Notes: generated by a model from the sequence alone, not told the origin. A DNA stretch of 42,388 bases from Gemmatimonadales bacterium (GCA_013813435.1 JACCRS010000103.1:1-42388), one strand, 5' to 3'. Shown: positions 1-42,388, numbered from the stretch's first letter. Numbers and translations are program-made.

Positions 1-1585
1 CGGTGTTCTCTCGCAGGCAGCGGTCCGGCTCTCGCTCAGCGTCATCCACCCGCACGTAGCCAGCTGCGTTGACTAGCGCCCAGCAATTCTCCCGAGCCAG
101 AGCCGTTTGAACCGAGATCGGATCGGCGATATCCAGTTCAGCGCGGGTGAGAAGGCGATACGCCAGGCCGCGGAGATCGCATCGCAAACCAAAGGCCCGG
201 CCCAGGGTGCCGTTGGCACCGGTGATCAGAAGCGGTCGGGCGGGTGTCGGCGATCGGGGAGCTCTCGGGTTACTGTCCACCAATGAGTGGGAGTAAAGCA
301 AACGCTTACTGCGGTGCCACCAGCCGGGCATGTCGAGGACGGGATGAAGCCCGCGGCGACCGGCGGCGAGCTCGCTCACCAGGTGGGCCAGGGCGGTGGG
401 GCGGGGCTCGGGAGACCGGAGGTCGAAGGCGCCAGGCTCGTAGTTTCCCTCGTCGCGCGTAACCAGGCTGTTCCAATCGAAGGCGCCGAGCAGAGCCCAG
501 GTGGTCACTGCCCTGAGATCTACGCCGTCGGCCTTGAGCTGGACCGCGGCATCCCAAACCTCCAGCAGCCAGCGCAACTGCTCTTCCCGGGTGCAGCCGT
601 TGTGAACTTCGGTTACCGCCAGGGGCAGATGGTAGCGCTCCCACGCCTCGGTCAGCAGTGCGTGGGGCCCCGCAAGGCCCTCGGGGCGGAGCCGCACTGC
701 CTCGACATCGGCATAGGTGTGCCGCCCGTTACCTCCCTGGGTGGAGGGCGGGTACAAAGCCAGACGTTCGTCGAGGAGGCGTTCGCTGGTGAGATAATAG
801 TTGATGCCTACGATGTCGGGCGGGCAGGGATGGTCGGCGAAGAATCGCAGCTCCTCGTCACTCACTCCAGCTTCCCGCTTCAAGTACTCCCACAGAGCGT
901 GATCGGGGCCAACCCGGCCGCACAGGAGATCGAAGGTGAGCCAGCGCCGCTCATTCTCGAACTTTGCCTGGTATGCGAGCAGGCGAGTGCTGAACACTTT
1001 TCCCAGGTCGTCGGTCTGCACCAGTCGGGCATCGGGGTTGGCTTCCCGGATGCGATCCATGGCCAGTACCACGCCTCGGCACTGGTGCAGCAGAGCCCTG
1101 GCAAAGGACCGGGCGTTGCGCTCGTGCGGATACCAGTAACCATACAGCCCACTGAAGCGGGCGGTGGTGAGCGGCTCGTTTACCGGTGTGAAGTGGGTGA
1201 CCCAGGGATATCGCCGCGCTACGGCGCCCGCGAATTCAGCCAGTAGAAGGGGAAACGAAGGATCCAGCAGGTGAGTGTGGCGGGGCCCGCTCCCGTGGTG
1301 CACCAGCCCCACTATGGGTTCTATACCCAGCCTTTGGAGCTGACCCAGCCGCTGGTCCGGCCAGGCCCAGTTGGCCGCGGACAGATCCCCGGGAGCCACC
1401 CTTTCCCACAGGACCGGGTAGCGCAAAGTCCGGATTCCCAGACTGGCGAACCGCTCGAGGTCGCCGGGCCGGTCGGCGTGGCCGGAGCGCTGGACCTGAT
1501 CGTAGTAGCGCTCGCCCACGCGATTGACCGTACACTCGATCCCGCCCCAGACTTCAGGAAGCGCGAGTTCTTTATCCCGAGCCAT
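1..1585 (-). CDS. Family 1-like glycoside hydrolase fused to RmlD-type sugar-nucleotide reductase (partial)
   Basis: The ORF track omits this gene because it runs off the left edge; I translated the minus strand from the ATG at 1585 (528 codons in the window). Residues about 8-430 form a GH1-like TIM barrel: the opening PEVWGGIECTVNRVG, HFTPVNEPL with putative acid/base E137, and PLAVTEVHNG with putative nucleophile E326. After a short linker the protein continues into a Rossmann domain, LLITGANGTLG (about 453-462) and VNAAGYVRVDDAE, typical of dTDP-4-dehydrorhamnose reductase (RmlD). This glycosidase/RmlD fusion is a known architecture, but its substrate is not obvious from sequence. The C-terminal half of the reductase lies outside the window. 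It follows the GH2 gene on the same strand after 168 bases, so the two may be co-transcribed. Confidence 0.88.
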   Translation of the reverse strand, partial: MARDKELALPEVWGGIECTVNRVGERYYDQVQRSGHADRPGDLERFASLGIRTLRYPVLWERVAPGDLSAANWAWPDQRLGQLQRLGIEPIVGLVHHGSGPRHTHLLDPSFPLLLAEFAGAVARRYPWVTHFTPVNEPLTTARFSGLYGYWYPHERNARSFARALLHQCRGVVLAMDRIREANPDARLVQTDDLGKVFSTRLLAYQAKFENERRWLTFDLLCGRVGPDHALWEYLKREAGVSDEELRFFADHPCPPDIVGINYYLTSERLLDERLALYPPSTQGGNGRHTYADVEAVRLRPEGLAGPHALLTEAWERYHLPLAVTEVHNGCTREEQLRWLLEVWDAAVQLKADGVDLRAVTTWALLGAFDWNSLVTRDEGNYEPGAFDLRSPEPRPTALAHLVSELAAGRRGLHPVLDMPGWWHRSKRLLYSHSLVDSNPRAPRSPTPARPLLITGANGTLGRAFGLRCDLRGLAYRLLTRAELDIADPISVQTALARENCWALVNAAGYVRVDDAEREPDRCLRENT

Positions 1586-1753
1586 CTTACAACCGTTCTG
1601 GCAACCGCGGCGTTACCGCCGGGACCGTGCTTCGGGTGGCTGGTTTCCTGTCGCCCCGCGTCCGCCCGCGAGGGATCATGTAACGGAAATAATAAGGGCT
1701 GGGGGGAGGCCGGAGAGGTGATTTCTGACCGTTGGACCCGGCGAGAAAGGAGG

Positions 1754-4624
1754 CTAGGACACCGCTGCGGGAGGCGTGCTGGCTACCGCCCGCTCCGGCT
1801 GCCCGCTCGCCACGCCCGCCAGTCGGGTGATCATGTCGCGCATCATTAGAGTTGCCACCGGGTGAGTACCCAGGTGGTCGCGGAGGCGGTAGGTGCAGAT
1901 CATAACCCGGCCGCGATCGATCGGACGCTCTGCCACCAGTGCCACCAGGTGATGAACCCAGCCGACGAACAATCCGGAGTGCACGTTGGCCGCGAAGTCA
2001 CGCGGGGTTAGACCCACGATAACGGTTTCGGGAGTGAGATCGGCAAAAGCAAAGTCCACCGTCCCGCCGGTAGGAATGCCGCCAAAGATCTTGTCCTGCC
2101 TGATCCAGCTCATGCTGCTGGCCCAGTCTCCCTGCCAGCTCCTGCCCTGCCGCTGTGCGATACTGATGGTCCCCAGATGAGTCTGCTCCGAATCGGGCTC
2201 CTCGGCGAGCCAGAGGACTTTGCCTCCGTTCTGAACGTACCAGCGCAGCTCATCGGTCATGCGCTCCACCACCACCAGGTCGGCTGACTCCTGGGCGGTC
2301 AGCTCGTATCCCATGCCGGCAAGGCGCGCGGCCAGCCTGGGCAGCCCCGGCACCGCGAGCCTCACGTGCCGCTGACCCGACTCCGTCCGGGGAAAGAAGT
2401 ACATCTCGTGATGATTCCGGGTCACCAGCTCGCCGGCGGAGTCTACCAGCCGCATCTCCAGCCGGGCGCGAGCGGCCTGTTCCAGGCGAGGGACCTCGAA
2501 CACCGCTGTTCCCAGATTAGTGAGCTGAGCTCGTTCGGGGGCAAGACCCTCGAACGTGCCGCGGATGTCGGGCCAGAGATCCAGATTCCACTCCAGGCGA
2601 GAGTTCCGCAGGTCGCTGGAGGAAAAGTGGGATAGCGCCAACCTGACCTCGCAGCGCTCGCCTTCCCAGAAGGCGATCCGCTCCCAGTCGGTGGGCACGA
2701 TGGCGTCGGGACTGTTGACCTGGCCGATGACGTCGTAGTACGCCTTGGGGTTCCGGCACATGTCGAGCAGCCCGTTGCTCTCCCAGTGCACGTCGGTAAA
2801 CTCGGTAATTACGTACCCCACGATGCTCGGATGCCGCCGCATCTGTTCGATCTGATACTTGAGCGCGGTGAACTGCATTCGCTGGCTCGCCGCGGCCAGC
2901 TCGGACAGGGTGGGAAAAACCTTGTCCAGATGGAATGCCTTGTAGCGTTGCTCGATCCCGTGCGGGTACACCACGCCATCGCCCCACTCGATCCCGGTCT
3001 CGAACCACCACGGCTCCCGGCCGTAATGAGATTTTAGTTTTGCCACATCGGGCAATCCCCAGTTGCCGAACTCCGACACTACCATGGGCTCGCTTCCCCG
3101 CCGCCGTACTTCGGGGGCGGGCTGGCGGGCCACGGGATTCCACGGATCGCGGATATACTCCCGCCACGACTCGATGTTTTCGTACACGTGCGCGAAAGTC
3201 CACGGCGGTCGGCTGGCGAACGTCTGAACCCAGTCCTTCCATTTCCGGTAATGGTCCGGCATTGCGTAGTAGTTATGAAAATCCTCGATGTCGGTAACCA
3301 CGTGAAAATTGGTAAAGCAGGGCGAGTTTCCCACTACCAGTCGATGGGGGTCGAGCGCCTTCAACTGGTTGTACATGTCGGAGAGCCAGGCGCGGTGACC
3401 GGCGTTCACCGCCAGGTCAACCCCCCAGTTCTCGTTGACGATGGTCCAGATGATGATTGATGGATGGTTCCAGTCCCGCTCGACCATGCCGAACAGAGTC
3501 TCTTTGGCCCTCCGCTTGGCCGCTTCCGTGAGATCCTGCCAGTTGGGAAGCTCGGTCCAGATGAGGAGCCCGGCCCGGTCGGCCGCGTCGTAGTAACGCG
3601 GGTCGGTGATCTTGATGTGGGTCCGGAGCAGGTTGAGGCCCATGTGCTTCGCCTTGGCGAACTGGGCGTCAAGCTCGGCGTCGCTGAACGGAGTGTAGAT
3701 GAGGTCGGGGTAGTAGTCCTGGTCCAGCGCACCGCGAAGATACAGCACCTGCCCGTTGAGCAGCAGATGCCCGGTGGGCGAAGTGTCGATCGTTCGCATC
3801 CCGAAGTGCGTTGATAGGGTATCGAGCGGCTGGGCCCGGTCATCGCTGCCGTCGAGCAGCACGCCTTGCACCTGGTAAAGGTTCGGTGTGGTGGTATCCC
3901 AAAGCATTGGATCCGGAACCGGAACGCTCAGCTCCTCGCTGTCGACCCCAGCCGCAAGAAGCAGCCGGTGCCGGCGTACCTGCCCCCTCGGATCGGTGAT
4001 GTTGAGCCAGAGCCCCATCGGCCGGTCAGTGTGCTGGCTGAGCGAGACCCGCACCTGAGCCTGCTCGCCGGGCACATCGGGCGTAATCCGAAGCCGGGTA
4101 AGGTGGACCGCCGGGCGGCGGTCGAGGCACACGCTCTGCCACATGCCCCCGATTGGCCCGTACCAGCTCTGCTTTCCGTGAGGGATTTCGGCGAAGGTGA
4201 ACTCGGGCAGAAAATCGGCGTCGTTGCCGGGGTCGATGACCCGGACTATCAGCTCGTTGGGACCGTCATTGCGAAGGAATCCGCTCACGTCGAGCTCGAA
4301 CGGCAGGTATCCGCCCTCGTGCTCACCCACCTCATGCCCGTTGAGCCAGACGGTGGCATGGTAGTCAACCGCGCCGAAGTGGAGGACGTGGACGGAAGGA
4401 GGGGAGGAGTCCCTCTTTCCTTCTTTCCCTCCTTCCACCACGAAATGGCGCCGGTACCACGCCAGACCGCTGTAGTCCCGCAGATCGTCGAACTGCGCCT
4501 GCCACGGACCCGGGACCAGAATCGTCCGGGCATCATCCTGGCGGAGGGTACGGTGGGTCAGCTTCTGTTGTGGATCCGGGTAAAACTCCCACGCCCCATC
4601 CAGGCTGGTGCGGTCACGACTCAC
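1754..4624 (-). CDS. Glycoside hydrolase family 2 protein with C-terminal amidotransferase-like domain
   Basis: A 956-residue GH2 enzyme (beta-galactosidase/beta-glucuronidase superfamily). The N-terminal sugar-binding jelly roll (about 5-170) is followed by an Ig-like domain and a TIM barrel. The putative acid/base is E398 in WTIVNENWG and the nucleophile E518 in VVSEFGNWG, so it should be active on a beta-linked sugar. Residues about 750-940 look like a Rossmann/GATase-1-type domain, as seen at the end of some beta-galactosidases. No signal peptide is visible, so a cytoplasmic enzyme is likely. The GTG start at 4624 has GGAG about 6 bases upstream and lies 30 bases after the membrane-protein gene. 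Residues about 64-77 (EGGKEGKRDSSPPS) are encoded by a low-complexity inverted repeat, see separate entry. Exact substrate unknown. Confidence 0.92.
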   Translation of the reverse strand: MSRDRTSLDGAWEFYPDPQQKLTHRTLRQDDARTILVPGPWQAQFDDLRDYSGLAWYRRHFVVEGGKEGKRDSSPPSVHVLHFGAVDYHATVWLNGHEVGEHEGGYLPFELDVSGFLRNDGPNELIVRVIDPGNDADFLPEFTFAEIPHGKQSWYGPIGGMWQSVCLDRRPAVHLTRLRITPDVPGEQAQVRVSLSQHTDRPMGLWLNITDPRGQVRRHRLLLAAGVDSEELSVPVPDPMLWDTTTPNLYQVQGVLLDGSDDRAQPLDTLSTHFGMRTIDTSPTGHLLLNGQVLYLRGALDQDYYPDLIYTPFSDAELDAQFAKAKHMGLNLLRTHIKITDPRYYDAADRAGLLIWTELPNWQDLTEAAKRRAKETLFGMVERDWNHPSIIIWTIVNENWGVDLAVNAGHRAWLSDMYNQLKALDPHRLVVGNSPCFTNFHVVTDIEDFHNYYAMPDHYRKWKDWVQTFASRPPWTFAHVYENIESWREYIRDPWNPVARQPAPEVRRRGSEPMVVSEFGNWGLPDVAKLKSHYGREPWWFETGIEWGDGVVYPHGIEQRYKAFHLDKVFPTLSELAAASQRMQFTALKYQIEQMRRHPSIVGYVITEFTDVHWESNGLLDMCRNPKAYYDVIGQVNSPDAIVPTDWERIAFWEGERCEVRLALSHFSSSDLRNSRLEWNLDLWPDIRGTFEGLAPERAQLTNLGTAVFEVPRLEQAARARLEMRLVDSAGELVTRNHHEMYFFPRTESGQRHVRLAVPGLPRLAARLAGMGYELTAQESADLVVVERMTDELRWYVQNGGKVLWLAEEPDSEQTHLGTISIAQRQGRSWQGDWASSMSWIRQDKIFGGIPTGGTVDFAFADLTPETVIVGLTPRDFAANVHSGLFVGWVHHLVALVAERPIDRGRVMICTYRLRDHLGTHPVATLMMRDMITRLAGVASGQPERAVASTPPAAVS
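4394..4436. repeat. Inverted purine/pyrimidine repeat inserted in the GH2 coding sequence
   Basis: On the plus strand a purine arm (GGAAGGAGGGGAGGAG) is followed by a pyrimidine arm whose reverse complement begins GGAAGGAGGGAAAGAAGG, so the ends form a 10-base perfect inverted repeat. It resembles the intergenic heptamer-arm elements elsewhere in the window but keeps the GH2 frame open, adding a charged, low-complexity loop in the sugar-binding domain. Confidence 0.6.
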
Positions 4625-4654
4625 AGGGTACTCCGGATTGGTGCGGAAGGCGGG

Positions 4655-5083
4655 TCATCGGGGTACGACTCCCGAGCTGCGGACAGCCCGGCGCCGCTCC
4701 AGCCAGCTTGCGGCTGCCGCGCCGATGAACCCGGCAGCGGCCGCGGTGGCCGTTACGAAGGCAACACGATAAGCGAAGATGCGCGGCTCGGTCACATCCT
4801 GGGCTACCGGGCCAGAGCCGATAAGCCATGCCACCAGCGGTCCTACCGTGCCGGCGAGCACTCCCACCACTGCTGCCGCCAGAAGTCCGCCTCCAAAGCT
4901 GGTCCGCCAGGAACAGATGGCTCCCACACTCAGGTAAATCAGGAGCGACACAACGCCCAGCGGAAGGTAGGGGAAGCCCAGTGGTTGACCGGCCAGCTCG
5001 CCCATTGCGTCCAGCGCAACGAGCAGCGCCACCGCGGCGAGGATTACCGGCGTCATCCGTCTTACCTGCCGCCTCTCGATCAT
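4655..5083 (-). CDS. Small integral membrane protein, function unknown
   Basis: A 142-residue hydrophobic protein with about four predicted membrane segments (near residues 11-30, 38-57, 63-86 and 105-125) and a basic C-terminus (ERRRAVRSSG). I do not recognise a family. The ATG at 5083 is preceded by GGAGG-type purines, giving a sound start. It lies 30 bases upstream of the GH2 gene on the same strand and is probably the first gene of a three-gene unit with the two glycosidases; whether it takes part in sugar handling cannot be said. Divergent from the TauE/SafE gene, with a repeat element in between. Confidence 0.75.
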   Translation of the reverse strand: MIERRQVRRMTPVILAAVALLVALDAMGELAGQPLGFPYLPLGVVSLLIYLSVGAICSWRTSFGGGLLAAAVVGVLAGTVGPLVAWLIGSGPVAQDVTEPRIFAYRVAFVTATAAAAGFIGAAAASWLERRRAVRSSGVVPR

Positions 5084-5101
5084 CGTCGCCTCCGGTGTAG
5101 C

Positions 5102-5199
5102 CTATGAGCTATGAGATCTGAGCTATGAGCTGGCATTGCCCCCCGACGCCACAAGCTACAAGCTACACTGTAATAGCCAATAGCTAATAGCTAACAGCC
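5102..5199. repeat. Heptamer tandem-repeat element, locus A
   Basis: The left arm repeats GAGCTAT/GAGATCT heptamers (5102-5130). The right arm repeats CAAGCTA and then TAATAGC/CAATAGC heptamers (5151-5199), in inverted sense relative to the left. It fills most of the 146-base gap between divergent genes. The pattern is the same as at loci B-H, with a different heptamer sequence. Confidence 0.7.
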
Positions 5200-5229
5200 A
5201 CAGCCCCCACCCTCCGGAGGCCGCCGCAT

Positions 5230-5595
5230 ATGGAGCCCCTGTTTCTCGCCATCGGTCTGGCCGCTGGAGTTCTGTCCGGCTTGTTCGGGATAGGTGGGGG
5301 GATCCTGATCATCCCCTCGCTCATCTTCTTCGCGGCCTTCCCCACCAAGCTGGCGCTGGGCACGTCACTCGGCGCGATGCTGCTCCCGGTTGGCCTGTTG
5401 GGCGCGTACGCCTACCACCAGGCCGGCAACCTCAACATCAAGGCCTCGGTGTTCATCTCGCTGGGGCTTTTCCTGGGAGCTTTCGTCGGCGCCAAGCTCG
5501 CCCATGCAATCCCCGGTGCAATCCTTCAGAGGATGTTCGCGGTGTTCATCGTGCTCATGGCCATCCGGCTTTGGGTCGAAGCGGGGAAGAGCTGA
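5230..5595 (+). CDS. Half-size TauE/SafE (TSUP) family membrane transporter
   Basis: A 121-residue membrane protein with the TSUP signature GLFGIGGGILIIPSL near the N-terminus and about four membrane segments. TSUP proteins export sulfite or other sulfonate-type anions and are usually about 250 residues with two related halves; this one is a single half and would need to dimerise. GGAGG, inside the palindrome CCTCCGGAGG, lies 9 bases before the ATG. The stop codon overlaps the next start (TGATG), so the PEBP gene is translationally coupled. The substrate cannot be told from sequence. Confidence 0.85.
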   Translation: MEPLFLAIGLAAGVLSGLFGIGGGILIIPSLIFFAAFPTKLALGTSLGAMLLPVGLLGAYAYHQAGNLNIKASVFISLGLFLGAFVGAKLAHAIPGAILQRMFAVFIVLMAIRLWVEAGKS

Positions 5596-6086
5596 TGGCC
5601 GGACCCGGAGGTGGTGGTGCCCAGATCCAGTTGACATCGGCTGCATTCGTCTACGGCGGCAAGATTCCGATCCGGTTCACCTGCGAGGGGGACGATGTTT
5701 CCCCCCCGCTGCAGTGGAGTGGTGCCCCGACCGATACCCGCAGCCTCGCACTGATTTGCGAAGACCCGGACGCGCCCCGCGGCACCTGGGTCCACTGGGT
5801 GCTCTACAATCTGCCGGCGGAAGCGGTGGAGTTGACCCAGGCGGTGCCCCCCCTGGCGGAGACTCCCTCCGGCGCGCGACACGGACGCAACACCGCTGGC
5901 GACATGGCGTACGCCGGCCCCTGCCCGCCTCCGGGAGAGCCGCACCGCTACTTCTTTCGACTGTACGCCCTCGACATCGCCCTCGGCCTGGCCCCCGGCG
6001 CCAGCCGGGCCGAGTTGGAGCAGGCCATGGATCAGCACATCCTGGCGCAGGGAACACTGATGGGGACGTATCAGCATCGGCCGTGA
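5595..6086 (+). CDS. YbhB/YbcL family Raf kinase inhibitor-like (PEBP) protein
   Basis: A 163-residue phosphatidylethanolamine-binding-protein fold. The diagnostic DPDAPRGTWVHWVLYN (about residues 56-71) and YFFRLYALD are present, and the length matches the bacterial family. I chose the ATG at 5595, overlapping the upstream stop as TGATG, over the track start at 5571, which would begin inside the TauE/SafE gene. Bacterial PEBPs bind anionic small ligands, but their cellular role is poorly known. The TGA stop at 6084 lies at the first base of repeat locus B. Confidence 0.9.
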   Translation: MAGPGGGGAQIQLTSAAFVYGGKIPIRFTCEGDDVSPPLQWSGAPTDTRSLALICEDPDAPRGTWVHWVLYNLPAEAVELTQAVPPLAETPSGARHGRNTAGDMAYAGPCPPPGEPHRYFFRLYALDIALGLAPGASRAELEQAMDQHILAQGTLMGTYQHRP

Positions 6087-6320
6087 GGGAAGAAGCGTGA
6101 GCGGGAAAAGAAAAGCGTAAGCGGGAACTGCTAAAAGCGAGAGCGGGGCAGCGGGGCAGCAGCCACGTGTCATCCTGAGAAAAACGAAGGATCTAGTTCG
6201 AGTACCCAAGGAGATCACATTCGAAGCATGGCTGCGGTCCCCTCCCCTTCGCTGCGCTCAGGGTCAGGGTGACAAGCGGCTTTTTACTGCCCGCTCCCCG
6301 CTGCCCCGCCTAGCTTTCAC
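6082..6320. repeat. Composite repeat element, locus B
   Basis: The left arm (6082-6162) contains GCGTGAGCGGG and GCGTAAGCGGG units and a GCGGGGCA tandem. Next is a core GTCATCCTGAG...CGAAGGATCT (6169-6194), then a second core copy in inverted orientation (about 6244-6273; reverse complement begins GTCACCCTGA). The right arm (6284-6318) is the inverted equivalent of the left (CCCGCTCCCCGCTGCCCCGCC). The element fills the whole PEBP-exonuclease gap, from stop codon to 4 bases before the next ATG. Confidence 0.75.
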
Positions 6321-6321
6321 C

Positions 6322-7338
6322 ATGCTTACGCTCACCAGCAGTGGTCTGTATTGCCAGGCCGGCGACTTCTTCATCGACCCCTGGGAACCGGTAGATCGCG
6401 CCGTCATCACCCACGCCCACGGCGACCATGCCACCTGGGGCTCGCGGGCGTACCTCACCTCCAGGACGGGGCTTGGCGTCCTGCGCGCACGGCTGGAGCC
6501 CGGAGCCTGCATCCAGGCCGCCGAGTACGGCGAGCAGGTCGTGCTCGGCAGCACCACCATCCGCCTTCACCCTGCCGGCCACATCCTGGGCTCCTCCCAG
6601 GTTCGCATCGAGCACGCCGGGGAAATCTGGGTGGTATCCGGCGACTACAAGACCGATCCGGATCCGACCTGCACCCCGTTCGAGCCGGTCCGCTGCCACA
6701 CCTTCGTGACCGAGTCCACCTTCGGTCTGCCGATCTACCGCTGGCCCAGCCAGGAGCAGGTCTTCTCCGAGATCAACTCCTGGTGGCGAGCCAATGCAGC
6801 CGCGGGAAAGACCAGCCTTCTGCTGGGCTACGCCCTGGGGAAGGCCCAGCGTCTGCTGGCTGGACTCGATGCCGGTATCGGCCCGATCCTCACCCACGGC
6901 GCGGTGGAGCGCATGACGTCACTGTATCGCGAGGGCGGCGTCGAGCTCCCGGCTACCCACTACGCGGGGGCAGCCGACAGCCGGGCCGATGCCACCGGCG
7001 CCATAGTCATCGCACCCCCGTATGCCGATGCGTCGATCTGGTCGCGCCGCTTTGGTGACCATTCCACCGGTTTCGCCTCGGGATGGATGATGGTTCGCGG
7101 CGCGAGGCGGCAGCGGTCGCTCGACCGCGGCTTTGCCCTCTCTGATCACGTGGACTGGCCTGGCCTGCTGGCAGCCATCGAGGCCACCGGGGCGGGAGAG
7201 GTATGGGTGACCCACGGCTACACCGGCCCGGTGGTGCGCTGGCTGAAAGAGCGCGGCCTCGACGCTCGGGCAATAGCAACCAGGTTCGAAGGTGAAAGGG
7301 CCGAAGTGACCGAGACTTCAGAAGACCCGCACCTATGA
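6322..7338 (+). CDS. Ligase-associated DNA exonuclease (metallo-beta-lactamase fold)
   Basis: A 338-residue MBL/beta-CASP-type nuclease of the kind encoded next to a bacterial ATP-dependent DNA ligase. The metal site motif ITHAHGDHATWG is at about residues 32-43; HPAGHILGSSQ and a late DHVDW histidine are further family landmarks. It is expected to trim DNA ends for the downstream ligase. Its last codons overlap the ligase start by 4 bases (ATGA), so the two are coupled. There is no clear Shine-Dalgarno: the start follows a pyrimidine-rich arm of repeat locus B. Confidence 0.92.
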   Translation: MLTLTSSGLYCQAGDFFIDPWEPVDRAVITHAHGDHATWGSRAYLTSRTGLGVLRARLEPGACIQAAEYGEQVVLGSTTIRLHPAGHILGSSQVRIEHAGEIWVVSGDYKTDPDPTCTPFEPVRCHTFVTESTFGLPIYRWPSQEQVFSEINSWWRANAAAGKTSLLLGYALGKAQRLLAGLDAGIGPILTHGAVERMTSLYREGGVELPATHYAGAADSRADATGAIVIAPPYADASIWSRRFGDHSTGFASGWMMVRGARRQRSLDRGFALSDHVDWPGLLAAIEATGAGEVWVTHGYTGPVVRWLKERGLDARAIATRFEGERAEVTETSEDPHL

Positions 7339-8942
7339 AAGCCTTCGCTCGCCTCTACACCGCCCTCGATGAGACCACGTCCACCAGCGCAAAGGTTGCG
7401 GCGCTGGTGGCGTACTTCTCGAGCGCTCCGCCTTCCGACGCTGCCTGGGTGGTGCACTTCCTCAGCGGCCGCAGGCCTAAGCGCCTGGTTTCCTCCGGGC
7501 GGCTGCGAGCCTGGGCGGCGCAGGAGGCCGGCATCCCGGACTGGCTCTTCGAGGAGAGCTACCATGCGGTGGGCGATCTGGCCGAGGCGATTACGCTGGT
7601 GCTGCCTGCAACCGGCACTTCCAGCGAGCTGCCGCTCTCGCACTGGGTAGAGGAGCGGCTCCTTCGCCTCCGGGGCGAGGATGACGACGTCCAGCGCGAG
7701 GTGATGATCCAGAGCTGGCGCGAGCTCGACACCCACGAGCGGTTCGTCTGGAACAAGCTGATCACCGGAAGCTTTCGGGTCGGCGCCTCACAGCAGCTCG
7801 TCACCCGTGCCCTGGGGGAGAGGAGCGGCGTTCCCGAAGGGGTGCTCTCCCACCGGCTCATGGGAGCCTGGGAACCAACTCCGGAGTTCTTTCAGCGGCT
7901 CACCGCCGCGGACACCAGCGATGCCGATATCAGCCGGCCTTACCCGTTCTTTCTGGCTCACCCGCTCGAAGCTGATCCGGCCACACTCGGGGAGGCCGAT
8001 GAGTGGATCGTGGAATGGAAGTGGGATGGGATAAGAGCCCAGCTCATCCGGCGAGCGGGCCGCACGTTTCTCTGGTCTCGAGGTGAGGAGCTGCTGGCGG
8101 GGCGATTCCCCGAAATCGAGGAGAGCGGCGCTCTCCTGCCCGACGGAACCGCGATCGACGGCGAGCTTCTGCCCTGGGCCGAGGGCGCTCCGCTGCCGTT
8201 TGCCCAACTCCAGCGGCGGATCGGACGCAAGATCGTGGGCCGGAAGATCCTGGAGGACGTGCCGGTGGTGCTCGTCGCCTACGATCTGCTGGAGGAGTCC
8301 GGCGTAGACCTCCGTACGCTTCCGCTTAGCCAGCGGCGGAACCGTCTGACGGCTCTGCTGCAGTCGCTGGCGCCCGGCCGGCTGATTCTGTCCCCCGCCG
8401 TGCCGTCCCCTGATTGGGAGACGGTCGCGACTGCTCGCGAGGCGGCGCGGGGCCTGGGAGCCGAGGGAGTCATGCTCAAGCGGGTGGCTTCGGCGTATGG
8501 GGTGGGGCGGCGCCGCGGCGACTGGTGGAAGTGGAAGGTAGATCCGCTCACCGTAGACGCGGTGCTCATCTACGCCCAGCCCGGGAGCGGCAAGCGCGCC
8601 GGCCTGTTTACTGACTACACCTTCGGCATCTGGGAGGGAGACCACCTGGTGCCGTTCGCCAAAGCGTATAGCGGTCTCACTGATCAGGAGATCCGGAAGG
8701 TGGACGCCTTCGTCCGCCGCAACACCCTGGAAAAGTTCGGCCCGGTTCGGACGGTGAAACCCGAGCTGGTGTTCGAGCTGGCGTTCGAGGGGATCCAGCG
8801 CTCCAGCCGGCACAAGTCGGGCATCGCGGTGCGGTTTCCCCGCATGGCGCGGTGGAGGACGGACAAGAAGGCAGAGGAGGCCGATACGATTGAGCGAGTG
8901 CGGGAGCTGCTGGACAGCGTGAGCGGGAGAGAAAAAGCGTGA
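7335..8942 (+). CDS. ATP-dependent DNA ligase of the ligase-associated repair cluster
   Basis: A 535-residue ATP-dependent DNA ligase with an N-terminal helical DNA-binding domain (1-200), an adenylation domain with the nucleotidyl-lysine motif EWKWDGIR (K229), further ligase motifs such as GEELLAGRFPEI and AEGVMLKR, and a C-terminal OB-fold (KFGPVRTVKPELVFELAF). It seals nicks using ATP. The partners exonuclease, DEXH helicase and PdeM are all in this window. The C-terminus SGREKA is encoded by the first bases of repeat locus C, so the tail is probably not conserved in relatives. Confidence 0.94.
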   Translation: MKAFARLYTALDETTSTSAKVAALVAYFSSAPPSDAAWVVHFLSGRRPKRLVSSGRLRAWAAQEAGIPDWLFEESYHAVGDLAEAITLVLPATGTSSELPLSHWVEERLLRLRGEDDDVQREVMIQSWRELDTHERFVWNKLITGSFRVGASQQLVTRALGERSGVPEGVLSHRLMGAWEPTPEFFQRLTAADTSDADISRPYPFFLAHPLEADPATLGEADEWIVEWKWDGIRAQLIRRAGRTFLWSRGEELLAGRFPEIEESGALLPDGTAIDGELLPWAEGAPLPFAQLQRRIGRKIVGRKILEDVPVVLVAYDLLEESGVDLRTLPLSQRRNRLTALLQSLAPGRLILSPAVPSPDWETVATAREAARGLGAEGVMLKRVASAYGVGRRRGDWWKWKVDPLTVDAVLIYAQPGSGKRAGLFTDYTFGIWEGDHLVPFAKAYSGLTDQEIRKVDAFVRRNTLEKFGPVRTVKPELVFELAFEGIQRSSRHKSGIAVRFPRMARWRTDKKAEEADTIERVRELLDSVSGREKA

Positions 8943-9010
8943 GCAGTCAGCACTCGCGCGTCATCCCGAGCCTTTCGCCTGCGCTCAGGGCAGCATCCGC
9001 GAAGGGCCCG
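8919..9010. repeat. Repeat element, locus C
   Basis: GCGTGAGCGGGAGAG and GCGTGAGCAGT units start inside the last codons of the ligase gene. They are followed by a core copy (GTCATCCCGAG at 8959 onward) and inverted core-like bases (GCGCTCAGGGCAGC). I see no matching right arm. Confidence 0.55.
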
Positions 9011-9031
9011 AAACTCGAGGTGGAGGCTACC

Positions 9032-9058
9032 TTGATATCAGAGCGTTTTGATTAACTA
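9032..9058 (+). promoter_or_regulatory. Possible promoter before the alcohol dehydrogenase gene
   Basis: This is the only AT-rich patch between the repeat and the ADH gene. It carries TTGATA (9032-9037) and TAACTA (9053-9058) with a 15-base spacer, short of the ideal 17. It would allow the inserted ADH gene to be expressed separately from the ligase. Weak evidence. Confidence 0.25.
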
Positions 9059-9072
9059 CTAGGGAGTTCACG

Positions 9073-10194
9073 ATGACTACCGTCAAGGAAATGCAGAGAA
9101 AGCCGGATTCGGCGTCGCCGTCACGGATCGCCGCGCTAGGATATGCCGCCCAGAGCCCGACTTCGCCGTTGGCGCCGTTCCGGTTCGAACGCAGGGAACC
9201 CGGTCCGCGAGACGTCCAGATCGAGATCCAATACTGCGGTGTGTGTCACTCCGATCTGCACACGGTCCGCAACGAGTGGAAGGGTACTGTTTATCCCGTC
9301 GTGCCCGGGCACGAGATCATAGGACGGGTGACCCAGGTCGGTAAGGAGGTGAAGGACTTCAAGGCCGGGGACCTCGCCGGCGTCGGCTGCCTGGTGGACT
9401 CGTGTCGCACTTGCGCCAGCTGCCGGGAAAACCTGGAGCAGTACTGCGACGTCGGATTCACCCTTACGTACAACAGTCCCGATCCCCACACCGGCGGCGT
9501 CACCTACGGCGGGTATTCCAACCGGATCGTGGTGGACCAGCATTTCGTCCTCCGGATCCCGGAAAAGCTGAACCCTGCCGCGGCCGCGCCCCTGCTCTGC
9601 GCCGGGGTCACCACCTATTCGCCGCTGCGCCATTGGGGGGTCGGCCCCGGCCACAAGGTCGGCATCGTGGGTCTCGGCGGTCTGGGCCACATGGGAGTGA
9701 AGTTCGCCCGCGCCTTCGGCGCCGAGGTGGTGCTTTTCACCACCTCTCCCGGGAAGACCGAGGACGCCAGGCGCCTGGGCGCGCACGAGGTCGTCATCTC
9801 CCGGGACCCGGCGGCGATGGCGGCGCACGCCAACAGCTTCGACTTTATCCTCAACACCGTCGCGGCCTCGCATAACCTCGACCCGTTCATCAACATGCTC
9901 AAGCGCGACGGCACCCTTTGCCTGGTCGGCGCGCCGGAAACTCCGCATCCCTCGCCCGGAGTGCTCGGCCTGATCTTCCGCCGCCGCCGGCTGGCCGGCT
10001 CGCTCATCGGTGGCCTCAAGGAGACTCAGGAGATGCTCGACTTTTGTGGCCAGCACGGAATCGTGTCTGACATCGAGATGATCCCGATCCAGGGGATTAA
10101 CGAGGCCTACGAGAGGATGCTCAAGAGCGACGTGAAGTACCGGTTTGTTATCGACATGGGCTCGCTGGCCAAGGACGAAAGGCGTGAGCGGTAA
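9073..10194 (+). CDS. Zinc-dependent NAD(P)H alcohol dehydrogenase, cinnamyl-alcohol-dehydrogenase type
   Basis: A 373-residue medium-chain dehydrogenase. GVCHSDLH carries the catalytic zinc cysteine and GHEIIGRV the GHE motif. The four-cysteine structural zinc loop lies in the CLVDSCRTCASCRENLEQYC region, and the cofactor-binding motif GLGGLGHMG is in the Rossmann domain. It resembles broad-range aldehyde reductases of the YahK/CAD group. The start is supported by GGGAG about 7 bases upstream. The gene sits between the ligase and helicase of the repair cluster and has no obvious link to DNA repair. The last residues (RRER) are encoded by repeat locus D. Confidence 0.92.
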   Translation: MTTVKEMQRKPDSASPSRIAALGYAAQSPTSPLAPFRFERREPGPRDVQIEIQYCGVCHSDLHTVRNEWKGTVYPVVPGHEIIGRVTQVGKEVKDFKAGDLAGVGCLVDSCRTCASCRENLEQYCDVGFTLTYNSPDPHTGGVTYGGYSNRIVVDQHFVLRIPEKLNPAAAAPLLCAGVTTYSPLRHWGVGPGHKVGIVGLGGLGHMGVKFARAFGAEVVLFTTSPGKTEDARRLGAHEVVISRDPAAMAAHANSFDFILNTVAASHNLDPFINMLKRDGTLCLVGAPETPHPSPGVLGLIFRRRRLAGSLIGGLKETQEMLDFCGQHGIVSDIEMIPIQGINEAYERMLKSDVKYRFVIDMGSLAKDERRER

Positions 10195-10389
10195 ACGGTG
10201 AAGAGAGGGTTCCGGTTGTCAGTCCGAGCGTAGTGGGGAATCGGCCCGGGTTACCTCGGGACTGATCGGTGTGGAAACGTGAACCCACCCGGTCCCTCGC
10301 TCCGCACGGGATGACTCGCGAGTGCTGAGGACGACAACACCGCTCACCGCTCACGCTTTCTGCAGTTCCCGCTCACGCTTTACCTTTCT
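10182..10389. repeat. Composite repeat element, locus D
   Basis: The left arm GGCGTGAGCGGTAAACGGTG begins inside the ADH stop region. Two core copies in inverted orientation follow (10218-10242 GTCAGTCCGAGCG...GGGAATC; 10291-10315, reverse complement GTCATCCCGTGCGGAGCGAGG). The right arm is ACCGCTCACCGCTCACGC plus TTCCCGCTCACGCTTTACC (10338-10387). The arrangement matches locus B and spans from the stop codon of one gene to 3 bases before the start of the next. Confidence 0.72.
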
Positions 10390-10392
10390 ACC

Positions 10393-11229
10393 ATGAAATT
10401 CATCTGCGTCGGCTGCGGCGTTCAGCACGCCGAGTCGGCGGTCCCACCCGGGCGCTGCGCCATCTGCGAGGATCAGCGGCAGTATGTCGGGCCTGGCGGC
10501 CAGAGGTGGACAGCGCTTAAGGAGCTGCAGGCGACCCACAAGAATCAGCTCGATGTCGAGGGGCCAGAGCTCATCAGCATTTCGACCGAGCCGAAGTTCG
10601 CCATCGGGCAGCGGGCGCTACACCTGCGCACCGCCGCAGGTAACATCCTCTGGGACTGCATCAGCCTGATCGACGACCGGAGCGTCGGCGCGGTGCAGGC
10701 GCTCGGCGGCGTGTCGGCCATCGCCATCTCCCATCCGCACTACTACTCCTCGATGGTGGAGTGGAGCCGGGCGCTGGGGGATGTCCCGATCTATCTCCAC
10801 GCCGCCGACGGGGAGTGGGTGATGCGGCCCCATCCCGCCATCGTCTTCTGGCAGGGTGATAACCACCAGCTGGCGCCCGGGCTCACGCTGATCCGCTGCG
10901 GCGGCCACTTCCCCGGTGGCACCGTGCTCCACTGGGCCGGAGGGGCGGGCGGTAAGGGGGCGCTGCTCACCGGGGACGTGATCCAGGTGGGGCAGGACCG
11001 GAAGACGGTGAGCTTCATGTACAGCTACCCGAACTACATCCCGGTGAGCGCCAGGACGGTACGGGAGATCGTGGCGGCGGTCGAGCCCTTCGAGTTCGAT
11101 CACATCTACGGGGCCTGGTTTGGGCAGAACATTCTCAGCAATGCCAAGCAGGCACTCCGCTACTCGGCGGACCGCTACATCGCCGCGATAACAGACGCAG
11201 ATCAGCCTGAAGCCAGAGTGTCACCCTGA
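10393..11229 (+). CDS. Metallo-beta-lactamase fold hydrolase with N-terminal zinc ribbon
   Basis: A 278-residue protein. Residues 1-30 hold a CVGC...CAIC zinc-ribbon-like pair (C5, C8, C22, C25). The rest is an MBL fold in which the usual HxHxDH is replaced by ISHPHYYSSMVEW, followed by a conserved GGHFPGG and LLTGDVIQV. The canonical fourth and sixth motif residues are missing, so the metal site is either mononuclear or remodelled. I recall similar MBL proteins in many bacteria and plants, without a firm function. It lies within the split repair cluster, 105-117 bases before the helicase. The stop codon (CCC TGA) is inside a core repeat. Confidence 0.82.
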   Translation: MKFICVGCGVQHAESAVPPGRCAICEDQRQYVGPGGQRWTALKELQATHKNQLDVEGPELISISTEPKFAIGQRALHLRTAAGNILWDCISLIDDRSVGAVQALGGVSAIAISHPHYYSSMVEWSRALGDVPIYLHAADGEWVMRPHPAIVFWQGDNHQLAPGLTLIRCGGHFPGGTVLHWAGGAGGKGALLTGDVIQVGQDRKTVSFMYSYPNYIPVSARTVREIVAAVEPFEFDHIYGAWFGQNILSNAKQALRYSADRYIAAITDADQPEARVSP

Positions 11230-11265
11230 GCCGTAGCGAAGCGAAGGCGAGGGGACCGAAGCGGG
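11219..11265. repeat. Core repeat copy, locus E
   Basis: GTCACCCTGAGCCGTAGCGAAGCGAAGGCGAGGGG has the same core pattern (GTCA-CCTGAG-GAAGCGAAGG) as loci B, D and H, without heptamer arms. It provides the final SP-stop of the MBL gene. Confidence 0.6.
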
Positions 11266-11346
11266 ATGTGAAGACAACCCCATTCGTGTTTTCGGAGCGG
11301 TTGAAATTCTACCAGCAGTCGTACGTACAACCTGGTGGATCACAGC

Positions 11347-14001
11347 ATGAACGAGTTTCGCGGGGGCAGTGCCCTTGCCGTCGACCTGCGCCGAGCCCGT
11401 GCGGCGAGGAAGCGGGAGGAGCGCGCCGCGCAGCCTGCTGAGCAGGAGCCGACGAGAGCTGGGCCCATCATCGACTGCGCCAACCGGCCGCCGATGGACT
11501 GCGTTCGGGAGTGGTTCGCCAAGGAAGGTTGGGAGCCGTTTCCCTTCCAGGAGGAGGTCTGGGAAGCCTACCTGGCCGGTGGGAGCGGCCTGATTCACGC
11601 GGCCACCGGCACCGGCAAGACCTACGCGGCCTGGATGGGCGCAGTGCTGGAGTGGCTGGAGCACTATTCTGCCCCGCTGCCCCGCCGCCCCGCTTCAGCG
11701 CCACTGCGGGTTCTATGGATAACCCCACTTCGGGCCCTCGCCGCTGATACCGAAGACGCCCTTCGTGCGCCGATCGAAGACCTCGGCCTCCCCTGGAGCG
11801 TCGAGTCGCGCACCGGCGACACCGCTCCCCGGATCCGGGCCCGCCAGAGCCGGCGCCTTCCTACCGCGCTGGTCACCACCCCCGAGAGCCTGGCCCTGTT
11901 GCTGACCCGCGCCGATGCGGCCGAGCTCTTCGAGCATCTCGAGCTGGTGGTGGTGGACGAATGGCACGAGCTCATGGCCTCCAAGCGGGGGGTGCAGACC
12001 GAGCTGGCCCTCGCACGGCTGCGCCGTTGGCGGCCGCAGCTGCGCACCTGGGGTTTGTCGGCCACGCTCGGCAACCTCGACGTGGCCCGGGACACTCTGC
12101 TCGGGGTTTCTAGTGCTGGTGCGGCGCATCCCGGCGTAGTCATTCGCGGGCTGGTGCCCAAGGCGCTCGAGGTCGACTCTTTGATCCCCGAAACCATCGA
12201 GCGTTTTCCCTGGTCGGGGCAGATCGGCCTCCGGATGGTTCCGGAAGTGGTGCGCGCGATCGAGGAGGGCAAGACCACGCTGGTGTTCACCAACACCCGC
12301 GCGACCGCGGAGATCTGGTTTCAGGCACTGCTCGCCGCCTGCCCTGACTGGGCCGGCGTGATCGCTCTGCATCACGGTTCGATGGATCGGGAGACCCGCG
12401 AATGGGTGGAGGACGGCATCCGCGCCGGCCGGCTGCGCTGCGTCGTCTGCACTTCCACTCTCGACCTCGGCGTGGACTTCACTCCCGTGGACCGCGTGCT
12501 CCAGATCGGAAGCCCCAAGGCGGTGGGCCGGCTGATCCAGCGAGCCGGGCGGAGCGGCCACCAGCCCGGGGCGGTCAGCCGCCTCACCTGCGTGCCGACC
12601 AACGCACTGGAGCTGTTGGATGTCGCTGCCGCCCGCGACGCGCTCGCCGCCGGCGCCATCGAATCCCGCCCACCGGTAGAGCAGCCGCTCGATCTCCTGG
12701 CTCAGCACGCAGTCACCATTGCCGTGGGTGGCGGCTTTCGTCTCGCCGAGTTGCTGACGGAGGTGCGCACCACGCGGTCGTTTCGGAATCTTTCCGACGC
12801 CGAGTGGCAGTGGGTGATGGACTTCATCACCCACGGTGGCCAGGTGCTGGGCGCCTATCCCGAGTACAACAAGGTGGTCGAGCGCGACGGCCTCTACAGT
12901 ATTCGGGATCGTGGCGCGGCGATGCGGCACCGGATGTCCATCGGCACCATCGTGAGCGAAGCCGCCATGAAGGTGAAGTACGTACGAGGAAAGACCGTCG
13001 GCACGGTGGAGGAGAACTTCATCGCCCGGCTACGGCCCGGTGACGTCTTCACCTTTGCCGGCCGGGCTCTGAAGTTCGTTCGAGTGCGGGAAATGACTGC
13101 CTGGGTCAGGAAGTCGAACGAAGCCACGACGGTCGTGCCGCACTGGACCGGTGCCCGCCTGCCACTGTCGCCCGAGCTGGCCTCCGCCGTCCGCGGAAAG
13201 CTCGACCAGGCCCGGAAGGGCAGGTTCGACGGCGCCGAGATGGAAGCGGTGCGGCCGATTCTGGAGCTGCAGGCCAAGTGGTCCCGATTGCCGGCACCGG
13301 ACGAGCTGCTGATCGAACGGGTTCGCACCCGCGAGGGCCACCACCTTTTCTTCTATCCCATCGAGGGAAGGCTGGTGCACGAGGGAATGGCCGCCCTCTT
13401 CGCCTACCGGCTGGCACAGCTGGGTCCGATCACCTTCACTCTGGCGGCCAACGACTACGGCTTCGAGCTGCTGTCGCCCGAGCCCGCTCTCCTGGAGGAG
13501 GCGCTGGAAGCGGGCCTGGTGTCGCCCGACAATCTGCTGTACGACATCCCGGCCAGCCTCAACGCCGCCGAGCTGGCGCGGCGCCAGTTCCGGGAGATCG
13601 CCCGCGTCGCCGGCCTTATCTTTCAGGGGTATCCTGGAACCAACAAGAGCGTGAAGCAGGTTCAGGCATCGAGCGGCCTGCTCTATGATGTGTTCGCCCG
13701 ATACGATCCGGACAACCTGCTCTTGTTTCAGGCGCACCGCGAGGTGCTGGAACGCCAGTTGGAGCGCAGCCGTTTGGGCCGGACGCTGGAGCGGATCGCC
13801 GGCGGCAGGGTCGCCATCAGCGAAGTCGAGCGTCCCACGCCGCTCGCCTTTGCGCTCCTGGTCGACCGCGCCCGCGAGCAGGTGAGCTCCGAGAAATTCC
13901 TGGATCGGGTTCGCCGGCTGGCGGCGCCGCTGGAGCGGGCAGCGGAAAGTGGCAATGGGCGTATAAGGTTTGGCCAGGGACGCGGCAGAGGATTTCGATG
14001 A
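11347..14001 (+). CDS. Ligase-associated DEXH-box DNA helicase (Lhr-like)
   Basis: A superfamily 2 helicase of about 885 residues. In track numbering from 11335: Walker A ATGTGKT at 90-96, DEWH box at 208-211 in VVVDEWHEL, motif III SATLGN near 242, then the second RecA domain (FTNTRATAEIW, IQRAGRSGHQPG) and the long C-terminal winged-helix and Lhr-type domains. It belongs to the repair set with the ligase, exonuclease and PdeM. I prefer ATG 11347 over GTG 11335, though neither has a clear ribosome site. The stop overlaps the pdeM start (ATGA). A GCCCCGCTGCCCCGCC stretch codes for a loop (SAPLPRRPASAP) after motif I and may be repeat-derived. Confidence 0.93.
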   Translation: MNEFRGGSALAVDLRRARAARKREERAAQPAEQEPTRAGPIIDCANRPPMDCVREWFAKEGWEPFPFQEEVWEAYLAGGSGLIHAATGTGKTYAAWMGAVLEWLEHYSAPLPRRPASAPLRVLWITPLRALAADTEDALRAPIEDLGLPWSVESRTGDTAPRIRARQSRRLPTALVTTPESLALLLTRADAAELFEHLELVVVDEWHELMASKRGVQTELALARLRRWRPQLRTWGLSATLGNLDVARDTLLGVSSAGAAHPGVVIRGLVPKALEVDSLIPETIERFPWSGQIGLRMVPEVVRAIEEGKTTLVFTNTRATAEIWFQALLAACPDWAGVIALHHGSMDRETREWVEDGIRAGRLRCVVCTSTLDLGVDFTPVDRVLQIGSPKAVGRLIQRAGRSGHQPGAVSRLTCVPTNALELLDVAAARDALAAGAIESRPPVEQPLDLLAQHAVTIAVGGGFRLAELLTEVRTTRSFRNLSDAEWQWVMDFITHGGQVLGAYPEYNKVVERDGLYSIRDRGAAMRHRMSIGTIVSEAAMKVKYVRGKTVGTVEENFIARLRPGDVFTFAGRALKFVRVREMTAWVRKSNEATTVVPHWTGARLPLSPELASAVRGKLDQARKGRFDGAEMEAVRPILELQAKWSRLPAPDELLIERVRTREGHHLFFYPIEGRLVHEGMAALFAYRLAQLGPITFTLAANDYGFELLSPEPALLEEALEAGLVSPDNLLYDIPASLNAAELARRQFREIARVAGLIFQGYPGTNKSVKQVQASSGLLYDVFARYDPDNLLLFQAHREVLERQLERSRLGRTLERIAGGRVAISEVERPTPLAFALLVDRAREQVSSEKFLDRVRRLAAPLERAAESGNGRIRFGQGRGRGFR

Positions 14002-14741
14002 GCGATGTGTGTCTTACGTTGGCGGGCGAGCAGGTCTACTTGCTGGGCGAGCGGGCGCTGTACTGGCCGGGAACCAGCACACTGGTGGTGGCCGACCTGC
14101 ACTGGGGCAAGGCGTCCACTTTCCGCGCAGCCGGAATACCCGTTCCTATCGGCACCACCAGCGATGATCTGGCCCGGCTCGACAGCGCCCTCCGGCGTAC
14201 CAGCGCGCGGCGCATGGTCGTACTGGGCGATCTGTTTCACGCCAAGGCCGGACGCGTCGCCTCGCACACCCTGGCTGAGCTGCGCCGATGGAGGAGCCTG
14301 GCCGGCACGTTCGAGATACTGCTGGTGCGCGGAAATCACGACCGGCACGCGGGCGACCCGCCGAACGATCTGCAGATCAACTGCGTGAACGCGCCGGCGT
14401 TCGTGCCGCCATTCATCTTCCGTCACGAGCCGGTAGATGCCGAGGGCGCCTACGGCCTGGCCGGCCATGTGCACCCGGGGCTGACGCTGGTGGGCCGGGG
14501 CCTTCAACGAGAGACCCTGCCCTGCTTTCTCGTGGGACAGCGTGGGGCGATCATCCCGGCTTTCGGCAGCTTCACCGGCTTCGGCGCGGTGCAGCCGGGG
14601 CCGGGCGACCGCGCGTTCGTGGTGGCGGACGGCGAGGTGTTGGAGGTGACCGGACCGGCGGACGCGAGCCCCACGGCGTATCCTGCGGCGCTGGATGAGC
14701 TGTCGCAAACCGACCCCGAGTCGCTGATCTGGCGTCCTTAG
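13998..14741 (+). CDS. pdeM: Ligase-associated metallophosphoesterase PdeM
   Basis: A 247-residue calcineurin-like phosphoesterase with the full metal motif set: DLHWGK (about 33-38), GDLFH, GNHDRH and GHVHPG. This is the fourth member of the ligase-associated DNA damage response set, and its 4-base overlap with the helicase gene shows co-translation. Family knowledge suggests action on phosphate esters at DNA ends, although the in vivo substrate is unsettled. The gene ends a 8.4-kb same-strand block; after it comes a 437-base non-coding stretch. Confidence 0.92.
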   Translation: MSDVCLTLAGEQVYLLGERALYWPGTSTLVVADLHWGKASTFRAAGIPVPIGTTSDDLARLDSALRRTSARRMVVLGDLFHAKAGRVASHTLAELRRWRSLAGTFEILLVRGNHDRHAGDPPNDLQINCVNAPAFVPPFIFRHEPVDAEGAYGLAGHVHPGLTLVGRGLQRETLPCFLVGQRGAIIPAFGSFTGFGAVQPGPGDRAFVVADGEVLEVTGPADASPTAYPAALDELSQTDPESLIWRP

Positions 14742-15178
14742 AGACCGCATCTCGACGGGAGAGGGGTCAGCCCACATCTTCGGTGGTAGAACTCGGAATA
14801 TTTCCGTACGTGGTGCCGAGTCCTATTCTGCTGTACTGGCGGCGTCGAAGACGAGCAGAATGGCACGATGAGATCCAACTCCCCGGAACACGCGACACTG
14901 TGTCGGCATATCGTATCGATCGGAGGAACCGTGCATAGATCCGCCGGACTTCTGCTGGCTGCCATCAATCACACACGTGCGGTCCTTACCTCGGTGCAAC
15001 GTCGCTATGGTACTTTCCGACCCCGGAGGCCCCATGCGTGCTCCCCTAGTGCTGTTCAATATCATGGCCATCGCCGCCGCGAAAGCTGCCCCGCTGCCAG
15101 CCGGGAGCAGCTGTCGATTCCACGCTCTCCCAATCGTCTACTGATTGTCCACGATTTCACACCACTTGGGAGGGAGCT
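14742..15178. other. 437-base intergenic region without a convincing gene
   Basis: No tRNA, terminator or recognised remnant is visible. A 36-codon plus-strand reading frame (15034-15144) has a good GGAGG and is listed separately. The end of the region supplies the GGGAGG ribosome site of the YciI gene. Confidence 0.6.
15034..15144 (+). CDS. Possible 36-residue small ORF or decayed leader
   Basis: It starts at an ATG with GGAGG 4 bases upstream and encodes MRAPLVLFNIMAIAAAKAAP..., like a short signal peptide that ends soon after its cleavage region. It could be a remnant of a lost secreted protein or chance. No family recognised and no conservation test available. Confidence 0.2.
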   Translation: MRAPLVLFNIMAIAAAKAAPLPAGSSCRFHALPIVY

Positions 15179-15574
15179 ATGAGGTACCTGTGCCTGATCT
15201 ACGAGAACGAGAAAGCCTGGGAGTCGCTGCCGCCTTCGGAGGCGGAGGCGATCATGGGCGAGTACTTCGGCTTTACCGAGCAGATCCGCGGCAATGGCAA
15301 GTTCGTGGCCGGCGAGGCGCTCCAGCCCACCCCCACCGCCACCACCGTCCGGGTTCGGAACGGCAAGATCTCCACCACCGACGGTCCATTCGCCGAGACC
15401 AAGGAGCAGCTGGGGGGGTTCTACCTCATCGAGGCTAAGGACCTGAACGACGCCATTCAGGTGGCTTCCAAAATCCCGTCGGCTCGGGTCGGGTCGATCG
15501 AAGTGCGGCCGGTGATCGATTTCTCGCAGGAGATGGAAAAGAGGGAGCAGGAGGGCGCCGGGGCGAGTGTCTGA
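15179..15574 (+). CDS. YciI/DGPF-domain protein, partner of ECF42 sigma factor
   Basis: A 131-residue YCII-related protein with the signature TDGPFAETKEQLGGFY (about 66-81). Proteins of this DGPF type are characteristically encoded next to ECF42 sigma factors, as here. They have an alpha/beta ferredoxin-like fold and their biochemical role is uncertain. GGGAGGGAGC directly before the ATG is a strong ribosome site and rules out the longer track frame from 15145. Repeat locus F starts 2 bases after the stop codon. Confidence 0.9.
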   Translation: MRYLCLIYENEKAWESLPPSEAEAIMGEYFGFTEQIRGNGKFVAGEALQPTPTATTVRVRNGKISTTDGPFAETKEQLGGFYLIEAKDLNDAIQVASKIPSARVGSIEVRPVIDFSQEMEKREQEGAGASV

Positions 15575-15576
15575 AG

Positions 15577-15643
15577 AGTCGAGGGTCAAGGGTCGAGGGT
15601 CTACTCTTCATGCGCCGTAGACCCTAGACTCTAGACCCTAGAC
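15577..15643. repeat. Heptamer inverted-repeat element, locus F
   Basis: The left arm is GTCGAGG-GTCAAGG-GTCGAGG-GTCTAC and the right arm GTAGA-CCCTAGA-CTCTAGA-CCCTAGAC, separated by 12 bases. The inner GGGTCTAC/GTAGACCC forms an 8-bp stem. The element fills the YciI-sigma gap and has no core. Confidence 0.75.
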
Positions 15644-15653
15644 GTTCCAACGA

Positions 15654-16916
15654 ATGTCCGATCCCATTGAAGAACTCTTCCGCACCGAGTCCCGCCGAGT
15701 TCTCGCCACGCTCATCCGTCTGCTCGGCGACTTCGATCTGGCGGAGGAGGCGATGCAGGAAGCCTTTACGACCGCAGTCGAGCGCTGGCCGACTGAAGGA
15801 ACGCCGAAGAATCCCCGCGCGTGGCTGGTCTCAACTGGCCGCTTCAAGGCCATCGATCAACTGCGCCGGCGGGCCCGATTCGATGCCTCCCTGGCCGCGG
15901 TGGCCGATCGTCTGGGCAACGGTGTCACCCCGCCGCACGAACTGGACGACGACCGCCTCGAGGACGACCGGCTCCGCCTCATCTTCACCTGCTGCCACCC
16001 TGCCCTGCAGCCGGACGCCCAGATCGCGCTCACTCTGCGCGAAGTCTGCGGCCTCACCACCGAGGAGATTGCCCGGGCGTTCCTGACCCCGGCGCCCACT
16101 CTGGCGCAGCGTATCGTCCGGGCCAAGGCCAAGATCAAGGCCGCGCGAATTCCCTATCACATCCCCTCACGCGCCGAGTTGCCGGAGCGACTCGCCACAG
16201 TACTCCACGTCATCTACCTGGTGTTCAACGAAGGCTACTCAGCCTCCTCCGGCGGCTCGCTCACCCGCCTGGAGCTTTCTGTCGAAGCCATTCGGCTGGG
16301 ACGCCTGCTGACCGAGCTGCTCCCCGAGCCCGAGGCGGCTGGGCTCCTCGCCTTGATGCTGTTGCACGAGTCGAGGCGCGCCTCACGCACCACTGCCGAT
16401 GGTGAGCTGGTGCTCCTGGACGATCAGGATCGGTCCAGCTGGAATCGGGAGTTGATCGCTGAGGGGGTCACCCTGGTCGAGCGCGCACTTCGATCGCGTA
16501 ACTTCGGGCCCTACACCCTGCAGGCAGCCATCGCGGCGGTGCACGCGGAGGCGCCCAGCGCAGCAGACACCGATTGGGCTGAGATCGTGGGATTGTACGA
16601 TGTACTGCGGAAAGCAGACCCTTCACCCGTGATCGAGCTCAACCGGGCGGCGGCCGTGGCAATGCGGGACGGGCCCGAGAACGGACTGGTACTCATAGAC
16701 GGCATTCTCGCCCGGGGTGAGCTCGCAGACTATGCGGTTGCCCACTCTACCAGGGCGGAGTTGTGCCGGCGATTGGGACGCACGGCAGATGCAGTCGACT
16801 CATATAGGCGGGCGCACGCACTCACGCGCCAGGAGGCGCAACGAAGGTTTATTGACCGCAAGCTTGGAGCTCTACTTGAGGCGGGTGATGGCACCAATCA
16901 TGTACCGCGGCACTAG
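15654..16916 (+). CDS. ECF42-type RNA polymerase sigma factor with C-terminal helical/TPR extension
   Basis: A 420-residue sigma-70 family protein. Region 2 (about 1-90: ELFRTESRR..., DLAEEAMQEAF) and region 4 (about 115-165: LTLREVCGLTTEEIARAFL) are followed by a long C-terminal extension of about 230 residues with SYRRAHALTRQ-type TPR character. This is the DUF6596 architecture of ECF42 factors, which act without a classic anti-sigma. It is paired with the YciI gene upstream. The ATG follows the right arm of repeat F, with no clear ribosome site. The 3' end overlaps the remnant of a convergent serine hydrolase by 45 bases, so the last residues may be neo-sequence. Confidence 0.92.
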   Translation: MSDPIEELFRTESRRVLATLIRLLGDFDLAEEAMQEAFTTAVERWPTEGTPKNPRAWLVSTGRFKAIDQLRRRARFDASLAAVADRLGNGVTPPHELDDDRLEDDRLRLIFTCCHPALQPDAQIALTLREVCGLTTEEIARAFLTPAPTLAQRIVRAKAKIKAARIPYHIPSRAELPERLATVLHVIYLVFNEGYSASSGGSLTRLELSVEAIRLGRLLTELLPEPEAAGLLALMLLHESRRASRTTADGELVLLDDQDRSSWNRELIAEGVTLVERALRSRNFGPYTLQAAIAAVHAEAPSAADTDWAEIVGLYDVLRKADPSPVIELNRAAAVAMRDGPENGLVLIDGILARGELADYAVAHSTRAELCRRLGRTADAVDSYRRAHALTRQEAQRRFIDRKLGALLEAGDGTNHVPRH

Positions 16917-17138
16917 CTCGTCCCGGAACTTGCGCCAGATCGGGTACTGCCCGTAGTTCCCTGCCGTGAAGACCACTGTCAGATCCAGGTAGGGCACCAC
17001 GATCACAAACTGTCCGCCGTTGCCGTTGGCCTCGTAGGTGTTTCCGTCCCACTTAAGCTCGTGCCGGTGCCAGCCGTAGCCATCGGACACGCCGTCCGGC
17101 GTCCGGATCTGTGACCTTTCGCCCCCGTCGGTTGCCAT
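16872..17138 (-). pseudogene. C-terminal remnant of a serine hydrolase (beta-lactamase class C family)
   Basis: Only 88 residues remain. They read like the very end of a class C beta-lactamase-type serine hydrolase: GYGWHRHELKWDG, GNGGQFVIVVPYLDLTVVFT and AGNYGQYPIWRKF. The family is normally over 350 residues with SxxK and YxN motifs, all missing here, and the neighbouring 100 bases contain no further matching sequence. I infer a 5' truncation. Whether this fragment is still expressed is unknown. Confidence 0.75.
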
Positions 17139-17156
17139 CGCTTTCGCGAGCCCGTG

Positions 17157-17184
17157 TTAAGGAACCATAGAACGCTGGTAAAAT
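17157..17184 (+). promoter_or_regulatory. Possible promoter of the HTH regulator gene
   Basis: TTAAGG (17157-17162) and TAAAAT (17179-17184) are separated by 16 bases, in the AT-richest stretch of this neighbourhood. The predicted transcript would have a leader of about 15 bases. The -35 match is poor, so confidence is low. Confidence 0.35.
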
Positions 17185-17206
17185 TCTGTCAACTTTTTTA
17201 CTTTCC

Positions 17207-17854
17207 ATGATGCCTCGTCCATATGTCGTCACATCGCTCAAGCAGTTGCTCGTCATCGCTTCGCCTGGCCGGGAAGACATCATCGACGCCGTGGGCCTCA
17301 TAGGGCCCTGCGCCGTTACCGAGCTAGCTCATCTGGTCGGGCGTTCCCGGCATGCCCTTTATTATCACGTGCGGGCACTTCGGGATTGCGGACTGCTCGT
17401 GGAAACCCGCCACTCGGGAGAGGGACGGAAACCAACGGCCCGCTATGACCTGCCCGGCAGACCGCTATCAGTGCGCTATGATCTGAGCAGCGAGCGGGCG
17501 AAGCGCGCGGTCATCGCGCTGGCCCGGACACGACTGCGTAGCGCGGCGCGTGGCTTTGTGCTCGCTTGTCGACCAGATGTAGCGACCGTCGAAGGCCCTC
17601 GGAGGAACCTCTGGGTAACTCGGTGGAAGGGATGGTTGTCCGACCGGGAGTTGGAGAAAGTCAATGGGCACCTGACCAAGCTGGTCGAGTTACTGAAGCA
17701 CGATGCGGGGGCGTCTCGTGCCGGCCGAAGACCTCACGAAGTCACCTTCGCGCTGGCTCCCATCGTTCCGAAGGCCCCACCAACCGTTAGCCGTCGGCGG
17801 CGGGGTCGCCCCGCCCGCTCGGCTCACGTTCGTCGCCCGCTGCGAATAGCTTAG
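17207..17854 (+). CDS. Winged helix-turn-helix transcriptional regulator
   Basis: A 215-residue protein. Residues about 15-75 form an ArsR/MarR-like winged helix (PGREDIIDAVGLIGPCAVTELAHLVG...ALYYHVRALRDCGLL), with a wing containing GRKPTARYDL. The C-terminal part is basic and low in complexity (SRRRRGRPARSAHV). No ligand motif is recognised. It is divergent from the serine hydrolase remnant, which may once have been its target. Start codons ATG-ATG at 17207/17210 lack a visible ribosome site. Confidence 0.82.
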   Translation: MMPRPYVVTSLKQLLVIASPGREDIIDAVGLIGPCAVTELAHLVGRSRHALYYHVRALRDCGLLVETRHSGEGRKPTARYDLPGRPLSVRYDLSSERAKRAVIALARTRLRSAARGFVLACRPDVATVEGPRRNLWVTRWKGWLSDRELEKVNGHLTKLVELLKHDAGASRAGRRPHEVTFALAPIVPKAPPTVSRRRRGRPARSAHVRRPLRIA

Positions 17855-17947
17855 GGTCGGCCAGGGCCCGTCGCGCAGCTTCATGAAACGCGGACTGATG
17901 GGGATGCATTTAGTAATCGGTCGACGAAATCGTGGGAGATCAATTTG

Positions 17948-19726
17948 GTGTCGAGAGCGCTCCGCTGTATCTGCCTCCTGACGGTGGTCAGCTTCCTGGC
18001 CGGCGCTCAGCCACTGCCAGCTCAGGCCGGTGTGCGGGTGGACACCGGTCTCGCCGTGCCCATGCGCGACGGTGTCATGCTGCGAGCCGACGTGTGGCGC
18101 CCCAGCACGGATGGACGATTTCCGGTGCTGGTCTACCGCACTCCCTATGATCGCAGTGCTGGAAGTGCGGCGGAGCTGGTCCGGGCCGCCGTTGCCCGCG
18201 GCTACGCCGTCGTGCTGCAGGACGTCCGCGGTCGCTACGGCTCCGGTGGCGAGTTCGAGCCCTACCGCCACGAGGGGAAGGACGGATACGATACCATCGA
18301 GTGGGCGGCGCGTCAGCCCTGGTCCAGCGGAGCCGTCGGGACGTTCGGACTGTCATACCCGGGTGCGGTTCAGTGGCTTGCCGCCATCGAGCAGCCGCCG
18401 GCCCTCAAGGCCATGGTGCCCGCTATGACCTACCATGCTCCGGAGAGCTTCTGGTATTCCGGTGGGGTATGGGACGGCTCCTGGCTGGATTGGACCTGGT
18501 TCAACATCGCCCCCGATCTGCGCCGGAGACTCGACCGACCCGGCCCCCGCACCGAGGAGGCCGCCTCCGCCGCCTGGAAACGTGATGGACCTCGCGCCCG
18601 CCGGCATCGCCCACTCCGCACGCTACCGGACTTCAAGGATGTCGCCCCGTGGTACTACGAGTGGATGCGCCATCCGCCGAGGGATCCCTGGTGGAGCTGG
18701 GCCACGGTGGAGGGTCGCTACCCCCGGGTTCGAGCCGCGGTACTGAACCTCTCGGGATGGTTCGACGAGCCATACGGCCCGGTCGGCGCGGTGGCCAACT
18801 ACCAGGGTCTGGTCTCGGCTCGGCAGCCGCCTCGCGCAGGGTTGATCCTGGGCGCATGGGCCCACGGCGTCGGGGCGGTGGGCAATACCAAGGCGGGGGA
18901 CCGCGACTTCGGGAAAGACGCAGGGCTCGACTACACGGCGGCGGTGCTGGGGTGGATGGACCGCTACGTGAAGGAGGTTCCCGATTCAGGTGAGGGTGAA
19001 CCTCCGGTTCGGGTGTTTGTGATGGGCGTCAATCGGTGGCGCACCGCGGACCGGTGGCCGTGGCCCGGCACCCGTGCCGACACGCTCTATCTCCAACCGC
19101 CGGACGGTCGCAGCAAGGCCGGACGCCTTCTCCCTGAGCCGGCCACTGCGGGGCGGGACCCCACCCTCATCCCCTCCGACCCGACCGCTCCCCTGGCCGA
19201 CCCCTTCGAGGGCCGAGCCGGTGCGCACGACTATCGCGCCCTGCTGGGCCGTCGCCAGCTGGCGGTGTTCGAGACTTCACCCTTCACCGCGCCACATGAA
19301 ATCATTGGGCCGGTGGTGGCCGAGTTCGCCATGAGCGCGACCGTGCCGGATTACGATGTCTGGCTACAGCTGTACGACATTGCGCCTGACGGCACGGCCT
19401 GGAATCTCTCCAGTCCGGGCACCGCCCTGCTCCGGGCGAGCTACCGCCAGGGCGGTCCGGACCGCCACCTGGTCGTAAAGGGCGAGGTGGTCCGGTTGAA
19501 GCTGGACCGGCTTCTCACAGCCAACCGGTTCCTTCCCGGCCACCGCCTCCGCATCGTGGTCTCGACCGCGTTCTTTCCGTTGTTCTCGGTCAACCCCCAG
19601 ACCGGCGCGCAGGAGTTCGAGACGTCGGAGACTGGAGCAGGTGAGGTGCGTATCCACCACTCGCGGCCGCACGTGTCGCGGATCATTCTTCCCGCGGTAT
19701 CCTTGGCTGCGGCCCCCAATGATTGA
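17948..19726 (+). CDS. CocE/NonD family hydrolase, exported
   Basis: A protein of about 592 residues with an N-terminal signal peptide (RCICLLTVVSFLAGAQPLPAQAG) and an alpha/beta hydrolase domain of the CocE/X-Pro dipeptidyl peptidase type. The nucleophile is in GTFGLSYPG (S about 136), a WFDEPYGP aspartate loop and AWAHGVG histidine loop follow, and the jelly-roll C-terminal domain begins near 380. Family members cleave esters, amides or acylated peptides; the substrate here is unknown. GGGAG upstream fits either GTG 17948 or TTG 17945, and I prefer GTG. Confidence 0.9.
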   Translation: MSRALRCICLLTVVSFLAGAQPLPAQAGVRVDTGLAVPMRDGVMLRADVWRPSTDGRFPVLVYRTPYDRSAGSAAELVRAAVARGYAVVLQDVRGRYGSGGEFEPYRHEGKDGYDTIEWAARQPWSSGAVGTFGLSYPGAVQWLAAIEQPPALKAMVPAMTYHAPESFWYSGGVWDGSWLDWTWFNIAPDLRRRLDRPGPRTEEAASAAWKRDGPRARRHRPLRTLPDFKDVAPWYYEWMRHPPRDPWWSWATVEGRYPRVRAAVLNLSGWFDEPYGPVGAVANYQGLVSARQPPRAGLILGAWAHGVGAVGNTKAGDRDFGKDAGLDYTAAVLGWMDRYVKEVPDSGEGEPPVRVFVMGVNRWRTADRWPWPGTRADTLYLQPPDGRSKAGRLLPEPATAGRDPTLIPSDPTAPLADPFEGRAGAHDYRALLGRRQLAVFETSPFTAPHEIIGPVVAEFAMSATVPDYDVWLQLYDIAPDGTAWNLSSPGTALLRASYRQGGPDRHLVVKGEVVRLKLDRLLTANRFLPGHRLRIVVSTAFFPLFSVNPQTGAQEFETSETGAGEVRIHHSRPHVSRIILPAVSLAAAPND

Positions 19727-19749
19727 GTGAACATCACCGGCGGAAGGCG

Positions 19750-19946
19750 ATGGCCTTCCTCGGCAACCTAATCTACGGAATCGCATTCGGACTTGGGGCG
19801 GCCCGTGCCGCTGTCCCCTCTTTGTCGCGGTCCTGGCGCTGCTGCGCTGGTCGCTCTCGATTCCCGAATACGAGGTTTCGACTCTGACAGTGATCCAAGC
19901 CTACTTCGTCGGTGGGCCCCTGGGCGGAACCGTCTGGGGGAAACAT
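19750..19946 (+). pseudogene. Frameshifted remnant of a small membrane protein
   Basis: Frame 1 from the ATG at 19750 reads MAFLGNLIYGIAFGLGA. Downstream, a different plus frame continues as LFVAVLALLRWSLSIPEYEV and then TLTVIQAYFVGGPLGGTVWG. Together they read as one hydrophobic membrane protein broken by a shift near 19800 and cut short after about 19945. Family not recognised. A sequencing error could cause the shift but not the missing C-terminus. Confidence 0.6.
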
Positions 19947-19993
19947 GGGGAAGGCATGTGCCTCCCCCCTGAGCCCCTCTCTCCACTTACTGC

Positions 19994-22006
19994 TCAGCGA
20001 CGAGACGCGAACTTCGTCTCCTCTCCCAGGTTCCGCACCACCCCTGCCAGCATGCGGACCTTGGCCGAATCCTCTGCCCCACTCACGTCTCCCTCGAGCC
20101 GGGCGACCAGCTCCGTGAGCGCATCCCTGGTCTCGGCCGCCGAGCCCTTCTCCGCCCGCGCCAGCGTCGCCCGGATCTCGGTGATCCTTCCAGCATCCAA
20201 CGCCTTCGACCGCTCCAGCTGATCCACGTACGCCCGAGCCAGCGAGTAGCTCTTGGGCCATACGAACTTCGGCTGCCCCTGGGTGTTCAAATAATCCAGC
20301 TTCACGCTCTTGGCCGCGTCGATCTCGTTCTGCGAGATGAACCCGCTCGGCACCAGCTCGAAGATGTCCAGCCCGCGGGAGATCTCGGAGCTCACCATAA
20401 CGCCGTTGTACCAGTAGACCGACCACGATCCGCCATTTCCCATCCGGGTCGAGTCCACCGGTCCCCGGTCGAAGAAGGCGATCTCCCTCGGATTCCTGGC
20501 ATCGGTCCAGTCGAACACCGAGATGCCGCCCTGGTACCACGCCTGCACCATGACGTCCCGCCCGGGAATCGGGATGAGAGACCCGTTGTGTGCCACGCAG
20601 TTTTCCTCTTGCGTCTGCGCGGCCGGCATCTTGTAGTAACTCTGGAACTTCATCTCCTTCCGATTCTGCAGCGTGAAGATGGCGTTAGCCCCCCACTCCG
20701 GCTTGTCGGTGGCGCGGCACTTCGGCTGGCCCCCGCCGCCCCACTCATCCGAGAAGAGGATCTTGGTGGCGTCGTTGTTGAACGTCGCCGAGTGCCAGTA
20801 GGAGAAATTCGAGTCCGACACGGCGCCGATACGGGTCGGCTGGGTTGGGTTCCGGATGTCGAGCAGCAGCCCGTAACCGCCGCACGCGCCGCCCGCCAGC
20901 CCCATCGCCGGATAGATCGTGATGTCGTGGCACTGGGTGGGGCCGGCGTTGGAATCGGGCATCTGGGCCTGGTGGGCCTTTTCCATCGCCTCGACAATGC
21001 TCGGCAGCGTCTGGCGCAGTGTGGCGCTGTCCGCCGCGGTCGGCGCACCGGTGCCCCCACGCGCCTGAACCAAGCTGTCCAGCATGGGCCCGCTGAACTC
21101 GTCCGGCACCACCTGCTCCTTGCCTTGAACGGTCGCGGTGAACCTCCCCGCGGCCTTTGCCTCCGCGACTTCTTTCTCCGCGGCGGCGATGTCCTCGGGA
21201 GCCTCGCCGTGCTCCGGCGGACGCACCAGACCCTGGAAGATGCGGGGCGAGCTGACGATCGCGGCCCGCTCGGGATTGGCCAGCGGCACCTTGATGACCT
21301 CGATGCGGAACAGTGCTGAGTTGGGGTCCTGGGGCGCGCTGATGCAGTCGGCCAGCTCGCCCACCGGCCGCACCTGCGACGAGCCCGATATGTAGACGTA
21401 CACGTTCTCTTTGTCCTTCGGGTCCACCAGCACCGTATGAGTGTGGGAGCCGCGGCAGGTCTGGACGTTGCCCACGTTTTTAGGGTTGGCGATGTCGGTG
21501 ATGTCGAAGATCCGGATGCCGCGCAACCGGTCGGTGCTCACCGTGTCCTGCACGCCCTGCTCGCCGCAGTCGAGCCGGGCGGCCAAGTTCTCACCCGAGA
21601 CAAACAGCAGGTTCTGGTAGACCGAGACGTCGCTCTGCGAGGCGGGGCATACGTAGGCCGTCTTGAGACTGGGTTGGCGCGGATTGCTGATGTCCCACAC
21701 CTGCCAGCCATTGTAGTTGCCCTGGATGGCGTAGTTGCCGGTGAACGCCAGGTCGGAGTTGGTGACGTCCACGAACTGGGGAGCCGGGGGTGTCTTGGAG
21801 ACCACCCGCAGGTTCCAGATGGCTTCTTGGGCGTCCATCTTCCCCGCTCGAAGTCCCACCCGGGGATCCGGGCTGGGCGCCCGGGTCGACATATCCCCCC
21901 TCGGCGAAGCACCGTCGCCCGAGCTGTTGGAGGTAGAGCGGGCGCACGCCACCGCGGACAGGAGCCCGACGGCGAGCGAGAGGGACCGAAGCGGATTGGG
22001 TACCAT
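19994..22006 (-). CDS. LVIVD-repeat beta-propeller lipoprotein
   Basis: A 670-residue exported lipoprotein: signal GLLSAVAC with the lipid cysteine at C21. The body has propeller-like blades of the LVIVD type (WQVWDISNPRQPSLK, IRIFDITDIANPKNVG, LLLDIRNPTQPTRIG, ISVFDWTDARNPREI). A helical, charged insert lies at about 270-350 and a helical tail follows residue 590. Such propellers are surface or periplasmic scaffolds; no enzyme motif is visible. It lies 26 bases after the DUF305 gene and is probably co-transcribed with it. Confidence 0.87.
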   Translation of the reverse strand: MVPNPLRSLSLAVGLLSAVACARSTSNSSGDGASPRGDMSTRAPSPDPRVGLRAGKMDAQEAIWNLRVVSKTPPAPQFVDVTNSDLAFTGNYAIQGNYNGWQVWDISNPRQPSLKTAYVCPASQSDVSVYQNLLFVSGENLAARLDCGEQGVQDTVSTDRLRGIRIFDITDIANPKNVGNVQTCRGSHTHTVLVDPKDKENVYVYISGSSQVRPVGELADCISAPQDPNSALFRIEVIKVPLANPERAAIVSSPRIFQGLVRPPEHGEAPEDIAAAEKEVAEAKAAGRFTATVQGKEQVVPDEFSGPMLDSLVQARGGTGAPTAADSATLRQTLPSIVEAMEKAHQAQMPDSNAGPTQCHDITIYPAMGLAGGACGGYGLLLDIRNPTQPTRIGAVSDSNFSYWHSATFNNDATKILFSDEWGGGGQPKCRATDKPEWGANAIFTLQNRKEMKFQSYYKMPAAQTQEENCVAHNGSLIPIPGRDVMVQAWYQGGISVFDWTDARNPREIAFFDRGPVDSTRMGNGGSWSVYWYNGVMVSSEISRGLDIFELVPSGFISQNEIDAAKSVKLDYLNTQGQPKFVWPKSYSLARAYVDQLERSKALDAGRITEIRATLARAEKGSAAETRDALTELVARLEGDVSGAEDSAKVRMLAGVVRNLGEETKFASRR

Positions 22007-22032
22007 GACGCGTTCCTTGAAGGGGGAAAGGG

Positions 22033-22716
22033 TTACTGGCTGGGCTCGGCCGAGGGGAGAGTTGCGAGCATCCGCTCCATGCGGGCGACCTCGGTAGACT
22101 GGTCGACGCTTATGTCGTTGGCGAACTTGAACACGGTCTCGTCACGGGCGGCCCCGGGTGTCCCGAACAACTCCTTGACCATGGAGACAGCCCCCCGATG
22201 GTGCTCGATCATGGAAGTGAGGAACAGCCGGTCGAACTCGCCTCCCCTGGCTTGGCGGAGTTGCCGCAGCTGGTCCTCCGTGAGCATTCCCGGCATGGGC
22301 ATGGGGTGATGGGAACCGTGGGTCGTCATCCCCGTACGGGACGGCTGCGGCACCGGTTTCCCCCGGTCCCGAAGCCAGTGCTGCATGGTCACGATCTCGT
22401 CCTGCTGCCCATTGATGATTCGCTCGGCCAAGGTGCGGACCGAGGAATTGGCGCCGTTGTCCGGGGCCCAGGCGGCCATCACCAGCGCCTGGGAGTGATG
22501 CCCGATCATGGCGGACATGAAGCGAACGTCCGCATCGGTATAGGGATAGCGGGCGCTGTCGGCTCGTGCCCGGGCTGCGGCCGCGGGGCCGCCACCCGGA
22601 TCGGGCTGCGGCGACGCCGCCACCGGCCCACCGGTCGAGCTGCTGCATGCGGCCATGGCGCAGAGGGCCAGTAGCGCAACGGCGCTCCTGCGCGAGGGGT
22701 AGGGTGTCATTCTCAT
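22033..22716 (-). CDS. DUF305 family lipoprotein
   Basis: A 227-residue protein with lipobox ALCAMAAC (C24) and a four-helix DUF305 (ferritin-like) domain. The two paired-histidine helices are MSAMIGHHSQALVMA and LTSMIEHHRGAVSM, the signature of this family. DUF305 proteins are often found near metal or copper handling genes, but none is adjacent here. It is the first gene of the unit with the LVIVD lipoprotein and is divergent from the ECF sigma gene, sharing a 139-base region that must hold both promoters. Confidence 0.92.
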   Translation of the reverse strand: MRMTPYPSRRSAVALLALCAMAACSSSTGGPVAASPQPDPGGGPAAAARARADSARYPYTDADVRFMSAMIGHHSQALVMAAWAPDNGANSSVRTLAERIINGQQDEIVTMQHWLRDRGKPVPQPSRTGMTTHGSHHPMPMPGMLTEDQLRQLRQARGGEFDRLFLTSMIEHHRGAVSMVKELFGTPGAARDETVFKFANDISVDQSTEVARMERMLATLPSAEPSQ

Positions 22717-22855
22717 GACATGGATAGTACTATGGCCCCGCCGGGTTGGCAGCGGGGGATCGCGGCGCCCCCGGTGTTATTTTGAAGACTTCCAGGCCAA
22801 CAGTAAGGAAACGTGACAGCAATCCACCCAGCAGATCTGCTCGTATAGATGTTGG

Positions 22856-23494
22856 ATGACCAATGGCGGGCTCGCCCGCCCCTCCGGCCACTCCACTTCA
22901 GGCCAAGCACGCGTGCATGAAGACAAAGATGGCGCCCTTCTCCGTCGCATGGCCGATGGGGAGGAAGCGGCTCTGGGAACACTCTACGATCTCTGGGCCG
23001 AGCGGGTGCATACGCTTGCGTTCTGGATTCTGAAGGATGCCGATGAGGCTGAGGACGTAGTGGAAGAAACCTTCTGGCAGGTATGGCGGACCTCAGGCCA
23101 GTACGACGGCAGACGCTCGGCCGGCGCCACCTGGCTCTTAATGATCGCCCGAAGCCGCGCACTCGACCGGCTGCGGAGCCGGAAAAGGCGGGCGGACTGG
23201 ACCGCGGCTCCCTCTACGGCGAGCGAGCTCCGCGATCAGGCGGGGGCCATGCCGGGTGAGCTCCCCGACATCGGGCTGGAGAGGTCGGAGGGGCAGTCCA
23301 GGCTCGCCTCAGCCATGGGTGATCTGCCTCCGGAACAGCGCTCGGCGCTGGAGATGGCCTACTTCGAGGGGCTCTCGCACGGCGAGATCGCCCAGCGGAC
23401 CTCCCAGCCGCTCGGGACCGTGAAAACCCGCATCCGGCTCGCGATGCAAAAGCTTCGGCGCGGGCTGGGTTCACTTCGGAAGGGAGAGCCATGA
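22856..23494 (+). CDS. ECF RNA polymerase sigma factor
   Basis: A 212-residue ECF sigma factor. Region 2 is at about 30-95 (LYDLWAERVHTLAFWIL, AEDVVEETFWQVWRT) and region 4 at about 148-205 (LPPEQRSALEMAYFEGLSHGEIA, GTVKTRIRLAMQKLR). It overlaps its anti-sigma gene by 4 bases. The first 19 residues are low in hydrophobic content and a GTG at 22913 is an alternative start. Its regulon cannot be deduced; the divergent DUF305 unit and the convergent ferritin-like genes are candidates by proximity. Confidence 0.93.
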   Translation: MTNGGLARPSGHSTSGQARVHEDKDGALLRRMADGEEAALGTLYDLWAERVHTLAFWILKDADEAEDVVEETFWQVWRTSGQYDGRRSAGATWLLMIARSRALDRLRSRKRRADWTAAPSTASELRDQAGAMPGELPDIGLERSEGQSRLASAMGDLPPEQRSALEMAYFEGLSHGEIAQRTSQPLGTVKTRIRLAMQKLRRGLGSLRKGEP

Positions 23495-24057
23495 GCCTCA
23501 CACCGGTCCACGAGGATCTGAAGGAAATGCTCCCCGCGGCCGCACTGCAGATCCTGGAGACTGGGGAGCTGGAGCAGGTAATGGCCCATGTCAGGGACTG
23601 TCCGGAGTGTGAGACCGAGCTCCAGGAGTATCGCGAAGCTGTCACTGCGCTGTCGCTCCGGTTGCCGGCGCGGCAGCTGGATCCGGCCCGCGCTCGGGTC
23701 CTGCGCGCTCGTATCCTGGCCCGGGCCCGGGAGAATCGGTCCGACTCGGAGACTGCCATGCTACCAAGTTTGCCCCGGGCAACAGCCATCATATACCGGT
23801 GGAGCGGGTGGATGGTGGCGGCCGGACTGGGCGGCGTGCTGCTGGTTCATCACTCGATCCACCGGCCGCTGGACCATGGGTGGCTGGTCGCCGCTGTCCT
23901 CCTGGTGATTCTGATCGGCCTCGGCATATACGTCCGGGTTCAGCGAAGCCGGGTGTCCGCCCTGCAAGCCCATCTGGCCGATCTCGGGGCCAAGGGGGAG
24001 CGGGCCGATCGTGGCGGGCCGGGCAGTTGGCACACTCCGGTCCCCCCGCAGCGTTAG
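23491..24057 (+). CDS. Anti-sigma factor with zinc-finger (HxxxCxxC) domain
   Basis: A 188-residue membrane-bound anti-sigma factor. The cytoplasmic N-terminus carries HVRDCPEC (H33, C37, C40), the ZAS zinc motif. Two membrane segments lie at about 100-118 and 128-147, followed by a coiled C-terminal tail (RVQRSRVSALQAHLADLG). It should hold the upstream ECF factor at the membrane; a redox-sensitive zinc site is possible in this motif type but not shown. The gene is closed by a strong terminator. Confidence 0.88.
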   Translation: MSLTPVHEDLKEMLPAAALQILETGELEQVMAHVRDCPECETELQEYREAVTALSLRLPARQLDPARARVLRARILARARENRSDSETAMLPSLPRATAIIYRWSGWMVAAGLGGVLLVHHSIHRPLDHGWLVAAVLLVILIGLGIYVRVQRSRVSALQAHLADLGAKGERADRGGPGSWHTPVPPQR

Positions 24058-24084
24058 CAAAGCGCCGCTGTCGTTTTGCAAAAC

Positions 24085-24113
24085 AAAAACCCGCCGGATG
24101 TCCGGCGGGTTTT
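24085..24113. terminator. Strong bidirectional Rho-independent terminator
   Basis: CCCGCCGGA-TG-TCCGGCGGG is a perfect 9-bp GC stem. It is followed by TTTT on the plus strand and preceded by AAAACAAAAA, which gives a U-run on the minus strand. It separates the anti-sigma gene from the convergent ferritin-like genes and can stop transcription from both sides. Confidence 0.93.
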
Positions 24114-24135
24114 GCTATTCTGACCTCAGCGTAGC

Positions 24136-24897
24136 CTAGGCCACGATGAACGGTGCGGCAATCGCGTTGACCTGATCCATCGTCAACGGCTCGTCGAACG
24201 CCTCCCCCGAGGCCGGAGTTGTGACCCCAGCGCCGGCTTCCTCTCCGGCATATATGGCCGCGAACTGGGCTGGAAGAGTGTTCGCGTTTCCGGTGATCCA
24301 TCCCTTCTCGCCCCGTAGCCGCCGGACCGCTGAGGCGTGGCGGGCTTCGACCGAGTGGATCTGCAGGGCGACGGTCAGGATGGAGTCGTTGGACATCAAC
24401 GCCCCGGCCTGGCCCTTATAGGCCCGAACTCCAGTATCCTCAAAGCCCTGTGACAGAGCTTGGAAGGTCGGGTAATCGGTGAACGGATCGGGTACGATTC
24501 CACCGGCAGTGAAATCGAAGGTGGGCTTCAGAGCCGGTGTCCCACCGCCGGTCATGATGGTGCTGGTCAACAGGGCAACGTGGGCCGCCTCGTGGGTGCT
24601 GATCGGCGTGAATATTCCCAGGTCGCCGGCCGGAATGACGCCGGAGTCTAACCCCATCTGGTAGAAGTCATCCTCCAGGTACTCCAGGGTCAGCGCAAAG
24701 TTGAGCACAGTGATGATATTCGCCGGAAGCGTGGTACCCTGGGCGAAAGCTGATTTGGCCAGAAGCCCGAATGCCACCGGCATGGATGCGATGGCGAGGG
24801 CTCCGGCCATCTTTCCGGATTGCTCCACCGCGCCGCGTCGTGAGACCCGCTCAACCAGCTCGGGATCGAGGGCGCCGAAAATCGTAGTGTTCTTCAT
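24136..24897 (-). CDS. Exported ferritin-like domain protein (desiccation-related type)
   Basis: A 253-residue protein with an SRRGAVEQ twin-arginine-like motif and hydrophobic stretch ending AKSAFAQ near residue 53. The four-helix ferritin-like domain contains LNFALTLEYLEDDFY, HEAAHVALL and HSVEARHASAVR, which supply the usual carboxylate/histidine metal ligands. The second gene of a tandem pair, 15 bases after its homologue. Function in iron or oxidative stress is plausible but unproven. It faces the ECF/anti-sigma pair across the terminator. Confidence 0.87.
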   Translation of the reverse strand: MKNTTIFGALDPELVERVSRRGAVEQSGKMAGALAIASMPVAFGLLAKSAFAQGTTLPANIITVLNFALTLEYLEDDFYQMGLDSGVIPAGDLGIFTPISTHEAAHVALLTSTIMTGGGTPALKPTFDFTAGGIVPDPFTDYPTFQALSQGFEDTGVRAYKGQAGALMSNDSILTVALQIHSVEARHASAVRRLRGEKGWITGNANTLPAQFAAIYAGEEAGAGVTTPASGEAFDEPLTMDQVNAIAAPFIVA

Positions 24898-24912
24898 TGG
24901 GTTCGTGGCTCC

Positions 24913-25623
24913 CTAGGCGGTCGGCAGACCCGACGCGTTGATAGTGGTCGTGATGAAGGGGTCGGCGGCTTGGAGTACAGCGGTCGGAGTCCGCACCACA
25001 TCCAGACCCTGTGCGTTTATCACGTCGCTGCCTGCAAAAGAATCGGCGGTAATCAAGTCGCGAATGGCGGCGGCGTGCCGGGCTTCTACTGACACGATCC
25101 TGCCGGCAGTCACCAGGTTTGCCGGAACGGTGAGCAACTGCCCGGCCCCGTTGTAAGCCGAGACACCCAGATCCTCGAAGGTGCGAGCGGCGCTGAGCAC
25201 GCTGGTCCGGTCAGCCAGGTTCACGCTGGCGAACGTGACCGTGAGATCGGCAATTGCCGCGGCGCCGAGTGCTGCCTTGAAAAAGTCGCGGTGAATGACC
25301 TCGTGGTTCTTGATGTCGGTCAGCATGGTCTGCTCAGCTGCCGGCGCGCCCGCGTAGAAGCTGGCCACTACCTGAGTGTAGAATGCGGCCTCGAGCTGCT
25401 CCAGGGCGTAGGCGTAGTTCAGGACGCCGGTATCCCCCGTTCCCAGGTTGACATCGGTTCCCGGGCCGGTTCCGCCATCATCGTCGTCGTCGTCGCCGCA
25501 CCCCAGCGCCACTACGCCGATGGTAAGACCGGCCCAGTGGAGGAAGGTTCTGCGACCCGTGGTGCGTGCCAAGCGGTCGAGGAAATTGAGCTCCGCCTCT
25601 CCCTGATTTGACCTCGTAGGCAT
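24913..25623 (-). CDS. Exported ferritin-like lipoprotein with Asp-rich linker
   Basis: A 236-residue paralogue of the downstream gene. The N-terminus has a twin-arginine motif and lipobox together (TGRRTFLHWAGLTIGVVALG, C42), followed at once by GDDDDDDGG, encoded by a run of GTC/GAC triplets. The ferritin-like domain has LNYAYALEQLEAAFY, NHEVIHRDFF and SVEARHAAAIRDL. I infer a Tat-exported, membrane-anchored ferritin-like protein; the Asp run could bind cations or serve as a spacer. It shares a transcript with the 24136-24897 gene. Confidence 0.88.
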   Translation of the reverse strand: MPTRSNQGEAELNFLDRLARTTGRRTFLHWAGLTIGVVALGCGDDDDDDGGTGPGTDVNLGTGDTGVLNYAYALEQLEAAFYTQVVASFYAGAPAAEQTMLTDIKNHEVIHRDFFKAALGAAAIADLTVTFASVNLADRTSVLSAARTFEDLGVSAYNGAGQLLTVPANLVTAGRIVSVEARHAAAIRDLITADSFAGSDVINAQGLDVVRTPTAVLQAADPFITTTINASGLPTA

Positions 25624-25722
25624 CTGCCGACTCCTTAGCCTGTGATGTAAGTGATCCCGGTGCGGACCCTGAAATCCTGTGGGACTACGCCCGGGGCATC
25701 CATTTGGATCTCCAAGTCTTTA

Positions 25723-26844
25723 CTACCGCTGCGCCGACTCCGTCCGCATGCCACCGAAGCCCTTCTGCAGCCCCGCCACAGCCTGTTGCTGCGCCGCCTT
25801 CGCATCATCCAGCACGGGACCCATCCCGAAGAACTCGTGCGCCGCACCGTCATAGTTCCGGTAATCCACATCGACTCCATCATTCCTGAGCGCATCTGAC
25901 AGAGCCTTTCCCTCGGAACGAAGTGGGTCGATCTGCGCCGTAATCACCGTGGCTGAGGGCAGCCGCTGCAGGTCCGCATGCACGAGATCGATGAGGGGGT
26001 TCTTTCCGTCTTCGGGGCTGCGCAGGTACTGGTCGAAGAACCACTGCATCATCGCCTTGTTGAGCGGCTTCGCCTGAGCGTTTTCCTGGTATGACGGAGT
26101 GTTGACGTCATAACCGGCGATGGGATAGACCAGCACCTGGTGCACCGGCATCTGGACGCCGCTGTCCCGCGCCATCATCGCCACTGCGGCCGCGAGGTTG
26201 CCGCCCGCGCTCTCGCCCATCACCGCCACCTTGGATGGATCCCCCTTGAGCGACTTAGCGTTGGCCAGAACCCAGCGGTATGCCGCAAAGGCGTCCTGGT
26301 GCGCGGCGGGGAACTTGTGCTCCGGCCCCTGGCGGTAATTGGCGGAGACCACCACGGCGTTGGCCAGGTTGGTCAGCGCCCGGGGAGAGGCGTCGTAGGT
26401 ATCCAGATCCGCGATGACCCAACCACCGCCATGATAGTAGACCACGACCGGGAATGGTCCGGTGCCCTTGGGGGTATAGATCCGCGCCGCTATCGGACCA
26501 GCCGCACCAGGAATCTTCCGATTGACCACGCTGCCCACCGGCTCCGGCGCCGTGCTCTTGCCCTGTTTCTTCAGCAGCGCCTTCACCGCATCCGCCGGCG
26601 TCGGCTGCTTCCGGGCCTCGGCCGCGGGGAGCTCCGGAATCGGTTTGGGGTTGAGTGCCGCAAGCTCGGTGAGGACAGCCTGCATCTGCTGGTCGGGCGC
26701 GGGTGGGGTGGCCATCGAGGCCTTGCTCGAGTCGGCCATCGCGGTCTCACCGGTGTCGGCCCGTTGGCCACCGGGCGAGCACGCGGCGGCGGCAACCAGG
26801 AGCGCCAGAGAGGTGCCCCGGTGCAGCGCATTCCGTAAATCCAA
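25723..26844 (-). CDS. HSL-family alpha/beta hydrolase (acetyl-esterase type) lipoprotein
   Basis: The track begins at 26901, but a TTG at 26844 has a strong GGAGGAG about 5 bases upstream and gives a normal lipoprotein signal, LDLRNALHRGTSLALLVAAA then C22, so I use 373 residues. Motifs of the hormone-sensitive-lipase class: HGGGW oxyanion loop (138-142), nucleophile S212 in GESAGG, D306 in QIDPLR and H336 in AAHEFF. It is probably anchored in the periplasm or outer membrane and hydrolyses short acyl esters. A 100-base gap separates it from the ferritin-like genes downstream of the shared start side. Confidence 0.9.
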   Translation of the reverse strand: MDLRNALHRGTSLALLVAAAACSPGGQRADTGETAMADSSKASMATPPAPDQQMQAVLTELAALNPKPIPELPAAEARKQPTPADAVKALLKKQGKSTAPEPVGSVVNRKIPGAAGPIAARIYTPKGTGPFPVVVYYHGGGWVIADLDTYDASPRALTNLANAVVVSANYRQGPEHKFPAAHQDAFAAYRWVLANAKSLKGDPSKVAVMGESAGGNLAAAVAMMARDSGVQMPVHQVLVYPIAGYDVNTPSYQENAQAKPLNKAMMQWFFDQYLRSPEDGKNPLIDLVHADLQRLPSATVITAQIDPLRSEGKALSDALRNDGVDVDYRNYDGAAHEFFGMGPVLDDAKAAQQQAVAGLQKGFGGMRTESAQR

Positions 26845-27214
26845 GGATCTCCTCCAACTGAGAGAGACAATCGACCTGATCTGCACCGATAACGCGCGCA
26901 CGCGAAGGGCAGGACTGAGCGACCGGGCCAGGAGCTGGAACTGTGATCAACCCGGCGAGGGGGGTTGCGTAGGACGCGAGCAATAAACCGTGGGACCCAG
27001 CGGTTGTCGGTGACAATTGTCACGAAAAGCGCCGGCAGCAGAATCGACTTTGTGCCACACACAACTAGCTTACAGCGGTACGTCGCCAAGCCGGTTTTGG
27101 ATCTTTATGGGCCAGCGACTGCGTAGATCCAGGAGAGTGCGAGCCCGCGTATCGATGTAACCACCTGACCGGTAGCTGCCATGCGCCGGGCCTTCCCATG
27201 CGGAGCACCTGGAA
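26845..27214. other. Divergent 370-base intergenic region between esterase and FabZ-like genes
   Basis: I see no gene here. It holds the esterase ribosome site (26845-26860), a perfect palindrome at 27010-27023 and presumably both divergent promoters, which I could not place with confidence. Confidence 0.6.
27010..27023. promoter_or_regulatory. Perfect 14-base palindrome, possible operator
   Basis: GTGACAATTGTCAC reads the same on both strands and is partly overlapped by another TTGTC-GGT-GACAA dyad on its left. It lies near the middle of the divergent gap, which is a typical place for a regulator binding site. The regulator is unknown. Confidence 0.45.
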
Positions 27215-27661
27215 ATGACCGACGCCTCGACCCTGCAATCCACTACCAGCCTGATCGATCTCGATCGGACGTATCTGCCGGTGGACCAGATGCGCCAGAT
27301 CACACGAGTGACCGCACTCGAAGCGGCCGGTATCGAGGCCGAAGTGGAACTGGGAGAGGATCACTGGGTGTGGGGGCAACACTTTCCGGGCGATCCGATT
27401 TTCCCGGGCACGCTCATGATCGAGGCAGCCGGCCAGCTGATTGCGCTCTGGGCCTGGAGTGATGGGGCACGAGGGCGCCCGCGATTGGTACGGACCAGCG
27501 CGGAGTTCCACAATCCGGTTGATAGATGGAGTCCCAGGCTGTTACTGAAGGGGGAAATCCGTCGCAAGCGGAATCTGTATTTCGGCAAGGTGGAGATCTC
27601 GGTGGACGAGATGTCGGTGGCGACCGTGGAGGCGGTGCTCGTCATCCTCGCGGCCACCTGA
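27215..27661 (+). CDS. FabA/FabZ-like hotdog dehydratase
   Basis: A 148-residue hotdog-fold protein. GQHFPGDPIFPGTLMIEA carries the FabZ pattern with catalytic His56 and Glu70, so a 3-hydroxyacyl-ACP or related thioester dehydratase is likely. It stands alone, away from other fatty-acid genes, and its role may be in a specialised lipid. It overlaps the start of a broken esterase gene (TGATG). No strong ribosome site is visible (CACCTGGAA before the ATG). Confidence 0.85.
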   Translation: MTDASTLQSTTSLIDLDRTYLPVDQMRQITRVTALEAAGIEAEVELGEDHWVWGQHFPGDPIFPGTLMIEAAGQLIALWAWSDGARGRPRLVRTSAEFHNPVDRWSPRLLLKGEIRRKRNLYFGKVEISVDEMSVATVEAVLVILAAT

Positions 27662-28031
27662 TGACCGAGCACCTCTCTCCTGGATCGCGTCGACCGAAGC
27701 GCCGGCTGGCTCGGAACATCCTGTCCCTCCTGGTTTTCTTCTCCCCTCATTAAGTACCGCAAGCCTAGCGCAGCAGGAAACCGGTTTTCTCAACCGCACC
27801 GTAACCATCAAAGACAAGCCGGTGCGGTATCAGGTCTATGTTCCCTTCGAGCTTACCCGGGAAAAGGAGTGGCCCGTCATCCTGTTTCTTCATGGTGGGG
27901 GTGAGGGCTCGCCGGTCAACTACACCGAGTATCCGGAAGTGGGGCACAACTCCTGGGACCTGGCATTCTCCGACCCAATGCTCTGGCAGTGGCTGTTTCA
28001 ACAGCAGCGGAAGGTCCGTTCAGTTCCCTAG
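27661..28031 (+). pseudogene. Broken secreted esterase/phospholipase gene with frameshift and internal deletion
   Basis: The ATG at 27661 opens a signal-like peptide (RRLARNILSLLVFFSPH) that stops at once. One frame over, the sequence resumes as LSTASLAQQETGFLNRTVTI, then WPVILFLHGGGEG, the N-terminal oxyanion region of a poly-hydroxybutyrate-depolymerase/carboxylesterase-like hydrolase. It jumps straight to the family C-terminus, TEYPEVGHNSWDLAF and LWQWLFQQQRK, with the whole catalytic serine/aspartate middle (over 100 residues) absent. It overlaps the FabZ-like stop, so it was once coupled to it. Confidence 0.8.
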
Positions 28032-28412
28032 CTCGCAGCCTCCCCCGAATTTGCAGACCAGCAGGGTCCCTACCAGCAGTCCTCTCATCGCAAGCCCTAT
28101 TGTTTTCCAGAACCCGGCTGTCGGATTGCCGGCCCGCAGGGAGTCGGCCATCCGACGAGGCATACTCACCCGGCAGTGGTCGCACTCTGGCGATTGGAGG
28201 AACGGCACTCCGCTGAGCGAGTCGGGCGAGACTCGACGGCATGGAGCCGGTGCATCCGCTCCGCCTGCCAGACCTGAACCTGCTGGTGCGCCGGCAGGTT
28301 GGTTGAACGCTCCGGCTCGATACGGCGCCACCCTGCCCCGCATGCCGCCTGCGGCAGGACCAACGCCAGCAGCAGGACCGCTCGCCCAAGGCCGTATTGC
28401 GTCCCCCACCAT
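28020..28412 (-). pseudogene. Small lipoprotein gene with two frameshifts
   Basis: Minus-strand frames join to one credible protein. ATG at 28412 then, if one G is removed from the GGGGG run, MVGTQYGLGRAVLLLALVLP with lipobox QAAC. It continues GWRRIEPERSTNLPAHQQVQ, VWQAERMHRLHAV, and one frame over VSPDSLSGVPFLQSPECDHC, RVSMPRRMADSLRAGNPTAG and FWKTIGLAMRGLLVGTLLVC. This resembles small lipoproteins I associate with Gemmatimonadota. Two single-base changes restore it, so either a young pseudogene or assembly errors. Confidence 0.6.
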
Positions 28413-28500
28413 GACCGGTGACTTTCCTTCGTTCTCCGATCGAGCCCTCATCAACGACGATCGCATGCTCCTCAATCTACCGCTGAAGCTGAGGCATCTA

Positions 28501-29760
28501 ATGTGGGTCTTGCTCGCGCTGGTTGGCGGTGCCGTGCTCGTTCTGGTGGTGGCCAATCTTACCACAAGCGAAAAAAAGATCGAGCAGGAGATCGAGCATC
28601 TCTATTCTGTCGGCGACCCACAGTTCGCCCGCTCGCTGGGTACCCTGCTGGGCCCTGCCATTCTTCCCGCTAACCGGGTCACGGCGCTGGTCAACGGAAA
28701 TCAGATTTTCCCCGCGATCCTTGATGCGATCCGGGGGGCCAAGCGGACCATCACCTTCGAGACTTTCATCTACTGGTCAGGCGCTATCGGTAGGACATTC
28801 GCCCAGGCGTTGATCGAGCGGGCGCGGGCCGGGGTGAAGGTTCACCTGCTGCTCGACTGGGTTGGTACCGGGAAAATGGATGCGGAGGTGATCCGGGAAA
28901 TGGAGCAGGCCGGAGTCGAGGTTGTGAAGTACCACCCGCTCCGCTGGTATAATCTCGGCAGGCTGAACAACCGCACCCACCGAAAACTCCTGGTGGTGGA
29001 CGGTACCGTCGGGTTTACCGGAGGGGTAGGCATAGCCGACAACTGGCTGGGAGATGGCGAGGATCCGGACCACTGGCGGGACTCACACTTCCGGGTGGAA
29101 GGCCCGGTGGTGGCGCAGATGCAGGCCACTTTCATGGACAACTGGATCGAGGAGACGGCGGGCGTGCTCCATGGCGAGGCCTACTTTCCCCCGCTCTCAC
29201 CGGCCGGCACCTACCCTGCGCAGATGTTCATGAGCTCTGCCAGCGAGGCCAGCGAAAGCGTTCGGTTCATGTACCTGCTGTCGATTGCGTCGGCCCGGAA
29301 GAGCGTACGCATCGCGAATGCGTACTTCGTTCCCGATGATCTGGCGGTTGCCACCATGGTAGCTGCACAACGCCGGGGGGTGCAGGTCGAGATCATCGTG
29401 CCGGGGCGCCACATCGACGCAAAGGTCTTGCGCCGGGCATCTCGTTCCCTGTGGGAGCCGCTGCTCGAGGCAGGGGTTGCCATCTACGAATACCAGCCCA
29501 CCATGTTTCACACCAAGGTGATGGTAGTGGACAACATCCTGACATCGGTGGGCTCCACCAACTTCGACAACCGCTCCTTCCGACTCAACGACGAGGCGAA
29601 TCTCAACGTCCTCGATCCGGAATTCGCCGCCGGCCAGGCTCGGCAGTTCGAGGAGGACAAGCAACGCTCGAAGCAGCTCACTCTGGATCAGTGGCGAAGC
29701 CGCCCCTGGCATCAGCGTGCGCTGGAGTGGCTCGCGGGACTTGTCCGGCTGCAGCTGTAG
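28501..29760 (+). CDS. Phospholipase D-type protein, cardiolipin-synthase-like
   Basis: A 419-residue membrane-anchored PLD superfamily enzyme. One N-terminal membrane segment (WVLLALVGGAVLVLVVA) is followed by two HKD motifs, THRKLLVVDG (H160, K162, D167) and FHTKVMVVDN (H337, K339, D344), the latter ending GSTNFDNRSF. It probably makes or remodels cardiolipin or another phospholipid. The track start at 27838 reads through two pseudogenes. I chose ATG 28501, which has GAGG 8 bases upstream and begins directly before the membrane segment; ATG 28411 or 28464 are alternatives. Confidence 0.88.
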   Translation: MWVLLALVGGAVLVLVVANLTTSEKKIEQEIEHLYSVGDPQFARSLGTLLGPAILPANRVTALVNGNQIFPAILDAIRGAKRTITFETFIYWSGAIGRTFAQALIERARAGVKVHLLLDWVGTGKMDAEVIREMEQAGVEVVKYHPLRWYNLGRLNNRTHRKLLVVDGTVGFTGGVGIADNWLGDGEDPDHWRDSHFRVEGPVVAQMQATFMDNWIEETAGVLHGEAYFPPLSPAGTYPAQMFMSSASEASESVRFMYLLSIASARKSVRIANAYFVPDDLAVATMVAAQRRGVQVEIIVPGRHIDAKVLRRASRSLWEPLLEAGVAIYEYQPTMFHTKVMVVDNILTSVGSTNFDNRSFRLNDEANLNVLDPEFAAGQARQFEEDKQRSKQLTLDQWRSRPWHQRALEWLAGLVRLQL

Positions 29761-29836
29761 GGAGTACTCCGGTTCATAGCCGTCCTACGTTAGGCAGAAT
29801 CATCCCTGAGCGGACATTCTCTTTCGCGGGGTTCCC

Positions 29837-30049
29837 ATGTCGGACCACATCTATAAGACCATCGAGCTGGTCGGGTCATCCACCCAGGGTATGGAGGACG
29901 CAGTTCAGAAGGCGGTGTCGAAAGCGGCAGAGACGGTCCGAAACATCCGCTGGTTCCAGTTGCTGGACACGCGGGGACACATCGAAGGCGGACGGGTGGC
30001 GCACTGGCAGGTGACGCTCAAGGTCGGCTTCCGGCTCGACGACGAGTGA
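29837..30049 (+). CDS. Dodecin family protein
   Basis: A 70-residue dodecin: [29 protein letters not shown] and [17 protein letters not shown] match the family along the full length. Dodecins form 12-mers that store or buffer flavin or CoA; the conserved tryptophan in the RNIRWF strand is the flavin-stacking position in flavin-binding forms. Lies 76 bases after the PLD gene and 61 bases before the MOSC gene on the same strand. Confidence 0.93.
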
Positions 30050-30110
30050 CTGTAGCTTGGGACATGTTCACCACAGAATCGCCCGCTTGCGATAACCGGG
30101 AGAGGTGCCA

Positions 30111-30557
30111 ATGGAAGGCGTGCTCGAACGCATCTGGATCAAGCGCGCTCGTCGCGGCGCGATGGACCGTGTGTCAACCGCGACGATGGTCGCTGGGCGG
30201 GGGCTGGCCGGGAACGCCGATCAGGGGCGCCGCAGGCAGGTGACGCTGATCGAGCAAGAGGTGTGGGAGGAACTCATGCGGCAGCTGGATGCCTCGATAC
30301 CCCCGAATACGCGCCGCGCTAACCTTCTCGTCAGTGGTATTCCGCTGGCCCACTCGCGCGATCGCATTCTTAGGATCGGCTCATGCCTGCTGCGGATCCG
30401 CGGCGAGACCCGACCCTGCGAGCGCATGGACGAAGCCTTGCCGGGGCTCCGCGCGGCCATGCAGGTGGACTGGGGTGGCGGAGTGTTCGCCGAGGTTCTG
30501 GATGGAGGCGAGATTGCGGTGGGTGATGAGGTACGGTGGGAGGGGATGTCACCCTAA
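30111..30557 (+). CDS. MOSC-domain protein
   Basis: A 148-residue MOSC domain protein with the characteristic conserved cysteine in [10 protein letters not shown] (about residue 104) and the [10 protein letters not shown]-terminal loop. MOSC domains bind the molybdenum cofactor or act in sulfur transfer; stand-alone versions are of unclear function. GGGAGAGG 5-6 bases upstream favours ATG 30111 over GTG 30105. The final MSP-stop falls in a core-like repeat (GTCACCCTAAGCGCAG), as in the MBL gene. Confidence 0.9.
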
Positions 30558-30563
30558 GCGCAG
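30548..30563. repeat. Partial core repeat at the MOSC stop codon
   Basis: GTCACCCTAAGCGCAG matches the beginning of the core repeats (GTCACCCTGAGCGCAG) with one change that converts the frame to TAA. It is short, so chance cannot be excluded. Confidence 0.4.
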
Positions 30564-30590
30564 CAATTGTCACCTTGTTTCCTTCGCCCG

Positions 30591-30731
30591 TTACAAAGGC
30601 CTGGTTGACGTTGGCAGCTGGTTGTGGTTGGAAGCCTTCCGGAACATCTCCTTCGCCTTGGCTTGGTTGCCGCTGCCCATATAAGCCTTGGCCATGCTGT
30701 ACAGCACGTAGGGATTCTGCTGATTCGCACT
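30591..30731 (-). pseudogene. C-terminal remnant of a TPR protein
   Basis: The end of this minus frame reads SANQQNPYVLYSMAKAYMGS then GNQAKAKEMFRKASNHNQLP, a typical TPR helix pair of a secreted TPR protein. The sequence upstream in the frame is unrelated and Arg-rich, so only the last repeat survives. Confidence 0.6.
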
Positions 30732-30790
30732 TGACAGACGACCACGCCGCAGATGATGCCGCCTGAGACGTTCGGGGATACTTTCACACC

Positions 30791-30847
30791 ATGTCCGACC
30801 TCCTGGCGGCTCGCTCCCAGATGGCCATGTCACTGGCCTTCCACATC
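30791..30847 (+). pseudogene. N-terminal remnant of cytochrome bd oxidase subunit I
   Basis: The ATG at 30791 opens MSDLLAARSQMAMSLAFHI, which matches the first helix of CydA-type subunits (ARxQMAxSLxFHI). After FHI the match ends abruptly and the frame closes after 43 codons inside the transporter gene. I infer that almost the whole gene was deleted. Confidence 0.6.
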
Positions 30848-30887
30848 GAGGGGATCGCGCCGTCTGATGGCTGGGTGAGTCGTTGTC

Positions 30888-32438
<1,551 letters not shown>

Positions 32439-32454
32439 AGGCAGCTCCTGAGGA

Positions 32455-32570
32455 CGTGAGCGGGAAAGGAAAGGCGTGAGCGGTGAGCGGGAGATGCAAG
32501 ACCGGAAACATCGTCCTGAGGGTGTTCCCGCTTACGTCTTTCTTACCCGCTTACCGCTTACGCTTCTTCA
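32455..32570. repeat. Composite repeat element, locus G
   Basis: The left arm GTGAGCGGGAAAGG, GGCGTGAGCGGTGAGCGGGAG (32455-32492) is followed by a shortened core (TCGTCCTGAGGGTG), then the inverted right arm CCCGCTTACG, ACCCGCTTACCGCTTACGCTT (32527-32570). The right arm includes the stop codon and the last codons (KKRKR) of the DUF1028 gene. Confidence 0.75.
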
Positions 32571-33618
32571 GTACGTCATCCAATACTACCCGGTCGATCT
32601 TTCCGTCCATCCGAACCCGCACGTCGTAGTTCTCCCAGTACATGAAATTCTTCAGCGCTTCCAGGAACGCGGGCGTTGCGGTAGCCTGCTTCTGACTCAG
32701 CCACTTCTCGGACTGGCCGCCCGGCTCCCGCAGGAGAATCGGCTGCAGCTGGGCGACAATGGCCGGGCCGATTGTCAACAGGTCGGCGGGCTCGCTGGGG
32801 AAGAAGTGCAGCTTGTGCAATGCAAGCAGGCGCTCCAGCTCCGCTATCGGATCGGGGGCGTCGTAGACCCGGATATCCACGAATCTGTCGTTGGCGCCCA
32901 GGTAGCCGCCGTTTTTCCGGACGACCAGAAGTGCTGCGGACTGCATCCCGCGCTTATCGCCACCGCCCGCCTGCCCGGCCTTGAGCGCGGCCATAAGCCG
33001 GTCGGCCAGATTGCCTCGGGCCCCCTCGAATGTTTCCGCCAGATTTTTTACCGTCCGGTCTGACACCATGATGTTGGCCTGCGCGGCGTATCCTCGTCCA
33101 ACAATTACCTCGCCCTTCCCGCCCGCCGGTCCGCCGGTGCGGCCGGCAGCCCCCACTCGGCCCCCGGCCCAATCGAATGTCGTCTTACCGGTGAAGCTCG
33201 CTGCGTTTCCCCGGACGTCTACGATCCCGACTTGCCGGTCCTGCAGCATGGTATCGGTGCGCATGATGATCCGGAGCGCTTCTTCCGCGGTGGCACCCTG
33301 GGCTATCAGGTCCAGGCCGCGCTCCCCGTAGGCGGTGTTCCCCAGGCTCTGCGTCGCGACCGCGCCTACTCCGGCCCGGCCCCAGGGCACGATGCCGCCG
33401 ACGTTGGGAAACTTCGACTGAACTGCCACCCCGAGATCACCGGTGACGGAATCGTAGGCTACGATGCTGTAGGTGTGGGCCAGCTTCTGTCCATGGGAGG
33501 GAGCGGCTGTTGGGGATTGGGCAAACAGCGTAGGCGGTGAGCGGTGAGCGGTAAGCACGAGAAAGACTAGCGCTGTCATCCTGAGGGAGAGCGACTGAAG
33601 GATCTGTTTACGTCTCAC
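32551..33618 (-). CDS. DUF1028 family protein, exported, with repeat-encoded termini
   Basis: A 355-residue protein with the DUF1028 domain at about 50-260 (HTYSIVAYDSVTGDLGVAVQ, VATQSLGNTAYGERGL), an Ntn-hydrolase-like fold of unknown activity, then a C-terminal domain. The start GTG at 33618 has GAGAGG 6-8 bases upstream and lies 10 bases after the previous stop. The export signal (MRRKQILQSLSLR, TALVFLVLTA, then LFA-QS cleavage) is written entirely in repeat H sequence, and the C-terminal KKRKR in repeat G. ATG 33579 is an alternative start within the repeat. Confidence 0.87.
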   Translation of the reverse strand: MRRKQILQSLSLRMTALVFLVLTAHRSPPTLFAQSPTAAPSHGQKLAHTYSIVAYDSVTGDLGVAVQSKFPNVGGIVPWGRAGVGAVATQSLGNTAYGERGLDLIAQGATAEEALRIIMRTDTMLQDRQVGIVDVRGNAASFTGKTTFDWAGGRVGAAGRTGGPAGGKGEVIVGRGYAAQANIMVSDRTVKNLAETFEGARGNLADRLMAALKAGQAGGGDKRGMQSAALLVVRKNGGYLGANDRFVDIRVYDAPDPIAELERLLALHKLHFFPSEPADLLTIGPAIVAQLQPILLREPGGQSEKWLSQKQATATPAFLEALKNFMYWENYDVRVRMDGKIDRVVLDDVLKKRKR

Positions 33619-33633
33619 TTCTTACCTCTCACG
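33533..33633. repeat. Composite repeat element, locus H, inside coding sequence
   Basis: Left arm GCGGTGAGCGGTGAGCGGTAAG (33533-33557), core GTCATCCTGAGGGAGAGCGA...GAAGGATCT (33574-33604), right arm TACGTCTCACTTCTTACCTCTCACGG (33608-33633). It extends from the stop codon of the coiled-coil gene through the first 28 codons of the DUF1028 gene. Confidence 0.75.
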
Positions 33634-34186
33634 GTTGTTTCCCGAATTTCTTCTTTAAGAATGCCAGTTGGGCCTCCACGGCCCTCTCTTTCAGCTTGCT
33701 GTCGGATTCGACTTGCAGCCGCTCATCCTCCCGAGCCAAGTCGGGGCGATCTTCCCCCGCCGCTTCGAGGTCGCGCCAGGCGGCCTGAATGGAGTCTGCC
33801 TCGTTACCCCCCCGCCGGCCGCGATACTGTCCCAGCATCTCGTCCACCTCCCGTTCAGCCAGAGCCAGCTCGTCGCGCTGAACGGTAAGCTTGCGCTCCA
33901 GCACCGCTATCCGCTCGCGGTGACGCAGGGCAAACCGCTCAGCCAGGGTAACCGTCTCTCCGTCGGGAACCTCAGCAGCCAGCCGGCCCCTCCGTTCGGC
34001 ATCAGCCAGCTGCCGCTGTTCGGCCAGAATTTCCCGCTCGGTCACGACTAGAGCGCTTCGCATTGTCGCAACACCCACTTTCGCCTCCAGCAAAGCCTCT
34101 CGCAGCAGCGCCATATAAGCGCGTGGATCGGAGCGAGAATGGTCGCGAAAAAGTTTCTCCAGCCGGGCCTTCACGCTCTCGAACAT
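33629..34186 (-). CDS. Coiled-coil protein, possibly PspA-like
   Basis: A 185-residue charged, almost entirely helical protein (SALVVTEREILAEQRQLADAE, RERIAVLERKLTVQRDELA), beginning MFESVKARLEKLF. The length and heptad pattern recall PspA/IM30-type membrane-stress proteins, but I cannot show the family match. The C-terminus KKKFGKQP is basic. The upstream gene of a probable unit with DUF1028 (10-base gap). Confidence 0.72.
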   Translation of the reverse strand: MFESVKARLEKLFRDHSRSDPRAYMALLREALLEAKVGVATMRSALVVTEREILAEQRQLADAERRGRLAAEVPDGETVTLAERFALRHRERIAVLERKLTVQRDELALAEREVDEMLGQYRGRRGGNEADSIQAAWRDLEAAGEDRPDLAREDERLQVESDSKLKERAVEAQLAFLKKKFGKQP

Positions 34187-34299
34187 GGCCGGCGAGCACC
34201 GCGTAGTGGGAAGCAGCGAGTATCGAGGGAGACAGAATGTTAGGAGTGCTCCGGAGGAGCGTCAAGCGAGTCCCTCTATACCCTGAGTGCCTACTGCGC

Positions 34300-34305
34300 T
34301 ATAAT
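34300..34305 (+). promoter_or_regulatory. Consensus -10 box (TATAAT) before the 34347 gene
   Basis: A perfect TATAAT sits 41 bases before the GTG start, in a 160-base divergent gap. No good TTGACA partner is present at 16-18 bases, only weak CTATAC at 19. It is the best promoter candidate for the four-gene plus-strand unit 34347-36684. Confidence 0.4.
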
Positions 34306-34346
34306 CGAGCTTCCCCTCAGTCATCATCATCGATAAGAGGCCGGCA

Positions 34347-34754
34347 GTGGCCCTTACGCTGCGCAGCTTTCTGCAGACGCTCGAGCGGTTCCGTACCCGG
34401 CACCGGCGCAGGCTGCCGTTTCTTGCGCCGGCGATCGAGCGCAGGCGCCCTCGGATCGCGGCTGAAGATTACGCCGCTCGTCATTCCATCCAGCACACGC
34501 TCGATCGGAAAGCCGAGCTGCGAAGGCTCGCCCCGGCGCTTCCCTCCGCGGCCCACCGCTATCACGAGTTGCTGACATATGAGCTGGAGGGGCTGCGAGA
34601 GGTGGTGAGCGCCCTGCATTCAGCGGCCGCAGGACGGGAGCTGGAGGAGTGCCTGTCGGAGACCGCCCTCCAGATGAAACGGCTGGAGATCGAGGTAGCG
34701 TGGTGTGAGGAAGTACTCGCTACGTCCCGGCGCTCTGCGGTGACATCGGGGTAA
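34347..34754 (+). CDS. Conserved-looking helical protein, function unknown
   Basis: A 135-residue, Arg/Glu-rich helical protein (LRSFLQTLERFRTRHRRRL, YHELLTYELEGLREVVSAL). No family recognised. Codon third positions favour G/C in this frame, and it sits 4 bases before the HD-domain gene, which supports a real gene over the competing minus frame. GTG start without an obvious ribosome site. Confidence 0.6.
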   Translation: MALTLRSFLQTLERFRTRHRRRLPFLAPAIERRRPRIAAEDYAARHSIQHTLDRKAELRRLAPALPSAAHRYHELLTYELEGLREVVSALHSAAAGRELEECLSETALQMKRLEIEVAWCEEVLATSRRSAVTSG

Positions 34755-34758
34755 TCCG

Positions 34759-35394
34759 GTGCCCCATTCCGAAGCGCTGGACCGGGAACGCTGGGCCGCG
34801 TTATGGGTCCGGCTCGGCGCTCGGGGAGACGGCCTCTCCATATTTAACCAACTCGCCGCAGCATACGCTGATCCGACCCGAGCTTACCACACCGCGGAGC
34901 ACATTGGCGACTGTCTTGCGCAGCTCGATCTGAGCCGGAGCGTCGGCGCACGTCTCGATGAGGTCGAGGCGGCTCTCTGGTTTCACGACGCGGTGTACCT
35001 GCCGGGCAGCGCAGACAACGAAGCCCGAAGCGCCCATCTGGCCGGCACCTCCCTGACTGGCTCCGGCGTACCGGTGAGCGCGGCAGATCGCATCGCCGGG
35101 TTGGTGCTAGCCACCAGTCACCTCGGCATTCCCAGCGAGACGGACGCGGCTCTCCTCTGCGACATCGACCTCTCCATTCTGGGCCGTTCTCGGGAGATCT
35201 TCCACCGCTTCGAGCAGCAGATCCGTCGCGAGTACTCTTCGGTGCCCGAGTTCAGCTATCGCAGCACTCGTTCGGAGATACTCCGGGGTTTCCTAAGACG
35301 ACCCTGCATCTACCAGACCGGTTATTTCCATGATCGCTACGAGGCTCCGGCCCGGAGCAACCTGACGTGGGTTCTCGGTGAGCTCGGGGATTGA
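34759..35394 (+). CDS. HD-superfamily metal-dependent phosphohydrolase-like protein
   Basis: A 211-residue protein of the predicted metal-dependent HD type, with YHTAEHI (about 34-40), the HD pair in ALWFHDAVY (about 73-81), NEARSAHLA and DIDLSILG. These supply the metal ligands of an HD domain; the substrate is unknown. GTG start with GGGGTAA upstream. It belongs to the unit with 34347 and the following lipoprotein. Confidence 0.85.
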   Translation: MPHSEALDRERWAALWVRLGARGDGLSIFNQLAAAYADPTRAYHTAEHIGDCLAQLDLSRSVGARLDEVEAALWFHDAVYLPGSADNEARSAHLAGTSLTGSGVPVSAADRIAGLVLATSHLGIPSETDAALLCDIDLSILGRSREIFHRFEQQIRREYSSVPEFSYRSTRSEILRGFLRRPCIYQTGYFHDRYEAPARSNLTWVLGELGD

Positions 35395-35410
35395 GCTATT
35401 ATCTTCCGCT

Positions 35411-35899
35411 ATGCGCCGGCTGCCGCTTCTGCTGTCGATTCTCCTCCTGCCCGCCTGCAATCGCCCCGGCGATCGTGGGCCGTCGGCTGCCTGCGGCCTT
35501 GCCGCGCTCGCCGGCCCAACAGCCCTGCTGGCTCAGTTCAGTATTCCGAATCAGACACTCGCTACACCGCCGCGAAACCTTCCCGAACGGCTTGTGGTGC
35601 GCCAGGTCGCGGGAAAGGCCTACCCGGCCATCGTGGGCCGAGCCGACTCCCTTTGGATCATCGGCCTTCAGGGGCGGCTTCCCAACAACGTCAAACCGGG
35701 CTTTGGTGTGCTGATCCAGGATCTGGATGGCGAGCCTATCGGAGTGATGCTCTATGAGGGAGCGTCGGTCGAAGGAGCGCCCGAAATCGGAGCGGTTTCA
35801 GCCGGCGACGGTACCGTCCCCCTGATTGGCATCCAACTCGATCCCGCCAAGATCGAAGATCCCAGTTGTCCGCTCTTTCCTGATACCGTTATCCAGTGA
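35411..35899 (+). CDS. Small lipoprotein, function unknown
   Basis: A 162-residue protein starting MRRLPLLLSILLLPAC, a compact lipoprotein signal with C16. I use ATG 35411 rather than the track start at 35378, which precedes the signal peptide by 11 unrelated residues and overlaps the HD gene. The mature part has beta-strand character (AYPAIVGRADSLWIIGLQGR, GFGVLIQDLDGEPIGVM). No family recognised. Its stop overlaps the next start (GTGA), so it is coupled to the amidotransferase. Confidence 0.72.
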   Translation: MRRLPLLLSILLLPACNRPGDRGPSAACGLAALAGPTALLAQFSIPNQTLATPPRNLPERLVVRQVAGKAYPAIVGRADSLWIIGLQGRLPNNVKPGFGVLIQDLDGEPIGVMLYEGASVEGAPEIGAVSAGDGTVPLIGIQLDPAKIEDPSCPLFPDTVIQ

Positions 35900-36684
35900 G
35901 CTTTGTCCGGATCGCGGTCAGCGGCGTGCTGCGCACCTGGGATGGTGCCGAGCGCACCGGCGTGAACGCTGCTTACGTCCGGGCGCTGCTGTGCGCGGGT
36001 GGGATACCGCTGATCCTGTCGCCGCTGATGGGCGCCTCGCTGGCAGCGTCGGCACTGGACGGGTGCGACGGGCTCCTCCTCACCGGTGGCGAGGACATCG
36101 AGCCTTCGTGGTACGGCGCCGAGCCATCACCCTTCCTGAGCCCACCCAGCCAGGATCGCGATCTGTTCGAGTTGGCTCTCTTCGCAGTGGCCCGTCAGCG
36201 CGATCTGCCCATTCTGGGAATTTGCCGCGGAATTCAGCTTATCAATGTGGCGCTAGGAGGCACTCTCTATCAGGATCTTCCCTCCGACCGGCCGGACAGC
36301 GTGGACCACAGCCCGGCGGGGGCGCGGGACGCCCGCAGTCATCCGATCCGACTCCAGCCGGGCAGCCGCGTGGCAGCGGCGCTCGATGCCACGGAGATCA
36401 CGGTAAACTCGGTTCACCATCAGGCCGTCGAGAATCTGGCGCCTGGCCTGATAGCCACCGGGTGGACTGGAGACGGTCTGATCGAGGCGGCCGAGAGCGA
36501 GTCAGGTGCTTCGTGGATACTGGCGGTTCAATGGCATCCGGAAGAGATGTACGCCGACAGCCGGGCGCCGGAGCATGGCCTCTTTTCGGCGCTGGTCACC
36601 GAGGCGGGTCTTGCCGGCAGGAGCTCAGTGGGTAGAGGACGGAAAGAAGACACGATCGCTCATGCCGTTGAGCGCACTCCGTAG
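35896..36684 (+). CDS. Class I glutamine-amidotransferase-like gamma-glutamyl hydrolase (peptidase C26, PuuD-like)
   Basis: A 262-residue protein with the nucleophile in LGICRGIQLINVALGG (Cys about 111) and VQWHPE histidine/glutamate (about 213-216). These match gamma-glutamyl-gamma-aminobutyrate hydrolases and relatives. It probably cleaves gamma-glutamyl amides in the cytoplasm. GTG start overlapping the previous stop. The last 20 residues (GRGRKEDTIAHAVERTP) run 60 bases into the convergent gene and look like an extension after loss of an earlier stop. Confidence 0.9.
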   Translation: MSFVRIAVSGVLRTWDGAERTGVNAAYVRALLCAGGIPLILSPLMGASLAASALDGCDGLLLTGGEDIEPSWYGAEPSPFLSPPSQDRDLFELALFAVARQRDLPILGICRGIQLINVALGGTLYQDLPSDRPDSVDHSPAGARDARSHPIRLQPGSRVAAALDATEITVNSVHHQAVENLAPGLIATGWTGDGLIEAAESESGASWILAVQWHPEEMYADSRAPEHGLFSALVTEAGLAGRSSVGRGRKEDTIAHAVERTP

Positions 36685-37302
36685 GGACGAAAAGCGGTCG
36701 GCTGCGGTTCTGAGAACCAGGTCCAGCCCGTATTGCGCCGCCAGGGCGTGGTCGGATGCCATTCCGAATCCTCTGCTGCCCAGGGCGTCGTAATAGCTCA
36801 CATCGGGGCCCGCTTTGCGCAGGCGCCGGGCTGCGATATAATCGGGAAAGAGTCCCGTGAGCCAGAGTGCGTAGTTGCCAAGGTGGACCATCACTTTGAA
36901 GCGGCGCTCGCCCCCGGTCGCCTCGAGATCGGCCAGAATATCCACGAGGTAGCGATGCTGCTGGTCATCGTTCCAGTCGATCCGCCAGGCCCGGTCCCGC
37001 TGTCCGAACTCGAGCAGGAGCGCTGCCAGGTAGTCCGCCAGGTCTCGATCATCCAGGCCTGAGTTGCGCAGGGCGTGGCGAACCAGGACGTAAAAGAAGA
37101 GTGCCTCAGACGGCAGCAACATCGAACGCACGGTCAGCAGCCGCTCGACCAGCTCAGGGGCGTCAAGCAGTGGATCGGGCCCCTCGGTCGTCAGCCGGCG
37201 CTCCAGATAGGCGCGGCGCTGAGCTGAACCGCTGCTCAGCAGTAGGATCACCAGCTGCAGGTCCGCCGCAGTCAGGCGGCCTCGGGTATTTGCGCGGATC
37301 AT
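36625..37302 (-). CDS. Helical conserved-looking protein, function unknown
   Basis: A 225-residue protein without signal peptide or recognised motif, rich in Leu/Ala/Arg helices (LVERLLTVRSMLLPSEALFF, HRYLVDILADLEATGGER). I reject the 304-residue track start at 37539: ATG 37302 has a perfect GGGAGGG 6 bases upstream. This start shares the bases CATG with the start of the divergent kinase gene. The 3' end overlaps the convergent amidotransferase gene by 60 bases. Confidence 0.75.
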   Translation of the reverse strand: MIRANTRGRLTAADLQLVILLLSSGSAQRRAYLERRLTTEGPDPLLDAPELVERLLTVRSMLLPSEALFFYVLVRHALRNSGLDDRDLADYLAALLLEFGQRDRAWRIDWNDDQQHRYLVDILADLEATGGERRFKVMVHLGNYALWLTGLFPDYIAARRLRKAGPDVSYYDALGSRGFGMASDHALAAQYGLDLVLRTAADRFSSLRSALNGMSDRVFFPSSTH

Positions 37303-39319
37303 GAATAACCCTCCCTCAGCAAAACCGGCGTCGCAGGCCGACGCCGATCTCGATCTCGTCCGCCGGTTGACTGCCTTCGGGCAGGAGGTGGCGGGCACCC
37401 TGCGCCGGGCCTCGGTAATCGATCTACTCGTGCGGCACGTCCGGGAATCGCTCACGCCTAGTGAGATTGCGGTGGCCCTGTTCCAGCGCGAGGCCGAAAC
37501 TATCGACTTCGTGCTCGGCTGGCCGCCGGGGCGCACCAACCCCCGCCCGCTGCTTGAGCTCGCGAGCCGGCGAGGGCCCCTCCTTATTCATGGTGAGCTC
37601 GACAGCGTCCTTCGAGAAGCCGGGCTCACCCCTCCACCTTTGACGGCTGGTAGCTGGCTGGTCGCACCGTTCATAGCCAAAGGTAGAGTAACTGGGGCCA
37701 TCGCCGCGCGCGGTGAGGCAGGTCGCTACCGGCCGGCTGACCTGGTGTTGCTCGAGGGCCTCGTGTCGCAGGCGAGCATCGCCCTCGAGAGCGCCCGCCT
37801 GGTGGATCTCCACGATGACGGCCGGCGAACCTGGCAGGAAGTGGTGGATGCCATCTCTCCGGCGCTGTGCATCGTCGATCGGAGCGGCGCCATCCGCCGA
37901 GCCAACCGCGCCTTTGCCGATTTAGTTAACGCGCCCCCCGCCAGTCTCATCGGACGGCCATGGCAGGCCTTCATTCCACCGGAGTGGGGCGCGGATATCC
38001 AGCGGGCGTTGGACCAGCAAGGAGCGGGCCGGGAGGTTGAACTCCGCACCAGCGAGCGCACCTATGCCGTTACCGCCGTTCCGATTAGCAGCACCGATCG
38101 AAGTGCGGTGGTGCTGCTGTTTGACGATCAGACCGAGCGCCGGCGGCTGCAAGACCAGTTGATCCAGTCGGAAAAAATGTCGGCCATCGGCCAGCTCATT
38201 GCGGGTATCGCTCACGACCTCAACAACCCGCTGGCCTCGGTGCTAGGCTTCGCCGACTTCCTCACCGAGGTGCCGCACGTGCCGCCCAGCATCCGCGAGC
38301 CGCTCACAGTGATCCGGGAGGAGGCGGAGCGGGCCTCGAGCATCGTTCGGAACCTGCTGGGCTTTGCCCGGAAGCAGGATAATCAGCGGCGCCCCACCGC
38401 CCTGAAGCCACTGCTCGACGGCACCTTCGTCCTGCTGCGTAACCAACTGATGGCGCACCGGGTGGAGGCCCTGATCGAGGTCGAGCCGGATCTCCCGATG
38501 CCGGACATCGATCCCAATCAGATTCAGCAGGTGTTCGTCAACTTGATCAACAACGCCGCCCAGGCAGTCGCCTCCACCGGACGTCCGGGAACCATCGTGG
38601 TCCGGGCTCGCCGCTGGCTGGACGGCGTAGCGATTGACTTCATTGACGACGGGCCGGGGATGTCGGAGCAGCTTGCCTCGCAAGTCTTCGAGCCATTCTT
38701 CACCACCAAGGCCGAAGGAGAGGGGACCGGACTGGGACTTTCGATCAGTCAGGGGATCGTGAAAGAGCACGGCGGTCGCATCATGCTCTCGACCGAAGAG
38801 AGAAAGGGCTCGACTTTCACGGTGCAGCTTCCGGTAGGTGCCCGCTCGCCAATGCCTGTGACGGACGCTGCCACCCGCAGTCCGACCAAACGGCTCCGAG
38901 TGCTGGTAGTAGACGACGAGCCACACATCCTGCATTACATGAGAGCAACGCTGGAGGCATGGGGTCATATACCGGTGGTGGCCAGCGACGGGGCTCAGGC
39001 ACTATCGATTGCGTGCCGCGAAACGTTCGACCTGATCATCTCGGATCTTCGGATGCCGCGATACGGCGGGCGTGAGTTCTACGAGGAGCTCTCCCGCCGT
39101 AATCCCGTCATAGCCGCGCGCTTGGTCTTCAGCACTGGAGACACCGTCCGCGGCGACACTCTCGCGTTCCTCGAGACGCTCGATCGTCCATACCTTCACA
39201 AGCCGTTCAGTCTCGCCGAGCTCCGCGCCTTACTGGCTGAGGTAGTGCGGGAGAGTGGGCCCCAAGCCGCCGTGCGTGACAGCGGACCCCGGCCGGCGGA
39301 CGCCCTTCCCGGTACGTGA
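37301..39319 (+). CDS. Hybrid sensor histidine kinase (GAF-PAS-HisKA-HATPase-receiver)
   Basis: A 672-residue cytoplasmic hybrid kinase. GAF-like domain (about 28-165), PAS (about 178-280), HisKA with H305 in GIAHDLNNPLASVLG, HATPase (N-box about 405-415, DDGPGMS, GTGLGLSIS), then a receiver with acidic pair DDE near 538-540 and phospho-acceptor D582 in ISDLRMP. There are no membrane segments, so it senses an internal signal through GAF/PAS. The GTs downstream begin directly after its stop codon. The ATG 37301 has no clear ribosome site and overlaps the divergent start. Confidence 0.9.
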   Translation: MNNPPSAKPASQADADLDLVRRLTAFGQEVAGTLRRASVIDLLVRHVRESLTPSEIAVALFQREAETIDFVLGWPPGRTNPRPLLELASRRGPLLIHGELDSVLREAGLTPPPLTAGSWLVAPFIAKGRVTGAIAARGEAGRYRPADLVLLEGLVSQASIALESARLVDLHDDGRRTWQEVVDAISPALCIVDRSGAIRRANRAFADLVNAPPASLIGRPWQAFIPPEWGADIQRALDQQGAGREVELRTSERTYAVTAVPISSTDRSAVVLLFDDQTERRRLQDQLIQSEKMSAIGQLIAGIAHDLNNPLASVLGFADFLTEVPHVPPSIREPLTVIREEAERASSIVRNLLGFARKQDNQRRPTALKPLLDGTFVLLRNQLMAHRVEALIEVEPDLPMPDIDPNQIQQVFVNLINNAAQAVASTGRPGTIVVRARRWLDGVAIDFIDDGPGMSEQLASQVFEPFFTTKAEGEGTGLGLSISQGIVKEHGGRIMLSTEERKGSTFTVQLPVGARSPMPVTDAATRSPTKRLRVLVVDDEPHILHYMRATLEAWGHIPVVASDGAQALSIACRETFDLIISDLRMPRYGGREFYEELSRRNPVIAARLVFSTGDTVRGDTLAFLETLDRPYLHKPFSLAELRALLAEVVRESGPQAAVRDSGPRPADALPGT

Positions 39320-40399
39320 ATGAGCGCGCCTGTCGTCCACGTGGCCTCTGGTCGCGAGTGGCGGGGGGGCCAGCGGCAGGTATGGTTGCTGGCCCAGGCT
39401 CTCGGGCGCAGCGGGGTGCAGCAGGTCGTAGTGACCGGCGCCGGGACCGAGCTTGCACGGCGACTGCGATCCTCGGGGGTGCCGGTCCGAACCATTCCGT
39501 GGAAGGCAGGGCTCGATCCCAGGGTGCTGCCAGCCATCCTCGGGGAAATCCGGCGTAGCCGAGCGCTTCTCCACGCTCACGACTCTCACGCGCTCTCCCT
39601 CTCGGGCGTGTGCGCGGTGCTAACAGAAACCCCGCTCATCGTAACCCGCAGGGTTGATTTCCCGCTCAGGCGCAAGGGATTCTGGGCCCGCGCCAACCGG
39701 GTCATCGCGATTTCCCACGCCGTGGCCGCAGTGCTCGCTCGCGGAGGGGTCGACCCGGAACGGATCACCGTAATCCACTCCGGCATCTCGGTAGACCATA
39801 CGCGCAACGCCGCCAGGCTGGGGGCGCGAGGCCTGCTTGGTCTGGCTCCGCACGCGCGTGTGGCCGCGAACGTGGGGGCGCTCGTCCCCCACAAAGATCA
39901 TGCAACGCTGGTGAACGCCGCTAAACAGTTGGAGCACCGCCACCCGGATCTGCACTGGGTGGTAGCGGGCGAAGGCGAGCTCAGGGCCGCGCTCGAGACC
40001 CAGATCGGCGCCCTCGGCCTGAGAGGCCGTGTCCACCTGATGGGTCAGATCCTCGCCCCCGAGCGCCTGATCGCGGATGCAAATTTGTTCGTCATGAGCT
40101 CACGTCAGGAGGGATTGGGTACCTCCGTCCTGGAGGCAATGGCGCTTGGCATCCCCGTTGCTTCCACCACCGCGGGCGGGTTGCCCGAGATGCTGGGTAG
40201 CGGGGCCGGGCTTCTGGTCTCTCCCGGCGATCCGATCGCTCTGGCCGATGCCGTGAACCAGCTCCTGGAGAACGCTGAGCTGCGTATCAAGCTGGTGGAG
40301 CGAGCCCGGGCTGAAGTCCTGAGATTTACCGATCTTCGTATGGCAGAGGAGGTCCGATCGGTGTATCGTTCGTGCGCCCATTCTCTTGACGGATCATGA
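39320..40399 (+). CDS. Glycosyltransferase family 4-like
   Basis: A 359-residue GT-B glycosyltransferase. The N-terminal domain has SGREWRGGQRQVWLLAQAL, the C-terminal domain RQEGLGTSVLEAMALG with the Ex7E motif and TTAGGLPEML. It should transfer a sugar from a nucleotide donor to an envelope glycan or lipid. Its ATG is the base after the kinase stop, and it overlaps the GT2 gene by 4 bases, so the group is translated as one. Confidence 0.9.
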   Translation: MSAPVVHVASGREWRGGQRQVWLLAQALGRSGVQQVVVTGAGTELARRLRSSGVPVRTIPWKAGLDPRVLPAILGEIRRSRALLHAHDSHALSLSGVCAVLTETPLIVTRRVDFPLRRKGFWARANRVIAISHAVAAVLARGGVDPERITVIHSGISVDHTRNAARLGARGLLGLAPHARVAANVGALVPHKDHATLVNAAKQLEHRHPDLHWVVAGEGELRAALETQIGALGLRGRVHLMGQILAPERLIADANLFVMSSRQEGLGTSVLEAMALGIPVASTTAGGLPEMLGSGAGLLVSPGDPIALADAVNQLLENAELRIKLVERARAEVLRFTDLRMAEEVRSVYRSCAHSLDGS

Positions 40400-41193
40400 T
40401 TTACGTCTGTATACCGAGTTACAACGAAGGGCCGACAATCGGGCTCCTCCTCTGGAAGATTCGACAGGTATTTGCCGGCTTTCAACGGGAGTACCAGCTC
40501 CTGGTCCTGGACGACGGCTCCACCGATGCAACCGGAGAAGTGCTCGAGCGCTACACCCGAGTGCTGCCGCTAAGCGTGATCCGGCACCAGGAGCGACAAG
40601 GCTATGCCAAAAGCGTGGAGGAGCTGCTGCGCCAGGCGGTGGAGCGAACTGACCGGCCTAAGCGCGACTGCGCGATACTGATGCACGCCGATTTCGCTCA
40701 CGGCCCCAGCTTTATACCCGACCTGGTTCGACGAATCGAGAGCGGTGCCGACATCGTTGTGGCTCAGAGCAGGCTCCGGGGGGAGCCGTCGCGTCTCCGG
40801 CGTTGGGCTCGACGGATGGCTCCGGTTCTACTGCGAGGAGCCGTTAAGGTTCCTGGTGTAAGCGACGTGGTTTCTGGATTCGCCGTATTTCGGCTAGTCA
40901 CCCTGCGTAACGCCTTCCGTGGCGGCCCTGCACCTCTCCTCAGCACCGACGGCTGGAGTGCCAACGCGGAGCTGTATGCCCGTACCGCACGTCACGCCCG
41001 CCGCGTGGAGACCATCGCAGCCGTCGAGCGTGGCGACCTCCGCCAACGCGAGAGCCGCGTCAATTCCTGGGAAGCGGCTCTCAGCGTCTGGACTTCGCGC
41101 CGGACGTTGCGGCGCGCGGCTCCTTCGTCCCCGGCAACTGTTCCGGCAGGCCCTCGTGAACCGGAACAACAAGCCGAATTGGCATCGCCGTGA
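40396..41193 (+). CDS. Glycosyltransferase family 2-like
   Basis: A 265-residue GT-A enzyme with CIPSYNEGPTIG and LDDGSTDATGEVL. The second metal motif reads LMHADFAHGP, with histidine in place of the first aspartate of the usual DxD, a variant found in some polyprenyl-phosphate glycosyltransferases. There are no membrane segments; a basic C-terminal tail follows residue 220. Coupled on both sides (ATGA, GTGA). Probably acts on the same envelope glycan as the GT4. Confidence 0.87.
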   Translation: MIYVCIPSYNEGPTIGLLLWKIRQVFAGFQREYQLLVLDDGSTDATGEVLERYTRVLPLSVIRHQERQGYAKSVEELLRQAVERTDRPKRDCAILMHADFAHGPSFIPDLVRRIESGADIVVAQSRLRGEPSRLRRWARRMAPVLLRGAVKVPGVSDVVSGFAVFRLVTLRNAFRGGPAPLLSTDGWSANAELYARTARHARRVETIAAVERGDLRQRESRVNSWEAALSVWTSRRTLRRAAPSSPATVPAGPREPEQQAELASP

Positions 41194-41948
41194 CCAGCCT
41201 CAGACTCGCCATCGCCCTGATGCAGGCTCCCGCCCCGGCCGCAGCGGCCCCGCCACCTCCGGATTACCCGTTCGCCGTCGGCGAGAAGCTCAGTTACAGC
41301 GCCAAGCTGGGAATGCTGACGCTGGGCTCGGCAACATTGGAGGTTGCCTCGATTGACACGGTTCGAGGCGTGGAAAGCTTCCGGTTGCGCTTTCGCCTCA
41401 AGGGGAAAAACGCTTTCTACTCCCTTGACGATGTGCTGGAGTCCTGGGTTGGGACCTCGGATCTGATCTCCCGACGCTTCGTGCAGGACTTCGTGGAGAA
41501 CGAGAAGCCGACGCACCGGCTCTACGAGATTTATCCCGATTCCGGATTTTTTCGACAGCAGGGGCGTGACACCAGGCTTGCCACGCCGCCCGACCCCCTC
41601 GACGATGCCGGGTTCTTCTACTTTGTTCGCGTCACTCCCTTGGAAGTGGGCCGGAGGTACAGCTACGACCGGTACTTTCGAAAGGAGAAGAACCCTGTCA
41701 CCATCCAAGTGGTTAAGCGGGAGAAGCTGGAGCTGCCGGACGGGGCCAAGGTCCAGTGCCTGGTGCTCCACCCTATCATCGACACCAAGGGGCTCTTCTC
41801 CAAGCGGTCGGAGACCCGTATCTGGCTTACCGACGACGCCCGGCGCCTTCCGGTGCAGGTCCGCACCAAATTCCCCTTCGGCACTATTACCCTCAGACTC
41901 AAGAGCATGGTTCTGCCCGGCACCACCACATCGGCAATGAGCCGCTGA
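41190..41948 (+). CDS. DUF3108 family protein
   Basis: A 252-residue protein that matches the DUF3108 pattern: FAVGEKLSYSAKLGMLTLGS, SLDDVLESWV, DAGFFYFVRV and a C-terminal TDDARRLPVQVRTKFPFGTI. These are predicted periplasmic beta-rich proteins, often beside envelope glycan genes. The short N-terminus (LRLAIALMQAPAPAAAAPPP) may be a weak signal. GTG start overlapping the GT2 stop. Confidence 0.85.
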   Translation: MTSLRLAIALMQAPAPAAAAPPPPDYPFAVGEKLSYSAKLGMLTLGSATLEVASIDTVRGVESFRLRFRLKGKNAFYSLDDVLESWVGTSDLISRRFVQDFVENEKPTHRLYEIYPDSGFFRQQGRDTRLATPPDPLDDAGFFYFVRVTPLEVGRRYSYDRYFRKEKNPVTIQVVKREKLELPDGAKVQCLVLHPIIDTKGLFSKRSETRIWLTDDARRLPVQVRTKFPFGTITLRLKSMVLPGTTTSAMSR

Positions 41949-41950
41949 TC

Positions 41951-42388
41951 GTGTACCGCGAGGCCGACCTCAGCCGCCTCACGACAATCCCGGTCGCCGG
42001 GCGGCATAACAAGGTCGAGCAGCGCCTGCTGGCGGCACCTCCCGGAACAGATCGCTCGTTCTCGGCATTCCTCACGAGCCTCCCCGACGTCCTCGCCGCC
42101 CGCGAGCTTCACCAGGTCATTGGCGCTGTGGCCACAAGCCGGCGGGATGGCCGTGGGATGATCCTGCTCCTGGGGGGGCACGTCGTGAAAGTGGGACTCG
42201 GCCCGCTAATCAACGCGTGGATGGCCCGGGGCATCGTCACCCATGTCGCCATGAATGGCGCCGCGGCGATTCACGATTTCGAGTTGGCGGCATTTGGCGG
42301 AACCAGTGAGGACGTGGAGGAGGGCCTGACCGACGGGAGCTTCGGAATGGCTGAGGAGACCGGAGCTGAGATGAACGCGGCCATCACC
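41951..42388 (+). CDS. Conserved protein of unknown function (partial, runs off right edge)
   Basis: The first 146 codons of a gene starting GTG 41951, 2 bases after the DUF3108 stop, open to the window end. Residues such as MILLLGGHVVKVGLGPLI, VTHVAMNGAAAIHDFELAAF, GGTSEDVEEGL and GSFGMAEETG read as a Rossmann-like core that faintly recalls deoxyhypusine-synthase-like proteins, but I cannot confirm this. Position suggests a role in the same glycan pathway. Confidence 0.78.
   Translation, partial: MYREADLSRLTTIPVAGRHNKVEQRLLAAPPGTDRSFSAFLTSLPDVLAARELHQVIGAVATSRRDGRGMILLLGGHVVKVGLGPLINAWMARGIVTHVAMNGAAAIHDFELAAFGGTSEDVEEGLTDGSFGMAEETGAEMNAAIT

What the first reader, a model, noticed from the sequence alone, without database searches (positions are those of the whole stretch)
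5102..33633. Dispersed heptamer tandem-repeat elements with inverted arms, often around a separate core
Seven intergenic loci (A-D, F-H) carry imperfect tandem 7-mers: GTGAGCG/GTAAGCG, GAGCTAT, GTCGAGG, and inverted arms CCGCTTA, CAAGCTA, TAATAGC, CCCTAGA. The sequences differ between families, but the unit length is constantly 7, and in six of the seven loci a second arm is inverted. Loci B, D, G and H place a core (GTCATCCTGAG...CGAAGGATCT, sometimes two inverted copies) between the arms. Heptanucleotide STRR repeats are known in filamentous cyanobacteria; a composite 7-mer-arm plus core element is not one I recognise as described. It could be a mobile, RNA-structured or recombination-generated element. 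No cognate transposase is in the window.
Basis: partly seen in the sequence, partly recalled or inferred. Interest (0 to 1): 0.82.

Follow-up and report, generated by a model that had tools for sequence, protein, structure and literature searches.

The report
Inverted 7/8-mer hairpins at gene ends
Short gaps between genes in this soil bacterium often hold a DNA hairpin whose two arms are built of imperfect 7- or 8-letter repeats; in related species the same gap is empty or holds a hairpin of different repeats, and a separate, known type of mobile-looking repeat (a REP) is sometimes nested inside.

Summary
The repeats are real and genome-wide. Intergenic tandem arrays peak at period 7 (47 observed, 1.6 in shuffles) and also at period 8 (30 against 1.7), so the unit is not constantly 7. 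They form inverted pairs (50, against 6 direct), nearly always with the purine/G-rich arm first, tight against stop codons. Units fall into few families per genome.

The composite splits into two element classes. The core is a TGTC/CGTC-tagged REP: outward-tag dimers, a stem with compensatory changes, a free GNA triloop position, no linked transposase. Its copy number is unrelated to that of the arms. It lies between arms about ten times more often than random intergenic points do, but such nesting is a minority (8 of 115 core clusters).

Orthologous gaps give the main result. At one convergent gap in 21 related species, the junction between two stop codons is empty, or holds inverted arrays of about seven different units, or an unrelated hairpin. 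I favour DNA-level hairpin elements, tolerated only between genes, that spread between gene ends and are reshaped by slippage and arm-to-arm template switching. The mover is unidentified. Kind: a variant of the paired heptamer repeats of Xanthomonas, with known REPs nested in them.

The parts
5102..5131 (+). Locus A left arm, GAGCTAT-type 7-mer array
   Evidence: absent from the same gap in G006
5148..5200 (-). Locus A right arm, CAAGCTA and TAATAGC 7-mers, inverted to the left arm
6090..6160 (+). Locus B left arm, AGCGTGAGCGGGAAAAGAA-type repeats followed by an 8-mer array AGCGGGGC (6142-6160)
   Evidence: dispersed copies in own genome
6169..6193 (+). Locus B core, TGTC-tagged REP (degenerate loop)
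6245..6275 (-). Locus B second, degenerate inverted core copy (CCTTCGCTGCGCTCAGGGTCAGGGTGACA)
6283..6340 (-). Locus B right arm, CCCGCTGC/CCGCTCCC and GCTTACGCTCACC
8913..8944 (+). Outer left arm AGCGTGAGCGGGA...AAAGCGTGAGC; supplies the stop codon (8940-8942) of the DNA ligase gene
   Evidence: G006 has a simple hairpin of this family here and G008 a plain spacer
8947..8971 (+). REP-like end TCAGCACTCGCGCGTCATCCCGAGC, left member of a 25-nt inverted repeat around the ADH gene
10179..10200 (+). Heptamer arm GGCGTGAGCGGTAAACGGTG at the end of the ADH gene, containing its stop codon (10192-10194)
10304..10328 (-). REP-like end, right member of the 25-nt inverted repeat (92% complementary)
10338..10388 (-). 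Right arm CACCGCTCACCGCTCACGCTTT...CCCGCTCACGCTTTACC
15574..15601 (+). Locus F left arm, GTCGAGG/GTCAAGG 7-mers, starting at the upstream stop codon
   Evidence: orthologous gap in G006 has GAGTCGC units
15615..15643 (-). Locus F right arm, TAGACCC 7-mers
   Evidence: DNA fold -20.1 kcal/mol, z -4.3
32455..32495 (+). Locus G left arm, GTGAGCG
   Evidence: same gap filled, empty or REP-filled in other species
32528..32565 (-). Locus G right arm, CCGCTTA; contains the stop codon of the DUF1028 gene (minus strand)
33534..33556 (+). Locus H left arm, GCGGTGA
   Evidence: absent from the same gap in G006
33575..33604 (+). Locus H core, TGTC-tagged REP
33607..33633 (-). Locus H right arm, TTTACGTCTCACTTCTTACCTCTCACGG (degenerate)

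Best explanation
Two element classes share the gene-end niche. (1) Arms: DNA hairpin elements of about 50-160 bp whose two arms are inverted, imperfect arrays of a 7- or 8-nt unit, purine/G-rich arm first. A genome carries a small pool of unit families. Copies sit at the junction next to a stop codon, where a 7/8-nt insertion breaks no reading frame, and may supply that stop codon. They come and go quickly and can be replaced by another family. Inferred mechanism: hairpins, or their arms, are copied from other loci into gene ends as extruded or single-stranded DNA; the array is then lengthened, shortened and homogenised by replication slippage in 7-8-nt steps and by template switching between the arms, which keeps the arms complementary while the unit drifts and the loop turns over. 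(2) Core: a TGTC/CGTC-tagged REP, folding as a DNA hairpin with a GNA triloop, amplified independently of the arms and sometimes nested in their loops. Shown here: anatomy, statistics, separability, presence/absence and unit switching at orthologous sites. Inferred: the copying and slippage steps. The mover is unknown.
For: Period 7 and 8 excess. Inverted 50 to direct 6; G-rich arm first 38/41 and purine-rich arm first 36/41 independent loci. Few families shared by unlinked loci. Gap J: 4 empty species, 9 with arrays of about 7 units, 3 with an unrelated hairpin, junction exactly between the two stop codons; sister species share a unit. Gap F: both arms changed together between own and G006. 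Ligase gap: plain spacer in G008, hairpin in G006, hairpin enclosing REP ends and a gene in own. No G-U over A-C bias on the transcribed strand. One loop plus arm shared between two loci of G067. Core: compensatory stem changes with almost no T-G pairs, free triloop base, tags-outside dimers 31 of 35.
Against: No transposase or other mover identified. Loops of one family are mostly unrelated, so whole-element copying is shown for one pair only. No target-site duplication was recognised at gap J. In gap J and gap G the unit sometimes resembles native stop-codon sequence (GTGA, GCGGTAA), which a purely local origin also explains. Part of the sample was picked for core or arm hits.
Confidence: 0.5

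Rival explanations
1. Purely local origin: 7-8-nt replication slippage at gene ends, starting from stop-codon-proximal sequence and mirrored by fold-back template switching. Copies never move between loci; shared units reflect similar gene ends and mutational bias.
For: Some units begin with the native stop codon (gap G: AAGCGGTAA then GCGGGTAA; gap J: GTGA on both sides). Loops are mostly unique. Heptamers being favoured by polymerase slippage has been proposed (cited in PMC4692102 and PMC4679880).
Against: Units cluster into far fewer families than expected, and the same family occurs next to unrelated gene ends. Several units in gap J (GGGAGCG, ATCAGCC) have no counterpart in the flanks of empty relatives.
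Confidence: 0.27
2. Functional bidirectional terminators or 3'-end stabilisers: a hairpin at the gene end is selected, whatever its sequence.
For: Elements abut stop codons (81% within 15 nt against 65% expected). Gap J is filled in many species by unrelated hairpins. T content just 3' of elements is slightly raised, 0.28 against 0.20.
Against: TTTT follows only 7 of 82 ends. In the own genome inverted pairs are not concentrated between convergent genes (1 of 45 gaps, against 16 of 327 tandem and 4 of 50 divergent). No G-U bias on the transcribed strand. Closely related species do without any element at the same site.
Confidence: 0.15
3. The arms plus core form one transposable unit mobilised by a RAYT-like Y1 transposase.
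For: The core is a REP with paired copies. Core inside arms is about ten times commoner than at random intergenic points. The window's genome has two Y1_Tnp matches.
Against: G003, G005 and G009, with 227, 153 and 73 cores, have no Y1_Tnp hit. The window genome's better Y1_Tnp gene (L041) has no core within its 2.6-kb locus. Arms and core vary independently.
Confidence: 0.05

Closest known systems
GGGAATC and GGGGA(C/T)T heptamer repeats of Xanthomonas and Nostoc (PMC4692102)
   Same: Imperfect 7-mer arrays, dispersed, mainly intergenic, many as inverted convergent pairs (70 of 186 repeats counted as paired cases in X. campestris), within 0-50 bp of or overlapping stop codons, length variable between species at the same gap.
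   Different: One G-rich unit family per genome there, interpreted as G-quadruplex; here several families, periods 7 and 8, only 4 of 41 arms with a quadruplex motif, unit switching and empty sites at orthologous gaps.
CGTC-tagged REPs (PMC3733652), for the core only
   Same: TGTC/CGTC tag in 170 of 186 copies, A-T first stem pairs, tags-outside (HH) dimers, spacing 20-100, no linked transposase; REP dimers inside palindromes reported in three species.
   Different: Tail does not fit CCA; GNA triloop with a free middle base; the paper lists five phyla for CGTC REPs and Gemmatimonadota is not among them.
Heptanucleotide element families of Geobacter metallireducens (PMC2700814)
   Same: Several different 7-mer families dispersed in one genome, in and between genes, some arranged as foldback alignments.
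   Different: Described as fixed 4-5-unit regulatory elements; no orthologous unit switching reported in the text read.
TAACTGA direct repeats of marine Beggiatoaceae (PMC4679880) and cyanobacterial STRR
   Same: Dispersed intergenic 7-mers.
   Different: Essentially one unit and direct rather than inverted arrays in the Beggiatoaceae case.

Membership tests
CGTC-tagged REP (core) | 5' unpaired tag CGTC, often TGTC or CCTC | tested here: met
   T 138 and C 32 of 186 before GTC
CGTC-tagged REP (core) | Stem with complementary A-T in first and second position | tested here: met
   Pair 4-24 A-T in 141/186, pair 5-23 Watson-Crick in 98%
CGTC-tagged REP (core) | Stem of 8-9 bp, loop of 4-5 nt | tested here: inconclusive
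   Fold gives 5 pairs, a 2x2 GA/GA internal loop, 2 pairs and a 3-nt loop; how the authors would count this is not known to me
CGTC-tagged REP (core) | Mostly tags-outside (HH) dimers | tested here: met
   31 of 35 neighbouring pairs, median spacing 38
CGTC-tagged REP (core) | Tail CCA (consensus of most) | tested here: not met
   CCA in 7 of 186; TCA and CAT commonest after GGATC. The paper says most, not all, tails fit it
CGTC-tagged REP (core) | Not linked to transposase genes | tested here: met
RAYT/GTAG REP system | REP copies flank a Y1 transposase gene | tested here: not met
   No core in L041-L044 around Y1_Tnp genes as a tagged copy
Xanthomonas-type paired heptamer repeats (arms) | Period 7, intergenic | tested here: met
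   but a period-8 class is equally present
Xanthomonas-type paired heptamer repeats (arms) | Convergent inverted pairs, G-rich arm first | tested here: met
Xanthomonas-type paired heptamer repeats (arms) | Four G-tracts able to form a quadruplex | tested here: not met
   4 of 41 left arms
Classical MITE | Defined terminal inverted repeats, target-site duplication, parent transposon | tested here: not met
   No constant ends, no duplication recognised at gap J, no parent found; not searched for all transposase families
Known structured RNA (Rfam) | Match to a curated covariance model | tested here: not met
   0 matches over gathering score in the window

The most novel reading that the evidence does not exclude
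An unknown activity writes 7-8-nt, purine-strand-first repeats onto both sides of a junction between genes (telomere-like or otherwise templated addition at a break, then joining). That would make the two arms complementary by construction, with a fresh loop each time and a few 'templates' per genome.
Probability: 0.06. Interest if true: 0.9.

Novelty: new variant of a known kind. Interest (0 to 1): 0.57.

Why it matters
Heptamer repeats are over-represented in many bacterial genomes, and it is not known why 7 or how a unit spreads. Gap J is a ready natural experiment: same two genes, same stop codons, empty in four species, about seven different units in others, arms always complementary. It shows that the unit sequence is dispensable while the inverted layout is not, and it allows local slippage and spread between loci to be told apart. 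It also shows that REPs and heptamer hairpins are distinct populations that use, and nest in, the same gene-end niche. Composites with A/T-rich arms in viral-collection contigs (L300, L311) suggest that the phenomenon is not confined to these GC-rich genomes.

Tried and rejected
One composite element: rejected as the general rule, since arms and core vary independently, though nesting is enriched.

RAYT as driver: no correlation. Reverse transcriptase as driver: none in the window's genome.

RNA structure: no Rfam match and no G-U bias. G-quadruplex: 4 of 41 arms. Intrinsic terminator: few T runs.

Loops as a conserved mobile body: loops mostly unique apart from REPs and the L211/L212 pair.

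Literature look-up of the core by sequence gave only unrelated sequence hits. No paper on such repeats in Gemmatimonadota was found. Core dimer in plasmids: no match.

Two family scans failed on coordinates; the window proteins were rerun, the Y1 protein was not.

Full report
WHAT WAS CHECKED. The window is contig C140 of a 2.86-Mb draft genome. Its close relatives are Gemmatimonadales metagenome bins; the nearest found is G006, whose contig C265 has the same length (8,619) as a record of bin TY_FP_2_bin.28. I fetched about 515 kb of the window's own genome and smaller samples of congeners and of genus g32. Genes were called with a dicodon script of my own. Part of the own sample was chosen because it contains core or arm hits, so absolute densities are somewhat inflated; the comparison between periods is not affected.

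PERIOD. In non-coding DNA of the own genome, tandem arrays peak at period 7 (54; 82 per 100 kb) and period 8 (36; 55 per 100 kb), with echoes at 14, 16, 21 and 24. Coding DNA shows no such peak. Against dinucleotide shuffles of the intergenic pieces the counts are 47 against 1.55 (period 7) and 30 against 1.65 (period 8); periods 5, 9, 10, 11 and 13 are at background, and periods 6 (9) and 12 (8) are slightly raised. Period-7 excess also occurs in G006, G001, G009, the g32 genomes and the phylum sample; G005, G003 and G007 lack it in the stretches sampled.

LAYOUT. Arrays come as inverted pairs, mostly with loops of 2-126 nt: 50 inverted against 6 direct pairs. Of 41 independent loci, 38 have the G-rich and 36 the purine-rich arm first (binomial p 8e-7 for purine). 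Because an inverted repeat reads the same from both strands, this polarity cannot come from replication or transcription direction. The clearest exception is the GTCATCC/GGATGAC family. Elements fill a median 76% of their gap, and their edge lies a median 4 nt from a stop codon. In several cases the stop codon is part of the first unit (8940-8942, 10192-10194, gap G).

FAMILIES. Units in the own genome fall into 6 clusters for 38 period-7 loci (null mean 22, minimum 12) and 3 clusters for 26 period-8 loci (null mean 14.8, minimum 8). A pool of units is therefore shared by unlinked loci. Loops are generally unrelated; one pair in G067 shares loop and arm (L211/L212).

ORTHOLOGOUS GAPS, OWN AGAINST G006. 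Gap F has GTCGAGG/GTCTAGG units in own and GAGTCGC in G006, both arms changed. Gap B has GTGAGCG plus 8-mer plus core in own, and a GGTAAGCG octamer hairpin without core in G006. Gaps A and H are filled only in own, gap I clearly only in G006. The ligase gap is a plain spacer of about 50 bp in G008, a hairpin with a short loop in G006, and in the window the same kind of arms enclose REP ends and a whole ADH gene.

GAP J. This is the convergent gap next to the homologue of 36625-37302. Across 21 species of the same family it is 1-8 bp in four. Nine have inverted arrays: GTGAGCG (two), GTCATCC, GGGAGCG, two 8-mers of the CGGACGG kind, ATCAGCC, and AGACGTC (two). A TAGGGGCGCAGC hairpin fills it in three more; the rest are short or degenerate. 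On a tree of the flanking genes, sister species share the unit while near neighbours differ and empties are interspersed; loops differ even between sisters. Gap G gives a second, sparser example.

CORE. 186 copies share GTCATCCTGAGCGNAGCGAAGGATC. Stem pairs 5-23, 6-22 and 8-20 are 98-99% Watson-Crick with changes on both sides, and only 3 T-G pairs in all; position 14 is A, G, C or T while its neighbours are nearly fixed. The DNA fold places N in a GNA triloop; a single core's folding energy is not exceptional (z -0.8 and -0.1), a dimer's is (z -9.8). That d(GCGNAGC) mini-hairpins are unusually stable as DNA is my own knowledge, not tested. The base before GTC is T or C in 170 of 186, and 31 of 35 neighbouring pairs have tags outside, median spacing 38. 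This fits the CGTC super-family of REPs (PMC3733652) except for the CCA tail. It is patchy in the phylum: 18 of 298 genomes, 104 and 88 copies in two of them. It also occurs in 62 stretches of viral-collection contigs. Copy number does not follow Y1_Tnp.

ARMS AND CORE TOGETHER. G005 has cores without arms; G001, G006 and the g32 samples have arms with few or no cores. Yet arms on both sides are found at 2/25 (own), 1/11 (G009), 5/60 (viral contigs) and 0/19 (G005) core clusters, against 1.2%, 0, 0.6% and 0 at random intergenic points. Viral-contig examples have A/T-rich units such as AGATACA and AATTAAG around the core, again purine-rich first. Nesting of REPs in palindromes has precedent (PMC3733652).

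RNA OR DNA. If the arms were selected as RNA, mismatches on the transcribed strand should favour G-U over A-C. They are 24 and 25. T runs follow 7 of 82 ends, and only 4 of 41 left arms could form a G-quadruplex. I therefore read the constraint as DNA-level, or as a product of the mutational mechanism itself.

INTERPRETATION. The elements behave as a population of DNA hairpins that is tolerated only between genes, gains and loses sites quickly, switches unit family at a site and keeps its arms complementary. Copying between loci plus slippage and arm-to-arm template switching covers these facts best, but the copying step has no identified agent, and a purely local origin explains some sites. 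Prior art (Xanthomonas heptamer pairs, PMC4692102; CGTC REPs, PMC3733652) makes this a new variant of known kinds. The unit switching at fixed sites is the part I have not found described.

Noticed in passing
window 8913-10388: An alcohol-dehydrogenase-like gene (9073-10194) lies between 25-nt inverted REP-like ends (8947-8971 / 10304-10328, 92%) inside heptamer arms. A close homologue was found in only 1 of 9 congeners, elsewhere, and the gene is missing at this site in G006 and G008: it looks like cargo gained between hairpin arms.
   Followed up: partly
window 5571-6322 gap; L011, L012, L019: Several congeners carry an extra reading frame (superoxide-dismutase-like by eye, not tested) between the two genes flanking gap B; the window's genome and G006 have repeat hairpins there instead.
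   Followed up: partly
L185, L189, L192 (gap J): Another dispersed-looking hairpin, GTAGGGGCGCAGCATGCTGCGCCCCTAC, fills the same junction in three species; it begins with GTAG and may be a GTAG-type REP.
   Followed up: no
L300 10136 and 10940, L309, L311, L324: Contigs of the viral collection with the same core and A/T-rich 7-mer arms (AGATACA, AATTAAG, AACTCTC x15); hosts not identified.
   Followed up: partly
L097 3324-3412: A nearly perfect 8-mer array (CGGTACGG)n runs to the end of contig C1 of the window's genome, suggesting that such arrays break this assembly.
   Followed up: no
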